A DNA stretch of 64,000 nt from NCBI RefSeq assembly GCF_029318685.1, contig NZ_CP119677.1, positions 3,339,001 to 3,403,000 of the forward strand. The letters are read 5' to 3'. Shown here piece by piece: positions 1 through 64,000 of this stretch. The notes beneath the pieces are model-generated. The model was given only the letters and a program-made list of their open reading frames with translations. It searched no databases and had not been told where the DNA came from. A program made the translations under genes and the position numbers. Origin of the DNA: Ruminiclostridium papyrosolvens DSM 2782 (lineage in GTDB: Bacteria > Bacillota > Clostridia > Acetivibrionales > DSM-1351). The first letter of the stretch is position 1. Each line of letters starts with the position of its first letter.

Positions 1-2280
1 ACATGGTTTTCTCAAAATCATTCGGAACTCACCGATAAAAAAGTAGCATATTTTTCGGCTGAATATGGTTTAAGTGAGGTTCTTCCCATATATTCAGGGG
101 GTTTGGGTGTTTTGTCAGGAGACCATTGTAAGTCTGCAAGTGATTTGGGAATACCATTTACAGCAATTGGACTGTTTTATAAGCAAGGTTATTTCAGCCA
201 GAGGATTAACAGAGATGGCTGGCAAGAAACCTGCTTTAACGATTTAAATATTTCTCAGCTGCCCATGCTTCCAGCTTTAAACGCCAACGGCGAACAGGTT
301 CGTATAAGCATAACCTTTGCAGGCCGCACTGTGTATGCAATAGTCTGGAAAGTACAGATTGGCAGAATAAACCTTTATCTTATGGATACAGATGTTGCTG
401 AAAACAGCCCTGCAGACAGGTCTCTGACCTCCAGACTGTATGGCGGAGATCAGGAAACAAGAATCCAGCAGGAGATTTTCCTTGGTATAGGCGGTATCCG
501 TGTACTTGATGCTATCGGCATACAGGCAAATGTGTTTCACATGAACGAAGGACATTCCTCCTTCATGGGACTTGAATTAATAAGAAAACTGATTAACGAA
601 AGACATCTTAATTTCAATGAGGCAATGGAGGTAGTGGCAAATTCCTCAATATTTACTACCCATACCCCTGTTCCTGCAGGAAATGATGTTTTTCCTTTGT
701 TTATGATGGATAAATACTTTGGAGATTTCTGGGGTCAACTGGGCCTCAGCAGATATGATTTTCTTGAACTTGGTCTTAAAAATCCTGAAGATCAGAATTT
801 CAACATGACTGTTCTGGCACTTACCCTTGCAGGCAGAAAAAATGGTGTGAGCAAACTTCATGGTGCAGTATCAAGAAAGATATTCGGTGACGTATGGCCT
901 GAAGTACCCGAGGACGATGTTCCAATAACCTATGTCACTAACGGAATACATACACTTACATGGCTTTCACCAAAAATTAAAGCTTTATATGATAAATATC
1001 TGGATAGAGACTGGCAAAAGAAAATTTATTCTGAAGAAACCTTTGCGAATGTAAATAGTATCCCCGACGAGGAATTATGGGCTACTCATGTTGAACTAAA
1101 AAACAAACTTATAACCTTTATAAGAAACAGATTGAAAAAACAAAAGCTTGCCAATGGTGAATCCATGGAAGCTGTAAGACAGGTAGACAACTTTTTGGAT
1201 CCAAACGCACTTACAATTGGTTTTGCCCGACGATTCGCAACTTACAAACGTGCCAATCTGATATTCAGAAATCTGGCAAGAATACAGAAGATTCTGAATG
1301 ATCCTGAGAGACCAATGCAGATTATTTTTGCAGGAAAGGCTCACCCTGCGGACGGTCCTGCCCATGATGTCATTAAGAACATAAATGATATTGCCAAAAT
1401 GGAAGGCTTTTACGGTAAAGTAATCCTTCTTGAAAACTACAATATGACGGTAGCCAGAAATCTGGTGCAAGGTGTTGACGTATGGATGAACAACCCCAGA
1501 AGGCCTTTGGAAGCCAGTGGTACCAGCGGTCAAAAAGTTTGTATAAACGGAGTTATAAACTTCAGTATACTGGACGGCTGGTGGTGTGAGGGCTACAACG
1601 GTGAAAACGGTTGGATAATCGGCGATGAATCCGAATTTGATAACGAGAACATACAGGACAATACAGACAGTGAATCTATTTATGATACACTTGAGCATAA
1701 GATTATTCCTCTTTACTACAATGTAAATGAAAATGGTATTCCTACCGAATGGGTACGCTTTATGAAGAACTCTATAAGTTCTCTTTCATGGAATTACAGT
1801 ACCGACAGAATGGTAAAGGAATACACCGGCAGCATGTATGTTCCTGCAATAACAGGAAATTCAAAAATATGTGACGATAATTATAGCCTCGCAAGGTCCA
1901 TGTGCGGGTTTAGGAGCCATTTAAATTCAAACTGGCATAACGTACAGCTCTTTGCAGAAAAATCAGCAGGCGACCTTAAATATTATAAAACAGATTCATG
2001 TCAGGAGATATATCTCTCAACAACTGTTTGCCTTGGTTATATAGACCCGTCAAATGTAATTGTTGAGGTATACTATGGTACATTGTCAAACGGCAAAATA
2101 GAAAATGCTCAAACTGCAGAAATGCATTGTGACGAAAAGACAGGTGAAGGTACCTACAGGTATTCGATTAATCTTAAAATCTTTGATGGAGGAGAATATG
2201 GCTATACCTTCCGTATAACTCCAAAACATGAGCATTTAATAAACAGATTTGATACAGGACTGATAAAATGGATTAGGTAA
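1..2280 (+). CDS. glgP: Alpha-glucan (glycogen/maltodextrin) phosphorylase, 5' partial
   Basis: The frame is open from base 1, so the gene begins upstream of the window; the first ATG at 103 is internal. The enzyme releases glucose 1-phosphate from alpha-1,4-glucans in the cytoplasm. The early part carries the AYFSAEYGL...LPIYSGGLGVLSGDH signature of the bacterial/archaeal alpha-glucan phosphorylase branch. The pyridoxal-phosphate motif EASGTSGQK follows, with its lysine codon at 1534-1536, then NGVINFSILDGWW. The last 100 or so residues form a beta-rich C-terminal tail as in this branch. No terminator is visible before the IS that starts 12 bp downstream. In this organism it would mobilise stored glycogen or cellodextrin-derived glucan; that role is inferred. 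Confidence 0.93.
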   Translation, partial: TWFSQNHSELTDKKVAYFSAEYGLSEVLPIYSGGLGVLSGDHCKSASDLGIPFTAIGLFYKQGYFSQRINRDGWQETCFNDLNISQLPMLPALNANGEQVRISITFAGRTVYAIVWKVQIGRINLYLMDTDVAENSPADRSLTSRLYGGDQETRIQQEIFLGIGGIRVLDAIGIQANVFHMNEGHSSFMGLELIRKLINERHLNFNEAMEVVANSSIFTTHTPVPAGNDVFPLFMMDKYFGDFWGQLGLSRYDFLELGLKNPEDQNFNMTVLALTLAGRKNGVSKLHGAVSRKIFGDVWPEVPEDDVPITYVTNGIHTLTWLSPKIKALYDKYLDRDWQKKIYSEETFANVNSIPDEELWATHVELKNKLITFIRNRLKKQKLANGESMEAVRQVDNFLDPNALTIGFARRFATYKRANLIFRNLARIQKILNDPERPMQIIFAGKAHPADGPAHDVIKNINDIAKMEGFYGKVILLENYNMTVARNLVQGVDVWMNNPRRPLEASGTSGQKVCINGVINFSILDGWWCEGYNGENGWIIGDESEFDNENIQDNTDSESIYDTLEHKIIPLYYNVNENGIPTEWVRFMKNSISSLSWNYSTDRMVKEYTGSMYVPAITGNSKICDDNYSLARSMCGFRSHLNSNWHNVQLFAEKSAGDLKYYKTDSCQEIYLSTTVCLGYIDPSNVIVEVYYGTLSNGKIENAQTAEMHCDEKTGEGTYRYSINLKIFDGGEYGYTFRITPKHEHLINRFDTGLIKWIR

Positions 2281-2291
2281 ACCAATTCATG

Positions 2292-4170
2292 AAAAGGGAG
2301 TGTCGCAAAACTACTTAGAAAGTAGTCAGTGATGCTCCTTTCTTTTGCTCCAATATATATTATTGCTAAATTGTTGATTATCCTGTAGGATATTCCTGAT
2401 TTTATTGAATTTGAGCGCACTTTAATAGGCCTATTAGATTTCGTTGGAATTTTAGCAGGCTTTTATTTCATGAAGTTCTTTTCCACATCGGTCATTTTGA
2501 ATTTTGGAGTGTAGCTTGTTTATGTTATAGCCAAAACACAACAGCATAAATTCCGTTTTGACACTGGTTCTCCCTCTAGTTAAAAATCGTTTAAAATTAT
2601 AGTCACTTTTTAGAACCCCAAAGGCTCCTTCAACTTGGATGGAACGATTTACTCTTAGAAGAATGCCTTTTTCCGTCAAGATGTTTTCATAAGATTTTTG
2701 TCTCTTTTTTACAAATGTTTTAGATACCTGCATTTTGCGATTTCCTTGGGCTTTTGTACACTTAGACTTATAGGGGCAATTACTACAATCTTCACATTCA
2801 TATATGCTAATCTCGGAACGATATCCTGTTGCAGATTTTCTATGAGTTGTTCCTGACATTTTTAATTGTTTTCCATTATGGCACGTATACTCATCTTTAT
2901 CTTCATCATATTTCATATTTTCACGTTTGCTGATATCTTTCTTGAAACTTTTCTTCTTCCATATCTTGTATGTTTGAGGTTTTATGTAGCTTTGCTGTTG
3001 CTTTTCTTCCAAGTACAGATAGTTTTCTTCGCTCTCATAGCCAGAGTCTGCAATTATATTTTCATAACACCTTCCTAAGTTTGATTCCATACTTTTTAGA
3101 AACGGGATCAGTGTAGCAATGTCATTCCTATCCTGAAAGACTCCAACGCCGGTAACATATTCGCTTTCTACACCAATCTGTACATTGTAAGCAGGTTTTA
3201 GCTGAGCGTTACGCATGTGATCATCTTTCATGTGCATGAATGTTGCATCAGTATCCGTTTTAGAATAACTGTTTCTCCCCTCGAACAGCCGGTTATGAGC
3301 ATTGTATTTTTCCTGACGTTCTTTAAATTCCTTAAGCTGCTCTGTGAATTTCTGTACTTGAGTTTTACGTTTACCGATTCCATGAACGAATTCTATATTG
3401 TCTTCTTTTTGCTTATCCTTTAAATATTTAAGGACTTGCTCTAAATCCGCCAGTATACTATCTTTTGATACTGAAAAGTTAGTTAAATATGACTGGTTTA
3501 TATCCACTAAGCAAGCTTTGATTTTCTCAAACATCTTTGCTTCGTTTTTATTGACTACTTTCTTCCATACAAAGGTATAGCGGTTTGCATTTGCTTCAAT
3601 TTTAGTACCATCCACAAACAGGTTTTCGAATTTGACTTCTCCTATAGAATGCAGGTGCTGAACCATTTGATAGAATAGGTCTTCTATTGCTTCTGGAAGA
3701 TAATCCTTGCGAAATCTGGCTATAGTTGAGTGGTCAGGCTTTGATTCCCCTTGGAGCAGCCACATGTAATTAATATCTCTTTTACATGCAGTTTCAATTT
3801 TTCTGCTTGAGTATATGTTATTTGAGTTTGCATATGTTATTATCTTGAACATAGTCTTTGGGTCAACTGCCGGTTTTCTTCCCGTAGAAGAGTAAGCCTT
3901 ATACAACTTTGTGTAATTCAATCCCTCCAATATTTGGCTTAGCAGTCTGACAGAATCATCTTCAGGTATTAACATCTCCAAATTTAAAGGCAAAACTAAT
4001 TGATAGTATCCGTTAAATCCGGTATAATTTTTATGTTGGATAAGTTTTTTCACAAATTAAATTATACAACACTTGCGGGCCCTACGGGACCCGCATTTTA
4101 CTATTTTAGGTACAAAAAGGGGACTGCTGCACAGCGAATAAAATTTATTCATTGTGCAACAGCCCCTTTT
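2292..4170 (-). mobile_element. IS1182-family insertion sequence
   Basis: The element contains a complete transposase gene. Its ends form imperfect inverted repeats. The left end reads inward AAAAGGGAGTGTCGCAA (2292-2308), and the right end, on the minus strand, reads AAAAGGGGCTGTTGCAC (4170-4154), 13 of 17 matching. ATG lies immediately outside both ends (2289-2291 and 4171-4173) and may be a 3-bp target duplication, though this is weak. The element sits between glgP and a lipoprotein gene and interrupts neither. Confidence 0.8.
2452..4053 (-). CDS. IS1182-family DDE transposase
   Basis: This 533-aa protein has the family layout. An N-terminal DUF772-type helical domain (about residues 30-115, with STGRKPAVDPKTMFKI) is followed by a DDE catalytic core (FVDGTKIEANANRY near 145, IADSGYESEENY near 340). 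A Cys-rich insertion contains CEDCSNCPYKSKC, and the C-terminal block includes QVEGAFGVLKSDYNFKRF with the last acidic residue. The length is normal and no frame is broken, so it is probably active. The start codon is GTG, with no clear Shine-Dalgarno sequence; a TATAAT-like box lies just upstream. Confidence 0.93.
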   Translation of the reverse strand: MKKLIQHKNYTGFNGYYQLVLPLNLEMLIPEDDSVRLLSQILEGLNYTKLYKAYSSTGRKPAVDPKTMFKIITYANSNNIYSSRKIETACKRDINYMWLLQGESKPDHSTIARFRKDYLPEAIEDLFYQMVQHLHSIGEVKFENLFVDGTKIEANANRYTFVWKKVVNKNEAKMFEKIKACLVDINQSYLTNFSVSKDSILADLEQVLKYLKDKQKEDNIEFVHGIGKRKTQVQKFTEQLKEFKERQEKYNAHNRLFEGRNSYSKTDTDATFMHMKDDHMRNAQLKPAYNVQIGVESEYVTGVGVFQDRNDIATLIPFLKSMESNLGRCYENIIADSGYESEENYLYLEEKQQQSYIKPQTYKIWKKKSFKKDISKRENMKYDEDKDEYTCHNGKQLKMSGTTHRKSATGYRSEISIYECEDCSNCPYKSKCTKAQGNRKMQVSKTFVKKRQKSYENILTEKGILLRVNRSIQVEGAFGVLKSDYNFKRFLTRGRTSVKTEFMLLCFGYNINKLHSKIQNDRCGKELHEIKAC

Positions 4171-4171
4171 A
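4114..4171 (-). terminator. Long hairpin terminator overlapping the IS right end
   Basis: The arms AAAAGGGGCTGTTGCAC and GTGCAGCAGTCCCCTTTT (minus-strand sense) pair over more than 20 positions around a short A/T loop, and runs of T follow. It ends the lipoprotein gene that stops at 4184. The outer arm is at the same time the right inverted repeat of the IS1182 element. A second smaller hairpin with GCGGG/CCCGC arms lies at 4075-4094. Confidence 0.7.
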
Positions 4172-4183
4172 TGTTATGTAGTT

Positions 4184-4705
4184 CTACTTTTCTGTATCCT
4201 TTTTAAAAGTAATTTCGCCTGTTTTAACAAAAGTCCCTTTAAAATCATAATACTTGCCTACACTGTCCTTTTTACCTTGTACGGTCAATACTACTTTTTC
4301 GATGTCAGGAACATTCTGAAGTGTAACAACAAATTCGTATGTCAAAGCATCTGCTAATCTCTTATTAGTTTCAAGCAAAGATGCAACTTTTTGAGGAAGG
4401 TCAGCAGTTATACACTTATTTTCCTTGTCAATTGCAGCGCTAAGCAAGTACAGCTCATCTGAAGCAAAAACTTCATTTAAAACATTTAATGTATCATTTT
4501 CTAACTTTTCTTTATCAAAAACTAACAACTCTGTTTGTGCAGGTTTATCTGTAACACCAACATCATATTTGTACAGTCTGACATTAACCTGCTTTGAAAC
4601 TGCGTTTGTGTCATCTTTGGAGTCAGAGCAAGCAGTAAACAATGTAAGACTGACAGTTATTAAAACAAAAAGCAAAGCCAATGCCTTTTTTTTGTTAATT
4701 GTCAT
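4184..4705 (-). CDS. Small lipoprotein, possibly GerMN-like
   Basis: The 173-aa product starts with a typical lipoprotein signal: KKK, a hydrophobic stretch, then LFTAC with the lipidated cysteine near residue 26. It is therefore predicted to be anchored on the outer face of the membrane. The remaining 145 residues alternate beta strands and helices, with VNVRLYKYDVG at the start of the domain and IEKVVLTVQGK near the end. That pattern resembles the GerMN domain of sporulation/germination lipoproteins, but no diagnostic motif fixes the assignment. It stands alone, with a strong terminator below and a good GGAGG ribosome site above. Confidence 0.7.
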   Translation of the reverse strand: MTINKKKALALLFVLITVSLTLFTACSDSKDDTNAVSKQVNVRLYKYDVGVTDKPAQTELLVFDKEKLENDTLNVLNEVFASDELYLLSAAIDKENKCITADLPQKVASLLETNKRLADALTYEFVVTLQNVPDIEKVVLTVQGKKDSVGKYYDFKGTFVKTGEITFKKDTEK

Positions 4706-4803
4706 ATGGTCCTCCTTTCAATTTAAGTTAATAATTTTATTTTATAACAAAATATGGACTTTTAAAAGTATATTTGACAAGAAATCCAATAGATTAAATA
4801 GTT

Positions 4804-4833
4804 ATAGCCGGGAAACCTTACTCTCCCGGCTAT
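4804..4833 (-). terminator. Rho-independent terminator of the activase operon
   Basis: A perfect 10-bp stem (ATAGCCGGGA / TCCCGGCTAT) with a 10-nt loop lies 27 bp beyond the stop codon of the activase gene. An A/T-rich stretch flanks it on both sides. Confidence 0.7.
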
Positions 4834-4859
4834 AGTTTTAAAATTTTCGCTATGGTAAT

Positions 4860-5831
4860 CTACACGGCTGTCCCGCTCCATTTTCCGCATCTGTCACCCC
4901 AGCACGCAACCGGGCTGTCATCCATTATAATCTGAACTATTTCGCACCCGTTGGAACAACCGTCACACTCAAGGCTTTTGGCGGTATAATCTCCCATGAG
5001 TCTGTCAAAGCCTGCAAACCCTGTTTTTTCATAGCTGCTTCCTAACCCTTCATGCGCAAGTATGGCAACCCCATATGCACCCATAACATCGTGATTTTCC
5101 GGAATAACTATTTTTGTACCCAATGCCATTTCAAAGGCCTGAATTATTCCTATATTAGCTGCTACACCCCCTTGAAACACCACCGGGCCTTCAAGTTTTT
5201 TGCCCTTTCCCAGATTTGCAAGGTAATTTCTTGCAAGTGCATCACACAAGCCTCTTACAATGTCTTCCCGTGAATAACCCATCTGCTGCTTATGTATCAT
5301 ATCACTTTCAGCAAATACGGCACATCTTCCGGCTATTCGCACAGGACTTTCTGACCTTACGGCGTACGAGCCGAAATCCTCAATAGAAATTCCCAATCTG
5401 GCTGCCTGTCTGTCGAGAAATGAGCCTGTACCGGCAGCACAAACTGTATTCATTGCAAAATCATGCACTACATTATTTTTCAACAAAATTATTTTTGAAT
5501 CCTGTCCGCCTATCTCAATAATTGTCTTCACATCAGGAATTTCTTTCTGGGCTGCCACAGCATGAGCGGTTATTTCATTTTTTACAACATCAGCACCCAC
5601 TATAGCTGCGGCTAACTGTCTTCCACTGCCTGTTGTTCCTACACCGATTATCTCAATACTTTGACCTAATCTCTCATACATATCCGTCAAGCCTGTCCTG
5701 ATAGATTCTATAGGCTGACCGTCGGTTCTCATATAGAGTTTTTCCAACAAATTATTGTTCTCATCAATCAAAGTTATATTTGTGCTTACAGAACCTACAT
5801 CAATTCCCATAAAGCATTTTACTCTGCCCAT
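4860..5831 (-). CDS. 2-hydroxyacyl-CoA dehydratase activase-type ATPase (BadF/BcrA family)
   Basis: This 323-aa protein has the ASKHA ATPase fold. MGIDVGSVSTN near the N terminus is the phosphate-binding loop, GVGTTGSGR follows, and IGGQDSK is the second nucleotide motif. CAAGTGSFLDRQ and GRCAVFAESD carry the two cysteines that would bind the bridging [4Fe-4S] cluster of a homodimer. In characterised relatives it uses ATP to inject an electron into a dehydratase. An extra Cys-rich tail (CDGCSNGCE) is not part of the core enzyme. It is the last gene of a three-gene operon and overlaps the preceding gene by 32 bp, so translation is probably coupled. The substrate is not known. Confidence 0.88.
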   Translation of the reverse strand: MGRVKCFMGIDVGSVSTNITLIDENNNLLEKLYMRTDGQPIESIRTGLTDMYERLGQSIEIIGVGTTGSGRQLAAAIVGADVVKNEITAHAVAAQKEIPDVKTIIEIGGQDSKIILLKNNVVHDFAMNTVCAAGTGSFLDRQAARLGISIEDFGSYAVRSESPVRIAGRCAVFAESDMIHKQQMGYSREDIVRGLCDALARNYLANLGKGKKLEGPVVFQGGVAANIGIIQAFEMALGTKIVIPENHDVMGAYGVAILAHEGLGSSYEKTGFAGFDRLMGDYTAKSLECDGCSNGCEIVQIIMDDSPVACWGDRCGKWSGTAV

Positions 5832-6921
5832 TCAAATGTTCGTCCCTTCTCTTTTTAAGTAAATCAATAAATGCTTCAACTCTTGTTGCAAATCCTGCTT
5901 CCCCAGTCATTTCATCCCTTATTACAGTCATAATAGGTATGCCGTAATCTTCCTCAATCTTCGGCAGAATTGCCTGAGATACTATTTCAGGCATACAGCC
6001 TAAAGGATAAAGGTGAATTACCCCGTCAAAGCCGCGCAAAGCATTCAAAACACTATTTCCGACAGTGTGCTGTGCATGTCCTCCAACCATGTGAGGCATA
6101 TATTTCTTTGCAGCCTCTTCATATTTATTATCTTTGAGAAATGGCAATCTTTTTTTTACCATTTCATTAATAATCCATCCGCTTACAGTCACAGGCCTTG
6201 TAACCATTACTCCCATTTCGCCCAGCATTTTTTCCACCCTGAAATTCGCATATGGCTCAATTGTAGTAAATATTTCACCAACAATTCCTATTCTGAGAGG
6301 TTTTAAGTCCATGTTGACATCTACCTTATTTAATGCAAGCTCTGTATCTTTTATAAGCTTTTCTACTTGCTCTGAGCCTTTTACATTGAGAACATCCCTT
6401 TGAAAGCCTTGATAAATCTTGTCAACGCTCCCTCTCACCCTTTGAACTGCACGTTTTTCCCTTGCAAGCTGCTCCAGACTATCCAGCCTGACAGCAATAT
6501 TTTTGGCAGAATTAATTACTCTGGCTATATTTAATACATTTGATGTTCCGCTTACCCTCCGAATACGTGATGCAAGCTCTTTTAAGCCCTGATCCGGTAC
6601 CTCCAGCGTAATTAAATCCATCTTTATGCCAATATCTTGCGCCTGTTTTTTCAGCATCTCCCCGAAATAGCCAAGTCTGCATGGCCCGCAGCCTCCTGTA
6701 ATAAGCATGGTGTCTGCTCCCATTTCATAGGCTTGTACCATATTTCCCACGAATAGCTTAAAAGGAAGACAATGAGCTTCCGCACAGTATTTCAGACCTA
6801 TTTCCAGTGTTTTGTCACAATTTAGAGGAGGAACTACAAATTCTGCCCCAAAATCATCCAGAAAGGATTTAGCAATTATATAAGTGTTTCCCAGATGTGG
6901 AAATGTAAAAACCATTATCAC
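5800..6921 (-). CDS. 2-hydroxyacyl-CoA dehydratase-like (HgdB-related) protein
   Basis: The 373-aa protein resembles the dehydratase subunit family that binds a [4Fe-4S] cluster. Visible cysteine motifs are AEAHCLPFK near residue 50 and GGCGPCRLGY near 80. HLYPLGCMPEIV near 315 and the closing VIRDEMTGEAG...RVEAFIDLL are family hallmarks. It is the middle gene of the operon, overlapping both neighbours. In many clostridia these parts occur as one very large fused protein; here they are separate. Its real substrate is unknown, and calling it a 2-hydroxyglutaryl-CoA dehydratase would go beyond the evidence. Confidence 0.82.
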   Translation of the reverse strand: MIMVFTFPHLGNTYIIAKSFLDDFGAEFVVPPLNCDKTLEIGLKYCAEAHCLPFKLFVGNMVQAYEMGADTMLITGGCGPCRLGYFGEMLKKQAQDIGIKMDLITLEVPDQGLKELASRIRRVSGTSNVLNIARVINSAKNIAVRLDSLEQLAREKRAVQRVRGSVDKIYQGFQRDVLNVKGSEQVEKLIKDTELALNKVDVNMDLKPLRIGIVGEIFTTIEPYANFRVEKMLGEMGVMVTRPVTVSGWIINEMVKKRLPFLKDNKYEEAAKKYMPHMVGGHAQHTVGNSVLNALRGFDGVIHLYPLGCMPEIVSQAILPKIEEDYGIPIMTVIRDEMTGEAGFATRVEAFIDLLKKRRDEHLNGQSKMLYGN

Positions 6922-7849
6922 GCCTCCTTACAATCATATCTATAAACGCCTCAAGTCTGGTTAAAAATCCGGCTTCTGCAGAATGCTCGTCCAGTACCAG
7001 TTTCATAAAAGGTATATCGCTTTCCTTTCTAATTTTGTTTTCAACAAGCTCATCTACAAAGCTGTCTACCCCACAGCCAAAAGATGTAAGTGCCAAAATA
7101 CCGTCTATTCTGCCGCTCTTGATTAACTGTATGGCACCACCGTATGCCCTTGTGCCGTAATCCCAGAAGAATTGCTTATCCAATTCCTTACAGCTGTCTT
7201 TAGATACCAGATAATCCAGCATATCAAGCGTCACCACTTCTGCACCATATTTGTTCAGCTTTTTCGAAAGTTCCATATTGAGAAAGGTATCATAAACAGT
7301 GTAGCTGTGACCTATTATTGCAATAGTCAATTTATTCTTTTCCAGAGTTGAACCAAACTCCGTATCAGCAAATTTCAAGGCTCTTCTTTTGCCTTTATAT
7401 TCATTTAAAGCATCCTTGTAAGCACTGCTTATTTTCTTCCTGTCCCCAGTCAAAAACTCCCCTGTGTAAAGAGCCGCATGCCATGAGTTTTTGGGAGAAT
7501 CCCTTAAGTTTATTTCAGTATCGATTATTTTCGGAAGTTCTTTTACTGAATTACGTACCATGTCAGTTACTCCGCAAACTTCGGGACATATATACTGCTT
7601 CTTTGCAACACTGGTAAATCTTGGCATAAATATATAATCAACTTTGCCTATCAATTCCATTACGTGACCAAAATATGCCTTAATAGGAATACATGCTTCT
7701 GAAACACATGTATTTGAACCATTTGTCAGTATTTTTTTGTTGGTAGTATCAGAAACTATTACTTCTGCATCCAGGTTGCGAAAAAATGTTTCCCATAGTG
7801 TTGAATATTTGAAATAATATAATCCTTTTGGTATACCCACTCTTTTCAT
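6869..7849 (-). CDS. Acyl-CoA dehydratase activase-related protein (DUF2229-like)
   Basis: This is the first gene of the operon, 326 aa. It starts MKRVGIPKGLYYFKY and has cysteines in NTCVSEACIPIKAYFGH near residue 50 and YICPEVCGV near 92. The C-terminal LALTSFGCGVDSF...DEHSAEAGFLTRLEAFID block parallels the end of the next protein, showing the two are paralogues with the same fold. The shared cysteines suggest an iron-sulfur cluster. Overlap with the next gene is 53 bp. A short hairpin with AAACCAC/GTGGTTT arms covers the ribosome site, which might limit translation. Confidence 0.8.
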   Translation of the reverse strand: MKRVGIPKGLYYFKYSTLWETFFRNLDAEVIVSDTTNKKILTNGSNTCVSEACIPIKAYFGHVMELIGKVDYIFMPRFTSVAKKQYICPEVCGVTDMVRNSVKELPKIIDTEINLRDSPKNSWHAALYTGEFLTGDRKKISSAYKDALNEYKGKRRALKFADTEFGSTLEKNKLTIAIIGHSYTVYDTFLNMELSKKLNKYGAEVVTLDMLDYLVSKDSCKELDKQFFWDYGTRAYGGAIQLIKSGRIDGILALTSFGCGVDSFVDELVENKIRKESDIPFMKLVLDEHSAEAGFLTRLEAFIDMIVRRRDNGFYISTSGKHLYNC

Positions 7850-7931
7850 AAAAAAACCACCTCAATACAATTATTGACGTGGTTTAATTCTGTTATACAG
7901 GGATTGTTTTTTCTTCCCGTTTATTATTATC

Positions 7932-10931
7932 TTATTTCGATATTGCATTTGTATACGTCCAGTTTTCAATAGCTTTTCCGATAGAATTACCTATTTTAAC
8001 CTGATTATTGTAATCCGCAAGCCATTCATACTCGGCAGGATTGGACATAAACCCTCCCTCAATAAGAATTGCAGGAGCTTGAGTAACAGTGCACACTGAC
8101 AGGCTCTGCCATCTGTAGCCGTCGTCCTTCCTTTTGAGGTCAGTTATCAACTGGTCTTTTATATATCCTGCGGCTGCCTTTGAGCTGTCTTTCGAATACA
8201 GCACCAGCAAGCCCGTATGCTTTGTATAGTCAGCGGTTACATCCATTGAGTTATTATGGATTGAAACGGCAATATCAGGCTTTTCTTTCCTTATAAGATT
8301 AGCTCTGTCATTAAGGCTGACAGTCTTATCCGAAGTCCTTGTCATAACAACTGTTGCACCAAGAGATTGCAGATATTTTCGGGCATTTAGAGTTATTGAG
8401 AGATTTATCTGTTTTTCATATAGTCCGTATTTACCTATTGGCCCCGTGGCACCTGATTCCGAACCTCCATGTCCTGCATCAAGTAATACCTTTAAGCCCG
8501 TTAACGGTTTTGAGCCCATCCCTGAAATTCTAGGGGAGTTTTTAACGGAAAACACAAAGGAGCCATTTTTGTATTCTGCATAATAACCATAAAAAGTATT
8601 GGCTGATTTCAGCACAAAAGTATATTGTGCTCCACCGGAAACAGCCTTGTACTTAACAGAGGAAAAGGGTGCATCGGATGGTATTGATTTATTAACATTC
8701 ATCCCTGACGTATTGTACAGAGTCAATGTAAAAGAGTTTGACTCAGCCGCCACACCAAACACCGTATTTACAGGCATCTTAAAGTTAACATCAATATAGC
8801 TTCCGTTTGAATTTACAGATATTGCTGAAATTTTGTTGGCCGTAAGTGCCTTATCGTTTACAACTTTTACATTACTTGTTGCTGTCCAGGCTCCGCTCTT
8901 TAAAAGGTAAAAACCGTTTTGCTGACCTACTATATGGTCTGTCGCACCATTTATCAACGGTGTTATTCTTGAATAACCCGTTGACGGTCCTGAACGAGCT
9001 ACAACTTCTGCATCTTTTGTACTGACAACAGCATATTTATAGTATCTTGACGATTGTATACTTATTGTGTTGCGTTGCTTTGAGGTAATTTTTTTACCTT
9101 TGTATTCCATTACAAAAATCGGATTTCCAAGGCTTAAAATACGCTCTTTACCGGAGACTCCCGGCATAGTAAAGGTTCCTGAATATTTTGCAGGTGTCAG
9201 AGTTCCTTTGTTTGCGTCAACTGTAGCTGTCTGTTTCAACTCTGCCTTATAGCCTCCCATTTCAACCCATACCTTTGAACCTGAAGGAGCCTGACAGGAA
9301 AATACAATCTTTTGTCCTGTCTGCATAGTCATACTCTGCGTAGGAGAAAAGTAACCGTTTCTGAATTCAACCTTTGACATCTTGTACGTGCTTGAGGTTG
9401 TTTTCCCATTGCGTGTTATATTTAATACAGTTTGCTTACCTTTATGGGTAAATACAAATTTGTTTTCTCCGACTTTCAAATCAACATATACAGTAAAATA
9501 ACCGTTACCTGAAACCTGAATTTTATTGCCATTAAGATATATTGGCTCTTTAGGGTCACCGCCACCCAAAATACTTATCTTTGACGCTGAAGTCTTATAA
9601 CCGTTAGAAGGAGAAACTATATAAAGCTGTCTGTCCTCCGGTACGCCACTGCCGGGGTCTTTGCCGGATACAAATATTCCTCTGAGCTTGTCCTTTATAC
9701 CAAGTGTATTATCTCTCAATTTTGCATATCCATAGAATATACTTCCGGCTACGGCATTGCTCTTCCTGTTATATGCAATTTGCTTTGGAATTTGCAAAGG
9801 ATCAAGCCAGTCATTTGACTGTGTAGTATCATTTATTTTGTACGCTGCATGACCAACATACAGCTTCACTTTTGTACCGCTGCAAACATTTTTCCACCAG
9901 TTTACCAAAACAGAATAATCTGCAATTTTAAATCCCATATTCCAATAAATCTGAGGTGCTATGTAATCAATATATGCTTCCCTTACCCACTTTTTAGAAT
10001 CAGCATAGTGATCATAATATGTTGATATACCGCCCTGTGTACTTGAACCTTCTATATTCCTGTCCTTGTTAGACCATATTGCAAATGGGCTTATACCGAA
10101 CTGAACCTTGTTTTTTATATTTTTTACTGTATCATAGGTATTTTTAACAAGAGTGTTTATGTTATTGCGTCTCCAGTCATCCTTGTTTTTAAAATTACCC
10201 TTATATTTTGCAAAAGAGGCCGAATCGTTAAAATCAACACCCTTAGTTTCCGATTTAGAAGGATAGAAATAATCATCAAAATGTATACCGTCAACATCAT
10301 AATTTTTAACTATTTCGGCAACCCCATCAGTTATCAGCTTTATAGCAGCCGGATTCCCCGGATCAAGATACAACTGCCCTGTAGGAGCCGCAACAACTGC
10401 GTCAGGTATTTTTCTGGCAGGATGATTAGCTGAAAGTACACTTACATTTTTGTCAGGTTTAGCCGTTGTCCCCATTGTAAGTCTCAGTGGATTAAGCCAC
10501 GCATGAACCTGTATGCCTTCCTTATGTGCCTGTTTTATTATGTATGCCAAAGGGTCAAAACCACCATCATTTTCTTTCCCCTGTTGTCCCGTTAAGTATT
10601 TTGACCACGGGAAAATAGATGATTTATAAAGGGCATCCCCTGTAGGCCTTACTTGAAAAAAGATAGCATTAAGTCCCATATATTTGGTATTACTTATTAT
10701 TTCATCCAATTCCTTTTTTTGTTTGTCGGCACTGATACCCGGCTTTGACGGGAAATCTATATTTGCAACTGATGCAATCCATACTCCCCGTAAATCCTCA
10801 TTTTTAGATACCGTTTGTGCATTGGAGATATTTCCTTCGTAAGTTTTATCTGCAAACAGCCTGTAGCCGGCGATTGGCAGAATCGTTAGAAATACCAGCA
10901 AAATACATACTGCCACGATTTTTTTATTCAT
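7932..10931 (-). CDS. Secreted GHL10-type glycoside hydrolase fused to N-acetylmuramoyl-L-alanine amidase
   Basis: I place the start at the ATG ending at 10931 (999 aa) because GGGGG lies just upstream and the protein then opens with a normal signal or anchor (MNKKIVAVCILLVFL). Residues about 45-430 match the GHL10/DUF187 hydrolase family: LRGVWIASVANIDFPSK, FFQVRPTGDALYKS, HAWLNPLRL, VDGIHFDDYFYP, APQIYWNMG. A beta-rich middle follows, with an SH3-like segment around VVARSGPSTGYSRI. The last 180 residues are an Amidase_3 domain: LLDAGHGGSESGA and, further on, SIHNNS supply the zinc histidines. The protein would act on cell-wall glycan and peptide cross-links outside the membrane. The fusion of both activities is its notable property. 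Confidence 0.88.
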   Translation of the reverse strand: MNKKIVAVCILLVFLTILPIAGYRLFADKTYEGNISNAQTVSKNEDLRGVWIASVANIDFPSKPGISADKQKKELDEIISNTKYMGLNAIFFQVRPTGDALYKSSIFPWSKYLTGQQGKENDGGFDPLAYIIKQAHKEGIQVHAWLNPLRLTMGTTAKPDKNVSVLSANHPARKIPDAVVAAPTGQLYLDPGNPAAIKLITDGVAEIVKNYDVDGIHFDDYFYPSKSETKGVDFNDSASFAKYKGNFKNKDDWRRNNINTLVKNTYDTVKNIKNKVQFGISPFAIWSNKDRNIEGSSTQGGISTYYDHYADSKKWVREAYIDYIAPQIYWNMGFKIADYSVLVNWWKNVCSGTKVKLYVGHAAYKINDTTQSNDWLDPLQIPKQIAYNRKSNAVAGSIFYGYAKLRDNTLGIKDKLRGIFVSGKDPGSGVPEDRQLYIVSPSNGYKTSASKISILGGGDPKEPIYLNGNKIQVSGNGYFTVYVDLKVGENKFVFTHKGKQTVLNITRNGKTTSSTYKMSKVEFRNGYFSPTQSMTMQTGQKIVFSCQAPSGSKVWVEMGGYKAELKQTATVDANKGTLTPAKYSGTFTMPGVSGKERILSLGNPIFVMEYKGKKITSKQRNTISIQSSRYYKYAVVSTKDAEVVARSGPSTGYSRITPLINGATDHIVGQQNGFYLLKSGAWTATSNVKVVNDKALTANKISAISVNSNGSYIDVNFKMPVNTVFGVAAESNSFTLTLYNTSGMNVNKSIPSDAPFSSVKYKAVSGGAQYTFVLKSANTFYGYYAEYKNGSFVFSVKNSPRISGMGSKPLTGLKVLLDAGHGGSESGATGPIGKYGLYEKQINLSITLNARKYLQSLGATVVMTRTSDKTVSLNDRANLIRKEKPDIAVSIHNNSMDVTADYTKHTGLLVLYSKDSSKAAAGYIKDQLITDLKRKDDGYRWQSLSVCTVTQAPAILIEGGFMSNPAEYEWLADYNNQVKIGNSIGKAIENWTYTNAISK

Positions 10932-11093
10932 TTTAACCCCCAAAAACCCCCAATAGTTTAGAAATAACCAAAAATAAAACAATATTCTATATATTTCATA
11001 TAATAAATATATAGCATTTATAGCAACATTAACAACAAGTGTACCAAAATTTAATATTCTTTTAATACTAAATAATTCTAAAAAAAATTGTAT

Positions 11094-11828
11094 TTATCTT
11101 AAAGTTAATTTAAGGGACTTTTTGGGGCATACTTCCTCACACTTTCCGCACAAAATACATTCAACATTGTCAATTCTTTTTTTATTACTGCTTACGATTT
11201 TGCTGACTTGTATACTCATAGGACAATTGCTGTCACATTTTTTACAATTTACACATGACGATGAATCAATTTTTACATGTAAAGACGGATATCCTAGTCT
11301 GTTTTTAATTTTGCTCCCCAAAACCATAAATGGTGCCATCCAACAGACTGAGTGACAAAAGGATCTTTTTCCAAAGTTCAAGGATATTACAGCAATGAAT
11401 ATTACTACAAAAACATATATTATACATCCGTGAAGACTTGAGGCAGAAACACCATAGTCTGTCAAAAATACAGGATTGAATTCTTTTATTCCTCCTGCTG
11501 ATATGAATCCTGCTATTACAGAGGTAAGCCATGGTACCCATATAAAGTATTTAATTAATTTCTGCTTTCTACCTACAGCTTTGTTATTAATATGTACACA
11601 ACAATCCTGTACAGCTCCGGCAGGACATATCCAACCGCAATAGGCTCTACCAAAAAATAATGAAAAAAGAAATAATGCTAAAAAAAACAATGCACTTCCT
11701 GAAACAATCCCTGCAAAGCTTCCCTGTACAATAAGATATGGAGAGAAATAGTTCAGTGTTACAGGAAAAAGCAGCATGGAAAAAAGCAATAATGTATTTC
11801 TTATTTTTTGACGTCTCATTTTTAACAC
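11094..11828 (-). CDS. Membrane 4Fe-4S protein, NapH/NosR-type
   Basis: The 244-aa protein has four to five hydrophobic helices. The NapH-family motif GRAYCGWICPAGAVQDC lies in the first half and CHSVCWMAP further on. Two ferredoxin-type cluster motifs close the protein: CVNCKKCDSNCPMSI and CILCGKCEEVCPKKS. It is likely a membrane electron-transfer protein; the redox partner is not evident. It overlaps the PadR regulator gene upstream by 7 bp, so the two are co-transcribed and the regulator probably controls it. Confidence 0.85.
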   Translation of the reverse strand: MLKMRRQKIRNTLLLFSMLLFPVTLNYFSPYLIVQGSFAGIVSGSALFFLALFLFSLFFGRAYCGWICPAGAVQDCCVHINNKAVGRKQKLIKYFIWVPWLTSVIAGFISAGGIKEFNPVFLTDYGVSASSLHGCIIYVFVVIFIAVISLNFGKRSFCHSVCWMAPFMVLGSKIKNRLGYPSLHVKIDSSSCVNCKKCDSNCPMSIQVSKIVSSNKKRIDNVECILCGKCEEVCPKKSLKLTLR

Positions 11829-12394
11829 CCCTTGTCGTTGTCTTGATTTATATGATTTTTCAATAGTTTTTCAGCTTCATCCGCCCACTCAATATATGCT
11901 TTGTATATAAATTCTCCGAACAAAACCGTCAAAAAGTAGTATAAGTGATCGTCTTCTTTCTCAATAACCTTTTCCAGATTCGTCTTATACATCTGAATCA
12001 TTTTCAAATCATTTATATGGCGCTCTTTGAAATTTTCTATTCTCTCAACATTCTCCCTGTAAGAAACCATGTTCCCAAAAAAAAGCTTCAATAGTATTTC
12101 ATATTTTGTGTATTCCTTTGCTCCCGGTACACTAAGCCACTCCTTCAAAACCTCCCGGCCTTTTGCAGTAATAGAATAAACACTCTTTTCAGGGCCCTTT
12201 GAGTTTTCTCCCGTACGTTTTGTTACCATTCCGCCTTTTTCAAGCTGACTGAGGGTGGGATACAACTGGCCGTACCCAACCTCCCAAAATCTGCTTATCA
12301 TATAATCAATTTTTTTCTTTAAGTCATACCCGCTGGAATCCTCGTGATTTAGTAACCCCAGTATTATAAAAGAGGTTGTATTTTCTTTCGCCAT
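11822..12394 (-). CDS. PadR-family transcriptional regulator
   Basis: The 190-aa protein has the PadR winged-helix domain: ILGLLNHEDSSGYDLKKKI, GYGQLYPTLSQLEKGGMV, then the wing with SVYSITAKGREVLKEWL. A helical C-terminal dimerisation domain of about 90 residues follows. The ATG at 12394 is chosen because GGAGG sits five bases before it. The longer reading frame to 12418 would begin inside the operator and downstream of an exact -10 box. It is the first gene of an operon with the 4Fe-4S membrane protein and is almost certainly autoregulated. Confidence 0.92.
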   Translation of the reverse strand: MAKENTTSFIILGLLNHEDSSGYDLKKKIDYMISRFWEVGYGQLYPTLSQLEKGGMVTKRTGENSKGPEKSVYSITAKGREVLKEWLSVPGAKEYTKYEILLKLFFGNMVSYRENVERIENFKERHINDLKMIQMYKTNLEKVIEKEDDHLYYFLTVLFGEFIYKAYIEWADEAEKLLKNHINQDNDKGC

Positions 12395-12407
12395 AATATC
12401 CTCCGTA

Positions 12408-12458
12408 TGTATCAACATGATATAGTCTGATTATATCATGTTGATACAGATATAACAA
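12408..12458 (-). promoter_or_regulatory. padR promoter with palindromic operator
   Basis: On the minus strand TTGTTA (12458-12453) and TATAAT (12435-12430) are separated by exactly 17 bp. A perfect inverted repeat with 17-bp arms (12408-12424 and 12432-12448) and a 7-bp centre covers the -10 box and the start site. Each arm contains ATCATGTTGATAC. This is the size and placement expected for a PadR repressor site. Confidence 0.85.
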
Positions 12459-12484
12459 GGGTTACTATAAATCACGATAAAATA

Positions 12485-12532
12485 AAAACCCGATTTGATT
12501 ATTTGCAAAAACAAATAATCAAATCGGGTTTT
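12485..12532 (-). terminator. fba terminator
   Basis: A perfect 21-bp stem (left arm 12485-12505, right arm 12512-12532) with a 6-nt loop lies just after the aldolase stop codon. T runs are present on both strands, so it can act in either direction. Confidence 0.9.
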
Positions 12533-12559
12533 CTTACTTAATAAATAATATTTTATTTA

Positions 12560-13495
12560 TTAAGCTTTACCGTCACATCCAAGAACGTTAACAATCTTGT
12601 TCTTTACAAGACCCTTTATAGCCTCTCTAGCTGGCTTTAAATATTGTCTTGGATCGAAGTGATCAGGATGATCATTGAAATACTTTCTTATTGAACCTGT
12701 CATAGCAAGTCTCAAGTCAGAGTCGATATTTATCTTACATACTGCCATCTTAGCAGCCTGACGGAGCATATCTTCAGGAATACCTATTGCATCAGGCATT
12801 TTTCCGCCATTGCCGTTGATCATTTCAACAAACTCTGGGATAACGGATGATGCACCGTGGAGAACTATTGGGAAGTTAGGAAGTCTCTTTGAAACTTCTT
12901 CCAATACATCAAACCTCAACTGTGGCTTTGTTCCTGGTTTGAATTTGTATGCGCCATGGCTTGTACCGATTGCGATTGCCAATGAATCAACACCGGTTTT
13001 TGTAACGAATTCTTCAACTTCAGCAGGATTTGTAAATGCTGCGTCAGCCTCTGATACGTTAACTGCATCTTCGATACCTGCAAGTCTACCAAGTTCAGCT
13101 TCAACAACAACTCCTCTTGGGTGAGCATATTCAACAACCTGTTTTGCAAGTGCTATGTTATCTTCGAATGAGTGGTGTGAACCGTCTATCATAACGGAAG
13201 TAAATCCGCCGTCGATACATGATTTACAAAGCTCGAAAGTATCACCGTGGTCAAGGTGCAGACAGATTGGCAAACCTGTTTCTATAATAGCAGCCTCAAC
13301 TAATTTCATAAGATAAGTATGGTTTGCATACTTTCTTGCTCCTGCTGATACTTGAAGAATAAGAGGAGCATTTACTTCTTTTGCTGCTTCAGTTATTCCT
13401 TGTACAATTTCCATGTTATTAACATTGAAAGCTCCTATTGCATAGCCGCCTTCATACGCTTTTTTAAACATTTCGGTAGAAGTTACTAATGGCAT
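12560..13495 (-). CDS. fba: Class II fructose-bisphosphate aldolase
   Basis: The 311-aa enzyme cleaves fructose 1,6-bisphosphate to the triose phosphates in glycolysis. It belongs to the zinc-dependent class II family. GAFNVNNME near the N terminus, CLHLDHGDTFELC with the catalytic Asp and a zinc His, and VMIDGSHHSFEDNI are all in place. EAELGRLAGIED, GTSHGAYKF with a second zinc His, and VLHGASSV with the third follow. The length is typical. It is transcribed alone, divergent from the phosphofructokinase gene, and has its own strong terminator. Confidence 0.96.
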   Translation of the reverse strand: MPLVTSTEMFKKAYEGGYAIGAFNVNNMEIVQGITEAAKEVNAPLILQVSAGARKYANHTYLMKLVEAAIIETGLPICLHLDHGDTFELCKSCIDGGFTSVMIDGSHHSFEDNIALAKQVVEYAHPRGVVVEAELGRLAGIEDAVNVSEADAAFTNPAEVEEFVTKTGVDSLAIAIGTSHGAYKFKPGTKPQLRFDVLEEVSKRLPNFPIVLHGASSVIPEFVEMINGNGGKMPDAIGIPEDMLRQAAKMAVCKINIDSDLRLAMTGSIRKYFNDHPDHFDPRQYLKPAREAIKGLVKNKIVNVLGCDGKA

Positions 13496-13816
13496 ATTTA
13501 TGCACTCCTTTATAAGAATAATTTTACCTTTATATTATATATTGTTTATCCAATTTTATCAGAAAACAATAAGGTAATTCTAATATTAACCAACATAAAA
13601 ACTCACCGTTACTATTTTATGCAATATTATCTTTAAAATCAAGGGATATTTTGATATTTTTTTGACAAACCTAGGTAATGTATAATTGCATTTTCCAACT
13701 TGTTATGCTATATTTTAATTTGATTGCGGATTGTAATATCAGTCCTATTGAAGAAAGGTCTGGTAAGAGCAACGTATATATTAATAAATTAATATAAATA
13801 TCAGGAGGTATATAAA
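13496..13816. promoter_or_regulatory. Divergent fba / PFK intergenic region
   Basis: This 321-bp A/T-rich stretch must hold promoters for both glycolytic genes. On the minus strand a TATAAT box lies at 13539-13534, without a convincing -35. On the plus strand TTGACA at about 13661 and TATAAT at about 13680 are present but only 13 bp apart, so which boxes are used is unclear. AGGAGG precedes the PFK start. Confidence 0.4.
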
Positions 13817-15064
13817 ATGACTGTTTTAAAAGGCGCCGCTATTTTTGGACAATCAGGTGGACCAACATCAGTAATTAATGCCAGTGCATGCGGAGTATTT
13901 CAGGAAGCATTAAAGCAAGATGCAATAACAGCTGTATATGGTGCAGCTCACGGTATCAAAGGTATTCTTGATGAAAAATTCTATGACATGAGCAAGGAAG
14001 ATGCTTACGAGCTTGACTTATTAAAGACTACTCCTTCTTCAGCTCTTGGTTCTGTTCGTTACAAACTTAAATCAGTAGAAGAAGACGAAACAGATTACAA
14101 GAGACTTGTTGAAGTTTTCAAGAAATATGATATCAGATATTTCTTCTATAACGGTGGAAATGATTCAATGGATACTTGCAATAAGGTTAGCAAGTACATG
14201 CAGAAAGTTGGCTATGAATGCAAAGTAATGGGTGTTCCAAAGACTATAGATAATGACCTTTTCGGAACAGACCACTGCCCTGGATATTCAAGTGCAGCTA
14301 AGTATATCGCTACTTCAACTATGGAAGTTTACCATGATGCAAGAGTTTACAACACAGGTATGATTACTATACTTGAAGTTATGGGAAGAAACGCAGGTTG
14401 GTTGACAGCTGCAACTGCTCTTGCTGCTTACAAGGGTGCAGGTCCTGACTTGATATACCTCCCTGAAATTGATTTTGATATGGATCAGTTCCTTGCTGAC
14501 TGTACTAGAATTTACAAAGAAAATGGAAACTGTATCGTTGCTGTTTCAGAAGGTATTAAGGACAAAAACGGTAAGTACATTTCAGAATACGGTTCAAACC
14601 TTGCTGATCAGAAAGATTCTTTCGGACATGCTCAGTTAGGCGGACTCGCTGCTACTCTGGCTGCAATTGTTAAGGAAAAGACCGGAGCAAAGGTTCGTGG
14701 AATCGAATTCAGTCTTCTTCAAAGATGTGCTGCTCACTGCGGTTCTGCAAGCGACGTAAACGAATCCTACATGTCAGGTCAAATGGCAGTAAGATATGCA
14801 GTTGAAGGTATGACAGACAAGATGGTTGGCTTTAAGAGAGCTGAAGGAAGCGAATACAAATGTGAAATTCAGTTACTCAATTTGGACGATGTTGCAAATA
14901 CTGAAAAGAAGATTCCTAGAGAATGGATTAATGAAGCTGGAAATGGCTTAAAGCAAGAGTTTATTGACTATGCTTTACCATTAATTCAAGGTGAATCCAC
15001 TCCTCCTAAGGAAGATGGTCTTCCTAGATTTGCAAAACTCAAAAAAGTTTTTGCAACTAAATAA
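13817..15064 (+). CDS. pfp: 6-phosphofructokinase, probably PPi-dependent
   Basis: The 415-aa enzyme phosphorylates fructose 6-phosphate. Two residues point to pyrophosphate rather than ATP as donor. The phosphate loop reads GGNDSMD, with Asp where ATP enzymes carry Gly (GGDGS), and the next motif is PKTIDND, with Lys where ATP enzymes have Gly. GQSGGPTSVIN opens the protein and GRNAGW lies near residue 195. AGGAGG stands 8 bp before the ATG. Cellulolytic clostridia are known to use PPi-PFK in glycolysis, which fits the context. The donor is inferred, not proven. Confidence 0.9.
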   Translation: MTVLKGAAIFGQSGGPTSVINASACGVFQEALKQDAITAVYGAAHGIKGILDEKFYDMSKEDAYELDLLKTTPSSALGSVRYKLKSVEEDETDYKRLVEVFKKYDIRYFFYNGGNDSMDTCNKVSKYMQKVGYECKVMGVPKTIDNDLFGTDHCPGYSSAAKYIATSTMEVYHDARVYNTGMITILEVMGRNAGWLTAATALAAYKGAGPDLIYLPEIDFDMDQFLADCTRIYKENGNCIVAVSEGIKDKNGKYISEYGSNLADQKDSFGHAQLGGLAATLAAIVKEKTGAKVRGIEFSLLQRCAAHCGSASDVNESYMSGQMAVRYAVEGMTDKMVGFKRAEGSEYKCEIQLLNLDDVANTEKKIPREWINEAGNGLKQEFIDYALPLIQGESTPPKEDGLPRFAKLKKVFATK

Positions 15065-15077
15065 TAAAACTTACAAT

Positions 15078-15200
15078 TATGACCACCCGTAAAACTGGTG
15101 GTTTGTGTTAGCTCTATAAGGGCTTATTACCGGCCAGCGTCTAAAAGACGCTGGCTTTTACTTTGCTAAAAACAACTATTGCCTGCACCGCCCCCTGCAT
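15078..15200 (+). repeat. Orphan IS200-type end sequence (PFK terminator region)
   Basis: This stretch matches 35183-35305, the non-coding end of the IS200 element in this window, for about 110 bp. It shares the CCACC...GGTGG hairpin, the CTATAAGGGCTT segment and the CCAGCG...CGCTGGC hairpin. No transposase is attached. The last hairpin (GCCAGCGTCT / AGACGCTGGC, 15133-15155, followed by TTTTA) probably serves as the PFK terminator. It is either a remnant of an excised or deleted copy or a non-autonomous derivative. Confidence 0.75.
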
Positions 15201-15298
15201 GGCCAACCCACTATAAACATACTTGGAATATATCCAAATGAGTGAACATTTTGTATAATATAACCTATATCTACTAAGTTCTGAGATAGCGAGGAAAA

Positions 15299-16153
15299 AT
15301 GAAAAGGAATCTGGCATTCAACAAAACAATTTTATCGGTAATCATACTCAATGTTGCTCAGGTAGCAATATTAATAGGCATAATGGTATTCCAGTATTTG
15401 AGGGATGCATCTGTTTTTATAACTTTTAACAGTGAAACCATTTCATATATAACAATTGTTTTGATTTCCTTTCTAAATACCTTTATCAATATAAAAGATA
15501 TTCAACGTCTAGGGCAGATAAACTCTAAAAATGATACTCTTGTGCAAACACTGTTTCAGCTTGAGGAGCTGAACAAAACCCTGAGAGCACAGAGACACGA
15601 TTTTATGAACCATCTTCAAGTGGTCTACGGACTTATTGAACTGGAAGAATTCAGTGACACAAAAGATTATATCGAAAAGGTTTATAACGATATTCAAAAG
15701 GTAAGTCGTGTCATGAGAACATCAAACCCTGCTTTTAACGCCCTGTTGCAGGCAAAAGTTCTTGCCGGAGAAAAAAGAGGGATTGAAACCAGACTAACGG
15801 TAAACTCCAGATTTGATAAAATCAAGATTCCCACTTGGGAGTTTTGCAGGGTCATAGGTAATATTATAGATAATGCCATTTATGCACTTGAAAACTCTCA
15901 AGGTAATAAATATATAGAAATTATTCTCCATGAAGACATTAAATACTACTATTTCACTATCAAAGACAATGGTTCCGGAATGCCACAGGATATTATCGAC
16001 AAAATATTTGAAACAGGTTTTACAACAAAAGGCAATAAAGGTGAAGGCATGGGACTGGCTATTACAAAGGAAACCCTCCTTAATTACGGCGGAAGCATAA
16101 ATGTACGAGTTGATAACGGTGAAACCATATTTGAAGGGCAAATACCAAAGTAA
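15299..16153 (+). CDS. Membrane sensor histidine kinase, Spo0B-type dimerisation domain
   Basis: The 284-aa protein has two N-terminal membrane helices (about residues 8-30 and 40-62) with almost no external domain. The Spo0B-like helical hairpin with RHDFMNHLQ, whose His is the likely phosphorylation site, comes next. The ATPase domain has an N box NIIDNAIYAL, DNGSGMP, and a G box GEGMGLAITKE. GAGG lies before the ATG. It is the first gene of a cluster that ends with a LytTR response regulator 2.9 kb downstream; they are probable partners. The signal is unknown. Confidence 0.88.
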   Translation: MKRNLAFNKTILSVIILNVAQVAILIGIMVFQYLRDASVFITFNSETISYITIVLISFLNTFINIKDIQRLGQINSKNDTLVQTLFQLEELNKTLRAQRHDFMNHLQVVYGLIELEEFSDTKDYIEKVYNDIQKVSRVMRTSNPAFNALLQAKVLAGEKRGIETRLTVNSRFDKIKIPTWEFCRVIGNIIDNAIYALENSQGNKYIEIILHEDIKYYYFTIKDNGSGMPQDIIDKIFETGFTTKGNKGEGMGLAITKETLLNYGGSINVRVDNGETIFEGQIPK

Positions 16154-16288
16154 ACTTTTGATGATGTAAACCGACATTTGTGACTATTTAATGTACTTTA
16201 CGGCAATTACCCATTACTTATAGTAATTAGAACAATATAATATTACCAAAAGCATAAATAAATATGCACAAAAAGGGGGCAGTCTAAT

Positions 16289-16789
16289 GTGGAAATATTG
16301 GATTTCATTGTACAAATAAGTTTTATACAGGGGCTTATACTGATAATAGGGGTTATACTTGTAATAGTAGAGATGTTTCATCCTGGGTTTGGCGCTCCGG
16401 GAATCACAGGTGCTATTCTGATAATCATAGGAATTATTTTTATAGCATCAACCTTCCAGCAGGCTTTGATTCTGATAGTACTTGTACTGGCAATTCTGGG
16501 AATTGCGCTTAGTATTATACTTCACTCGGCTACCAAAGGAAAATTGTCAAGGTCGTCTCTTATACTAAAGCACTCGCAGCAAAAATCAACCGGGTATATA
16601 GGTATGGAGGATCTGGAATTTTTTCTTGGCAAAGAAGGCATCAGCTACACTGTTTTGAGGCCATCCGGAGTAGTGGATTTTGATGGAGTTAAAATTGATG
16701 TAGTATCAGAGGGTTCATTTATTCCCCAAGGCAAAAAGGTAAAGGTAATAAAAGTTATCGGTAGGAGTATAGTAGTTCGTGAAATTTAG
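16289..16789 (+). CDS. NfeD-family membrane protein (short form)
   Basis: The 166-aa protein starts with GTG; the nearby ATG at 16287 is in another frame and stops after ten codons. GGGGG lies 10 bp upstream. Four hydrophobic segments fill residues 8-90, with the NfeD signature HPGFGAPGITG. A soluble OB-fold-type domain closes the protein (GKEGISYTVLRPSGVVDFDG, KVKVIKVIGRSIVV). The protease domain of long NfeD proteins is absent. This short form is a known companion of flotillin-like FloA, which is the next gene. Confidence 0.88.
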   Translation: MEILDFIVQISFIQGLILIIGVILVIVEMFHPGFGAPGITGAILIIIGIIFIASTFQQALILIVLVLAILGIALSIILHSATKGKLSRSSLILKHSQQKSTGYIGMEDLEFFLGKEGISYTVLRPSGVVDFDGVKIDVVSEGSFIPQGKKVKVIKVIGRSIVVREI

Positions 16790-16831
16790 CTTTTCATTAT
16801 AATGTTGCTCAAACGAAAAGGAGAGATTGTT

Positions 16832-17827
16832 ATGAATTTAACAGGTTTTGTTATTATATTGTGTGCACTGGCACTGTTCTTTGCTTTGTTTTTCAGTCTG
16901 GTGCCCGTGGGTTTATGGATATCAGCTTTGGCTGCAAATGTAAAGGTCAGTATCTTCAACCTTATTGGTATGAAGCTTAGAAGGGTGAAGCCCTACAAGA
17001 TAGTAATGCCTCTCATAAAAGCAGTCAAAGGCGGCATAGATCTCAATGTAAACCAACTGGAAGCGCATTACCTTGCAGGAGGAAATGTAGATGTTGTTGT
17101 TGATGCACTAATAGCTGCTCACAGGGCAAACATGAATCTTCCCTTTGAAAGAGCTGCTGCTATTGATTTGGCAGGCCGCAATGTACTGGAAGCAGTTAAG
17201 ATGAGTGTAAACCCAAAAGTTATCGAGACCCCTAATGTTTCAGCGGTTGCAAAAGACGGTATTGAACTTCTGGCAAAGGCAAGAGTAACAGTCAGGGCCA
17301 ATCTGGACAGACTCATAGGCGGTGCGGGAGAAACTACCGTCCTTGCCAGAGTCGGTGAAGGTATTGTAACAACTGTAGGTAGCTCTTTTTCCCATAAAGA
17401 GGTACTTGAAAACCCTGATAAAATATCCCAAACAGTTCTGTCAAAAGGTCTGGATGCAGGAACTGCCTTTGAAATTCTTTCAATTGATATAGCTGACGTT
17501 GATGTCGGCAGAAATATAGGCGCCCAGCTGCAAACTCTTCAAGCAGAAGCAGATAAAAACATAGCACAGGCCAAGGCTGAGGAAAGAAGAGCAATGGCTG
17601 TTGCAAAAGAACAGGAAATGAAGGCTGCTGTTCAGGAGATGAGGGCAAAGGTTGTTGAGGCGGAGGCTCTTGTACCGGATGCTATGGCTACAGCTCTCCG
17701 TGAAGGAAAGATTGGTGTAATGGATTACTACAATCTTCAGAATATGATAGCTGATACCCAGATGAGGGATGCCATTTCTAAGGCAGGTAACCCTGATGTT
17801 CCTGAAAACATTGATATAAAATCGTAG
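16832..17827 (+). CDS. floA: Flotillin-like protein FloA
   Basis: The start at 16832 follows AAAGGAGAG and gives the usual 331 aa; the frame also opens at 16802 without a ribosome site. One membrane segment (residues 2-25) is followed by a PHB/SPFH domain. A long helical region rich in Ala, Glu and Gln is typical of flotillins ([39 protein letters not shown]). Family members scaffold membrane microdomains that gather signalling and secretion proteins. It follows nfeD by 42 bp. Confidence 0.93.
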
Positions 17828-17858
17828 GATACCGGGAACGTTTATCAAAAGGAGTGAA

Positions 17859-18242
17859 GTGAAAATGGAACCAATTTACAAACTAATGTATTCAGCTCTT
17901 GGAGTTCCTATGAAATCCAGCGGCTCACAAGCCGCTGGTACACCTGTGACCGTTGAATCTGATAGTAGTAATTCACCGGAGGTTACTGAGAACCTCCAAA
18001 ATGAAACTTCATCAGACTCTTTTATATCAGATAATGCTGAAAAACCTGAACCTGATGGTACGAACAGTCCTTCAGAAGATATTATAAAATCGGATGCATC
18101 AAAAAATTCCAACAAAGAAGTGAGTCTGAAAATTGACTTCAGCGATAACGGCCTGATACAGGGATTTATCATGTCGGAAATACTTGCTCCCCCAAAAGCG
18201 ATGAAACGGAGAGGAAATACCCTATGGAACTCAAGGTTCTGA
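17859..18242 (+). CDS. Uncharacterised acidic, Ser/Asn-rich protein of the floA operon
   Basis: I do not recognise this 127-aa product. It has a short N-terminal segment (EPIYKLMYSALGVPMK), a long low-complexity middle rich in Ser, Asp, Glu and Asn that is likely disordered, and a C-terminal block SLKIDFSDNGLIQGFIMSEIL...PPKAMKRRG. AAGGAG precedes both a GTG at 17859 and an ATG at 17865; either may be the start. Its end overlaps the response regulator gene by 19 bp, so it is translated within the same operon. Confidence 0.65.
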   Translation: MKMEPIYKLMYSALGVPMKSSGSQAAGTPVTVESDSSNSPEVTENLQNETSSDSFISDNAEKPEPDGTNSPSEDIIKSDASKNSNKEVSLKIDFSDNGLIQGFIMSEILAPPKAMKRRGNTLWNSRF

Positions 18243-18967
18243 TTGTTGATGATGATGATGGAATGAGACTTGTTCTAAAAAAGATAATTGAAAAAAACGA
18301 GGGTTTTGAGTTGGTTGGCGAGGCTAAAAGCGGAGAGACAGGCTTAGGCCTCGTTGAAGCCTTCTCCCCTCACATTGTTTTTTTGGATATTGAAATGCCC
18401 GGCATGGGAGGCATTGAGTGTGCCAAAAGAATAATGGATATTGCACCCAAAACCTTTATTATATTTGCTACTGCCTACGAAAACTATATGCCGGAAGCCT
18501 TTGAGGTATATGCATCGGATTATCTGATTAAGCCCTTTAAAATAGACAGAATACTGACTACCCTTCAACGCATAAAGGAGATATTTGTTAACAAAGAAGC
18601 TGATGCAGTTTCCCCCCCTCAAATCAACAGATACAGCCTTTCGAAGCTTATAATAAAGAGCAAGGAAGGCATCAGCTTCATTGACTGCAAGGATATAATA
18701 TTTATTGAGCGTGAAAATCGGAATACGGTAATTCACACCCTGACAGAAAGCTTGACTACCTCTGAAGGCTTAAGCGAAATAGAGGAAAGGTTGGACAATT
18801 CGCACTTTTTCAGAAGCCACAAGTCTTACATTATAAATCTTTCCATGATTTACAAAATCTATCCATACGGGCGTTGGACATATACCGTCAAGTTCAAGGG
18901 CACAGACAAGGACGCTCTTCTCACACATGACAGATATGGTCAACTGGAGAAGCTCTTCAATGCATAG
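18224..18967 (+). CDS. LytTR-family response regulator
   Basis: The 247-aa protein has a receiver domain (VLIVDDDDGMR with the acidic pair, FLDIEMPGMGG with the phospho-acceptor Asp near residue 54, Lys in DYLIKPF). A LytTR DNA-binding domain follows (IFIERENRNTVIHTL, FFRSHKSYIINLSMI). Such regulators bind tandem or direct-repeat sites. It closes the kinase-nfeD-floA-orf cluster and is probably the partner of the kinase at 15299. Confidence 0.93.
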   Translation: MELKVLIVDDDDGMRLVLKKIIEKNEGFELVGEAKSGETGLGLVEAFSPHIVFLDIEMPGMGGIECAKRIMDIAPKTFIIFATAYENYMPEAFEVYASDYLIKPFKIDRILTTLQRIKEIFVNKEADAVSPPQINRYSLSKLIIKSKEGISFIDCKDIIFIERENRNTVIHTLTESLTTSEGLSEIEERLDNSHFFRSHKSYIINLSMIYKIYPYGRWTYTVKFKGTDKDALLTHDRYGQLEKLFNA

Positions 18968-19013
18968 ACTCCATTTGAAAGGTCTATCTGAATTTATCAA
19001 TAAAATTAACCTC

Positions 19014-19041
19014 TTGACATATCCTAAAAATATTCTATACT
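19014..19041 (+). promoter_or_regulatory. pflB promoter
   Basis: TTGACA (19014-19019) and TATACT (19036-19041) are 16 bp apart. Transcription would begin near 19048, about 20 bp before the riboswitch. Confidence 0.8.
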
Positions 19042-19065
19042 AAAGTTATAAACTATTTTACAAGA

Positions 19066-19140
19066 ACAAACTGTCATACAACTGGCGGACGTGGAGATTA
19101 CCACAGGGAGTATGACTTTAAAAGCCGGCCGCCTGGGCAT
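19066..19140 (+). ncRNA. ZTP riboswitch (pfl motif)
   Basis: The 5' half has the conserved ACTGGCGG, then a GTGG...CCAC hairpin and AGGGAG. It is closed by pairing of GTCATA (19073-19078) with TATGAC (19111-19116). A short linker leads to the conserved CCGCCTGGGCA (19129-19139). This is the two-part architecture of the ZTP (Z nucleotide, 10-formyl-THF alarmone) aptamer. The final segment is also the 5' arm of a terminator, so ligand binding would prevent termination and turn on the downstream formate-lyase gene. Confidence 0.92.
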
Positions 19141-19172
19141 CATAACTGCTCAGGCGGCATTTGTTTTGTTGT
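19128..19172 (+). terminator. Riboswitch expression-platform terminator
   Basis: GCCGCCTGGGCA (19128-19139) pairs with TGCTCAGGCGGC (19147-19158), with one G-T pair, and a T-rich run follows. Formation excludes the 3' part of the ZTP aptamer. Confidence 0.88.
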
Positions 19173-19233
19173 TTCCACAAACATACAAAAAAGTGTTTCC
19201 TGGGGAGAAATTTTTCCGAGGGGGTACTAAATT

Positions 19234-21462
19234 ATGAATTTAAACATTTCTGATTTCAAACCTGGTAAATGGCAGAGTTCCATAGACGTTCAGGACTTTA
19301 TCCAGACAAACTACACTCCATACGATGGTGCCGAAAACTTTCTTTGCAGCGCCAGTTCAAAAACAAAACAGCTCTGGGATACTTGTAAGAGTCTTTTGGT
19401 TGAAGAGCATTTAAACGGCGGAATTCTTGATATCGACACAGAAACAGTAGCAAGTATAACAAGTCATAAACCCGGCTTTATTGAAGAGAAATACGAAGTA
19501 ATAAAGGGGCTTCAGACCGATACACCTCTGAAAAGAGCTTTTCTTGCTAAAACCGGCTACAGAATGGCTAAACAGGCCTGCCAGCAGTTTGATACCGCAC
19601 CATCACCTGACATTGATAAAATTTTCAGTAAAAGCATAAAAACTCATAATGATGGTGTTTTCAGCGCATATACTGATGAAATGCGTAAGGCAAGAAAATG
19701 CGGAGTTATAACAGGGCTTCCCGATGCATACGGCAGAGGCCGTATAATAGGCGATTACAGAAGAGTTGCCCTATATGGCACGGATTATTTAATAAATCAA
19801 AAACAAAAGGATTTGGACAGTCTCGGCGGCACTATGACCGATGTTGTTATAAGGCTTAGAGAAGAACTTCACGATCAGATTGCCGCACTTAAGGATTTGG
19901 GTATTCTGGGAAATTCTTACGGCTTTAATCTGAAGCGTCCTGCACAAAATGCCTTTGAGGCTGTTCAGTGGACATATCTGGCATTTTTAGGTGCATTAAA
20001 AGAAACCAACGGAGCTGCAAATTCTTTAGGCAGGCTCAATGTATTTTTTGATATATTCATTGAACGCGATATAAATAACGGAACCATAACAGAAACAGAT
20101 GCACAGGAGCTGATTGACCAGTTTGTTATAAAACTCAGATTTATAAGGCACTTGCGTACCAAAGAGTATAATGAACTTTTTGCAGGAGACCCTGTTTGGC
20201 TGACTGAGTCCTTAGGTGGAATCAGCAGCGACGGAAGACATATGGTTTCAAAAACCGCCTACAGGTTCCTTCAAACTTTGAAGAATCTGGGAGCTGCACC
20301 TGAACCAAATCTCACAATATTATGGTCAGTCAAGTTACCTGAAAATTTCAAGAGGTTTTGTACCCAAACGTCTATTTCAACAAGTGCAATTCAGTATGAA
20401 AATGATGATATTATGCAGCCCCAGTACGGTGATGATTATGGCATCTCCTGCTGTGTATCGGCTATGCGTCTTGGAAAGGATATGCAGTTTTTTGGTGCAA
20501 GATGTAATCTTGCAAAATTGCTTCTATTGTCCTTAAACGGAGGACGTGATGAAATAAGCGGTGATCAGGTTGCACCTGAAATAAAGCCATATGAAGGAGA
20601 GTACCTTGACTATGACGAGGTTATGGAAAACTTTCTAAAGCTGCAGGATTGGATGACAGGCTTATATGTTAATACCATGAATATTATACATTATATGCAT
20701 GATAAATACGCTTACGAGCGTCTTATGATGGCTCTTCATGATACAGATGTTAACAGACTTATGGCCTTCGGTATATCCGGGCTATCAGTGCTTGTGGATT
20801 CTTTGAGTGCCATTAAACATACCCGTGTCAGGGTAATAAGAGATGATCGCGGTATTATTACAGACTTTGATTTAGAAGGCAGTTATCCTCAATACGGAAA
20901 CGATGACGACAGAGCCGACAGTATTGCTAAAGAAGTGGTTACAAGCTTCTATGAAAGCCTTAAAACTCATCCCACCTATCGCAATGCAAGGCATACTTTG
21001 TCAATCCTGACCATAACATCAAATGTTGTGTACGGTAAGAAAACAGGCTCTACTCCTGATGGCCGTAAAAAAGGAGAACCTTTTGCCCCCGGTGCCAACC
21101 CGATGCACAACAGAGATAAGTCAGGTATACTTGCAATGATGAATTCAGTGGCAAAGATACCCTATAGTGCGTGCAATGACGGTATATCCCTTACACTATC
21201 AGTTATTCCTAATGCTCTGGGCAAAGAAATAATCACCAAAACTGCAAATCTTTCCGCCATTATTGACGGTTATATTATGAGCGGTGGTCATCATATAAAC
21301 ATTAATGTACTTGATAAAGAAACTCTGGAAAATGCCATGAAGGAGCCTATGAAATATAACCAGCTTACAGTTCGTGTGTCCGGCTACGCCGTACATTTTA
21401 TAAAGCTTACCAAGTCACAGCAATTAGAAGTAATATCAAGGACATTTCATGAAGCTATGTAA
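19234..21462 (+). CDS. pflB: Pyruvate formate-lyase
   Basis: The 742-aa glycyl-radical enzyme converts pyruvate and CoA to acetyl-CoA and formate. The active-site cysteine pair is in [10 protein letters not shown], and the radical glycine is in [11 protein letters not shown] near the C terminus. Other family motifs are [32 protein letters not shown] and [17 protein letters not shown] precedes the ATG. The enzyme needs a radical-SAM activase (PflA), but no such gene is adjacent. Control by a ZTP riboswitch ties formate, and hence one-carbon supply, to the folate/purine state. Confidence 0.96.
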
Positions 21463-21476
21463 ATTATAGAACGGAA

Positions 21477-21519
21477 AAGCCTTATGAAGGGGTTTTCAGC
21501 CACTTCATAAGGCTTAGTT
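21477..21519 (+). terminator. pflB terminator
   Basis: A perfect 13-bp stem (AAGCCTTATGAAG / CTTCATAAGGCTT) with a 13-nt loop is followed by AGTTTTA. It lies between the convergent pflB and flavin reductase genes and could serve both. Confidence 0.85.
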
Positions 21520-21536
21520 TTACTAATCAATTAAAT

Positions 21537-22124
21537 CTATTTTTGGTTTCTCTTGAGATTCTTCTTTTTGGTTATAGAATACCCGAAATAGCCCAAAGAA
21601 TTTCCAAGGGGATAGTATTCACCATGTGAATAACAAATTAATTCGGCTTTATGTAAATCCAGTTTTCCCTTTTCATCCAACAATGATTCTTCAACATTTG
21701 TAGCTACTATTTCAGCCAAAAACAATACATGAGAACCCAGCTCTATTGACTGTTTCACCACGCACTCAAGATTCAAGGGACATTCCTTTATAAGCGGAAC
21801 TTGTATTTTAGAAGCAGTTTCAGCCGTCAACCCCATTGTCTCAAATTTATCAATATCTCTGCCTGACTTAACACCGCAATAATCAGTTGCAAAGGTCAGC
21901 TTTTTAGTAGGAAGATTAATTACAAATTCGCCTTTTTCTTTTATGAGTTCATAGGAATACCGTTCTTTTCTTACCGATATTGAGACCATTGGAGGGTCAG
22001 AGTTAATAGTCCCCGTCCAGGCAAGAGTAATTATATTTGGTTTTCCCTCATTATCCGTACATGATACCATTACTACCGGTACAGGATTTAACATGGTTGA
22101 TGGTTTCCAAACTTGTTTAGCCAA
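21537..22124 (-). CDS. Flavin reductase-like FMN-binding protein
   Basis: I place the start at a TTG ending at 22124: AAGGAGG lies seven bases before it and the product then begins AKQVWKPSTML as usual for the family. The ATG at 22184 has no ribosome site. The 195-aa protein has the split-barrel flavin reductase fold: NPVPVVMVSC, ITLAWTGTINSDPPMVSISV, and CNLECVVKQ-type central residues with FLAEIVA later. Homologues reduce or bind FMN with NAD(P)H. The physiological substrate is not evident. Confidence 0.85.
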   Translation of the reverse strand: MAKQVWKPSTMLNPVPVVMVSCTDNEGKPNIITLAWTGTINSDPPMVSISVRKERYSYELIKEKGEFVINLPTKKLTFATDYCGVKSGRDIDKFETMGLTAETASKIQVPLIKECPLNLECVVKQSIELGSHVLFLAEIVATNVEESLLDEKGKLDLHKAELICYSHGEYYPLGNSLGYFGYSITKKKNLKRNQK

Positions 22125-22211
22125 AGTCGTAACCTCCTTAAAGTCTAAAATATTTCTTTTTAATACCAATATACTATGAATCACTTTTTATTTTGATACC
22201 TGTTTAGCAAT

Positions 22212-23981
22212 TTACTTATTTGAGTTTAAATAGCTTAAAATAAAAATCGCTGAGGAATTCCAGTAGGTAGCAACCTCATTTGTTGAAAAAGAGCCAACAT
22301 CATCTATATAACACTCCGCAGGAGATTTACCCGATAGCTTGCTTTTAGCTACATCATCCTCTAAAGCCGAATCAGGTCCCCCTACCATTAAGCCGGGAAC
22401 AGGTTTTAATGCAAGGTCAGCCGCAGATGGTCTGTGATGGGGTTTATTAACCTGTTTCGAACCAAAACCGGTTATATAGCTCTGGTTAAGTGTATTTCTG
22501 CCCAGCAGATAATGCGTACAGTCATCGGCTGACTGGGTATATTTTTCATCGGTTTTGAGTTTGTCGGCTATAAGCAGGTGCATGGCATGGGTTGCAACAT
22601 TCATGTTACTTCCCCAGTTATACTCCATTTTATGCATTGCAACCAGATATCCGTCTTTTTCACCTGTAGCTGCAAACATATCTGCTTTTGCAAGCCATGA
22701 CTTTTTAATTTCATCGGCTTTTTTCTGGTCTGTTCCAGATACATCTGAAAACATATATGCAATTGCTGCAAATCCGCTTACATTCTGCCATCCAAGTCCA
22801 AAGCCTTCAACTTGATAATTGTCTGTAAAATATTTGTTGTATTTCTCATCTCCCGTAGCTCTGAAAAGTTCAGCAGCTGCCCATGCCTTCTCATCTTTCC
22901 CTGAGCTGTCTCCATACTTTCCTGACGCCACATCTGAAGGATTCTTGAAGCTAACGAAATCCTTATTTTCTTCAAGCCATTCCCAGGCTTTTTTGGAGGC
23001 CTGCAAGCAATTTTGTGCAAATACGGGATCTATAGTCATATATATTCTTGAAGCCATTGCCGCAGTTGCTGCAAAATCAGCTGTAGCATTAGTAGATATG
23101 GGCATTACAAGCTGATCGTCAACATCTTTATCAGGCATTGTTGTCATTTCCGGAAATGCCCTTGATGTGACCTTGTGATATACCCCGCCAGACTCACTGT
23201 CTTGCATTTTGAGAAGCCACTGTATCCCATATTTTGCTTCATCAAGAACGTCCGGTATCTTATTGCCGCTTTCCGGAATACGTGTTGTATCCGTAAAAGC
23301 TTGCGGATAAAGCTCATATGCCAAAAGTAAGCCTGCTGCTGTGACAGATGCAGGTACAACGTATCTTCCGTAATCTCCAGCATCATGCCAGCCTCCGCTT
23401 ACGTCAATTGTTTTTGTCTCATCGTTATATAATTTAGCTAATGCTTTGTGACAAACCGCATGACTGTATTCACCTGCAAATTCAGTTGTCAAAGCTGTTC
23501 CGCAACGTTGATAATACAGTGCTTTTTGCATAGAATCACCAAGCTTTGTATATACATTGTTATCTACTAAAAAATCAAATGATTTACCTAATCCTGATAT
23601 TGAGATAAAGTACTTACCGGGTACTGTAATCTTACTAAAGTCTGCATAGCATACAGTATCTCCGCTGGAGTCATCATTTGAGCTTTCAGTCAAATCTCCT
23701 GTTAAAACCGCCACACCTGTTTTACTGTCAACCACCTGAAACTTTTTATATTCACCCTTAATTATAGCTATTTTTTTTGCCAGGGTTTTATAACCCAGCT
23801 GATCTACATGAATTTCATCACTTAACTCATTTTCCGTTTTTATGTTTTGTGATACTTTTGCTGTTGCTTGTGCAGTTTCCTCTGAAACATAGCTGCTTAC
23901 GGGCCTGGAAGCACAAGAACTCATGGTAAAAATAAAACTGCCTGCCAGAGTAAGGCTTATAATTGTATTTTTCCAATTCAT
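22212..23981 (-). CDS. GH9 cellulase, membrane lipoprotein
   Basis: The 589-aa protein begins with a lipoprotein signal ending FTMSSC, so it should be anchored on the cell surface rather than built into a cellulosome. No dockerin or CBM is present. Residues about 60-150 form the Ig-like CelD_N module (DEIHVDQLGYKT). The GH9 domain follows: GGWHDAGDYGRYVVP with the catalytic aspartates, KPHHRPSA, and SFSTNEVATYWNS with the proton-donor Glu. Likely substrates are cellodextrins or amorphous cellulose near the membrane. It is a single gene. Confidence 0.92.
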   Translation of the reverse strand: MNWKNTIISLTLAGSFIFTMSSCASRPVSSYVSEETAQATAKVSQNIKTENELSDEIHVDQLGYKTLAKKIAIIKGEYKKFQVVDSKTGVAVLTGDLTESSNDDSSGDTVCYADFSKITVPGKYFISISGLGKSFDFLVDNNVYTKLGDSMQKALYYQRCGTALTTEFAGEYSHAVCHKALAKLYNDETKTIDVSGGWHDAGDYGRYVVPASVTAAGLLLAYELYPQAFTDTTRIPESGNKIPDVLDEAKYGIQWLLKMQDSESGGVYHKVTSRAFPEMTTMPDKDVDDQLVMPISTNATADFAATAAMASRIYMTIDPVFAQNCLQASKKAWEWLEENKDFVSFKNPSDVASGKYGDSSGKDEKAWAAAELFRATGDEKYNKYFTDNYQVEGFGLGWQNVSGFAAIAYMFSDVSGTDQKKADEIKKSWLAKADMFAATGEKDGYLVAMHKMEYNWGSNMNVATHAMHLLIADKLKTDEKYTQSADDCTHYLLGRNTLNQSYITGFGSKQVNKPHHRPSAADLALKPVPGLMVGGPDSALEDDVAKSKLSGKSPAECYIDDVGSFSTNEVATYWNSSAIFILSYLNSNK

Positions 23982-24086
23982 TATTTAACACTCTTTCTCA
24001 TTTTGTATGTAAAGCAATATCTATTATATATTATTCGGGAAGAGAATGTATTAATTTTTTATTAATTAGGCTAAAGTTGCACAACT

Positions 24087-25541
24087 CTAGTTATGTTTTG
24101 TCTGCTTTAGCTCAACATTCTTATATTTCTTGGCGGTATTTTCCAAAGAAGCAGATGAATCTCCCAATAAATATTTATTAAAGAATGTTAAAGTAAAATC
24201 ATTAATTATTTTGTGTACATCGTGAGGATTATAGTTAATAGCTAATAATGGGGTAAAAAGGCTTAAATCGGTATAGCTAAGGTGAATTATTTTATTTATT
24301 AAAAGAGAATACCCTCCATTTGCAATAGCGTTACTTCTTACGTTACACATTTTTGTATTTTGCTCTATAAATCTCTTACGTGAATCATCACTTACTCCAC
24401 ATTTGGTCAAATATTTGTCAAAATCCAGTCTATTATTCATAGTCACTTCAGCGTCCATCATCATGAATGGCTTCCCTAAACCCTTTTCAGAAATAGGAGT
24501 TCCCACAAAATCCCCATCCATGTTTATGCCCGCTTTAATTCTTGAGTCCTTCATAATAATCTGTCCTGCTGTTGCACCTCCATACGAGTGTCCGAACATA
24601 CCTATTTTATTCAAATCAATCCTTCCGCTAAAAATATTAAGAGGATCTTTTTTATTAACTTCCTCAATTTTATCAAGTACAAATTGTACATCTTTAACCC
24701 ATACTTTATTATGAGAATCCATGAAATCTATAAAGTCTGCCTTTAGCATTTCTTCATTTTTGTAGGTATATTTAGCAACCCTTCCGTTTGAAAATACTGT
24801 AGCCGCCGAATCGTAAGAGTGGTCAATTGCGACAACAATATAACCATGACTTGCTAATTCTTCCACTTCAAATGTGTTTATGTTTCTAAGAAGCCCAAAG
24901 CCGTGGGAGAATATCAGAAGTGGATATTTCTGCTGTTTAACAGAAATCTTTGCATTTACATAGGAATGACTTTTTACATATTTTAAATGACTAAATAGTA
25001 AGGATGGTATACCAGATTGCTTCTCAAGCCCTTTCGCTACCTCCGGGAGATCTTTTATATATGGTGCCCTTTTCAAGCTGTCAGATTTTTCAGAAGGGTA
25101 CCACACCTGTACCATTAATTCCCTTTTATCATCTGGGTCTTTTGTTGCCTCTTCTAAACGGTTTTCATCAGTCCAATCATATGTAATTGTTCCTACTTGG
25201 TATGGCCCGGTTGGTTTTTCAAGAGAAAAAACAGGCAAAAGTACCGGAAATGCAACAGCTATTATAAGAAATAAAAGTGAAAATATTGACCCAAGAACAA
25301 GTTTCCAGGTTTTTCTGGGTTTTCTGCCTTTACGAAAGAAAATCAGTACATTTAAAAGAAGGCAGATGTATGCCGGTAACATTTGTATACGGTATCCTTC
25401 TGCAATTAATTGTATAAGTGTTATTACAAATGAAATTCCGAATAAAATACAAGGTATTTTATTTGCATTCTTTTTACTAAACAACAGCCATCCTAGCGTA
25501 AAAAAGTTAACAAAAATAAGTACTGTTTCAAATAACCTCAA
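24087..25541 (-). CDS. Membrane-anchored alpha/beta hydrolase, PAF-acetylhydrolase-like
   Basis: The 484-aa protein has four hydrophobic helices in the first 110 residues and a large catalytic domain outside the membrane. YPLLIFSHGFG, the nucleophile elbow GHSYGGATAG, and INMDGDFVG fit the platelet-activating-factor acetylhydrolase/dienelactone hydrolase group. A His late in the sequence (DVHKIINDF) could complete the triad. Substrate specificity cannot be read from the sequence; a lipase or esterase role is likely. It stands alone. Confidence 0.8.
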   Translation of the reverse strand: MRLFETVLIFVNFFTLGWLLFSKKNANKIPCILFGISFVITLIQLIAEGYRIQMLPAYICLLLNVLIFFRKGRKPRKTWKLVLGSIFSLLFLIIAVAFPVLLPVFSLEKPTGPYQVGTITYDWTDENRLEEATKDPDDKRELMVQVWYPSEKSDSLKRAPYIKDLPEVAKGLEKQSGIPSLLFSHLKYVKSHSYVNAKISVKQQKYPLLIFSHGFGLLRNINTFEVEELASHGYIVVAIDHSYDSAATVFSNGRVAKYTYKNEEMLKADFIDFMDSHNKVWVKDVQFVLDKIEEVNKKDPLNIFSGRIDLNKIGMFGHSYGGATAGQIIMKDSRIKAGINMDGDFVGTPISEKGLGKPFMMMDAEVTMNNRLDFDKYLTKCGVSDDSRKRFIEQNTKMCNVRSNAIANGGYSLLINKIIHLSYTDLSLFTPLLAINYNPHDVHKIINDFTLTFFNKYLLGDSSASLENTAKKYKNVELKQTKHN

Positions 25542-25666
25542 TTTATAATCCTCCTAACAAATTTTTTAACATAAAATTATTACTTACTGTAATTATATGT
25601 CACAACTATTTGTAATTCCATGGTATTATTGTAATAAATTTGTAAGTATAGTGGTTAAAAGTGCAT

Positions 25667-25694
25667 AAAAAAGGCAGAGTATTAAGCTCTACCT
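25667..25694 (-). terminator. Terminator of the DUF6179-like gene
   Basis: On the minus strand AGGTAGAG and CTCTGCCT pair, with one G-T, around a 7-nt loop, followed by TTTTT. Confidence 0.8.
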
Positions 25695-25697
25695 GAT

Positions 25698-26975
25698 TTA
25701 TGCATTATATTCAAGAATTTCTTTTTCCCACTCATAATATGAAGAATAATCATTCTTATTTTCTAGAATCCTCTTTATCAATTCTTGTATTTCTCGTTTA
25801 TCAAGGAGTTTGAACACACTTTCATATTCCCCCTCAAAGAAGCATTCACTTAAAACCTCTTCTAAATCCTCCAGACTTTTTACACTTTGCAAGACCATTG
25901 CAATTTTATCCTCTAAAAATCTGCAAGCTTTCATTTCATCAATTAATACTCTTAAATCTTCATCTTCCATTTTATTACCATCAACATATCCCGATATTAA
26001 GATTTCATCTTCCTCCTCGTATAGCGTTACAAAGACTTTGTCCAGCTTCCCCAAGTTTATATTATGTTTAACTCTTGAGATAATATTTTTTAAAGTTATT
26101 TTGAAATATTCAATAGTATCCTGTGATTCCACTTTGATAAATGACAATACTTCATAAAAAGCTTCCTCCATTTTTTTAACAAGTTCCATTTCATCGGTCT
26201 TTTTAAGTTGTATTAACAGCCACTCCCTGTCTTCCTCATTTATATCCAGTTCTTGGAGATTATAACCCAGCATTCTCCTTCCAAGTAAATTTGAAAGTAC
26301 CAACTCAAATACATTTAGCAGGTCTTCTCTGAAATATTTGCTATAGCCCCTCATAAGACTATCTAAGTTATGGGCATCATACCTTGAACACAAAACATTC
26401 TCCATATCTAGGTGAGTTAAATATTCATGTATATACTCTATACCACTTAAATCCATTTCATCATAGGAAAGAGGATAATCCAAACTGCCATTTATCTCGT
26501 GTGCAGAAAATCTGTAGTCATACCAATCAAAAAATTCCTTCATTCCCTTGAATACAGTATCATTGTAAGCCAAATTACTGATTTTCGGACCTTCTGACTT
26601 TATTTTTATCCAAATACTTTTTGCATCCTCAAAATAATATCTGATTACCTCATTTCCTTTATTAAATAATTCTTCAATACTCTCATGTTCAAGCAATTCT
26701 GATGCAATAACAACGTTGTCCTGACTCTTCAATGCCATACTTATAGAGAAGCAAATTGATTTGAGCAAATTTGCAGCAATCTCTTCCGTTACAGAACTGC
26801 TTTCCCCAAAAGTAAACTTTTGTATTTGCTTTGAAAGCAGACCTAGCAGCCCCATTTGAATTTTCTTTGACTGCTCGCAACTGATTATACCCTCTTTTGC
26901 TGCACCCTGTAAAAGAGACTGAAAGTACTCGCTCCTCACAGTTTGTATATGCTGATATTTCTGTATTACGTCCAT
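25698..26975 (-). CDS. Uncharacterised protein, DUF6179-like
   Basis: The 425-aa protein is almost wholly helical, acidic and without signal peptide or membrane segment, so it should be cytoplasmic. It opens IQTVRSEYFQSLLQGAAKEG, with YSKYFREDLLNVFELVLSNLLGRRMLG in the middle. From memory, this matches the DUF6179 family, which occurs next to DUF6323 genes; I could not verify this. It is the second gene of a two-gene operon, 22 bp after the partner, with a good ribosome site. No function is known to me. Confidence 0.7.
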   Translation of the reverse strand: MDVIQKYQHIQTVRSEYFQSLLQGAAKEGIISCEQSKKIQMGLLGLLSKQIQKFTFGESSSVTEEIAANLLKSICFSISMALKSQDNVVIASELLEHESIEELFNKGNEVIRYYFEDAKSIWIKIKSEGPKISNLAYNDTVFKGMKEFFDWYDYRFSAHEINGSLDYPLSYDEMDLSGIEYIHEYLTHLDMENVLCSRYDAHNLDSLMRGYSKYFREDLLNVFELVLSNLLGRRMLGYNLQELDINEEDREWLLIQLKKTDEMELVKKMEEAFYEVLSFIKVESQDTIEYFKITLKNIISRVKHNINLGKLDKVFVTLYEEEDEILISGYVDGNKMEDEDLRVLIDEMKACRFLEDKIAMVLQSVKSLEDLEEVLSECFFEGEYESVFKLLDKREIQELIKRILENKNDYSSYYEWEKEILEYNA

Positions 26976-26997
26976 AACAATCTGTCCTCCTTTGGAG

Positions 26998-27474
26998 TTA
27001 TTCTAATTCATCCTCGTAAGTATCAAAATACTTATACGCCTCCTGTCCGTATCTTATGCTTCTGCACACATCCTCCAAGCTAGTCTCCCTCAAGTATTCA
27101 ATTGAACCCTGACACTCATTATCAAAGCTCTTGCGCATGTAGCGTATCAGTTCGTCATCTGTAAATTCATCAAGGGATTCGTTTTTAAAATAGTAAAATA
27201 TGTCCTGTAGGTCAGACAAAGTATCCATATAGTTTTCCTGCCAGATAAACGGAGAATCGCAAAACTCAAAAATCAGTTTATCTAAAATGCCCTTTCCCAG
27301 TTCTACTCGGCCATACCTCTTTAGTGTATTATATCTCTCTTCTGAAAGAGTCCGGATTTGTGCATTTGTAAGCACTAAACCAAACTTTGACGAAAATTCA
27401 TTGCATTTCTCAATTTGATTAATTTCGGACTCGTTCTGCGATAATAGTTTTTGGATTTGTAAAAAATCTTTCAT
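26998..27474 (-). CDS. Uncharacterised protein, DUF6323-like
   Basis: The 158-aa helical protein carries LTNAQIRTLSEERYNTLKRYGRVE and ends in an acidic tail. It contains MRKSFDNECQGSIEYL near residue 115. From memory it resembles DUF6323, the usual neighbour of DUF6179. AGGAGG precedes the ATG. It is the first gene of the pair and is preceded by the junction with accessory element 1. The function is unknown; the pair's conserved neighbourhood suggests a complex. Confidence 0.7.
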   Translation of the reverse strand: MKDFLQIQKLLSQNESEINQIEKCNEFSSKFGLVLTNAQIRTLSEERYNTLKRYGRVELGKGILDKLIFEFCDSPFIWQENYMDTLSDLQDIFYYFKNESLDEFTDDELIRYMRKSFDNECQGSIEYLRETSLEDVCRSIRYGQEAYKYFDTYEDELE

Positions 27475-27502
27475 AAAAATCCTCCTTTTATTAAAAAAGC
27501 CC

Positions 27503-27531
27503 TTGACAGCTATTTGCTTTTATGATATAGT
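27503..27531 (+). promoter_or_regulatory. Consensus promoter pointing into element 1
   Basis: TTGACA (27503-27508) and TATAGT (27526-27531) are 17 bp apart on the plus strand. No gene starts in the 66 bp before the element boundary. It may be a chromosomal promoter whose target was displaced, or it may now drive element genes. Confidence 0.6.
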
Positions 27532-27596
27532 ATAGTTGGATAGTTTTGCTTGCAGATTAACCGTTTGCTAAATTTAATAATATAACTTTTTATATA

Positions 27597-27620
27597 TTTT
27601 GTCAATAAAAAAAGATGCCG
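27597..27620. other. Left attachment site of element 1 (attL-like)
   Basis: TTTTGT core, CAAT, an A7 run and the arm GATGCCG. The arm is the exact inverse of CGGCATC at the right end. Confidence 0.65.
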
Positions 27621-27675
27621 CAACTTAGGCGGGGCATCATAGGGACAAAAGGTGAATCGGGTATAAATCCCTGTG

Positions 27676-27709
27676 AAGGGGCAGACAGTTTCGGCTGTCT
27701 GCCCCTTTT
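27676..27709 (+). terminator. Left-end terminator hairpin of element 1
   Basis: The 13-bp stem AAGGGGCAGACAG / CTGTCTGCCCCTT has a TTTCGG loop and is followed by TTTTC. The same loop and inner stem recur at 41358 at the left end of element 2. Confidence 0.85.
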
Positions 27710-27710
27710 C

Positions 27711-27835
27711 TTGCTTATGCGGCGGGAATACTTCTGTGATTTTTCACCCGCCACGATCCTTTCAATGAACAATTGCAGGGATGTAGGGTCAATTAAGGCT
27801 TGGACGGAAAAGCGTAAAGATGATGACGTTTTCAA
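27711..27835 (-). pseudogene. C-terminal remnant of a serine recombinase
   Basis: The minus strand encodes LIDPTSLQLFIERIVAGEK...KYSRR, which parallels ITELTPELLRMFIAKVVVGEK...KYSR near the end of the intact recombinase at 41396. Everything upstream, including the catalytic domain, is missing. The frame then runs on into the terminator. Confidence 0.8.
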
Positions 27836-27912
27836 GGTTTTACCGCTGCGAGTACAAAAAGCGCTTTAGCTGGATTAAGGCAGGGAGATTCGTAATGACA
27901 ATACCACACATT

Positions 27913-27942
27913 TTAGCGTGTTTATTACACGCTAATTTTTTT
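27913..27942 (+). terminator. Terminator in front of the sigma factor gene
   Basis: TTAGCGTGT and ACACGCTAA form a 9-bp stem with a 5-nt loop, followed by seven T residues. It stands 66 bp before the sigma factor start. It either blocks read-through from the left or acts as a leader attenuator. Confidence 0.8.
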
Positions 27943-28007
27943 ACCTGTATTGGTAACATTTTGAATGGCTCAGGGGTGTTTATGGTGAAAGGAGGAGGAT
28001 TTTAAAT

Positions 28008-28496
28008 ATGAAGCTACAATCATTGCGTACGGATGATTGTGTTGGAGATGTCATAAAGTTCTATAGCAATATGGTATACCGCCTTGCCTTTGCACGAACA
28101 GGGACAAGACACGATGCTGACGAAATTTTTCAGGAAGTCTTTTTTCGGTATATAAAAAAACAGCCGGTTTTTGAAAATGAAGCCCACAGAAAAGCATGGT
28201 TTATCAAAGTAACTGTCAACTGTTCCAAAAAGCTGTGGGGTTCTGCATGGAAAAGAAAAATTATTCCTTTGGAAGAAACCCTGCAATTTGAAACAAAAGA
28301 AGACATAGATCTTTACAACGAATTACAGCAATTGCCTGCAAAATATCGAGAAGTCATTCATTTATTTTACTATGAAGATATGACTACTGAAGAAATCGCT
28401 AAAGTATTAGAGCGGAAGAACACCACGGTAAGAACTCAGCTTACCCGTGCAAGGGTACTACTCAAAAATATTCTGAAGGAGGATTACGATGTTTAA
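28008..28496 (+). CDS. ECF-type RNA polymerase sigma factor
   Basis: The 162-aa protein has sigma region 2 (NMVYRLAFARTGTRHDADEIFQEVF) and region 4 (LPAKYREVIHLFYYEDMTTEEIA with the TTVRTQLTRAR recognition helix). AAAGGAGGAGG precedes the ATG. The next gene, a DUF4179 membrane protein, overlaps by 8 bp and is its likely anti-sigma or sensor partner. It is carried between the recombinase remnant and the MobC fragment of element 1, i.e. as cargo. Target genes are unknown; the Bce-type module downstream is a candidate. Confidence 0.9.
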   Translation: MKLQSLRTDDCVGDVIKFYSNMVYRLAFARTGTRHDADEIFQEVFFRYIKKQPVFENEAHRKAWFIKVTVNCSKKLWGSAWKRKIIPLEETLQFETKEDIDLYNELQQLPAKYREVIHLFYYEDMTTEEIAKVLERKNTTVRTQLTRARVLLKNILKEDYDV

Positions 28497-29544
28497 AGAA
28501 AGATATAGCCATATGAATAATCAAATTCATCCAAGAGATCAGTTGCTGCAAGATATTTTAGATTCGGCTCATGATGGTGATTGCAGCAAGCGCATTGAGC
28601 CTTTGCGACTGAAAAGGCCTGTTGTGGCTCTGGTTGCCTTGTGTATCTGCCTGACGATGGCAATGCCTGTACTTGCAGCAACAGTAGAACCCATCTATCA
28701 GCTGATGTATATGGTCTCTCCAAGCGTGGCACAATTTTTTATGCCGGTACAAAAATCCAGCGAGAGCAACGGTATAAAGCTGGAGGTGGTTTCCTCATAT
28801 ATTCATGACAACATTGCCGAAATATATGTTACAATGCAAGATTTAACTGGAGACCGCATTGATGGAACCACTGATCTCTTTGACAGCTATTCCATCAATC
28901 GTCCCTTTGATAGTTCGGCCCATTGTCAATTGATAGGCTATGAACAAAACACAAAAACGGCTACCTTTTTAATTACGATAGATGAGTGGGGGAGCCAAAA
29001 CATTGCTGGTGATAAAATTACTTTTTCTGTGCGGGAATTTTTAAGCCATAAAAATAAATATGATGGTCTGGAGATTCCAGTCGAGCTTTCCAGCATTCTT
29101 ACTGCCGAGCGAACTCAAACCGTATCGTCCAACGGTGGCGGCGGCAAGGACTATCAAAGCTATTTGGACTTTGAGAGGAATCCCATTGCTTTAATTCCTT
29201 CTGACCCTATGGAAGCGTTTCCTGTTGACGGCATTGACCTAACCGGAATTGCCTATATTGGCGGGAAACTGCATATTCAGACTGCCGTAAAAGAACCGCT
29301 GGACAATGATAATCACGGTTCATTTTATTTAAAAGATGCAACGGGCACTGACATCAGCTGCAATTACAGTTTCTCCTTTTCTAATCAATATGAACAGCCG
29401 GGGCGCATTGATTACCATGAATACGTCTTTGACATTCCTCAGGAGTATGTTTCAAAATATTTACTGTATGGAGATTTTGTGACATCTGGAATGAAAACAA
29501 AAGGCGACTGGCGAGTTACGTTTCCGTTAGAAAGTACCGAATAA
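28489..29544 (+). CDS. DUF4179-type membrane protein, probable anti-sigma/sensor
   Basis: The 351-aa protein begins with a cytoplasmic part of about 45 residues, then one membrane helix (PVVALVALCICLTMAMPVLAA) and a large external domain of about 280 residues. The segment after the helix (VEPIYQLMYMVSPSVAQFF) is characteristic of DUF4179 proteins, which commonly follow ECF sigma genes. No typical zinc anti-sigma motif is visible in the short N-terminal part, so its mode of sigma control is inferred from pairing alone. AAGGAGG precedes the ATG. Confidence 0.82.
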   Translation: MFKERYSHMNNQIHPRDQLLQDILDSAHDGDCSKRIEPLRLKRPVVALVALCICLTMAMPVLAATVEPIYQLMYMVSPSVAQFFMPVQKSSESNGIKLEVVSSYIHDNIAEIYVTMQDLTGDRIDGTTDLFDSYSINRPFDSSAHCQLIGYEQNTKTATFLITIDEWGSQNIAGDKITFSVREFLSHKNKYDGLEIPVELSSILTAERTQTVSSNGGGGKDYQSYLDFERNPIALIPSDPMEAFPVDGIDLTGIAYIGGKLHIQTAVKEPLDNDNHGSFYLKDATGTDISCNYSFSFSNQYEQPGRIDYHEYVFDIPQEYVSKYLLYGDFVTSGMKTKGDWRVTFPLESTE

Positions 29545-29554
29545 CCAAATTATC

Positions 29555-29725
29555 TGCTTGTGTACCATCTCCGGCAGACTGTCGATGACGATGATTTTCC
29601 GTTTCACCGCCGTGTCTATTATAAATTCCGAGGCCGTTCGGCCTGCCAGTTTTGCTCTGCCGAGAATCGCCTCCTTTTCCTGAGGCGTCATTCGGATGTT
29701 GAATTATTCGCTTTTCATGGTTCAT
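29555..29725 (-). pseudogene. Truncated MobC relaxosome protein
   Basis: Read on the minus strand the region gives MNHEKRIIQ and, in a second frame, RMTPQEKEAILGRAKLAGR then ASEFIIDTAV and IIVIDSLPEM. This is the ribbon-helix-helix MobC pattern also seen at 44869-45174. The two parts are in different frames and the C-terminal half is absent, so it is a broken gene. Confidence 0.75.
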
Positions 29726-29929
29726 GCGCTACTTTCGTTCCACGGGGTGTGGGGCAGCACCCCGGTTTTTATGCTGTGTATCGGACTCACCTCCTGCGTA
29801 ATAATGAATCGTAATTTGAAATTTTCCATTCACAGTGCTATCATTATCGTACAGACAAAATCCAGAGTACACAGGGAGCGCAAATGATGGGTTTTATCGA
29901 AATTTGATTATTTGCAGAAAGAAAAAAAC
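29726..29929. other. Remnant of the mob/rep intergenic region
   Basis: A GC-rich hairpin (GGGGTG...CACCCC near 29744) occupies the position of the oriT-like hairpins of element 2. TTGAAA (29816-29821) and TATCAT (29839-29844), 17 bp apart, match the promoter in front of the intact DUF6076 gene. The RepA-like gene normally present between them has been deleted. Confidence 0.55.
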
Positions 29930-30462
29930 ATGGCGCAGTATCCATATATCCGGGTCTTATACGGCAGCGACGGACTGGTGCATTTAAGGTGGATATCGAC
30001 ACTCTGCGGGATATCCATGACTGGAAGCTAACCGAACAGGAAGACCTGCCGGAGATTATGCATTAGGACGTCAAGGGTGTAAGTCTGATGCCCTATTACC
30101 TGATCGAATATCTGGATGAGATGCTGTTCTTTGAATTTGCCGAGATGCTCAAAAACGGGCAGTATTTCGTGCTGTCGGATAAGCGAAAGCGGAATTTTTG
30201 CGACAGACCGTTTGAGGGCAAGCGAACCTGCAAGCAAGTGGGAGCAAAGCTGTTTTTTGAAAAAGGCGTTGAAGCTGACACGTTTTTATTGCAATATCTC
30301 ATCGAGTACAACAAGGTCTATTCCCGCCGATACCGAGCGGCGGGGAAATATGCCGGGGAGCAGTTCAAGTCTTGGTCTGCCGCCGCCAGTCAGGCCAGGC
30401 GTGACTATGTGGAGGGTAAAATCTCCGGGGTGGAAATGCTGGCAAGGGTACGAGTGGATTAA
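29930..30462 (+). pseudogene. Decayed DUF6076-type gene
   Basis: It starts with AQYPYIRVLYGSD, parallel to EQYPLIKIFEGSD of the intact copy at 46686. It then loses about 220 codons and shifts frame. VDIDTLRDIHDWKL continues up to a TAG where the intact copy has CAG. The rest (SLMPYYLIEYLDE, DKRKRNFCDRP, TCKQVGAKLFF) is open to the normal end. Ten codons holding the first CxxC pair are also deleted in frame. It is certainly non-functional as a full protein. Confidence 0.85.
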
Positions 30463-30655
30463 AGCCAGAGAAAAACAGGTATGTAAGGATTCATTACACA
30501 TCTGCCGCCTTAGCTTGGTTTTAATATTTGTAATCAAGGCTACAAGGCAGAACTATGGGGGTTAGACCACAATTCAGAATATTTAAGAAGTTATCTACTC
30601 TACTCCCCCTAATTTGGATGGGAACGGAAATGATACAATAGAGGACGGTGAGAAC

Positions 30656-31318
30656 TTGGCTAAAATACTGATTGTAGAAGACGAAAAGAGCATAAGCGAT
30701 GAGCTTGCCATTCTATTACAAAACGCGGGATACGATACGGCAGTCATTGAAGATTTTGCGGATACAGAGGCACAGATTAAAAAAACCATGCCCGATCTTG
30801 TTTTGCTAGATATTGGGCTGCCAGGACAGGATGGCTACCGTATCTGCACGGAACTTCGGAAAACCTCTCAGATCCCAGTTATCTTTGTCACCAGCAGGAA
30901 CACCTCCATGGACGAGCTCAGAGCGCTGAGCCTCGGCGGCGACGATTTTATCTCCAAGCCATATGACCTGCCGATCCTGCTGGCCCGTATCCAGGCGCTT
31001 CTTCGCAGGAGCGGCCAGGCCGAAAAAGATATCTTGACGGTGAATGGACTGACCCTTTCGTTACCCAATTGGGAGATTGAACACAACGGGCAGCGTGCGG
31101 ATATCACGAAAAACGAGGCAAAAATCCTGTCCTGCCTGATGAAAACACCCGGTAAAATCGTTTCCCGTTCCGACTTGATCGAATATCTCTGGGATAATCA
31201 GGTCTATATTGACGACAATACACTCAGCGTCAATGTCACGCGCCTGCGGGGCAAACTGAACAATATCGGACTGCCGGACTATGTTAAGACAAAGCGCGGA
31301 TTGGGGTATAAAATATGA
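30656..31318 (+). CDS. OmpR-family response regulator, BceR-type
   Basis: The 220-aa protein has a receiver domain (ILIVEDEKSI, LLDIGLPGQDG with phospho-acceptor Asp, FISKPYD) and a winged-helix DNA-binding domain (LSCLMKTPGKIVSRSDLIEYLW, NVTRLRGKL). I favour the TTG at 30656 because the product then starts AKILIVED as in relatives; the frame also opens with ATG at 30614. Its stop overlaps the kinase ATG. With the next three genes it forms a BceRS-BceAB module, which senses and resists peptide antibiotics acting on cell-wall lipids. Confidence 0.88.
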   Translation: MAKILIVEDEKSISDELAILLQNAGYDTAVIEDFADTEAQIKKTMPDLVLLDIGLPGQDGYRICTELRKTSQIPVIFVTSRNTSMDELRALSLGGDDFISKPYDLPILLARIQALLRRSGQAEKDILTVNGLTLSLPNWEIEHNGQRADITKNEAKILSCLMKTPGKIVSRSDLIEYLWDNQVYIDDNTLSVNVTRLRGKLNNIGLPDYVKTKRGLGYKI

Positions 31319-32328
31319 AGATTGGGGAGTTCATCCACGACCGGATTATGTCCCTGTTGCTGCACTTGTTTTGTATGCTAGCTCTTTCTGCCTTCCTGCT
31401 CCTCACAGGGACAAGCTGGGGAGTTGTTTTTATTATTCTGATTGTATGGGCAACCGGCCTTTGTGCAGTGACTGTGGCCGCTTATTTCAGGCAAAGGAAT
31501 CACATTCGTGAGCTAAAGTCCATCATGGACGGTTTGAATCAAAAGTATCTCTTTATGGAATGTGCTCCCAAGCCAAATGATTATTTTGGGCGCAAAATCT
31601 TCGAGCTTTTCAAGTGCTCCGGAAAGTCGATGATCGAAGCCGTGTCTAATGCGGAGGAAAAGCAGCGGGATTACCGAGAATACATTGAAAACTGGGTGCA
31701 TGAAATCAAGGTTCCCATTACGGCGATTGAACTCATCTGTGAAAACAATAAATCTGAAACCAGTCGGAAAATCCGTTCTCGGCTGGCGCTTATCGAAGGT
31801 CATGTGGAGCGTGCTCTTTACTATGCGAGGCTCGATTGCGTGGAGAAGGATTTTATTATACGGGAGACTTCCCTTGCAGAAACCGTTAAGAAGGCACTGT
31901 CGAGGTATCGCTTCTTACTGACACAGAAAAATATGCGAGTCGAAACTGAAAATTTGGACAAATTCGTTTATACCGACGGAAAATGGGTGGAATTTATGCT
32001 GGGACAGTTTTTATCAAACGCGGTCAAATACAGAAGTGCTTCACCGGTAATCCGCATCTGTGCGGAAGAATCTCACGGTAGAACAAGACTGACGATTAAA
32101 GATAATGGAATCGGTATTCCCATATCGGAGCTGCGGCGAATCTTCGACAAGGGCTTCACAGGCAGTAACGGCCGTGCGCTTGGAGGCTCTACGGGCATGG
32201 GGCTGTACCTTTGCCGAAAGCTTGCCGAAGCCCTGGGTGTATATCTGGAGGCTGATTCAAGAGAAAACGAATACACGGCGATTGCCATTTGCTTTCCGCG
32301 GCCGCTATCTTACGAAAATGAAAGATAG
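31315..32328 (+). CDS. Intramembrane-sensing histidine kinase, BceS-type
   Basis: The 337-aa protein has two membrane helices close together (about residues 13-60) with no extracellular domain. This is the mark of kinases that sense through their ABC transporter. The dimerisation region has WVHEIKVPITAIEL with the phosphorylatable His. The ATPase domain has FLSNAVKY, DNGIGIP, and GSTGMGLYLCRKL. It is translationally coupled to the regulator by an ATGA overlap. Confidence 0.9.
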   Translation: MKIGEFIHDRIMSLLLHLFCMLALSAFLLLTGTSWGVVFIILIVWATGLCAVTVAAYFRQRNHIRELKSIMDGLNQKYLFMECAPKPNDYFGRKIFELFKCSGKSMIEAVSNAEEKQRDYREYIENWVHEIKVPITAIELICENNKSETSRKIRSRLALIEGHVERALYYARLDCVEKDFIIRETSLAETVKKALSRYRFLLTQKNMRVETENLDKFVYTDGKWVEFMLGQFLSNAVKYRSASPVIRICAEESHGRTRLTIKDNGIGIPISELRRIFDKGFTGSNGRALGGSTGMGLYLCRKLAEALGVYLEADSRENEYTAIAICFPRPLSYENER

Positions 32329-32397
32329 CGGAAAGAAATATCGCTACATCAAAAACTTCTTCTGTATTATCATAATGGAGGAAGGAGCGAATAGATT

Positions 32398-33156
32398 ATG
32401 CTGAGAGTTTCACAGATTGAAAAATATTATGGCAGTAAAAATAACGTAACAAAAGCGCTGGATCGGGTCAGCTTTGATGTGGAGAACGGCGAATTCATTG
32501 CCATCATGGGTGCGTCTGGCTCGGGAAAGACCACACTACTCAATTGCATCTCCACAATTGACTCAGTAAGTGCGGGAAATGTATATCTGGACAGTGAGAA
32601 CATCTCCGAAATACCGGAAGAAAAATTGGCGAGATTCCGCCGTGAAAAGCTCGGGTTTGTATTTCAGGACTTCAATCTGCTGGATACTTTGACTATTGAG
32701 GAAAATATCGCCATCACTCTGACGATAAACGAATATCCCCCTGAGCAAGTGAAGGAAAAAGTGAGAAGCGTTGCAAGGCAGCTTGGAATCGATGATATTC
32801 TTTCCAAATTTCCATATCAGGTATCGGGAGGTCAGAAGCAGCGCTGCGCCTGTGCCCGTGCTATGGTGTTCGGTCAGAGCCTGATTTTGGCCGACGAACC
32901 CACGGGAGCGCTGGACTCCAAATCCTCTAAAAACCTGCTGGAGTTGATGGGAAAAATCAACAGGGAAAACGGGACCACTATTCTGATGGTGACCCATGAT
33001 GCGTTCAGTGCCAGCTACGCTCACCGCATTATCTTTTTGAAAGATGGGCGGCTTTTTAACGAACTGTATCATGGCGACAAGCCGCGCAGGGAATTTTTCC
33101 ACGAGATTCTTGATGTGCTCTCCGTTCTGGGAGGTGACACAGACGATGCTCTCTAA
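32398..33156 (+). CDS. ABC transporter ATPase, BceA-type
   Basis: The 252-aa ATPase has Walker A GASGSGKTT, Q-loop FQDFNLLDTL, signature SGGQKQR and Walker B LILADEPTGALD, followed by the switch His in VTHDAF. It is the MacB/BceA subfamily that powers FtsX-like permeases. AAGGAG lies before the ATG. The permease gene overlaps its end by 11 bp. Confidence 0.93.
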   Translation: MLRVSQIEKYYGSKNNVTKALDRVSFDVENGEFIAIMGASGSGKTTLLNCISTIDSVSAGNVYLDSENISEIPEEKLARFRREKLGFVFQDFNLLDTLTIEENIAITLTINEYPPEQVKEKVRSVARQLGIDDILSKFPYQVSGGQKQRCACARAMVFGQSLILADEPTGALDSKSSKNLLELMGKINRENGTTILMVTHDAFSASYAHRIIFLKDGRLFNELYHGDKPRREFFHEILDVLSVLGGDTDDAL

Positions 33157-35104
33157 ACTCTCTCTGCGCAATGCAGCCCGGCAGATGAAAGACTATTTTA
33201 TTTACTTTATCACCATTGCCATTGCTGCCTCGCTGATCTTTGCCTTTAACGCCCTTGTTTTTTCGCAGGAAATAAGAAGCCTTTCCAAACTTCTGGACAC
33301 CTTGCCTTTGATGATTGGCATCGCCAGCTTTGTAGTTGTGTGCATCATCGGCTGGCTTGTCTTTTACACCATGCGTTTTATGATGAAACGCCGCAGCCGG
33401 GAATTCGGCACTTACCTCTTACTTGGCATTGAGCGAAAAAGAATCGTTAACCTGTTTTTCATGGAAAACCTCATCATCGGGGCAGTGGCTCTGCTAATTG
33501 GTTTGCTCACCGGGAACCTCCTATATCAGGGGCTTCGGGCGATGCTGCTGCGCTTATATGAGATACAGTACCACTTCAGCTATGTGTTTTCCCTGTCCGC
33601 AGCGCTACTCACCTTTGTTTATTTTGCGGTGATCTTTATAGTGGCGCTTTTTTTGAATCGGAGAAAAATCAAGAAATCTAAAATTAGCGACCTGATTTAT
33701 ATGGATCAATATAATGAGAAAGAGCTTGCTCCCGACAGCAAAAAACGTAAGAAGCTCTTCGTCGCTTCGATGACGAGCGGAGTTGCCGGAATCGGACTGC
33801 TGATCACCTACGATGCAACGCTTAGCCTGATCGGGGCCTTTGTCATCATCTTTTTCCTGTTTACTTTTTACATCAGCTTTTCTTCTGGAATAGCGGCCTA
33901 TTTTGAAAAGCATGAGAGGAAGAAGTACGGCGGTAATACTCTTTACGTCTTTCGCTCTCTTACGTCTAAGGTCGGCAGCATGGGAATTACGCTGTCGGTT
34001 ATATCCATCTTGCTGACCGCAACGCTGATTGCAGTTGGGACCGGCTTGTCCTTCAACCAACTTTTTATGCGAAATGCGGAGCTTGAAACCGCTCACAGCA
34101 TCTATATAGGCTCGGAACAAGCAACGGATTTTACCGATTACAGGAAATATATTGATAGGAATCTTAATGTAAAAAGCGAATGGCAGTACAATGTTTACAA
34201 GCTGGATAGCGACTCTGTAACCCGGTATGTCGGTCCTTACCGGGATGACTTCCGTGCCTATGATTACGATACCATAATAGCGTTTTCAGACTACACCAAA
34301 ATCAGGGACATGCTTGGATATCAAAAAGTTGCGCTGCCTGAGGGAGAATATATCATCCAGTGTCTGGATTATCTTGCAAAGCCTTTAGAACAGTATAACG
34401 AAACTGTCCAAATCGACGACAGAACGCTGGTCAGGGGCTCGGTATATCACGAAACTTTTACCCAGCAGAGCTGGAATGGAAACGGCAGCGGTTTTATCCT
34501 TGTGGTTCCCGATGAAATCGCAAAAACGCTGCCGGTATCTCACAGTGCCTATGTAGCTATGACCGATGTTCCCGTAACCACGACTGAGTACAAGACGCTG
34601 GACACGATACGCATGGACCGGCATGAAAACAATCACGATGTCGGTTATGATATGATTTACTCCAAAGAAGTTGTGAAGGAGCAGAACGCGTCGTTATACG
34701 CGGTCATTGTCTTTCCGCTGTTTTATGTGGCGCTGGTGCTGCTGATCGTCTCGGCGACCGTTTTGGCGTTCCAGATCCTCAGCGAAATGAAAAGCTATCA
34801 GAACCAATATGCCACTCTACATATGCTTGGAGCTGATAAAAAGTATTTAAACAACGCGCTTCGCAGGCAGTTTGCAGTATATTACGTACTGCCCATATTT
34901 CCCGCTGTGGTAATCAGCAGTATCTTCATATTTTTTCTGTGCATGGCTTTAGACCCCGGTGTGTTTCAGGGTATCGCTCAGATTTTCCTTGTTGTCGGCG
35001 CAACGCTTGCCATATTCTTTTCGGTGTTTGCCATCTACATCGCAGCCTCGTATGTAAACTTAAAAAGAAACGTTTGCCGGGCGCATAAAGATCCTTCTTC
35101 ATAA
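33146..35104 (+). CDS. FtsX-like ABC permease, BceB-type
   Basis: I start it at the ATG at 33146 (652 aa), after GGGAGGTG; the frame is open from 33044 but lies inside the ATPase gene. It opens MLSKLSLRNAARQMKDYFIYF, typical of BceB. About ten membrane helices are visible, with a large extracellular domain between helices 7 and 8 (roughly residues 310-530). That domain is the drug-binding part in relatives. MKSYQNQYATLHMLGADKKYL is the cytoplasmic FtsX motif. The predicted role is removal of bacitracin- or lantibiotic-like peptides from their lipid target. Confidence 0.9.
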   Translation: MLSKLSLRNAARQMKDYFIYFITIAIAASLIFAFNALVFSQEIRSLSKLLDTLPLMIGIASFVVVCIIGWLVFYTMRFMMKRRSREFGTYLLLGIERKRIVNLFFMENLIIGAVALLIGLLTGNLLYQGLRAMLLRLYEIQYHFSYVFSLSAALLTFVYFAVIFIVALFLNRRKIKKSKISDLIYMDQYNEKELAPDSKKRKKLFVASMTSGVAGIGLLITYDATLSLIGAFVIIFFLFTFYISFSSGIAAYFEKHERKKYGGNTLYVFRSLTSKVGSMGITLSVISILLTATLIAVGTGLSFNQLFMRNAELETAHSIYIGSEQATDFTDYRKYIDRNLNVKSEWQYNVYKLDSDSVTRYVGPYRDDFRAYDYDTIIAFSDYTKIRDMLGYQKVALPEGEYIIQCLDYLAKPLEQYNETVQIDDRTLVRGSVYHETFTQQSWNGNGSGFILVVPDEIAKTLPVSHSAYVAMTDVPVTTTEYKTLDTIRMDRHENNHDVGYDMIYSKEVVKEQNASLYAVIVFPLFYVALVLLIVSATVLAFQILSEMKSYQNQYATLHMLGADKKYLNNALRRQFAVYYVLPIFPAVVISSIFIFFLCMALDPGVFQGIAQIFLVVGATLAIFFSVFAIYIAASYVNLKRNVCRAHKDPSS

Positions 35105-35182
35105 GTTTAGCATTAAAAGCAAAATACGACGCTGTCAGATTCCCCTTTACCGGAGAAGTCTCAAGTTGCTGGACAAATAGTC

Positions 35183-35895
35183 ATGACCACCCGTAAAACG
35201 GGTGGCTTGTGATAGCCCTATAAGGGCTTGTTACCGGCCAGCGCCTAAAGACGCTGGCTTTCACTTTGTTCAAGCTATTATTGCCCTTGCCGCTTTTGCT
35301 ACCCCTGAAGGGACAAACGTACTACTGGCTACCCCTTAAAGGGGTCTTCATACTCTTTCACGCTTAGTTTATCTACCATAATATCGTGCTTTTCTTGCTC
35401 TTGTATATACTTCTTAATAGTTGCCTCATTGAGTCCTACAGTACTCACATAAAATCCCTCTGCCCAAAAGTGTCTATTTCCAAACTTATATTTTAAGTTT
35501 GCATGCATATCAAATATCATTAATGCACTTTTTCCTTTTAGATATCCCATGAAACTTGATACACTTATTTTAGGCGGTATACTTACTAACATGTGTATAT
35601 GGTCTGGCATTAGATGCCCTTCTATTATTTCAACTCCCTTGTAATTGCACAGTCTCTTTAATATTTCTCTTATACTTTGCTTGTATTGATTATAAATTAC
35701 TTTTCGTCTATACTTTGGAGTGAACACAATATGATACTTACACATCCATTTGGTATGTGCTAAATTATTTTGTTTTATTGCCATTGAAATCACCTTTCTT
35801 TAGTTAAACTAGTAGCTTGAACAACTCTATTTTAACGGTTAGGTGATTTTTTTGTATAACTTTTTGTCGCCACCCGCATAGCAGGTGGTTTATTG
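35183..35895 (-). mobile_element. IS200-type insertion sequence
   Basis: One small TnpA gene is flanked by subterminal palindromes: CCACCCG...CGGGTGG at 35187-35205 and CCACC...GGTGG at 35870-35888. Non-identical hairpins instead of inverted repeats are the mark of the IS200/IS605 group. There is no tnpB gene. The left (3') end is repeated without a transposase at 15078. Exact ends are approximate. Confidence 0.8.
35329..35793 (-). CDS. tnpA: IS200-family Y1 transposase TnpA
   Basis: The 154-aa protein has the family order. CKYHIVFTPKYRRKV comes at the start, then GHLMPDHIHMLVSIPP with the HUH histidine pair, SSFMGYLKGKSAL, and GNRHFWAEGFYVSTVG. NEATIKKYIQEQEKHD holds the catalytic Tyr. Such enzymes move single-stranded DNA by peel-and-paste. 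The length is normal, so it may be active. Confidence 0.94.
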   Translation of the reverse strand: MISMAIKQNNLAHTKWMCKYHIVFTPKYRRKVIYNQYKQSIREILKRLCNYKGVEIIEGHLMPDHIHMLVSIPPKISVSSFMGYLKGKSALMIFDMHANLKYKFGNRHFWAEGFYVSTVGLNEATIKKYIQEQEKHDIMVDKLSVKEYEDPFKG

Positions 35896-35963
35896 TTTCG
35901 CATGACTCATTTCTCTTGCGAGAAACTCGCCTAATGCTCAACAGGCTAAAGCCCATAATAAAT

Positions 35964-36009
35964 GAAAATGCCTCATTCCCAGAAGGCTTCTTGGGAATGA
36001 GGCATTTTC
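35964..36009 (+). terminator. Right-end terminator of element 1
   Basis: A perfect 17-bp stem (35964-35980 and 35991-36007; AAAATGCCTCATTCCCA and its complement) with T-rich flanks on both strands. It isolates element 1 from the hydrogenase operon and could also end hydA transcription. Confidence 0.88.
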
Positions 36010-36011
36010 TC

Positions 36012-36090
36012 TCCGTATTCAGTTCGCCTTATGTGGCAGGTTCATAATTTGTCCTTGTGACTTCCTGCCTTTATGTCCGGCATCTTTTTT
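36012..36090. repeat. Conserved right-end sequence of the element family
   Basis: The segment begins CCGTATTCAGTTCGCC and runs through GGTTCATAATTTGTCC to the T run before the core. It aligns over about 80 bp with 56226-56304, the right end of element 2. In both cases it directly follows a strong terminator. Confidence 0.75.
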
Positions 36091-36092
36091 GT
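36078..36092. other. Right attachment site of element 1 (attR-like)
   Basis: Arm CGGCATC, six T residues, GT; the core TTTTGT at 36087-36092 repeats that at 27597-27602. Confidence 0.65.
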
Positions 36093-36101
36093 ATCTAATT
36101 T

Positions 36102-37853
36102 TTAATCCTTAACTGGATAATTTTCCCTTGAAATATAATGTGTGTGCAAAACTTCATGTGCCTTATGGCTTCCCGGTTTTCCGAAATATTTGTCATACAT
36201 TTCTTTGATTACAGGGTTTTCATGTGACTTTCTGATTGGAAGACTTGCATCTTCTTCATAAATAGCCTTTGCACGTTCTGCACGCAAGTCAGTCCAGCTT
36301 CTTACCGAAGAAGGCTGTATCGGCTGTCCACCACCGTTTACGCATCCACCGGGACAGGCCATTATTTCAACGAAGTCATAGGAAGCTTCCCCTGCCTTTA
36401 TACTGTCCAGCAGCTTTCTTGCACTACCGAGGCCATTTGCAACTGCTGCTTTAACTTTCATATCTCCTATAGCAACTGTTGCTTCCTTGATACCTTCTAT
36501 ACCTCTTACAGCAGCATATTCAATATCATCAAAGGATTTACCTGCAACTATTTCAGATACTGTTCTCAAAGCTGCTTCCATAACTCCTCCGGTTGCACCG
36601 AATATTACTCCGGCTCCTGTTGCATTACCCATAGGATCATCAAAATCCTTGTCTTCCAGATTGTTAAAATCAATACCAGATTCCTTTATCATTCTTGCTA
36701 GTTCTCTGGTTGTTATAACTACATCTACATCCGGCAAGCCTGTTGCGGAAAGTTCTGGTCTTTGTGCTTCAAATTTCTTTGCTGTACATGGCATTACTGA
36801 TACTACAAATATTTTTTTGACATCTATACCCATTTTTTCAGCATAGTAGGTTTTTAACACCGCACCAAACATCTGGTGTGGTGATTTACAGGAGGATAGG
36901 TTTTCAAGGAATTCCGGATAATTATGCTCACAGAACTTTATCCACCCCGGACTACAAGAGGTTATAACAGGGAGCTTTCCGCCGTTTTTAATTCTGTTTA
37001 GCAGCTCAGTGCCTTCTTCCATTATTGTAAGATCTGCAGCAGTATCTGTATCAAATACCTTTGCAAATCCCATATGGTTCAAAGCAGCAACCATTTTTCC
37101 GGTTACTCTTGTTCCTATTGGAAGTCCGAATTCCTCTCCCAGAGCAACACGAACCGCAGGAGCTGTCTGTACTACAACATGAAGTTCCTGGTTGGCCAGT
37201 GCAGACCACACTTTTTCAGTGTCATCCTTCTCTCTCAAAGCTCCGACAGGACAAACGCTTATACATTGTCCGCACATTGTACATGGAACTTCTTCCAACG
37301 ATCTGTCGAAAGCACATGAAATAGCTGATTTAAAGCCTCTTTCAGTTGCACTGATAACAGAGACAGTCTGAATGTTTTTACACATGCTTACACAACGTCT
37401 GCACAGTACACATTTATTTGGATCTCTTACGATAGAAGGTGAAAAATCGTCTAAAGGAAGATTTGTAGAAGCACCTTCAAATCTGATATCTTTAATATTT
37501 AGTTCTTCAGCTAAGCTTTGAAGCTCGCAGTTTTTACTTCTTACACAGGTAAGACATTTCTTGTCATGGTTGGAAAGGATAAGCTCCAAAGTTACCTTTC
37601 TTGCTTCTCTCACAGCCGGACTCTGAGTATAAATTTCAAGACCTTCTGCTACAGGATATACACAAGACGCCTGTAATGCTCTTGCACCCTTTATCTCAAC
37701 CAGACACATTCTGCATGCACCTATTTCATTGATATCCTTGAGGAAGCAAAGTGTAGGTATCTTTATACTAGCCTGTCTGGCTGCCTCTAATATTGTTATG
37801 CCTTGTTCAACCTGAAGTTTCTTACCGTCTATTGTAATATTAACAGTTGACAT
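36102..37853 (-). CDS. hydA: NAD-linked [FeFe] hydrogenase catalytic subunit
   Basis: The 583-aa subunit makes or consumes H2. From the N terminus: a [2Fe-2S] plant-ferredoxin domain (CFLKDINEIGACRMC), a Cys3His cluster segment (HDKKCLTCVRSKNC), two [4Fe-4S] clusters (CVLCRRCVSMC, CTMCGQCISVC), then the H-cluster domain. That domain has TSCSPGW, MPCTAKKFEAQRPE and EIMACPGGCVNGGGQP. The first motif has Ser where many hydrogenases have a second Cys. A small-subunit-like tail (IYEEDASLPIRKSHENP) is fused at the end. It is the last gene of the operon, 19 bp after hydB. Confidence 0.95.
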   Translation of the reverse strand: MSTVNITIDGKKLQVEQGITILEAARQASIKIPTLCFLKDINEIGACRMCLVEIKGARALQASCVYPVAEGLEIYTQSPAVREARKVTLELILSNHDKKCLTCVRSKNCELQSLAEELNIKDIRFEGASTNLPLDDFSPSIVRDPNKCVLCRRCVSMCKNIQTVSVISATERGFKSAISCAFDRSLEEVPCTMCGQCISVCPVGALREKDDTEKVWSALANQELHVVVQTAPAVRVALGEEFGLPIGTRVTGKMVAALNHMGFAKVFDTDTAADLTIMEEGTELLNRIKNGGKLPVITSCSPGWIKFCEHNYPEFLENLSSCKSPHQMFGAVLKTYYAEKMGIDVKKIFVVSVMPCTAKKFEAQRPELSATGLPDVDVVITTRELARMIKESGIDFNNLEDKDFDDPMGNATGAGVIFGATGGVMEAALRTVSEIVAGKSFDDIEYAAVRGIEGIKEATVAIGDMKVKAAVANGLGSARKLLDSIKAGEASYDFVEIMACPGGCVNGGGQPIQPSSVRSWTDLRAERAKAIYEEDASLPIRKSHENPVIKEMYDKYFGKPGSHKAHEVLHTHYISRENYPVKD

Positions 37854-37872
37854 TTTATTTCACTCTCCTCCC

Positions 37873-39666
37873 TTATCCCTTTGAAATTGCCTTGAACGGA
37901 CATTTTTCCATACAGACGCCGCACTTAGCACATTTTGTATTATCTATAACGTAAGGAACCTTCTTTTCACCCTTTATACAGCTCATAGGACAAACCTTTG
38001 CACAGATTCCGCAGCTCTTACACTTACTAGCCTCAACAGTGTACTTCATCATTGATTTACAAACACCCGCAGGACATTTTTTGTCAAATACATGAGCCTC
38101 GTACTCGTCTCTGAAATATTTCAATGTACTCAAAATCGGGTTAGGAGCGGTCTGACCAAGTCCGCAAAGAGCAGATGCCTTAATATTTTTAGCCAACAGT
38201 TCAAGCTTTTCAATATCTCCTGCTTCACCCTTACCTTCAGTTATTCTTTCCAATATTTCCAGCATACGTTTTGTTCCTATACGACATGGCGGACATTTAC
38301 CGCAGGATTCATCAACCGTAAATTCAAGGAAGAACTTAGCGATATCAACCATACAATTGTCCTCATCCATTACTATAAGTCCACCTGAGCCCATCATAGA
38401 GCCAAGGGCAATAAGTGAATCATAATCAATAGGAGTATCCAGATGTTCTGTAGGAATACATCCGCCCGAAGGTCCTCCGGTCTGTGCTGCTTTGAATTTT
38501 TTACCTTTAGGTATACCTCCACCTATATCGTAAACTACTTCTCTCAAAGTAGTACCCATAGGAACCTCAACCAATCCTGTGTTGTTTATTTTTCCTCCAA
38601 GAGCAAATACCTTTGTTCCTTTGCTCTTTTCAGTTCCTATGCCGGAGAACCAATCAGCACCTTTTAATATAATAACCGGTACATTTGCATAAGTTTCTAC
38701 ATTGTTCAGAATAGTAGGTTTGCCCCATAGTCCTTTTACTGCCGGAAATGGAGGTCTTGGTCTTGGTTCACCTCTATGACCTTCTATTGAGGTCATAAGT
38801 GCAGTTTCTTCACCGCAAACAAACGCTCCCGCACCAAGTCTTATTTCAAGATTAAACTTATGTCCTGTTCCCAGTACATTGTCTCCTAAAATTCCGTATT
38901 CTACAGCCTGATCAATTGCCATCTGCAATCTCTTAACTGCGATAGGATACTCTGCTCTTACATATATATATCCTTGTGTTGCTCCAATGGCGAAACCTGC
39001 TATAGACATAGCCTCTATTACAGAGTGGGGGTCACCCTCTAAAACACTTCTGTCCATAAATGCTCCCGGGTCACCTTCGTCGGCATTACAGCATACATAT
39101 TTCTGTTCAGCTGTCTGTTTTGCTGCAAAATCCCACTTCATTCCTGTTGGGAAGCCTCCGCCCCCTCTTCCTCTGAGTCCTGACTTTTTCATTGTATCTA
39201 TTACAGCTTCAGGAGTCATTTCAGTTAATACTTTTTCAAGTGCCTTATATCCGTCAAAAGCTATGTATTCGTTGATATCCTCAGGATTTATACGCCCACA
39301 GTTTCTTAATGCAATACGCATTTGTCTGTTAAAGAAATCCACACCTTCCAGTGATTTGGAAATATCTTCAGATTCCTTTTCACCAGCCAGTAGACGCTTA
39401 ACTATACGTCCCTTCAACAGATGCTCTTCAACGATTTCTTTTGCATCAGAAACCTCAACTCTTGTGTACATTGCTCCTTCAGGATATACAACTACTATAG
39501 GTCCTTCAGCACAAAGACCGAAACAACCTGTTTTAACTATCTTAACTTCACTTTCCAGCCCGTTGCTTGCAAGTAGTGCTTCCATTTCATCCATAATTTT
39601 CAGGGAATTTGATGATGTACAACCTGTACCTGCACAAACCAGAACATGTGCTCTATATAATTGCAT
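37873..39666 (-). CDS. hydB: NADH-binding hydrogenase subunit (NuoF/HydB type)
   Basis: The 597-aa subunit links the hydrogenase to NAD(H). It has an N-terminal thioredoxin-like [2Fe-2S] domain (VCAGTGCTSSNS...TGCFGLC) and the NuoF core with FMN/NADH motifs (GLRGRGGGGFPTGMKW, ADEGDPGAFMDR, LGAGAFVCGEETALM). A [4Fe-4S] site ESCGKCPPCRIGT follows. A C-terminal two-cluster ferredoxin (CKSCGICAKVC, CAKCGVCMEKC) completes it. This architecture is that of electron-bifurcating or NADH-dependent trimeric hydrogenases. Confidence 0.95.
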   Translation of the reverse strand: MQLYRAHVLVCAGTGCTSSNSLKIMDEMEALLASNGLESEVKIVKTGCFGLCAEGPIVVVYPEGAMYTRVEVSDAKEIVEEHLLKGRIVKRLLAGEKESEDISKSLEGVDFFNRQMRIALRNCGRINPEDINEYIAFDGYKALEKVLTEMTPEAVIDTMKKSGLRGRGGGGFPTGMKWDFAAKQTAEQKYVCCNADEGDPGAFMDRSVLEGDPHSVIEAMSIAGFAIGATQGYIYVRAEYPIAVKRLQMAIDQAVEYGILGDNVLGTGHKFNLEIRLGAGAFVCGEETALMTSIEGHRGEPRPRPPFPAVKGLWGKPTILNNVETYANVPVIILKGADWFSGIGTEKSKGTKVFALGGKINNTGLVEVPMGTTLREVVYDIGGGIPKGKKFKAAQTGGPSGGCIPTEHLDTPIDYDSLIALGSMMGSGGLIVMDEDNCMVDIAKFFLEFTVDESCGKCPPCRIGTKRMLEILERITEGKGEAGDIEKLELLAKNIKASALCGLGQTAPNPILSTLKYFRDEYEAHVFDKKCPAGVCKSMMKYTVEASKCKSCGICAKVCPMSCIKGEKKVPYVIDNTKCAKCGVCMEKCPFKAISKG

Positions 39667-39711
39667 CTATAAAAACCTCCTTACAGTTTTGAGTTATATA
39701 CTAAGATTTAA

Positions 39712-40083
39712 TTACACGCCCTCCTGGGCACCTATGGTCAGGTCAGTACATACGTTACCGTTTACAATATGCTCAAGCACTACTCTTTCAGCTTTTTCAG
39801 GAGTCATATTTACGTATGTTACCTTTTTATCGTCTTTGTCAAGTATTTCCACTACAGGTTCCATTTTGCAAACTCCAATACACCCTGTAATAGATACGGT
39901 AACGTTTTCCAAATTCCTTTTGTTTATTTCTTCAATAAATTTGTTCATTACCGGTCTCGCTCCGGCTGCTATTCCGCAGGTTGCCATTGCAACGACTACT
40001 TTGATGCCTTTTTCATTGGATCTGACAGATAACTGGTTTAAAGTAATCTTTCTGATCTCATCCAATTCAGCTATCGACTTCAT
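39712..40083 (-). CDS. Thioredoxin-like [2Fe-2S] ferredoxin
   Basis: The ATG at 40083 is chosen because GGAGG lies eight bases before it (123 aa). VAMATCGIAAGARPV and TGCIGVCKMEP supply the four cysteines of a thioredoxin-fold [2Fe-2S] cluster. It lies between the ATPase-domain gene and hydB, and overlaps the former by 17 bp. It probably serves as an extra electron carrier of the hydrogenase complex. Confidence 0.88.
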   Translation of the reverse strand: MKSIAELDEIRKITLNQLSVRSNEKGIKVVVAMATCGIAAGARPVMNKFIEEINKRNLENVTVSITGCIGVCKMEPVVEILDKDDKKVTYVNMTPEKAERVVLEHIVNGNVCTDLTIGAQEGV

Positions 40084-40633
40084 TAAGTACACCTCCAAAA
40101 ATATTCTTTATACCTTCATCAATATACTCTTTCAACCATATAAGGATATCAAACTCCGTAATACTCACATCTCCAAGGGTTTTGGTCACCTCATCAGTAT
40201 CAAGTCTGAAAAGATTTTTTCCGTTATTCAAATCCAAAACAAATGAAATCTTTGGGTTTGATGATATTGCTGCTATCATGGTTTCACCTATTTCCCCTAT
40301 GGGAAGCCTGTCAATGTGATTTATTAAAAATGCAGCTAATATTTGTGTTCCTCCATTTTTTTCAGAAATGATGTTGAAATTTCCATTGCACTTTATTGCA
40401 GATTCTTTTAATAATGGTATTCCAAGCCCAACTTTTCTTGTGGTTCTTGACGTAAAAAAGGGATCCTGTGCCTTGAGTAAAATATCAGAATCCATCCCTG
40501 CCCCGTTATCACTAATATTGAGTAGTAGATAAACTTTTTGGGAATCTATGGAAATATGTATTTTGATTTTTGTTGCCTGAGCAGTGATTGAATTTTGAAC
40601 TATATCAAGAATATGAAGTGATAAGTCCCTCAT
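40067..40633 (-). CDS. HATPase-domain protein in the hydrogenase operon
   Basis: The 188-aa protein starts with the sequence RDLSLHILDIVQNSI, where a His-helix leads straight into an N box. DNGAGMD and KVGLGIPLLKESA follow as the ATP-binding G boxes. There is no sensor or membrane part and no receiver domain. The last 70 residues (VLDLNNGKNLFRLDTDEV...) form a separate small domain. It resembles an anti-sigma-type or serine-kinase ATPase and is a recurring companion of clostridial NAD-linked hydrogenase genes; its target is unknown. Confidence 0.83.
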   Translation of the reverse strand: MRDLSLHILDIVQNSITAQATKIKIHISIDSQKVYLLLNISDNGAGMDSDILLKAQDPFFTSRTTRKVGLGIPLLKESAIKCNGNFNIISEKNGGTQILAAFLINHIDRLPIGEIGETMIAAISSNPKISFVLDLNNGKNLFRLDTDEVTKTLGDVSITEFDILIWLKEYIDEGIKNIFGGVLNEVDS

Positions 40634-40650
40634 GTAAACCTCGTACTATA

Positions 40651-41145
40651 TTATAAGTCCTTGTATTTCGCCAGTATTGCATCGACATCATCAGGCACCA
40701 ATCTGCCATGAACATCATCGTTTATCATAATTACAGGTGCAAGTCCGCAAGCGCCTATACATCTGCAAGCATCCAACGAAAACTTTCCGTCTTCGGTACA
40801 CTGTCCTACATCGATTCCCAGTTTCTGCTTAAATTTGTCAAGAATATCTCCTGAACCCTTTACATAGCAAGCTGTACCCATACAGATATTAATTTTGAAT
40901 CGACCTTTTGGATTTAATGAGAATTGAGTATAGAAAGTAACTACTCCATATATTTCAGCTAGTGAAACATTAAGCTTCTCGGAAATTTCCTTCAATACAT
41001 CTTCCGGTAAATAACCATATACTTCTTGAACTTCATGAAGTACCGGAATTAAAGCACCTCTTGTTTCTTTGTACTTATCAATAATTTTTCCGAGTTTCAA
41101 GCTATTTTCATCTGTGCAGCCACAGCAGCACTTGTTTTCACTCAT
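40651..41145 (-). CDS. hydC: NuoE-like hydrogenase subunit
   Basis: The 164-aa protein has the helical NuoE N-terminal domain (ALIPVLHEVQEVYGYLPEDVL) and the thioredoxin-like [2Fe-2S] domain. Its four cysteines are in CMGTACYVKG and CRCIGACGLAPV. A Cys-rich start (ENKCCCGC) is unusual. It passes electrons between the NuoF-like and other subunits. It is the first gene of the operon; the order hydC-ATPase-2Fe2S-hydB-hydA is conserved in clostridia. Confidence 0.94.
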   Translation of the reverse strand: MSENKCCCGCTDENSLKLGKIIDKYKETRGALIPVLHEVQEVYGYLPEDVLKEISEKLNVSLAEIYGVVTFYTQFSLNPKGRFKINICMGTACYVKGSGDILDKFKQKLGIDVGQCTEDGKFSLDACRCIGACGLAPVIMINDDVHGRLVPDDVDAILAKYKDL

Positions 41146-41196
41146 TAGCCAAACCTCCCTTTAGTATGTGTTAATATATTCACAATATATGTTAAT

Positions 41197-41225
41197 ATTA
41201 TAACAAAACCAGACAACATATTCAA
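41197..41225 (-). promoter_or_regulatory. Hydrogenase operon promoter
   Basis: On the minus strand TTGAAT (41225-41220) and TATAAT (41202-41197) are 17 bp apart. Transcription would start about 45 bp before hydC. The promoter lies wholly outside element 2, so the insertion has not removed it. Confidence 0.75.
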
Positions 41226-41275
41226 CAAGATTGTTAAAAATTTAATTAATTATGGATACGGTAAAATTTATTGGA

Positions 41276-41302
41276 TTTTAGGGCCAAAAAAAAGTACCCT
41301 GA
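41276..41302. other. Left attachment site of element 2 (attL-like)
   Basis: Core TTTTAGG, GCC, an A8 run, then the arm GTACCCTGA, which is the exact inverse of the right arm. Confidence 0.68.
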
Positions 41303-41357
41303 GCATTGCGCGGGTATTCATAAGGATACTTTATGAACCACCTAAAATGCGGGGTAT

Positions 41358-41388
41358 AAGGCGGACAGTTTCGGCTGTCCGCCTTTTG
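41358..41388. terminator. Left-end terminator of element 2
   Basis: AAGGCGGACAG / CTGTCCGCCTT with a TTTCGG loop, followed by TTTTGTT on the plus strand. It ends the recombinase gene and shields the element from the left. It matches the hairpin at 27676. Confidence 0.85.
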
Positions 41389-41395
41389 TTATGCC

Positions 41396-43099
41396 TTAAA
41401 TTGCAGCTGGCAGCTCATCATCAAACATCATTTCATCGTCGATTCCGTAGAACTTTTCCATGGATGGAATATCGAATTCTTCTTTGACATCGTTCAGCAT
41501 CCCAATATCACGATAGTGAATCCAAATATCTTGCGGAGCAGTGCGGGAGTATTTCTCAGCCTTTTCGCCTACCACAACTTTTGCAATAAACATCCGAAGT
41601 AGTTCCGGCGTCAGTTCGGTAATGTCGGTATACTTTTTCGCCTTTTCAATAAACCTGTCCACGTTGGTAAGGGCGTTCTTGAGTTTATCCATTCTCACTT
41701 CAGCCTTTGGCATACGTTCCCGCAGGGCTTTCTGTTCTGCGGTGTACTCATCGGACAGGGTTCTATAGTGCTCATCCGGTATACGCCCCAGCACATTGTC
41801 CTCATAGAGTCGTTTGAAAAGTGCGGTAAGCTCCAAATCCCTTTTGCGCATAACCTCCAGCTCTTTTTGCAGCGCAGTGATTTCTTTTCTCGTATCGACA
41901 GTGTTTTTGCGGTTGATGCACTCTGCAAACAGCATTTCGTCTTGCCTTGCAAAGTGGGTAACACGCTTCAGGTCATCCAAAATCACCGTAGCAAGCTGGC
42001 TTTCCCGGATGTAATGGGCTGAGCAGGTTTCCTTGCCATACTGCTTGTAGGTGGAGCAGGCGAAATTGTTTTTGCTCTCGTCCATGGTGTGAGCACGATG
42101 CAGAACCAAAGGCTTTCCACAATCGACGCAGAATACAAGTCCCGAGTAAGGGTTGGGGTTCTCCATATGCTTTCGCGGACGCTTTTTGTGTTCCCGAACC
42201 GTATGGGCGATGTCCCAAATTTCTTGATCGATGATGCCCTCATGGGTGTTCTCAAACCTCAGCCATTCGGATTCCGGGCGGATAATCTGCTTTTTGTTTT
42301 TATAGGATGCGGTAGTGTGCTTCATGCTGACCGTGTGTCCGAGATAGGTTTCATCGTCCAAAATATTGACGATGGAGTTATCCCTCCACCTGTAAGGCCT
42401 GGTGGTATCCAAGTTCGTCAATGCCACTCCTGTCTGATTAAAATAGTAATTGCTTGGATTTACCACCTGTTCTTCCGTGAGTTGCCTTGCGATTTGCTTG
42501 GGCCCTCTGCCCTCGGCACACATCTTGAAAATATGCTTGACAACTTCAGCGGCTTCCGGATCGGGAACAATCTTTTTGGGATTGCTCTCGTCTTTTTTAT
42601 ACCCATAGGGCGGTCTTGTTCCAACTCGTTCTCCGCGCTCAGCCTGTGCTTTCTTCACCGATCGAATCTTTTTACTGCAGTCCTTTGCATAAAAATCATT
42701 AAATAAGTTCCGGAACGGCGCAAAGTCGTTGTCCCCATAGAGCGTGTCCACCGCATCATTGATGGCAATGAACCGAACATTGTGGTTGGGAAAAGTATGC
42801 TCCATGAGAAAGCCGGTCTGCAGATAATCCCTGCCCAGGCGGCTCATGTCCTTGACAATGAGGGTTTCCACCTGCCCGCTTTCAATCAATTCCATAATCT
42901 CATTCCACGAAGGACGATTAAAGTTTGTTCCGCTGAAACCGTCATCGAACAGAAAACGAATATTCTCGAAGCCCTTTTCCTCTGCGTACCTGGTGAGAAT
43001 CAGACGCTGATTCTGGATGCTGTTGCTTTCGCCTTCCCGGTCATCCTCCTGGCTCAGTCTGCCGTACAGTATGGTATATTTTTCGTTGTTTGCCATCAT
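41396..43099 (-). CDS. Large serine recombinase
   Basis: AGGAGG eight bases upstream fixes the ATG at 43099 (567 aa). The catalytic domain has LYGRLSQEDD with the nucleophilic Ser, DDGFSGTNFNRP and VKDMSRLGRDYLQTG. A recombinase domain (PPYGYKKDESNPKKIVPD, ARQLTEEQV) follows, then a zinc ribbon (FCVDCGKPLVLHR...CSTY). A long coiled-coil (about residues 390-470) and a C-terminal DUF4368-like tail complete it. It would integrate and excise element 2. It lies at the left end of the element, next to attL, as usual for these elements. Confidence 0.94.
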   Translation of the reverse strand: MMANNEKYTILYGRLSQEDDREGESNSIQNQRLILTRYAEEKGFENIRFLFDDGFSGTNFNRPSWNEIMELIESGQVETLIVKDMSRLGRDYLQTGFLMEHTFPNHNVRFIAINDAVDTLYGDNDFAPFRNLFNDFYAKDCSKKIRSVKKAQAERGERVGTRPPYGYKKDESNPKKIVPDPEAAEVVKHIFKMCAEGRGPKQIARQLTEEQVVNPSNYYFNQTGVALTNLDTTRPYRWRDNSIVNILDDETYLGHTVSMKHTTASYKNKKQIIRPESEWLRFENTHEGIIDQEIWDIAHTVREHKKRPRKHMENPNPYSGLVFCVDCGKPLVLHRAHTMDESKNNFACSTYKQYGKETCSAHYIRESQLATVILDDLKRVTHFARQDEMLFAECINRKNTVDTRKEITALQKELEVMRKRDLELTALFKRLYEDNVLGRIPDEHYRTLSDEYTAEQKALRERMPKAEVRMDKLKNALTNVDRFIEKAKKYTDITELTPELLRMFIAKVVVGEKAEKYSRTAPQDIWIHYRDIGMLNDVKEEFDIPSMEKFYGIDDEMMFDDELPAAI

Positions 43100-43122
43100 A
43101 TAAAAATCCTCCTTCTTGTTGT

Positions 43123-43138
43123 GGCAAACTGAATACGG
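43123..43138 (-). repeat. Third copy of the CCGTATTCAG motif, before the recombinase gene
   Basis: The minus strand reads CCGTATTCAGTTTGCC 25 bp before the recombinase start. The same 16 bases, with one or two changes, begin the right-end repeats at 36012 and 56226. Its placement suggests a binding site shared by the promoter and the element end. Confidence 0.6.
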
Positions 43139-43180
43139 TAACCTAAGCATACCGCAACAGGTTCCACAAGTCTATTGAAA

Positions 43181-43474
43181 TCAAGCGTTTTTAAGCGCTT
43201 TTTCGAGGTCGCTTTCAATCACCGAAAGCATCTTTTTTGTGGGAGTAGAAACACTTTTTACCGGGAACACGGAATGTACACGGAACACTCTGTCCTCCAC
43301 CACCATATCCCGTTCAATGGTGTGAGAGGATTCGTCTGTGTAAACAAAGCTGTCTGCAAAGGTGCGGTGAGAGGTGCCCTCGCTGTCGCTTTGCCAAATG
43401 ATATCGGCGGTTTCGTAAGCGCCGAGAATATTGGTTTTCAGATAATGCTGTGCCGCTAATTTCTCGTTTGTCAT
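43181..43474 (-). CDS. Small uncharacterised protein of the mobilization region
   Basis: I do not recognise this 97-aa product. It has a short helical start (NEKLAAQHYLKTNILGAYE), a central acidic beta-rich part (DIIWQSDSEGTSHRTFADSFVY, ERDMVVEDRVFRVHSVFPV) and a helical end. GGAGATGCG precedes the ATG. It sits 12 bp after the relaxase gene and 80 bp before the recombinase gene, so it is probably co-transcribed with the mob genes. Confidence 0.65.
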   Translation of the reverse strand: MTNEKLAAQHYLKTNILGAYETADIIWQSDSEGTSHRTFADSFVYTDESSHTIERDMVVEDRVFRVHSVFPVKSVSTPTKKMLSVIESDLEKALKNA

Positions 43475-43486
43475 ATCGCATCTCCT

Positions 43487-44869
43487 TTACATCTTCATTT
43501 CAAAATCGTGCCCGCTGTGGTCATCTTCCTTTTGACCGACCGCTAATTTCTTCTTCCTGCCGGTATGCTGCGGTGGTTTCGTGGAGGCATTCTTTAGGGG
43601 AACAGGGTTGTCCAGCCGTTCCAAAGCGCGCCCCAGCTGAACCACACTGCCGCCAATGCCAGCAAGGTCAAGGGAATGACGATCCACAGCGGCGTCCATG
43701 TCAGGTGCGGCAGCCGCAGCTTCGGCAGAGAAAAATGCTTCTCTTTCTGTTTCCCAGCCTGTGACAACGTCTGCTGTATCTGCAGTAGGCTCTTGCTGAT
43801 TTGCTCCAGCTCCGACCCCGCAGGTAGACTGTTCAGTTGGGTTTTGATGCTGTGGAGCTGCTGTTGTAAGGTTTTCTGCTGTTTCTCCAAGTTCTCGATT
43901 CCATCCCAAATCAGTCCTTGATTGTAGAACAGGTTGTCCAGCTTCTCCTGTGTCAGAGGACAAGACGGGCTGTTCTGCAATGGCTGCTGGGGAATCGGTT
44001 CGACTGGCTGCGAGCCTGCGTTGCGCTGTTTCAATTCTTCTAAACTCAAATTCACGCTCCATCATCTCCTTTAAATAGCGGGCGTCATGGAGCTTCAAAT
44101 CCCGGCAGGACATGGTGTTGGGGCAGGTGTAAGTGATGTATTTTCTGCTGTTCTCCCATCTAACGGCATAGCCCTGTCGCTCCATATTTTCAATAAAATC
44201 TTTTTTTGTGCTGCTGATTTTCATCGCAGTATCAATTGCGTTCATCAACGAAAACTTCCAACTCTGTCCCTTGGCGGCAGCGCGGTATTCCCGGGAGGCG
44301 AGACTTTGGGCCTTGCCGCCTGTGTACGGTTCCAGAGTAGTCAGCCCATATTGCTGACAAATTTGGTCTGAATATGCCCGAAGCTTTAATAGTGTTTTGG
44401 GGCCTTGATGCAATTTCTTTCCTGTTTTAAAGCTGACCGAGTTGATAATAAAATGAGAATGCAGATGCTCATTATCTACGTGAGTGGCGATAACCACCTC
44501 AAAATCCGGATAATTATCCTCCGCAAATTTAACAGCAATCTCATGAGCGGTTTTGGGTGAGATGGTTTCGCCATCCTTAAAGGCTTGGTCGTAGTGATAG
44601 AACATGGTTTGGTCAGCCTTTTTAAAGCTGTTCTTGGTTGCCATGAATTCTTGAAACGCTGTTTCGGGACAGCAATCCTTGCCGGAGATTAAGCGGATAC
44701 AGCCGGTCTTATCCGCATCGGTGGAATAGGTTTGGTAGTTGACGGTGTGGTCACAATTGAATTTCTCCGGTTCGATGCACACCTTGAAATCCTGCAAAAT
44801 ATATTCGATTTCATTTCGCATGGAGAAGGCATTTTGCTTTTTACAGGGGATGAAGTTAACCGTTGCCAT
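43487..44869 (-). CDS. MobA-type relaxase
   Basis: The 460-aa relaxase nicks oriT and leads single-stranded transfer. It starts with the ATG that overlaps the mobC stop codon (TAATG). The metal-binding motif THVDNEHLHSHFIINSV lies near residue 130, and TYSTDADKTG and QQYGLTTLEPYTGG are family features. From about residue 270 the protein becomes low in complexity (Ala, Glu, Gln, Thr). This is exactly where a second gene is read in another frame. The last 35 residues, beyond that gene, look protein-like again (PQHTGRKKKLAVGQKEDDH). Confidence 0.9.
   Translation of the reverse strand: MATVNFIPCKKQNAFSMRNEIEYILQDFKVCIEPEKFNCDHTVNYQTYSTDADKTGCIRLISGKDCCPETAFQEFMATKNSFKKADQTMFYHYDQAFKDGETISPKTAHEIAVKFAEDNYPDFEVVIATHVDNEHLHSHFIINSVSFKTGKKLHQGPKTLLKLRAYSDQICQQYGLTTLEPYTGGKAQSLASREYRAAAKGQSWKFSLMNAIDTAMKISSTKKDFIENMERQGYAVRWENSRKYITYTCPNTMSCRDLKLHDARYLKEMMEREFEFRRIETAQRRLAASRTDSPAAIAEQPVLSSDTGEAGQPVLQSRTDLGWNRELGETAENLTTAAPQHQNPTEQSTCGVGAGANQQEPTADTADVVTGWETEREAFFSAEAAAAAPDMDAAVDRHSLDLAGIGGSVVQLGRALERLDNPVPLKNASTKPPQHTGRKKKLAVGQKEDDHSGHDFEMKM
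43594..44055 (-). CDS. Nested membrane protein inside the relaxase gene (MobB-like)
   Basis: This 153-aa frame lies wholly within the relaxase gene, in a different frame. It starts with GTG, ten bases after AAAGGAG. The product is coherent: a Pro/Gln-rich start, a coiled coil (about residues 38-100, with LEKQQKTLQQQLHSIKTQL), a basic linker and one membrane helix LWIVIPLTLLALAAVWFSW near the end. ColE1- and RSF1010-type plasmids also nest a membrane-associated MobB in the relaxase gene. I infer a similar role; homology is not shown. Confidence 0.68.
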   Translation of the reverse strand: MNLSLEELKQRNAGSQPVEPIPQQPLQNSPSCPLTQEKLDNLFYNQGLIWDGIENLEKQQKTLQQQLHSIKTQLNSLPAGSELEQISKSLLQIQQTLSQAGKQKEKHFSLPKLRLPHLTWTPLWIVIPLTLLALAAVWFSWGALWNGWTTLFP

Positions 44870-45174
44870 TACCGATTCACCTGGCAAAGTGCGGACAGCT
44901 TTTCATAGATATCGCTTAGCTGTGCCTTGGTTTCGGAGAGATAAACGATATTTATCCTATCCATATTAGCCAGAGTGGTAAGCTGATTGAGGTTTCTGCC
45001 GATGGCTTTTAGCTCATTAATGAGCTCCTGTACTCCATCTACTACGACAATATCTTTATCGGTTATGGCTCGTTCTAAAAATTCCGTCATGGTAACATGG
45101 CCACGCTTGGCTTTTCGTTTCAGGGATTGATAGGTGCTTTCGCTGATGCGAAAGGCAAAGGGTTTCTTTTTCAT
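44869..45174 (-). CDS. MobC-type relaxosome accessory protein
   Basis: The 101-aa protein has a ribbon-helix-helix start (KPFAFRISESTYQSLKRKAKR, MTEFLERAI) and a C-terminal NELKAIGRNLNQLTTLANM motif typical of MobC. It binds near oriT and helps the relaxase open the DNA. GGAGAACC precedes the ATG. It is translationally coupled to the relaxase. A broken homologue is at 29555. Confidence 0.92.
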   Translation of the reverse strand: MKKKPFAFRISESTYQSLKRKAKRGHVTMTEFLERAITDKDIVVVDGVQELINELKAIGRNLNQLTTLANMDRINIVYLSETKAQLSDIYEKLSALCQVNR

Positions 45175-45392
45175 TGGCGGTTCTCCTTTGAATTTTCATT
45201 GCGCCAACGGCGCTCCATAAAGTGGGGGCCGGGGCTTCTGCCCCGAGCGAGCTGTGGCGGGCGTATAGCCCGACGCTCTGCTCGCCTCACCCAAGGGGTG
45301 AGAAATGTAGCCGAAACGCCCTCGTTTTATCTGAAATAAGTGCAAATCCGAAGTTGTCCCGGGCAGTGGCTCAATTTGCGGTTTTATTCGGG
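45175..45392. other. Candidate oriT region
   Basis: This 218-bp, GC-rich gap lies just upstream of mobC. It contains three successive hairpins: CGGGGC/GCCCCG (45230-45245), GGGC/GCCC (about 45259-45271) and CTCACCC/GGGGTGAG (about 45286-45302). Such clusters beside mobC are usual for oriT. No nic site can be named from sequence alone. Confidence 0.5.
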
Positions 45393-46517
45393 TTAGGTGG
45401 AGTTATCCACTCCGCCGTCATTCTCGCCACACAGGGGCGAACAGGGGGCAACGGTAGCGAGATTGCAGCCCTGTGACGGTGCTGACGGCAAAGACGGCAA
45501 GTTTTGGGGGCTTGATTCTACCGTCATATCGTCATTGCCGTCATAGCAGAGAGTGAACTCTCGTCGCTCAAAAGTCCTGTTCTCGGAATAATGAATTCTA
45601 TTTCTACCCAGATGCTCCATGTGCTTAATGATTCTCTTCTTCAGAATTGCGGGGCTGCAATCCAGATTCAAGTTTTCTATCAGCTCGGTTGCCGTCCCGG
45701 TGAAGCTGCCTGCCGATTTTATAAAATCACAGAGAAGAAAAATTTCATCCGGTATGATCAGCTGCTCTATTTCAATCGGTTCCAGCAGCTCCCATAAAAA
45801 TTTGTTCTTGTTGAACTCCAAGAACAGTTCCCGCCCCTCAATATCTCTGCCCGTGCAAATCAGCTTTGCCGTGTTTTCAGTTCGCTTGTCTTTTTGCAGT
45901 ACAAAGTTTGTATCTGCACCACCTGCAATACCGCTGGTGCCCGAAATCATATTGAGCGGATCAGCATCGCCTGTTTTTCTAAGATGATGTACGAGCAGGA
46001 TGGCAAGATGGTGACGGTCCGCAATTTGCTTCAGTGCGCTGATGTCATCATAATCGGAGGCATAGGGATTGACATTTGCGGAAACGGTTTTGCGAACCTT
46101 TTGCAGGGTGTCAATCACAATCAATCCTATGTCGGGATGCTCTTTGATAAAGTTTTCAATCTGATGTTCCAAACCATGGCCGATAGCATCGCTCATAATG
46201 GCAAAGTGAAGTGTCGCCGGTTGAAGTGTCGCCGGTGCTTCATCGGTAATTTCAAACAGCCTGCTTTGGATACGGGCGAAGCTGTCCTCTAAGCAGAGAT
46301 ACAGGACTTCGCTTTTCAGAGTTTCAAACCCCCATACCTTTTCGCCCTTTGCCACCTGTAAGCAGATCCACAGCGCCAGCCAGCTCTTGCCTATTTTCGG
46401 TGAACCTGCCAGCACATGTAGTCCTTCGGGCAACAGACCGCTGACAATGAACTTCAGCGGCTCCATGGGTGTGGTCATCAAAGTTTCCGCATCCATGGTT
46501 TCTAACTTTTTTGACAT
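45393..46517 (-). CDS. RepA-like / AAA_25 helicase-type ATPase
   Basis: The 374-aa protein has the RecA-fold of RepA-type hexameric helicases: Walker A GSPKIGKSW, Walker B GLIVIDTL, and LLVHHLRKTGDADPLNMISGTSGI. A winged-helix-like C-terminal part follows. It likely supports replication of the excised circle. A 15-bp tandem duplication near 46210-46240 gives the repeated peptide PATLQ-PATLH. The gene is divergent from the DUF6076 gene. Confidence 0.87.
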   Translation of the reverse strand: MSKKLETMDAETLMTTPMEPLKFIVSGLLPEGLHVLAGSPKIGKSWLALWICLQVAKGEKVWGFETLKSEVLYLCLEDSFARIQSRLFEITDEAPATLQPATLHFAIMSDAIGHGLEHQIENFIKEHPDIGLIVIDTLQKVRKTVSANVNPYASDYDDISALKQIADRHHLAILLVHHLRKTGDADPLNMISGTSGIAGGADTNFVLQKDKRTENTAKLICTGRDIEGRELFLEFNKNKFLWELLEPIEIEQLIIPDEIFLLCDFIKSAGSFTGTATELIENLNLDCSPAILKKRIIKHMEHLGRNRIHYSENRTFERREFTLCYDGNDDMTVESSPQNLPSLPSAPSQGCNLATVAPCSPLCGENDGGVDNST

Positions 46518-46571
46518 TTGCGATTCCTCCTCTTAATTCAATTTGCTTTGAGATGTGCAATAAATCGAATA

Positions 46572-46600
46572 TTGAAAACTTCTATTCCTTGTGATACCAT
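46572..46600 (+). promoter_or_regulatory. Promoter of the DUF6076 gene
   Basis: TTGAAA (46572-46577) and TACCAT (46595-46600) with a 17-bp spacer. The same boxes and spacing are kept in front of the pseudogene copy at 29816-29844, which supports the call. Confidence 0.65.
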
Positions 46601-46685
46601 TGTCCTATATCCAGAAACAGAAATACACAGCGAATCGCAGAAATGCCGTTTTGCAGAAAATCGATTATTTGCGAGAGGAGTGCCT

Positions 46686-47774
46686 ATGGAACAGTACCCA
46701 CTGATTAAAATTTTCGAGGGAAGTGATAAGCTGATTTACTCCATGGCTTACGCCTATCCGGACAAGGTGACTCAGTACGCGCAAAAGTTTATTGGGAATG
46801 GGCTAATTGAATTTGTAGAAATGGATTTAGAAGAATACACAACACTGTTCACTGAAACGAAGTCCATTCCGCTCACTATGGCGAACTATCAGACAATCAG
46901 AAGCAAAATATTTGATGTTGCGCAAACTATTGCGGGCAAGCACCGCTATGTCTATTTCTTCTTGGTGGGCTTGCTGAACAACATTTTAAAAGAACCCATC
47001 TATGCCAAAGACGAATTTGAGGCTGCCTTGCTCAGACCCCTTGCAATTTGCATAGAGGAATTGGAACACATTTTAGAACTACAGGAGGTATGCACGAAAG
47101 CGGTCACCACCTGTTTGGATAAAGAAAGCCGCTCGGACAAGGAAATGTCCCAGCGGCTTTGTGAGTTTGTATCGGAGTACCCCGGCTTTGCCGAGGCTGC
47201 TGTGAAAATAAAATACGAGCTGCTGCCGAAGAAAAATGGCAAGGTGGATATGGATACGCTTAAGGATATCCATGATTGGAATCTACGGGAAACAGACGAG
47301 CTTTTGGAAATCATGCACCAGGATGGTGAGGGTGTCAGCCTGATGCCATACTATCTCTTTGAATATCTGGATGAGCTGCTTTATTTTGAGTTTACCGAGA
47401 TGCTTAAAAATGCACAGTTCATTAAGCGATGCAAACTGTGCAGCCGCTATTTTGTATTGACCGATAAACGTAAGCGGGATTTTTGCGACCGGCCTTATAA
47501 TGGTAATTGTACATGTAAACAGGTTGGAGCAAAGCTGTTTTATGATCAGGGCATGCAGGGTAACGATTATTTGCTTGCGTTTCTGACCTTGTACAACAAG
47601 GTTTACTCTCGCCGTTACCGTGCGGACAATAAATTGCCGGAAGAGTTTAGCGGCAAGGACATGTCCTCGGAGGAATATGCCCAGTGGGCAAAGCTGGCGC
47701 GGCAGGCTCGGAGCGATTATCTTGATGGGAAAATTACGGGTGAAGAAATGCTGGAGAAAATCAAGGTGGATTAA
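46686..47774 (+). CDS. DUF6076-type protein with a zinc-binding motif
   Basis: GAGAGGAG five bases upstream sets the start at 46686 (362 aa); the frame also opens at 46518, inside the promoter region. The protein is mainly helical. Near its C terminus CKLCSRYFVL...DFCDRP...CTCKQVGAK has the spacing of a treble-clef zinc site. The last 60 residues are basic and helical. From memory it fits DUF6076, common on mobilizable elements. The function is not known; its retention in both elements argues for a role in their upkeep. Confidence 0.8.
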   Translation: MEQYPLIKIFEGSDKLIYSMAYAYPDKVTQYAQKFIGNGLIEFVEMDLEEYTTLFTETKSIPLTMANYQTIRSKIFDVAQTIAGKHRYVYFFLVGLLNNILKEPIYAKDEFEAALLRPLAICIEELEHILELQEVCTKAVTTCLDKESRSDKEMSQRLCEFVSEYPGFAEAAVKIKYELLPKKNGKVDMDTLKDIHDWNLRETDELLEIMHQDGEGVSLMPYYLFEYLDELLYFEFTEMLKNAQFIKRCKLCSRYFVLTDKRKRDFCDRPYNGNCTCKQVGAKLFYDQGMQGNDYLLAFLTLYNKVYSRRYRADNKLPEEFSGKDMSSEEYAQWAKLARQARSDYLDGKITGEEMLEKIKVD

Positions 47775-47808
47775 TGGGGTACGTGTTTAGCAATTCTCTA
47801 TGCAAAAC

Positions 47809-47842
47809 AACAAAGACTGCTCCCGTTGGAACAGCCTTTGTT
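47809..47842. terminator. Bidirectional terminator between convergent genes
   Basis: AACAAAGACTG and CAGCCTTTGTT pair with one mismatch around a 12-nt loop, between the DUF6076 gene and the convergent gene ending at 47874. Confidence 0.65.
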
Positions 47843-47873
47843 GTGGGATAGGATAGAACACTTGCCTTCGCTT

Positions 47874-48389
47874 CTAATCCATACGCCCCACCATTTTATT
47901 GATGTCACCATCACCGTCCACGAAAATTGCAACATTGGGCTCATCGTTATCATCAATCCAACCAAAGCCGAGAAAGTAGACCTGCTTTTGACCATCCATT
48001 GTGCGAGTGTCACCCATCCTTGGCTCCCATGCCGTTGCCGTCACTGTGTTTTTCGATGTTACCGGGGTGGGGGTAGGGTCGTCCCTCAAGGTGTTGCTCT
48101 CGGTCAAAATCTCCGTGGTGTCAGATGGGTTTAGCGGCTCAAAATCGATTTCTGTGTGGGTGTTGTCCTGCGGTGGAATTTGGGTGCTGATTTCGGCGCT
48201 TTCTTCGCTTACAAGAGCTTTGTTTTCTGCGGGCAGGGTGTTATCCCTAATGGTCACAGGTGCTGACACAGGGCGAACCTTGGGAACGAGTGGCTCTGAT
48301 GTAGCTTGGTTGAACAGTGGAATTATTAGCAGAGAAATAATTGCTAATGCGGACACTGCTGTAATAGTTTTAGCTTTCTTTTTCATCAT
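47874..48389 (-). CDS. Membrane-anchored protein, DUF6550-like
   Basis: GAAGGGAG precedes an ATG-ATG pair at 48389 (171 aa). KKKAKTITAVSALAIISLLIIPL is a signal anchor. A long Thr/Pro/Glu-rich spacer (about residues 30-110) leads to a compact C-terminal block, KQVYFLGFGWIDDNDEPNVAIFVDGDGDINKMVG. From memory this final block is that of DUF6550 proteins on conjugative and mobilizable elements. A surface role is inferred. It overlaps the upstream gene by 20 bp. Confidence 0.7.
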   Translation of the reverse strand: MMKKKAKTITAVSALAIISLLIIPLFNQATSEPLVPKVRPVSAPVTIRDNTLPAENKALVSEESAEISTQIPPQDNTHTEIDFEPLNPSDTTEILTESNTLRDDPTPTPVTSKNTVTATAWEPRMGDTRTMDGQKQVYFLGFGWIDDNDEPNVAIFVDGDGDINKMVGRMD

Positions 48390-48693
48390 CGGCTTCTCCC
48401 TTCGGCATAAAAAATTGACCACAGTCATTGAGAACCTCCTCAAGACTGTGGTCATAATTTTTCAGTTCCGTTGTAAGTTCCATTCCAAGCCCGAAGCCTT
48501 GGATGAAGCTCGCCTTGCTTTGATAGTTACAAATCATTCCCAAGGCATCAATGATTCGCAGCACTGTTTTTCTATCTTCCTTTGACAGACGGTCAATCAA
48601 AATTTTGTGGTTTTCCTCCACGGATAATCTAAGCTCATTAAAATCCTGTTGCTTAAAAAAGCTATGGTACAGGTCGTCTAATCGTTTTGGCAT
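48370..48693 (-). CDS. Small uncharacterised helical protein
   Basis: The 107-aa product starts MPKRLDDLYHSFFKQQDF after GGAGG. It is helical throughout, with SFIQGFGLGMELTTEL near residue 70 and an acidic end. I do not recognise a family with certainty. It is translationally coupled to the anchored protein gene downstream, and the pair points away from the restriction operon. Confidence 0.65.
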   Translation of the reverse strand: MPKRLDDLYHSFFKQQDFNELRLSVEENHKILIDRLSKEDRKTVLRIIDALGMICNYQSKASFIQGFGLGMELTTELKNYDHSLEEVLNDCGQFFMPKGEADDEKES

Positions 48694-48772
48694 ATTCCCG
48701 CCCTCCTTTAGCAACACAAGATACCACAATTAGAAAATCATAGCTACAAGAAAATATATAAACCCCAGAAGA

Positions 48773-48832
48773 TTGACAGTATGCACAATTATTTGCTATA
48801 ATATGTATGTTGTAAGTTTACAACATACATAT
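48773..48832 (+). promoter_or_regulatory. Promoter and operator of the restriction operon
   Basis: TTGACA (48773-48778) and TATAAT (48797-48802) are 18 bp apart. A perfect palindrome with 15-bp arms (48801-48815 and 48818-48832) and a 2-bp centre covers the end of the -10 box and the start site. It is the natural binding site for the XRE protein encoded next, which would repress the operon. Confidence 0.85.
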
Positions 48833-48850
48833 TAGAAAGGAGGTGTTTCC

Positions 48851-49279
48851 TTGAAGATAGCCCGAAAAGACAAAGTGAAGTTTGGTGCATTGGTAAATAA
48901 ATTTCGGCAAAAGATGCCCCGTGATATGAATCCACTTCGCAAAGTCGCCGCCGAGTGCGATATGAACTTTTCAACACTTAATGACATTGAAAAAGGTGAT
49001 GGTTTTCCTACAGAAGCGGTTGTGCTGCGGCTATCCGAAAACTTGCTTTTATCTGAAAAAGACAAGCATGGTCTTTTGGACAAATACTCGGATATTGCAA
49101 AGGTTGCACCCCCTGATATTGATAGATATCTAATTGCAGAAGACGGAAAAGCGTGGTGGGACGTCCTCCGATTAGCAGAAGGAAAAGATATCCCCCCTGA
49201 CACATTTAAAGAAATCAAGAAAATAATAACCGCATTGGAGGATAAAAAAGATGAGCCAACAGAACAGCCTGAATATTAA
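48851..49279 (+). CDS. XRE-type regulator of the restriction operon
   Basis: The 142-aa protein starts with TTG, seven bases after AAAGGAGG. A helix-turn-helix of Cro/CI type occupies residues 15-75 (LRKVAAECDMNFSTLNDIEKG). The remainder is helical with an acidic tail. It overlaps hsdM by 29 bp. As a controller placed first in a type I RM operon, it probably delays or limits restriction after entry into a new host. Confidence 0.87.
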   Translation: MKIARKDKVKFGALVNKFRQKMPRDMNPLRKVAAECDMNFSTLNDIEKGDGFPTEAVVLRLSENLLLSEKDKHGLLDKYSDIAKVAPPDIDRYLIAEDGKAWWDVLRLAEGKDIPPDTFKEIKKIITALEDKKDEPTEQPEY

Positions 49280-51260
49280 TGAGTATACAAATTTTATTTG
49301 GAAAATTGCCGATTTGCTCCGTGGTGACTATAAGCAGAGTGAATATGGTGATGTTGTTTTACCCTTTACCGTGCTTTGCCGTTTGGATAGCGTTTTGTTG
49401 GCAACGAAGGACAAGGTTTTAGAAATTGACAAGACCTCCAACTTTGGTGACAAGGTCAAAGAAAAATTGTTTGAACAAGCCACCGGCATGAAGTTTTACA
49501 ACAAAAGCAACTTTACTTTCAGAAAGCTAAAAGACGATGCACCCAATATTGCAGAAAATCTGCGTGACTATATAACCTCTTTTTCTGCCAATGTGCAAGA
49601 AATTATGGAGGCATTTAATATTTATGCCCAGATTGAACGGCTTGATAAAGCCGGGCTTCTCTATATGATCATTTCCAAGTATGCCGATGAAATTGATCTG
49701 AGTCCGGAAAAGGTACCCAATGACTTGATGGGTTATATCTTTGAAGAATTGATTCGCCGTTTTTCGGAAATTTCCAACGAGACAGCCGGTGAACACTTTA
49801 CCCCTCGTGAAGTTATTCGGTTAATGGTATCGCTTATTTTTAACGAGGACGGTGCCGAGCTTTCCGAAGATGGTAAAATGACCTCCCTGTACGACCCTGC
49901 GGCCGGTACGGGTGGCATGCTGGCGATTGGTTCTGATTATTTGAAGTCGCTTAATCAAACAATTTATGTAGATTGCTATGGGCAAGAGCTTAACCCGATG
50001 ACCTATGCTGTTTGCAAATCGGACATGCTGATTAAGGGGCAACAGTATGACCGCATTTATCGTGGCAACAGTTTTACTGAGGATGGTACTGCCGGAAAAA
50101 CTTTTTCGTACATGCTCTGCAACCCACCCTTCGGCGTGGAATGGAAGAAGTATGACAAGGCAATCAAAGAAGAAAACGAAAAGCTCGGTTTTGCCGGACG
50201 CTTTGGCGCAGGCCTACCTCGTATTTCTGACGGTTCGTTCCTATTTCTCCAACACATGATTAGTAAAATGAAGCCTGTTGATGAGGGTGGCAGCCGTATT
50301 GCCATTGTTTTTAATGGTTCTCCACTATTTACCGGTGATGCCGGTAGCGGTGAAAGTGAGATTCGCCGTTGGATTATTGAAAACGACTGGCTGGAGACCA
50401 TCGTCGCTCTGCCTGACCAGATGTTTTATAACACCGGCATCTCCACTTATATTTGGATTGTCACCAATCGAAAAAGCAAACTGCGTCAAGGAAAGATACA
50501 GCTGATTAACGCTGCAGATTTTTCAGAAAAGATGCGTAAATCCTTAGGCAGCAAACGAAATCAAATTACCGATACACAGATCAATGAGATTGTTGGTATT
50601 CATAAAGACTTTTTACCCAATGAGTACAGCAAGATTTTTGACAACGAGGATTTTGGATACTGGAAAGTTACGGTCGAACGCCCTGTCCGATACAACTTTT
50701 CCTGTTGCGAAGACCGTGTTTACAGTTTGCCTATTGTCTTTCAGAAAAAGAAAAACTGTACATGGAGCTGGTCACAAAATGATTTAGATGGTCAGCCAAT
50801 GCCACAGGATTTGATTGACCTTAAAAATGATTTGGTCGCCTTGGGCAATGAAGTTTACAGCGATGAAAAGCAATTTAAAGCATTAATTGCGCCAGTGGTA
50901 AAAAAGCACAAGCTCACTGCTATGCAGCAGAGAACACTGCTTTACAATGTGCTTAGTGCAGAGGATGAAAACGGTACCATTTATTTGGACGCTAAGGGAA
51001 ATCAGGTTGCAAATACATCTCTGCGTGATTATGAAACCGTCCCTTTGAAAACGGATATTCAGGAGTATTTTGCGCAGGAGGTTCTGCCCCATGTGCCCGA
51101 TGCATGGATTGATGAGAGCAAAACAAAAAAGGGATATGAAATTCCCTTTACACGGCAGTTTTATAAATATGTTCCGCTGCGTGCAAGCAGTGTAATTTTA
51201 AGTGAAATAAAAGCACTGGAAGATAAGATACAGGCTGATATTGCAGACTTGTTCGAGTAA
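49251..51260 (+). CDS. hsdM: Type I restriction-modification methyltransferase
   Basis: The 669-aa N6-adenine methyltransferase has the helical HsdM N domain (YTNFIWKIADLLRG), then GEHFTPREVIRLMV. The SAM motif DPAAGTGGML and the catalytic NPPFGVEW follow. The C-terminal third is longer than in many HsdM proteins. It overlaps the XRE gene and lies 12 bp before hsdS. With HsdS it protects the host DNA. Confidence 0.95.
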   Translation: MSQQNSLNINEYTNFIWKIADLLRGDYKQSEYGDVVLPFTVLCRLDSVLLATKDKVLEIDKTSNFGDKVKEKLFEQATGMKFYNKSNFTFRKLKDDAPNIAENLRDYITSFSANVQEIMEAFNIYAQIERLDKAGLLYMIISKYADEIDLSPEKVPNDLMGYIFEELIRRFSEISNETAGEHFTPREVIRLMVSLIFNEDGAELSEDGKMTSLYDPAAGTGGMLAIGSDYLKSLNQTIYVDCYGQELNPMTYAVCKSDMLIKGQQYDRIYRGNSFTEDGTAGKTFSYMLCNPPFGVEWKKYDKAIKEENEKLGFAGRFGAGLPRISDGSFLFLQHMISKMKPVDEGGSRIAIVFNGSPLFTGDAGSGESEIRRWIIENDWLETIVALPDQMFYNTGISTYIWIVTNRKSKLRQGKIQLINAADFSEKMRKSLGSKRNQITDTQINEIVGIHKDFLPNEYSKIFDNEDFGYWKVTVERPVRYNFSCCEDRVYSLPIVFQKKKNCTWSWSQNDLDGQPMPQDLIDLKNDLVALGNEVYSDEKQFKALIAPVVKKHKLTAMQQRTLLYNVLSAEDENGTIYLDAKGNQVANTSLRDYETVPLKTDIQEYFAQEVLPHVPDAWIDESKTKKGYEIPFTRQFYKYVPLRASSVILSEIKALEDKIQADIADLFE

Positions 51261-51272
51261 GGGGGTGAAAAT

Positions 51273-53168
51273 GTGGAGCGAAAAAGTATTAAGTTAAAGT
51301 ATTTGTTTAAATTTGGAAAAGGATTAAGCATTACAAAAGAGAATCTGAGCGAGACGGGTATCCCATGTGTTAGCTACGGGCAAGTACATTCAAAATATGG
51401 TGTGATACTTGATATGTCAAAGCATGTACTTCCATTTGTATCTGAAAGCTATTTAGATACATCATCGCAAGCCCTTATTAAAAAGGGGGACTTTGTATTT
51501 GCAGATACATCGGAAGACAAAGGTGGTTCTGGTAACTTTACATGCCTTGTTAGCGATAGCAGTATTTTCGCAGGATATCATACGGTGATAGCACGCCCCG
51601 TTTCCAAAGATGTGTTTTATAAATATTTTGCGTATTTGTTTGATTCGCAGAATTTCAGAGCACAAATTCAGCAGGCCGTAAGTGGAATCAAAGTTTTTAC
51701 AATTTCTCAAGGAACGCTCAAAAATACTATAGCCTCATTCCCAAATATTGATGCGCAAATTGTTATTGCAAATTACCTTGACCGAAAAACCACCCAAATT
51801 GACAGCATTATTGCTGACAAAGAAAAGCTGATTGAACTGCTGAAAGAAAAGCGGCAGGCAATTATCAGTGAAGCGGTTACACGAGGACTTGATCCATCTG
51901 TACCGATGAAAGACAGTGGAGTTGATTGGATTGGACAGATTCCTGAACATTGGGAGGTAAAGCCTTTATTCACAGTAGCATTTGAAAACAAGGCCAAGAA
52001 CAGCGGAAACCAATGTGTCAACCTTTTGAGCTTAAGCTACGGAAAAATTGTTAAAAAAGATATTGATACTAACTTTGGACTGCTGCCCGAATCATTTGAA
52101 ACATATCAGATTGTTGAGGGTGGATATACGATTTTGCGGTTAACTGATTTGCAGAACGATAAGCGTAGCCTGCGCTCTGGATTTGTACGCGAAAAAGGTA
52201 TTATTACTTCTGCATATGTAGGTCTAATCCCCTCTGATGAGGTTGATGGGTTATTCCTTTCTGATTTGCTTCACGCTTACGATTTGATGAAAATCTTTTA
52301 TAGCTTAGGAAATGGCGTTCGCCAGTCCATGAATTATAAAGATTTAAAACGACTCCCTATTCTGTTGCCGCCTAAGTCTGAGCAAAAGCAGATAAGCAAT
52401 TACTTGAGAAATAAAACGGCGGAAATTGACGACTTAATATCCACCACCGAACAGCAAGTTTCTTTATTCAAAGAATACCGTCAATCCATCATTAGCGAAG
52501 CGGTAACGGGAAAAATCAAAGTTGCTGATTCCGAAATAGTAGCAACAGTAGAGCAACCAAAAGCCAAAACAAATGGTGCCAATATTCATTTCAAGCGGCG
52601 TGTGCTAGCTGCACGAATACTGGATAAGCTATGTGCTGAACCAACACTGGGACATGTTAAGTTGGAAAAATTATTGTTTCTGAGTGAATACTGCGCCCAG
52701 TTGGATCTGCACACCGAGTATGCTCGTCATGCTGCCGGGCCGTATAATCCGCAGGTGCTTCGTTCCATTGATGCCCAACTCCCAAAGGCAAAGTGGTTTG
52801 GGTACAACAAAAATAATCATGGCAGCAAATATAGTAAACTTGAAAAAAGTCTGGAATATGTGCCCTATTTCGAATCAAACTTCAGTCAGGAACAGAGCGA
52901 TTGCATCGACAGAATTCTTGGCTTGTTGCGCACTTTGGATACCGAGCATTGCGAAATTATCGCCACGCTCTATGGGGCATGGAATGACTTTTTGATTGAA
53001 GGACAGACCCCCGGCGATGATCAGATTGTCGATGAAGTGCTGACCCATTGGAGCGAAGAAAAGAAACGAATTGACAGAGCCCGCTGGTTGAAAGCGTTGG
53101 AGTGGATGAGGAAAAACCATATGATCCCATGCGGATACGGTAGTAAAACGAAGAGGAGGGATAGCTAA
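51273..53168 (+). CDS. hsdS: Type I specificity subunit fused to an extra C-terminal domain
   Basis: The 631-aa protein starts with GTG after GGGGGTG; the ATG at 51271 is out of frame. Two target-recognition domains are followed by the usual conserved helices (LDRKTTQIDSIIADKEKLIELL; LRNKTAEIDDLISTTEQQVSLF), with DWIGQIPEHWEVKPL between them. HsdS normally ends near residue 430. Here about 190 more residues follow: KLEKLLFLSEYCAQLDL, HAAGPYNPQVLRSIDAQL and a helical end. These resemble the Panacea/DUF4065 pattern, though not with certainty. Confidence 0.9.
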   Translation: MERKSIKLKYLFKFGKGLSITKENLSETGIPCVSYGQVHSKYGVILDMSKHVLPFVSESYLDTSSQALIKKGDFVFADTSEDKGGSGNFTCLVSDSSIFAGYHTVIARPVSKDVFYKYFAYLFDSQNFRAQIQQAVSGIKVFTISQGTLKNTIASFPNIDAQIVIANYLDRKTTQIDSIIADKEKLIELLKEKRQAIISEAVTRGLDPSVPMKDSGVDWIGQIPEHWEVKPLFTVAFENKAKNSGNQCVNLLSLSYGKIVKKDIDTNFGLLPESFETYQIVEGGYTILRLTDLQNDKRSLRSGFVREKGIITSAYVGLIPSDEVDGLFLSDLLHAYDLMKIFYSLGNGVRQSMNYKDLKRLPILLPPKSEQKQISNYLRNKTAEIDDLISTTEQQVSLFKEYRQSIISEAVTGKIKVADSEIVATVEQPKAKTNGANIHFKRRVLAARILDKLCAEPTLGHVKLEKLLFLSEYCAQLDLHTEYARHAAGPYNPQVLRSIDAQLPKAKWFGYNKNNHGSKYSKLEKSLEYVPYFESNFSQEQSDCIDRILGLLRTLDTEHCEIIATLYGAWNDFLIEGQTPGDDQIVDEVLTHWSEEKKRIDRARWLKALEWMRKNHMIPCGYGSKTKRRDS

Positions 53169-56100
53169 TGGCACTGGATACCAGAGAAAAAATATTTGAA
53201 ACAGAAATTGAATATAGCCTTACAACCTTTGGCGGCTATGAGAAAGGTAACCCCTCCGATTTTAGTGCATTGCTTGGTATGGACGCAAAAACAGTCTTGC
53301 GATTCATTCAAAATACGCAGCCGAAGTCTTGGGAAAGTCTTTGCAAACGGCATGGAGACTGTGTACCGCAAAACTTTATTAAGCGCCTTTCGGACGAGCT
53401 AAAAAACCGGGGCACACTTGATGTGCTACGCCATGGTGTAAAAGATTTGGGCGTAGAGGTTGCTTTGTGCTACTTTAAGCCCGCCAACCAGATGAACAAG
53501 ACTACCGTTGAGCGTTACCAAGCAAACATTCTAACGGTTATGAGACAGGTGCATCACAGCGTTTCCAAGCCTAAGGATTCTGTGGATACAGTCCTCTTGC
53601 TGAACGGCCTGCCTATCGTTACACTGGAGCTGAAAAATCCACTTACTGGTCAAAGCTATTCCAACGCCATCCAGCAGTATGAGGAAGACCGCAGCAACAA
53701 AGACACCTTGTTTGCTTTCAAGCGAGGTGCATTGGTGCATTTTGCGGTTGATACCGAAGAAGCATATATGACCACTAAACTTGCAGGAAAGGGTACTGTT
53801 TTTCTGCCGTTCAACAAGGGAAACAATGGTGGTGCAGGAAACCCGGTCAACCCTAATGGCTTCCGTACTGCTTATTTGTGGGAAGAAGTTCTTGTAAAGG
53901 ATAGCTTGTTGGACATTATCGAACGATATCTCCACCTCAAAAAAGAGGAGGACACAAAAACAGGGAAGTTGAAAGAAAGTCTGATTTTCCCTCGTTATCA
54001 TCAGCTTGAAGTCGTTCGCCTTTTAATTTCTGATGCAAAGGAAAACGGTGCTGGGCATAACTATTTGATTCAACATTCTGCCGGTTCGGGCAAATCAAAC
54101 TCAATTGCGTGGTTGGCACATCATTTATCCACGCTGCATGATAGTGAAAGTCAGGTAGTATTCAATAGCATTGTTGTCATTACTGACCGGCGAGTGTTGG
54201 ATCGGCAGTTGCAAGATACCATTTATCAATTCGAGCATGTAGACGGTGTTGTGGCACGGATTGATGAAAAAAGCAGTATATCTAAATCAAAGCAGCTTAC
54301 CGATGCCCTGAATAACAATGCTAAAATTATCATCACCACCTTGCAGACCTTTCCGTTTATTTTGGATAAAGTGGAGCACTCCTCAGAAAAGAAATTCGCC
54401 GTTATTGTAGATGAAGCTCATTCCTCACAAACAGGCAAGGCGAGTGAAAAGCTCAAGGAAGCTTTAGCGGAAATTGAAACAAAGGGAGATGATGAGATTG
54501 AAGAAAAGCTCCATCAATTTGCAGAAACAGAAGCTCGCATTGAGAGCCAGACAGATGACAGTGAAGATGAAGTAGCCAGAGAGATGGCAAGTCACGGCAT
54601 TCAACAGAATCTATCCTTCTTTGCCTTTACTGCAACGCCCAAGCAAAAAACACTGGAGATTTTTGGCACTCGCGGGACAGATGGCTTACCGCATGCTTTT
54701 CATGTGTACAGTATGAGACAGGCGATTGAGGAAAATTTTATCCTTGATATATTGGAAAACTATACGACATACCAAACATATTTCCAAGTGGGCAAAAAAA
54801 TTGCGGACGATCCTCTCTATGGTAAAAGCAAGGCAAATAAGGCTTTGGGTAAATTTTTAAGTTTGCATCCACACAATTTAGCGCAGAAAACAGAAATCAT
54901 CATTGAGCATTTTCGCAGTGTTACTCAGCATGAAATTGGTGGCAAAGCTAAGGCTATGCTGGTTACCGGTTCAAGACTTCATGCTGTTAGATACTATTTT
55001 GAGTTTCTGAAATACATAAAAAAGATGAAGTATAAAGATCTCGGTGTGTTGGTCGCCTTCTCCGGAATAGTTAAGGACGATGGTGCGGATTATACTGAGT
55101 CAGGGCTCAACAAGTTTGCAGAGAGCGAATTGCCAGAGCGTTTTGAGGGTGAAGAATATCAAATCCTATTGGTAGCAGAAAAGTACCAAACTGGGTTTGA
55201 CCAGCCGCTGCTACACACCATGTATGTGGACAAGAAACTGTCCGGTGTAAAAGCGGTGCAGACACTTTCGCGCTTAAACCGTATGTGCTATGGTAAAAGC
55301 GATACGTTTGTGCTCGATTTCGCCAACACCAAAGAGGAGATTTTCGAAGCGTTTCAGCCTTATTATGAGCGCACCGATGTGGATGACATTACCGATCCAA
55401 ACTTGGTCTATGATTTAAAAACCACTTTGGATGGCTACCGCATTTACACGGAGTCAGAAGTTAAATCCTTTGCAAGAATCTTTTTTAAAGATTCTGCAAA
55501 GCAAACCGAGCTGGACTTCGGAAAGCTCAGTCCCTATCTTGATCCCGCGATAGACAGATATTGTGCAATGGAAAGCGAACTTGAACAGAAAGAATTCAAG
55601 GTCACCTTGAGGAAGTTTATCCGTCTGTATTCTTTTATCTGTCATATCATTAAGCTTAATGATTCTGACCTACACAAGTTTAGTGCCTTTGCAAAGTGTT
55701 TGCTCCGCAAGCTTCCTGCGGATGGTAAGAGCAAAACTCCAAACTTGGATAATGACGTAGCTCTACAATACTATCGTTTGCAGAAAATCTTTGAAGGCAA
55801 AATACAACTTGAAAATCAAACTGGAGTCTTACCAGGAGGTAGACACGGTGCAGGGCTGCCGCCAGAAGAAGAAAAGGCTACCCTTAGTGAGCTCATTGCT
55901 AAACTCAATGAACGTTTAGGCACAACATTTACAGAGATGGATAAGGTTATTGAGCAGTTTGTCGAGGACATGGCTAAAAACCCAGAAATGCAGCTCCGTG
56001 CAAAGAATCCAATGGATATGTTCCAAGTAGCCTATGAAAACAATATCATGGATGTGGTCATTGCTCGACTGCAGCAAAATCAAGATTTCTGCACAAAGTA

Positions 56101-56185
56101 TATTGAGGATAACGATTTCCGTTTAGAGATAGACAAAATAGTCCTGCCTCTTGTGCATGAACGCATTGCAACACAACAACTATAA
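53168..56185 (+). CDS. hsdR: Type I restriction endonuclease subunit
   Basis: The 1005-aa motor-nuclease begins at an ATG sharing its first A with the hsdS stop. The N-terminal nuclease has LNGLPIVTLELKNPLTGQ. The helicase has Walker A QHSAGSGKSNS, DEAHSSQ, FTATP and the late QTLSRLNRM motif. A helical C-terminal part mediates assembly. It cuts unmodified DNA after translocation. The complete M-S-R operon suggests a working system. Confidence 0.96.
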   Translation: MALDTREKIFETEIEYSLTTFGGYEKGNPSDFSALLGMDAKTVLRFIQNTQPKSWESLCKRHGDCVPQNFIKRLSDELKNRGTLDVLRHGVKDLGVEVALCYFKPANQMNKTTVERYQANILTVMRQVHHSVSKPKDSVDTVLLLNGLPIVTLELKNPLTGQSYSNAIQQYEEDRSNKDTLFAFKRGALVHFAVDTEEAYMTTKLAGKGTVFLPFNKGNNGGAGNPVNPNGFRTAYLWEEVLVKDSLLDIIERYLHLKKEEDTKTGKLKESLIFPRYHQLEVVRLLISDAKENGAGHNYLIQHSAGSGKSNSIAWLAHHLSTLHDSESQVVFNSIVVITDRRVLDRQLQDTIYQFEHVDGVVARIDEKSSISKSKQLTDALNNNAKIIITTLQTFPFILDKVEHSSEKKFAVIVDEAHSSQTGKASEKLKEALAEIETKGDDEIEEKLHQFAETEARIESQTDDSEDEVAREMASHGIQQNLSFFAFTATPKQKTLEIFGTRGTDGLPHAFHVYSMRQAIEENFILDILENYTTYQTYFQVGKKIADDPLYGKSKANKALGKFLSLHPHNLAQKTEIIIEHFRSVTQHEIGGKAKAMLVTGSRLHAVRYYFEFLKYIKKMKYKDLGVLVAFSGIVKDDGADYTESGLNKFAESELPERFEGEEYQILLVAEKYQTGFDQPLLHTMYVDKKLSGVKAVQTLSRLNRMCYGKSDTFVLDFANTKEEIFEAFQPYYERTDVDDITDPNLVYDLKTTLDGYRIYTESEVKSFARIFFKDSAKQTELDFGKLSPYLDPAIDRYCAMESELEQKEFKVTLRKFIRLYSFICHIIKLNDSDLHKFSAFAKCLLRKLPADGKSKTPNLDNDVALQYYRLQKIFEGKIQLENQTGVLPGGRHGAGLPPEEEKATLSELIAKLNERLGTTFTEMDKVIEQFVEDMAKNPEMQLRAKNPMDMFQVAYENNIMDVVIARLQQNQDFCTKYIEDNDFRLEIDKIVLPLVHERIATQQL

Positions 56186-56225
56186 AAGCAACCGCACAGG
56201 ATTTTGTCCTGTGCGGTTGCTTTTT
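56185..56225 (+). terminator. Right-end terminator of element 2
   Basis: A perfect 17-bp stem (56185-56201 / 56207-56223) with a 5-nt loop and TTTTT starts at the last base of the hsdR stop codon. Confidence 0.92.
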
Positions 56226-56304
56226 CCGTATTCAGTTTACCTTGAACCTCGGTTCACAAGTTGTCTTTATGACTACTCCTCTTTGGTTGTCAGGGTACTT
56301 TTTT
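56226..56304. repeat. Conserved right-end sequence of element 2
   Basis: It begins CCGTATTCAGTTTACC and continues through GGTTCACAAGTTGTC to the T run. It aligns with 36012-36090 of element 1. Confidence 0.75.
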
Positions 56305-56307
56305 AGG
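56290..56307. other. Right attachment site of element 2 (attR-like)
   Basis: Arm TCAGGGTAC, six T residues, AGG; the core TTTTAGG at 56301-56307 repeats that at 41276. Confidence 0.68.
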
Positions 56308-56319
56308 AATTTACATTGG

Positions 56320-58350
56320 TTATAATTTGAACTTCGATACAATATCATAAAGCTCTTTTGCACTGTCTAAGTTTTCTACCGCTTTTTCATCAACCTCTTC
56401 TGTCTTTACAACAATGGAAGATGTCTTTATAGCGATATCCTCAATTCCTCTGGCACTTTCAACAACAGTCTGTGCAACTTCGTTTATTGCGGTTGATACA
56501 TTTGTTATTGTTGAATTAAGCTCTTCTGAAGTATGAATGAAGTCGGACATTAATCCATTAACCAAGTTTGAATCATTATTATACTGTTCACTGATGTCTG
56601 CTAATTTCTTATAATCCCGAAGAACTTCCTTGTCAACAAAAGATAGTATGGCAGTTGAACTTTCATTCATATTCTTGACCGCCTTATTCACTTCTTCAAC
56701 CATTCTCTGTATACCTCCCACAGTCTGTGAAGATTGCTCTGCCAGTTTTCGGATTTCATCAGCAACTACTGCAAAACCTTTTCCTGATTCCCCGGCTCTT
56801 GCCGCCTCTATGGCAGCATTAAGTGCCAATAGGTTTGTCTGCTCGGTAATCTGAAGAATAGTATCGGCCAAAATGTTTATTTGTTGCGTACTCTTAGATT
56901 GCTCTATTGATTCCTCTATTTTCTGCTTTACATCCTCATATATTGATTTTGCCTTTTGACCGGAAATAGTAGCGTCTTCCTTTAGTTTTAATGCTTTATC
57001 CGTTATTTGCCTGCACACATCAGCCCCTTCTTTGGTCTTTTGAGCAATTGTATTTACATTATTTTCAACCTCATTAATAGAAGCTGAAATTTCCTCGGTA
57101 GATGCGGCAGACTCTTCTGCTCCTGCCGACAGCTCTTGTGTGGTTGCTGAATTTTCCTGTGAATTCATTTTCACGTCATTTGCCAGGGTACTGACATACT
57201 GTGCATTGTCATTTATCTTTTCAGATACTTCAATCAATTTACCTGCCATGCCACGCAGAACCTGTCGCATTTCTGCTACAGCTCTGGTTATAGTACCTAT
57301 TTCGTCCTTACCCTTTAGATATATTTCAAATGCGTTATTATATGTTAAATCCAGCTTGGAAGTATTATGGATAAGATGCGTTAATCTTTCTATAGGCCTA
57401 GAAATGCGTATTGCAATGAAATATCCCACCGCAGAAGCAACTACTATCATTATCAGACTTAGTGTCAAAATAAAGACTTGCATTGCGTCCACGGGTGCAG
57501 TAACCTCATCAATTGTGCCTGTTAAAATAAGTAACCAGCCTGTTTGGTTAATAAATTTATAGGCTGCTATTTTCCCTTTTCCTTTATAATCATAATTTAT
57601 TACGTCTGATATTTTGCCTTCAGGTTTGCTTATGATATTTTTTATTTGGGGGGTCTCTATGGGTTCTCCGATTTTATTCTTTTCCGGATGATATAAAATA
57701 TTACCTGATTTATCTACTAAAAATACATAGCTTGATTTAGTACCAAGAATCCTTTTATCTTGAAGATATCCGCTAAAAGTGTCCGTATAAACTGCTGCAG
57801 CAACATACCCTATCAGTTTACCAAAATCGTCTCTTACGGGATATGTAAAGACAGAAATGTTCTTATTTGTTGCTTTTGATTTAAGAGCATCGCTTGTGAT
57901 AGGTTTTCCTTCTGATAGAGTCTGCAAGGAGTAAGCACGGTCTGATATGTCTTGGCCTAAGGTGTTTGTGTTTGAATCGGCAATTATTAAGTTATTGGTA
58001 TTAACGATAAAAACATGTTCCAAATTCCATTCTTGTTTTTCAGTATTTTTTAAAAGCTTATTGCATTCCTTTTCTATCTGTATACTTTGGTCTGTTTTGT
58101 TACCTGACTTGGACTGCTCAAGTAATTCAATAATGCTCCTCTGAGATGCAAGTGCACTTACGACTGCGTTTTCTTTTTCAATTAAACTGGAAATATTGTC
58201 TGCATATGCCGAACTTAAATCCTTTGCCATTGTATTTGTTTGAGTTATTATTATGTCTTTGGACTTTAAGTAAGATGATATTTGTGTAACTGCGATAGAA
58301 AGAATTGCTAACCCTGTTACAAAAATAGTAAGCTTTTTCCTTATATTCAT
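56320..58350 (-). CDS. Methyl-accepting chemotaxis protein
   Basis: The 676-aa receptor has a membrane helix at residues 8-28, a periplasm-side dCache-type ligand domain (about 35-285, with [17 protein letters not shown] and [16 protein letters not shown]) and a second helix near 290-312. A HAMP domain ([21 protein letters not shown]) follows. The signalling hairpin contains [35 protein letters not shown]. The ligand is unknown; amino acids are common for this fold. It now ends 13 bp from element 2. Confidence 0.95.
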
Positions 58351-58512
58351 ATTTTTCTCCTTTGAATCTTAGAGTATGGTTAGGTGAGTACTTTTTATGA
58401 AGGTTAACATAATTTAATTACATTTTACACTACTTTTTATAGTTATGGAATATTAAAACTAAATAAATAATAATAACTTTGAGTTAATACCCATATTGTA
58501 TACGGGAAATAT

Positions 58513-58545
58513 AAAAAGGACCACAGCCTAGCAAGCTGAAGTCCT
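58513..58545 (-). terminator. Terminator after the DUF1292 gene
   Basis: On the minus strand AGGAC-TT-CAGC pairs with GCTG-TG-GTCCT with small internal mismatches, followed by TTTTTAT. Confidence 0.65.
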
Positions 58546-58589
58546 GATTATTTAAGGGTTTATCTATTCACATTTAATCTGAGCATTGA

Positions 58590-58877
58590 TTACTCATCAA
58601 AATCGTATTCGTCTTCCATTCTGGTTTTGAATTCTTCAAATACTCTGTTAAGTTCTTCTTCGTCATCAACAGTAATAAACGAGTCATCGCCATCATCATT
58701 GTGTTCAATTTTCAAAATAACAACTTCATCTACTTCTTCGTTTTCCTGTTCTTCAAGGGGGAGCAATATTACATACTCGTTACCTTCCATTTCTATGGTA
58801 TCGAGATGTTCGAATTCAACTTCTTCTCCGTCCTCTCCTAACAGTACAACAATATCATCTCTTTCTTCATCGTTCAT
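58590..58877 (-). CDS. DUF1292 protein (YrzB-like)
   Basis: The 95-aa, strongly acidic protein has the DUF1292 core EFEHLDTIEMEGNEYVILLPLE and ends in a Glu/Asp-rich helix. GGAGGAAG precedes the ATG. Firmicutes keep it beside ruvX and ireB, as here. Its function is not known. Confidence 0.88.
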   Translation of the reverse strand: MNDEERDDIVVLLGEDGEEVEFEHLDTIEMEGNEYVILLPLEEQENEEVDEVVILKIEHNDDGDDSFITVDDEEELNRVFEEFKTRMEDEYDFDE

Positions 58878-58977
58878 ATATACTTCCTCCTAGTATAAGT
58901 CTTTGAATGCCCAAAAATGTATCAAAAATCTGAATACATTTATTTTATAATAACACACATGTAGATGTTTTCCAATA

Positions 58978-59406
58978 TCAACTTTTTTTATTACCTGCCA
59001 TTCTATCAAGATAACCTTGAAGAATTAATACCGCTGACATTGTATCCACAATGTCCTTCTTTTTTGAAGCTTTTATGCCCAATTCGTTCATAGTTCTGTG
59101 CGCTGACACGGTAGTAAGTCTCTCATCCCATTTTATTATATTAAACTCACCAAAATCAGAAATCTTTTTTATAAATTCTTCGGTTCTTTCAGTTCTTGGC
59201 CCTTTAGTACCGTTCATATTGATAGGATACCCTATAACTATGTCTGTAACACCATATTCTTTTATTATTTCTGATAAACGTAAGACAGCTTTTTTCAAAC
59301 TTTCCTTGCTCTTAATCATTTCCAAGCCCTGTGCTGTCCAGCCCATAGGGTCACTTATGGCTACACCTATTCTTGAATCTCCATAGTCAATTCCAAGTAT
59401 TCTCAT
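58978..59406 (-). CDS. ruvX: Putative pre-16S rRNA nuclease / Holliday junction resolvase-like YqgF
   Basis: The 142-aa RNase H-fold protein has ILGIDYGDSRIGVAISD at the start, IVIGYPINMNGTKGPRTE in the middle and KWDERLTTVSAHR near residue 95. The acidic residues of these motifs form the metal site. KASKKKDIVDTMSAVLILQGYL closes the fold. It belongs to the conserved ireB-ruvX-DUF1292 cluster. Confidence 0.95.
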   Translation of the reverse strand: MRILGIDYGDSRIGVAISDPMGWTAQGLEMIKSKESLKKAVLRLSEIIKEYGVTDIVIGYPINMNGTKGPRTERTEEFIKKISDFGEFNIIKWDERLTTVSAHRTMNELGIKASKKKDIVDTMSAVLILQGYLDRMAGNKKS

Positions 59407-59432
59407 TCTTGCCTCCGTTAGCAGATAAAATT

Positions 59433-59464
59433 AACAGGCACTCTCATTTGAGAGTGCCTGTTTT
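59433..59464 (-). terminator. Hairpin between ireB and ruvX
   Basis: A perfect 14-bp stem (AACAGGCACTCTCA / TGAGAGTGCCTGTT) with a 2-nt loop; the T run is better on the plus strand. It may only attenuate transcription from ireB into ruvX. Confidence 0.65.
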
Positions 59465-59470
59465 AATCAA

Positions 59471-59737
59471 TTATTCAGGTACGTCATTATGATTTTCCAG
59501 ATAAAATTTAAGGACTTCTTCCAGTAACTCATCTCTCTCAAGTCTTCGGACAATACTTCTGGCATTTTTATAGTTTGTGATGTAAGTAGGATCACCAGAC
59601 AAAATATATCCAACCATCTGGTTTATCGGATTGTAGCCTTTTTCTTTTAGTGCCTGATATACAGAAACTAAGATTTCTTTTGCTTCATTCTCTTTTTCAT
59701 TATCCACTTTAAACATCATAGTCTCGTTAATTCCCAT
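59471..59737 (-). CDS. IreB-family regulatory phosphoprotein
   Basis: The 88-aa protein matches the UPF0297/IreB family almost throughout: [54 protein letters not shown]. In enterococci IreB is a target of the Ser/Thr kinase IreK and limits cephalosporin resistance. The N-terminal Thr residue of the ETMMF segment is the likely phosphorylation site. Confidence 0.94.
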
Positions 59738-59824
59738 TTATATCACCTTCCCAGTTACCTCTAATCAATATCCAACTTTTCCTTAATTTTCATAAGGCTA
59801 TATACCATAATATTACCTCATTTA

Positions 59825-61135
59825 TCAGGCTTTTGCAACAATTTTTCCTTCAAATAACACTCCATTAACTTTTGACAATTTTGTTTCTGCCAGTTTGCCT
59901 TTAAGACTAATATCACCTTTTGCCATTACCCGAATATAATTATTTGTCAACCCTTCAATATAGCCGTCTTCACCGTGCATCTCCTGCTCGTATAAAACTT
60001 CCATATCCCTTCCCACATACTTTTCCAGATATTTTTTTTCAAGCTCATCCGAGAGAGCCAGCATTATTTCGCTTCTTCTTTCCTTTTCCTCGGGGCTTAC
60101 CTGGTTTTTCATTCCTGCCGCCGGAGTTCCCTTTCTTGGCGAATATTTGAACACGTGGATTTTGGAAAAACCGATTTCTTCCGCAAAATCACGGGACTCT
60201 GCGAAATCCTCTCCCGTTTCACCGGGGAAACCCACCATCAAGTCGGTAGTTATTGCAACATCAGGAATATTGTTTTTAAGCAGCTCTACACTTCTTCTAT
60301 ATTCATCAGTGTTATATTTTCTGTTCATTTCTACAAGGGTTTTATCACAACCGCTTTGCAATGACAAATGAAAATGCGGACAGAGCTTTGGCAGCCCCAC
60401 GGCAGCTTCAACAAATTCTTTTGTAATTGTGGTAGGCTCTATAGAGCCCAAACGTATTCTTTTAATGCCGTCAATACTGTGTATTTTACGAATAATATCC
60501 AGCAGGCTGGTATCCTCCAGTTCTCTGCCGTATGAAGCAAGATGGATACCTGTCAATACTACCTCTAAAAATCCACTGTCTGCAAGCTGTCTTACTTCTT
60601 CTATTATATCATCCGGCTTTCTGCTTCGTATAGGCCCCCTCGCATAAGGAATTATACAATAGGCGCAGAATTGGCTGCACCCTTCCTGTATTTTCAGGTA
60701 TGCCCTTGTCCTCTCTTTAAATGTACTTAATTTAAGCTCTTCAAAAGACCTTGATGCCATTATATTGTCCACAGCATTTATTCTGCATTCACCTGCTTCA
60801 ATTCTTTCTACGTACTCCAGAATTCTGCCGCGATCCTTTGTACCTATAACCATATTAACACCGGGAATCTTTAAAACTTCTTCTGAGGATGTCTGTGCAT
60901 AACAGCCCATAACAATAACTATAGAATCCGGATTTGTTTTCTTCGCCTTTCTTATAGCCTGTCTGGATTTTCTGTCACTCAGATTTGTAACAGTACATGT
61001 ATTTATTATATAAACATTTGAAACCTGTTCAAAAGAAACTATTTCATATCCGTTTTGCTCAAATATTGAAGAAACTGCTTCGGACTCGTACTGATTAACT
61101 TTACAACCCAATGTATAAAAAGCTACTTTTTTCAT
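59825..61135 (-). CDS. mtaB: tRNA t6A37 methylthiotransferase MtaB
   Basis: I use the ATG at 61135 (436 aa), preceded by GAAGG; the longer frame starts with TTG lacking a ribosome site. The UPF0004 domain (FYTLGCKVNQYESEA, CTVTNLSD, VMGCYAQ) binds the auxiliary [4Fe-4S] cluster. The radical-SAM domain has CSQFCAYCIIPYARG. A TRAM domain closes the protein (GRDMEVLYEQEMHGEDGYIEGLTNNYIRV). It converts t6A37 to ms2t6A37 in tRNA. Confidence 0.95.
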   Translation of the reverse strand: MKKVAFYTLGCKVNQYESEAVSSIFEQNGYEIVSFEQVSNVYIINTCTVTNLSDRKSRQAIRKAKKTNPDSIVIVMGCYAQTSSEEVLKIPGVNMVIGTKDRGRILEYVERIEAGECRINAVDNIMASRSFEELKLSTFKERTRAYLKIQEGCSQFCAYCIIPYARGPIRSRKPDDIIEEVRQLADSGFLEVVLTGIHLASYGRELEDTSLLDIIRKIHSIDGIKRIRLGSIEPTTITKEFVEAAVGLPKLCPHFHLSLQSGCDKTLVEMNRKYNTDEYRRSVELLKNNIPDVAITTDLMVGFPGETGEDFAESRDFAEEIGFSKIHVFKYSPRKGTPAAGMKNQVSPEEKERRSEIMLALSDELEKKYLEKYVGRDMEVLYEQEMHGEDGYIEGLTNNYIRVMAKGDISLKGKLAETKLSKVNGVLFEGKIVAKA

Positions 61136-61274
61136 TAATGCCTTCAATCCTCATTTTTTATTTTATTCATTTTATATGATTTCATATATATTAAAAAAGT
61201 ATAACATTAATATCGTATTGATTTCAACACAAAGCTTACTGATGAGGTTGTGGGCTGATTAGGATATTATCGGT

Positions 61275-62213
61275 CTACTTCTCGGCAGCTTTCATTCTAA
61301 ACAACATACGGTGATAAGCAAAATAAGTTTTGTAAAGCACAATAAATGGAATAAAGAAAACTACATAGAAACGTTTTGCTTTAAATCCATAAGATATTAC
61401 TTCAACAATGGATTTAATATAATTTTTTGCGTATATCGGTATACTTTTCAGCAAACCTCCGTTTTCTTTCCACTGTTGATTGTTTACATCCTCAGGACTA
61501 GCGACAGGTTTTGCCCAGGACTTTCCATGTCCCATAAATTCACGAAATGTATCCCTGTTAATGTGAAGAACTTTGGCTTTAGGCTCAAAATACAGTCCAT
61601 ATCCACCAAATGCAACTCTTAAGCAAAAATCAACGTCCTCTCCGGTTTTCAAATCCTCATTGAACACGCCTATTTCCTCCACGAGACTTTTGGGGACGCT
61701 AATATTGGCAGAAGGGAAATAGCTGTTGTTTATATGATTTTTTAAAGCAGGATGGTATGCTGACCATGAACAGAAGTCATCACATACTGCCCAGAAATTC
61801 TTGTTATAACCGCCTATTCCCCCTCCTACCATTTTTACTTTGGGATTGCTTCTTTTGAAATTTAGATGAGCGTTAATATGATTCATAACAAAATCACTGT
61901 CCGCAAGACAGTCGGAATCTGTAAAAATCAGATATTCTCCGGTTGCAATTGATATACCCTTGTTTCTTGAAGGGGATGGTCCTTTTTTCTCATTAAATAC
62001 ATACCTGACGTTAAAAGATTTGATTATGTCAGCCGTATTGTCCGTTGAATTATTGTCCACAACAATAACTTCAATTTTTTCTTTGGGATAATTTTGGTTA
62101 GTTATACACTCAAGACACCTTTCAATATATTTTTCCGCATTGTATGCCGGAATAATAACAGATACAAAAGGCAAATTAAATGCATCCGAGCTGTACAAAA
62201 ACTCGTTTTTCAT
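61275..62213 (-). CDS. Family 2 glycosyltransferase
   Basis: The 312-aa GT-A enzyme has SVIIPAYNAEKYIERCL, VVDNNSTDNT, the metal-binding FTDSDCLA and later GEDVDFCLRVAFGGYGL. A C-terminal hydrophobic stretch (FYVVFFIPFIVLYKTYFAY) suggests membrane association. It is a single gene, so acceptor and sugar are unknown. AGGAGG lies before the ATG. Confidence 0.92.
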   Translation of the reverse strand: MKNEFLYSSDAFNLPFVSVIIPAYNAEKYIERCLECITNQNYPKEKIEVIVVDNNSTDNTADIIKSFNVRYVFNEKKGPSPSRNKGISIATGEYLIFTDSDCLADSDFVMNHINAHLNFKRSNPKVKMVGGGIGGYNKNFWAVCDDFCSWSAYHPALKNHINNSYFPSANISVPKSLVEEIGVFNEDLKTGEDVDFCLRVAFGGYGLYFEPKAKVLHINRDTFREFMGHGKSWAKPVASPEDVNNQQWKENGGLLKSIPIYAKNYIKSIVEVISYGFKAKRFYVVFFIPFIVLYKTYFAYHRMLFRMKAAEK

Positions 62214-62609
62214 AAAATTGCACCTCCTTTAATGTTAGTAGGTTTTAACAATCTTAGTTTGTTTGTCATTTTTTTGATATTTATGTTCAAATTAATACTA
62301 TATATTCTATTATTTTACAATTAATATTATATCAAATGAGCTGCTGAATGGCTATAAATTTCACTACCAACCTAACATTAAACCAAGCATATAATTCTAG
62401 AAATTATTGAATGAAAACATTGCCCAAACTTTGTAAGAAATGCACAACAATCTTCCAAGCCCTTTATATAGTGGCACTTCGTGGCATTTTTCTGTTAAGT
62501 TTTACCGTATCTTCAAACATCTTCATTGACTAATATTTGAAAAGCGGTTAATATTAAAATGTAAAAAAAATAATTGTTTTTTACCTTAATTATAAGGAGG
62601 ATGGATAAT
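62214..62609. other. Intergenic region before the HPr-like gene
   Basis: About 400 bp, very rich in A/T. I see no ORF or RNA. A 5-bp inverted repeat (CCTTA...TAAGG, 62584-62597) covers part of the HPr-like ribosome site. Promoters for both flanking divergent genes must lie here but I cannot choose boxes. Confidence 0.4.
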
Positions 62610-62837
62610 ATGAAATCATTTGATATTTCTTTAAAATCTATTAACGACGTAAAGGATTTCGTAAATATCGTTAACAAATATGACTTTGATGTAGATTTAT
62701 CATCAGGACGTTACATCGTAGACGCAAAGTCAATCATGGGAATCTTCAGTCTTGACCTCAGCAAGCCTATTAAAGTTGAAGTTCAGAACGATGACAGCGA
62801 AAAATTCTGTGATGAAATTAAGCGTTTTGTAGTTTAA
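62610..62837 (+). CDS. HPr-like protein lacking the phospho-histidine
   Basis: AAGGAGG nine bases upstream sets the start at 62610 (75 aa). The fold is that of HPr: DVDLSSGRYIVDAKSIMGIFSLDLSKPIKVEV matches the second half, including the Ser-46 region AKSIMG. The active-site His of PTS HPr should lie near residue 11-15, but the segment reads SLKSINDVKDF with no His. It cannot carry phosphate between PTS enzymes. A Crh-like regulatory role is possible. Confidence 0.82.
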   Translation: MKSFDISLKSINDVKDFVNIVNKYDFDVDLSSGRYIVDAKSIMGIFSLDLSKPIKVEVQNDDSEKFCDEIKRFVV

Positions 62838-62880
62838 TTTATTATTAACGAGTACAAACTATTGATAATAGACAAAAATA

Positions 62881-62907
62881 AAAGCGAGTTTTGAAACTCG
62901 CTTTTTG
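62881..62907. terminator. Bidirectional terminator
   Basis: AAAGCGAGTTT / AAACTCGCTTT, perfect 11-bp stem with a 2-nt loop and T runs on both strands, between the convergent HPr-like and DUF523 genes. Confidence 0.88.
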
Positions 62908-62924
62908 TTATTTTGACATAACAA

Positions 62925-63377
62925 CTATTTCGCAGAAAATTCTTCTTCAGTTATTACTTCAAACCCATTTCTTACTAAAAGTTCTGCAGTAACTCCGTTA
63001 CCTTCAGTTAGCTTTCCGCTGAAGGTTCCATCATATATTTTCCCAACACCGCAGGAGGGGCTTTTTGATTTTAGTATTGCTTTTTTTATGTTATAGAGTC
63101 TGCCTACCTTTAGTGTTTCTTCAGCACCTTTTAAAAATTTTTCTGTTTGATTTTGTCCTTTTGAGTCTATTATTTTTGACTTCCCTTCAAGGACGTCTCC
63201 TCCGACTCCGCAGACAATCTCACAAGAGTCCCTTGGAGTAGGTAGCCCTCCCATCTGTTCAGGGCATACCATAATTGCTTTGCCTTCTCTGACAAGTCTC
63301 TCTATATACTCGTTATAGTTGCTTTTACCGTTATATTTACTGTCCAGTCCTGCTAAACATGCACTAACCAGTATCAT
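62925..63377 (-). CDS. DUF523 family protein
   Basis: The 150-aa protein has the family landmarks MILVSACLAGLDSKYNG, VCPEQMGGLPTPRDSCEI, and KSKSPSCGVGKIYDGTFSGKLTEGNGV. The conserved cysteines suggest metal binding, but the function is not established. It follows the RNase R gene by 6 bp and is in the same transcription unit. Confidence 0.92.
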   Translation of the reverse strand: MILVSACLAGLDSKYNGKSNYNEYIERLVREGKAIMVCPEQMGGLPTPRDSCEIVCGVGGDVLEGKSKIIDSKGQNQTEKFLKGAEETLKVGRLYNIKKAILKSKSPSCGVGKIYDGTFSGKLTEGNGVTAELLVRNGFEVITEEEFSAK

Positions 63378-63383
63378 TTGACC

Positions 63384-64000
63384 CTACCTTTTTTTCCTTT
63401 TCCTTTTTCCCATTATTTTTTCATAAACCTTTTTATCTATGATTTTTCCCTTTTTGCCGGGTTTATTGCCGGAAGAAGTACTCCTTCTGCCCTTATCATC
63501 AGCCTTATCCTTATCCGGTTTTGTACTCCGGCTGGTTCTCTTAACAGCTGAAGGTTCTTTCTTGCGCTTTGTAAATATTATTTCATCTTCAGTTTCCTCG
63601 TCAATGCTGTCAAAATCATCATCAGACTCAACCAGTATAAACTCAATTTTCCTTGCAGATATGTCGGCTTTTGCAAGAATAACCTTGACTGTATCGCCTA
63701 TTCTGTATATTTTGCGTGTTCGTTCACCTACAAGACAGTAATGAGCTTCGTCATAGTTATAGTAGTCATCTTCCATGCTGCTCATTCTGACCAGACCTTC
63801 TATGGTGTTGTCAAGCTCTATGAACATACCAAAGGAAGTTACATTTGCAATAATACCTTCAAATATCTCTCCTTCATGAGCTTTCATATATTCTACCTTT
63901 TTCAGGTCTTCACTTTCTCTTTCAGCCTCATCTGCTCCTCTTTCACGCTCAGAGCACTGTTTTGCTATTTCAGGCAGTATTCCTTCTAATTGGCGGATTT
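63384..64000 (-). CDS. rnr: Ribonuclease R, C-terminal part
   Basis: The gene enters from beyond the right edge; the frame is open to base 64000. The visible part reads LEGILPEIAKQCSERERGAD and AERESEDLKKVEYM. The S1 RNA-binding domain follows (GEIFEGIIANVTSFGMFIELD, DTVKVILAKADISARKIEFIL), then a Lys/Arg-rich tail. The sequence identifies 3'-5' exoribonuclease RNase R. The ATG at 63887 is internal. Confidence 0.93.
   Translation of the reverse strand, partial: IRQLEGILPEIAKQCSERERGADEAERESEDLKKVEYMKAHEGEIFEGIIANVTSFGMFIELDNTIEGLVRMSSMEDDYYNYDEAHYCLVGERTRKIYRIGDTVKVILAKADISARKIEFILVESDDDFDSIDEETEDEIIFTKRKKEPSAVKRTSRSTKPDKDKADDKGRRSTSSGNKPGKKGKIIDKKVYEKIMGKRKRKKR

What the first reader, a model, noticed from the sequence alone, without database searches (positions are those of the whole stretch)
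27597..56307. Two related serine-recombinase elements bracket the hydrogenase operon
Both elements share left-end hairpins with a TTTCGG loop, about 80 bp at their right ends, and the gene order recombinase-mobC-DUF6076. Element 1 ends 10 bp from the hydA stop codon, and element 2 begins about 130 bp upstream of hydC, leaving the promoter intact. Two independent insertions of the same family immediately on each side of one core operon suggest a hotspot, or recombinases that favour this neighbourhood.
Basis: partly seen in the sequence, partly recalled or inferred. Interest (0 to 1): 0.8.

Follow-up and report, generated by a model that had tools for sequence, protein, structure and literature searches.

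The report
Mobile elements inserted into transcription terminators
Two related mobile DNA elements flank a hydrogenase operon because their recombinase family inserts DNA into the hairpin loop of transcription terminators at gene ends, and most of these elements carry a terminator-like hairpin just inside one end that could replace the one they split.

Summary
Both elements are real insertions, but "hotspot at the hydrogenase operon" is not the best reading. Three same-genus genomes (G008, G005, G002) hold both empty sites. Each empty site is an intact intrinsic-terminator hairpin: hydA's for element 1, the neighbouring chemoreceptor-like gene's for element 2. Each element sits in the loop, at an AA/TT dinucleotide. 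The outermost "inverted repeats" are therefore the two arms of the host terminator and differ between elements; the shared ends lie inside.

The pattern recurs. In 12 insertions with both ends assigned, the arms of one insertion are complementary and arms of different insertions are not (0 of 100,000 permutations). Two further insertions have intact terminators in relatives. Fourteen of 15 right ends carry a strong terminator-like hairpin inside.

Element 2 looks complete: DUF4368 serine recombinase, MobC, relaxase, type I restriction-modification cargo. Element 1 is decayed, without intact recombinase or mobC. The rule weakens in distant relatives, and one at 39.6% identity appears to lie in coding DNA. 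Ten library searches gave no paper showing serine-recombinase insertion into terminator loops; one 2020 paper guesses "promoters or terminators" for streptococcal elements.

The parts
27607..27624 (.). Host DNA: T-tract-side arm and loop part of the hydA terminator, left of element 1
   Evidence: Empty-site terminator intact in G008, G005, G002; coordinates
27625..36072 (.). Element 1 (decayed mobilizable element), crossover TT at both ends
   Evidence: Empty site in G008, ends compared
27678..27705 (+). Left-end hairpin of element 1 (TTTCGG loop), -27.3 kcal/mol for 27675-27716
27722..27779 (-). Scrap matching the recombinase C-terminal region of relatives L134 and L170
   Evidence: DNA match 86% over 50 nt and 79% over 58 nt
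28008..29544 (+). Sigma-70-family sigma factor (28008-28496) and a DUF4179-like partner gene (28489-29544, below Pfam cut-off), cargo or replacement
29785..30476 (+). Remnant: region upstream of DUF6076 plus broken DUF6076 gene
30614..35104 (+). Element 1 cargo: response regulator, histidine kinase, ABC ATPase, FtsX-like permease
35179..35960 (.). IS200/IS605-type insertion sequence inside element 1 (transposase 35329-35793, minus)
35964..36009 (-). Terminator-like hairpin just inside the right end of element 1; could end the hydA transcript
   Evidence: -31.9 kcal/mol
36012..36072 (.). Conserved right end of element 1 (attP half)
36073..36090 (.). Host DNA: A-tract-side arm of the hydA terminator, right of element 1
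36102..41145 (-).
41286..41305 (.). Host DNA: T-tract-side arm of the chemoreceptor-like gene's terminator, left of element 2
   Evidence: Empty site in G008, G005, G002
41306..56283 (.). Element 2 (complete-looking integrative mobilizable element), crossover TT at both ends
41360..41383 (+). Left-end hairpin of element 2 (TTTCGG loop), -21.3 kcal/mol for 41355-41392
41396..43150 (-). Large serine recombinase, 584 aa (Resolvase, Recombinase, Zn ribbon, DUF4368)
   Evidence: nearest solved chain TnpX 2mhc
43181..43474 (-). Small protein of 97 aa between recombinase and relaxase, no family match
43487..44887 (-). Relaxase (PF03432)
44869..45174 (-). NikA/MobC-like mobilization protein
45393..46517 (-). 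AAA_25 ATPase
46518..47774 (+). DUF6076 protein, 418 aa
47874..48729 (-). DUF6550 (47874-48455) and DUF6809 (48370-48729) proteins
49251..56185 (+). Type I restriction-modification cargo: methyltransferase, specificity and restriction subunits
56184..56225 (-). Terminator-like hairpin just inside the right end of element 2; could end the chemoreceptor-like gene's transcript
   Evidence: -29.1 kcal/mol for 56186-56232
56226..56283 (.). Conserved right end of element 2 (attP half)
56284..56304 (.). Host DNA: A-tract-side arm of the chemoreceptor-like gene's terminator, right of element 2

Best explanation
Elements 1 and 2 are separate insertions of one family of serine-recombinase mobilizable elements whose chromosomal target (attB) is the hairpin of an intrinsic transcription terminator. 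Shown: each element lies between the two arms of a terminator that is intact in relatives, with the crossover at an AA/TT dinucleotide in the loop; the outer arms differ from site to site while the inner ends are conserved and form an imperfect dyad (attP); in nearly all right ends a terminator-like hairpin sits just inside. Inferred: the recombinase encoded by element 2 recognises the dyad A-tract, GC arm, AA loop, GC arm, T-tract as duplex DNA, exchanges strands at AA and so inserts between genes without breaking one; the inner hairpin then ends the host transcript in place of the split terminator; transfer uses the element's relaxase and MobC-like protein with a helper conjugation system. 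Element 1 is a decayed member that lost its recombinase and mobilization genes.
For: Empty sites that are intact terminators: 3 relatives for each of elements 1 and 2, 4 relatives for a third right end in this genome, 1 for the C. sporosphaeroides insertion G041. Outer arms of 12 insertions complementary: mean 14.25 against 7.57 (sd 0.78, max 12.9) in 100,000 permutations. All 12 reach a score that 3.7% of 2,273 sampled A-tract/AA/T-tract sites reach. TTTT 8-17 nt beyond the left end in 15 of 18 (background 8.5%); AAAA 13-24 nt before the right end in 14 of 16 (background 10.3%). Inner terminator-like hairpin in 14 of 15 right ends against 5 of 36 random internal stretches. A same-strand ORF stop within 250 nt of 16 of 16 right ends, within 85 nt of 13.
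Against: No integration was observed; catalysis by this recombinase is inferred. Among 33 more distant relatives (39-71% identity) a crude scan sees arm plus TTTT in 21, against 16% background, and in the 55-65% range in only 5 of 9, one of which seems spurious. In a 43%-identity subfamily two pairs fit and one (G320) does not (by eye). A Klebsiella plasmid relative (39.6%) has no T-tract at its end and adjoins a CDS. L068, L071 and L134 lack TTTT in the set window, L089 and L134 lack AAAA. The inner terminators are predictions. In one pair (G040) the true partner ranks second, in two (G046, G044) it is tied.
Confidence: 0.85

Rival explanations
1. The recombinase only prefers a symmetric AT-rich site (A-run, spacer, AA, spacer, T-run). 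Terminators are hit because they supply such sites, and complementarity of the arms plays no part.
For: Tract positions are fairly fixed. Durrant et al. 2022 describe a TT core with T- and A-rich ends for one multi-targeting recombinase (PMC10083194, passages). Serine integrases bind duplex DNA half-sites (PMC3783163, passages).
Against: Only 3.7% of 2,273 sampled sites with A-tract, AA and T-tract reach the lowest arm score of the 12 insertions, all of which reach it. The background includes real terminators.
Confidence: 0.2
2. The neighbourhood of the hydrogenase operon is an insertion hotspot.
For: Two of three right ends found in this genome lie about 20 kb apart around one operon. An IS200-type element lies in element 1 and, at the same intergenic region, in G002.
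Against: The two elements use terminators of two different genes. G008, G005 and G002 carry no such element at either site. Relatives in other genera sit at unrelated loci.
Confidence: 0.06
3. The outer inverted repeats are element-borne terminal repeats, and the elements do not target terminators.
For: They are symmetric and terminal, as in a transposon.
Against: They differ between insertions while inner ends are conserved, and they are present, with both arms changed together, in genomes without the element.
Confidence: 0.02
4. Insertion is near random, and only insertions in terminators survive selection because they do little harm.
For: All insertions examined in the close family are between genes or at gene ends as far as the ORF scan shows.
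Against: Selection against damage would accept any place between genes; it does not explain a crossover in the loop, at AA, in a fixed register.
Confidence: 0.04

Closest known systems
Multi-targeting DUF4368 / TndX-like clade of large serine recombinases (Durrant et al. 2022, PMC10083194; passages seen)
   Same: Same domain set with DUF4368; one recombinase type with many targets; TT core with T- and A-rich target ends reported there
   Different: Targets are described there as relaxed or AT-rich; terminator, hairpin and palindrom have 0 occurrences in its main text. Here the target is a terminator hairpin
Tn4451/TnpX mobilizable elements of Clostridia (PMC5704250, passages; solved TnpX domain 2mhc)
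   Same: Serine recombinase plus mobilization gene, low target specificity; catalytic domain related (E 2.7e-39)
   Different: Tn4451 relaxase is MobV by the review; element 2 has PF03432. Tn4451 is recalled to use a GA dinucleotide; here AA/TT
Serine-integrase IMEs of Streptococcus salivarius (PMC7563491, passages)
   Same: Serine integrase, insertions between genes; the authors suggest targets in promoters or terminators
   Different: Relaxase of family PF13814; the suggestion is not worked out in the passages seen
IME_Rho_tet (PMC12904643; abstract, outline, passages, two sections)
   Same: IME with serine recombinase, relaxase and mobC; 3' boundary 81-90 bp behind the recombinase stop, like element 2 (88 bp)
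   Different: Inserted in a MAFF2-encoding ORF of larger elements, with conserved 21-bp element repeats and a tet gene; terminator has 0 occurrences
Group IIC introns (PMC7923331, passages)
   Same: Target a terminator stem-loop
   Different: Retroelement inserting downstream of the stem, not a serine recombinase in the loop
TnGBS-type conjugative elements (as described in PMC7563491, passages)
   Same: A generic transcription signal used as a many-site target that spares genes
   Different: Promoter, not terminator; DDE transposase

Membership tests
Integrative and mobilizable element (IME) | Encodes its own integrase | tested here: met
   Element 2: intact 584-aa serine recombinase. Element 1: not met, scrap only
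Integrative and mobilizable element (IME) | Relaxase or mobilization genes but no conjugation machinery | tested here: met
   Element 2: PF03432 relaxase and NikA/MobC-like protein; none of 12 element 2 proteins scanned matched a conjugation-pore family; short ORFs were not scanned
Integrative and mobilizable element (IME) | Excises and is transferred | not testable with these tools
   Empty sites in relatives show only that insertion happened
DUF4368 multi-targeting serine recombinases | Resolvase, Recombinase, Zn ribbon and DUF4368 domains | tested here: met
DUF4368 multi-targeting serine recombinases | Near-identical recombinases at many different targets | tested here: met
   14 loci at 78-96% identity, all with different flanks
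DUF4368 multi-targeting serine recombinases | TT core dinucleotide | tested here: met
   AA/TT at the junctions; the register was set by looking for AA within 4 nt, so this is partly by construction; supported by empty sites for both window elements
Tn4451/TnpX family | MobV-type relaxase | tested here: not met
   Relaxase matches PF03432 only
Tn4451/TnpX family | GA central dinucleotide (recalled) | tested here: not met
   Core is AA/TT
IME_Rho_tet | Ribosomal-protection tetracycline resistance gene | tested here: not met
   No such family among the element 2 proteins scanned
IME_Rho_tet | Its conserved 21-bp inverted repeats | not tested
   The motif's letters were not seen in the passages read
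Terminator-targeting element (proposed here) | Two arms of one host terminator flank the element | tested here: met
   12 insertions; intact terminators in relatives for 4 insertions
Terminator-targeting element (proposed here) | Terminator-like hairpin inside the right end | tested here: met
   Predicted in 14 of 15
Terminator-targeting element (proposed here) | The inner hairpin ends the host transcript in the cell | not testable with these tools
   Needs RNA 3'-end mapping

The most novel reading that the evidence does not exclude
A large part of the DUF4368 'multi-targeting' serine-recombinase clade is not loosely AT-preferring but reads the intrinsic terminator as a generic attB: A-tract, GC arm, AA loop, GC arm, T-tract. 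Its elements have evolved to replace the terminator they split, so they can enter almost any genome at very many gene ends at little cost.
Probability: 0.45. Interest if true: 0.87.

Novelty: new variant of a known kind. Interest (0 to 1): 0.75.

Why it matters
It would replace 'multi-targeting, AT-rich' by a testable rule for where a widespread group of mobile elements inserts: 52 of 391 sampled genomes of the class hold a relative at E <= 1e-120, though only part of the distant ones seem to follow the rule. It would explain how such elements move between genera without breaking genes, give a way to find their ends (split terminators), and bear on the target rules of recombinases from this clade that are being developed as integration tools (PMC10083194, passages).

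Tried and rejected
Hotspot at the hydrogenase operon, element-borne terminal repeats and survival of random insertions: see rivals. A-tract/T-tract preference alone: disfavoured, not excluded.

Orientation rule: right ends have a same-strand ORF stop within 250 nt in 16 of 16, left ends a convergent stop within 75 nt in 12 of 18 (L064 has only 22 nt of flank), so most sites lie between convergent genes and orientation relative to the terminator could not be settled.

Led nowhere: one scan of viral contigs found no relative; the empty-site search for G047 found no collinear relative among 41 genomes; an exact-pattern search for a right-end motif in 11 genus genomes found only element 2; L170 was fetched on the wrong side of the G009 element, so only its left end was of use, and the right side came later as L201; the left end of the third copy in this genome was not found in the 19 kb searched; Rfam gave only a ZMP/ZTP riboswitch outside the elements. 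The fixed-rule terminator scan did not list the G008 empty sites, probably because its loop limit and T-run window do not fit them. One fold (L143) was given the wrong stretch, so the G673 empty site rests on reading the sequence.

Rows dropped before counting: the weak right-end hits L087, L088, L091-L095 and L097 (three of them, L091, L095 and L097, share only the inner right-end motif); L086 in the inner-hairpin count, too short; L123 (short), L127 and L128 (already counted as L063 and L068). In the 12 pairs, five (G046, G050, G051, G044, G040) were matched by genome, not by contig; in G046 I chose one right end of three.

Literature: ten searches. None showed serine-recombinase insertion into terminators. 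The library lacks most subscription papers, the Tn5397 target-site paper among them.
Full report
What the window holds. [quoted passage not shown] Element 1 carries a sigma factor, a two-component system and an ABC transporter. Compared with the relative in G673 (L134, which by reading of its ORFs has recombinase, relaxase, MobC-like protein, DUF6076 and another type I system), element 1 keeps the two ends, a scrap at the recombinase C-terminal end, the region upstream of DUF6076 and a broken DUF6076.

Empty sites. I took the hydA region from 16 relatives. In G008 the window's flanks of element 1 join directly, and so do those of element 2. In G005 and G002 element 2's site is likewise continuous, and the hydA terminator is intact, with extra sequence (in G002 an IS200-type copy) between it and the next gene. 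The six other genus genomes fetched are not collinear with the window beside hydA and say nothing. Each empty site is a hairpin with an A-tract before and a T-tract after; three of them fold at -20.4 to -21.0 kcal/mol, z-scores -4.0 to -6.5. Aligned with the element ends they put the crossover at AA (TT on the plus strand) in the loop. The outer repeats of element 1 (GATGCC) and element 2 (GTACCCTG) are thus the arms of two different host terminators; the related ends lie inside. The gene behind element 2's right end (56320-58350, minus) I call chemoreceptor-like from its translation; no family search was run on it.

Is it general? A scan of one genome per species gave 15 loci with relatives of the recombinase. 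In 14 of them the DNA behind the recombinase is conserved up to a motif like ACTCGCCTAA and then becomes unrelated between loci, mostly a GC-rich arm followed by a T-run. The fifteenth, L073, re-fetched as L138, has both ends. A search of 13 of these genomes with the right end gave matches in 12 at E <= 1; I kept the convincing ones. With elements 1 and 2 and L134 this makes 18 left and 16 right ends. For 12 insertions both ends are assigned. The complementarity score of the two outer arms averages 14.25; in 100,000 permutations of partners the mean is 7.57, sd 0.78, maximum 12.9, and none reaches the observed mean. The true partner is best in 9 of 12, tied for best in 2 and second in 1.

Controls. 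TTTT starts 8-17 nt beyond the left end in 15 of 18 (866 of 10,200 random positions, 8.5%); AAAA lies 13-24 nt before the right end in 14 of 16 (989 of 9,600, 10.3%). In 909 kb of fetched sequence 15,118 AA sites have an A-tract and a T-tract at such distances; of 2,273 sampled, 3.7% reach the lowest arm score of the 12 insertions. So the hairpin, and not the tracts alone, marks the targets. Two more insertions have empty counterparts. A third right end in this genome, at 250,863, follows a gene stop and the arm ATAAAAACCCGAGGGC; G005, G008, G006 and G002 have a whole hairpin there, while the six other genus genomes differ. The Clostridium sporosphaeroides insertion (G041) faces an uninterrupted hairpin in the unnamed G673 (by eye). 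G009, same genus, has an element 1-like insertion whose arms match (by eye); it is not in the 12.

How it probably works. Serine integrases bind attP and attB as two half-sites and exchange strands around a central dinucleotide (PMC3783163, passages). An intrinsic terminator offers a ready-made dyad with an A-tract and a T-tract at its outer edges. I infer that the recombinase reads this as attB. Insertion in the loop spares genes but splits the terminator. Just inside the right end, 14 of 15 elements have a strong terminator-like hairpin, against 5 of 36 random internal stretches. By reading that list there are about nine different hairpin sequences among the 14. In the window these hairpins (folds -31.9 and -29.1 kcal/mol) could end the transcripts of hydA and of the chemoreceptor-like gene. 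That the inner hairpins replace the lost terminator is inference.

Limits. In more distant relatives (39-71% identity) a crude scan sees a GC-rich arm plus TTTT behind 21 of 33 recombinases, against 16% (991 of 6,200) by chance. In the 55-65% range it is 5 of 9, one of them (L099) probably an accident of the scan. In a subfamily at about 43% identity two pairs fit by eye (G006 first copy, G254), one does not (G320), and one copy has lost its left end. A Bacillus badius plasmid relative ends at a T-tract. A Klebsiella plasmid relative (39.6%) has no T-tract, and an annotated CDS starts right behind its end, so it seems to lie in coding DNA; its other end was not looked at. The claim is firm for the close family (about 70% identity and above) and open for the clade; the probability of the novel case is set at 0.45 for this reason.

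What is known. Durrant et al. 2022 (passages) report a clade rich in DUF4368, with TndX-like recombinases, that is multi-targeting, and one member with a TT core and T- and A-rich ends; 'terminator' and 'hairpin' do not occur in the main text. A 2020 paper on Streptococcus salivarius (passages) suggests that some serine-integrase elements target promoters or terminators. The IME review (passages) describes serine-recombinase IMEs as mostly inserted in genes, with Tn4451 of low specificity; 'terminator' does not occur. IME_Rho_tet (abstract, outline, passages, two sections) sits in an ORF. Two further papers on Tn916 and on C. difficile elements (passages) describe AT-rich or site-specific targets. 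Terminators as targets are known for group IIC introns (passages) and, from memory, for Tn7 near glmS. The ten searches listed gave no paper showing terminator-loop insertion by a serine recombinase.

Verdict. Terminator-loop insertion is well supported as anatomy; recognition, catalysis and terminator replacement are untested. Why two elements flank this one operon stays open.

Noticed in passing
window 35179-35960; L048 7651-8432; L054 9851-10135; window 15079-15184: An IS200/IS605-type insertion sequence lies in element 1 just before its right end; a copy 88% alike sits in the region behind hydA in G002, a piece 90% alike at a contig end in G003, and about 100 bp of it also match window 15079-15184.
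   Followed up: partly
G000:C1:250863 (L200 1364 onward): A third right end of the family in this genome, with a terminator arm before it and an inner hairpin behind it; its left end was not found in 19 kb.
   Followed up: partly
G009:C65:251750-259146 (L201): A second element 1-like insertion in the genus, about 7.4 kb, at another terminator; its recombinase ORF is short (210 aa in L170), so it looks decayed too.
   Followed up: partly
L134; [quoted passage not shown]
   Followed up: no
L113, L179-L183 (G006, G323, G264, G320, G215, G254): A second subfamily (about 43% identity to element 2's recombinase) is 97-100% identical among six genomes of different genera, which suggests recent spread.
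   Followed up: partly
window 19068-19145: ZMP/ZTP riboswitch, the only Rfam match in the window at gathering threshold.
   Followed up: no
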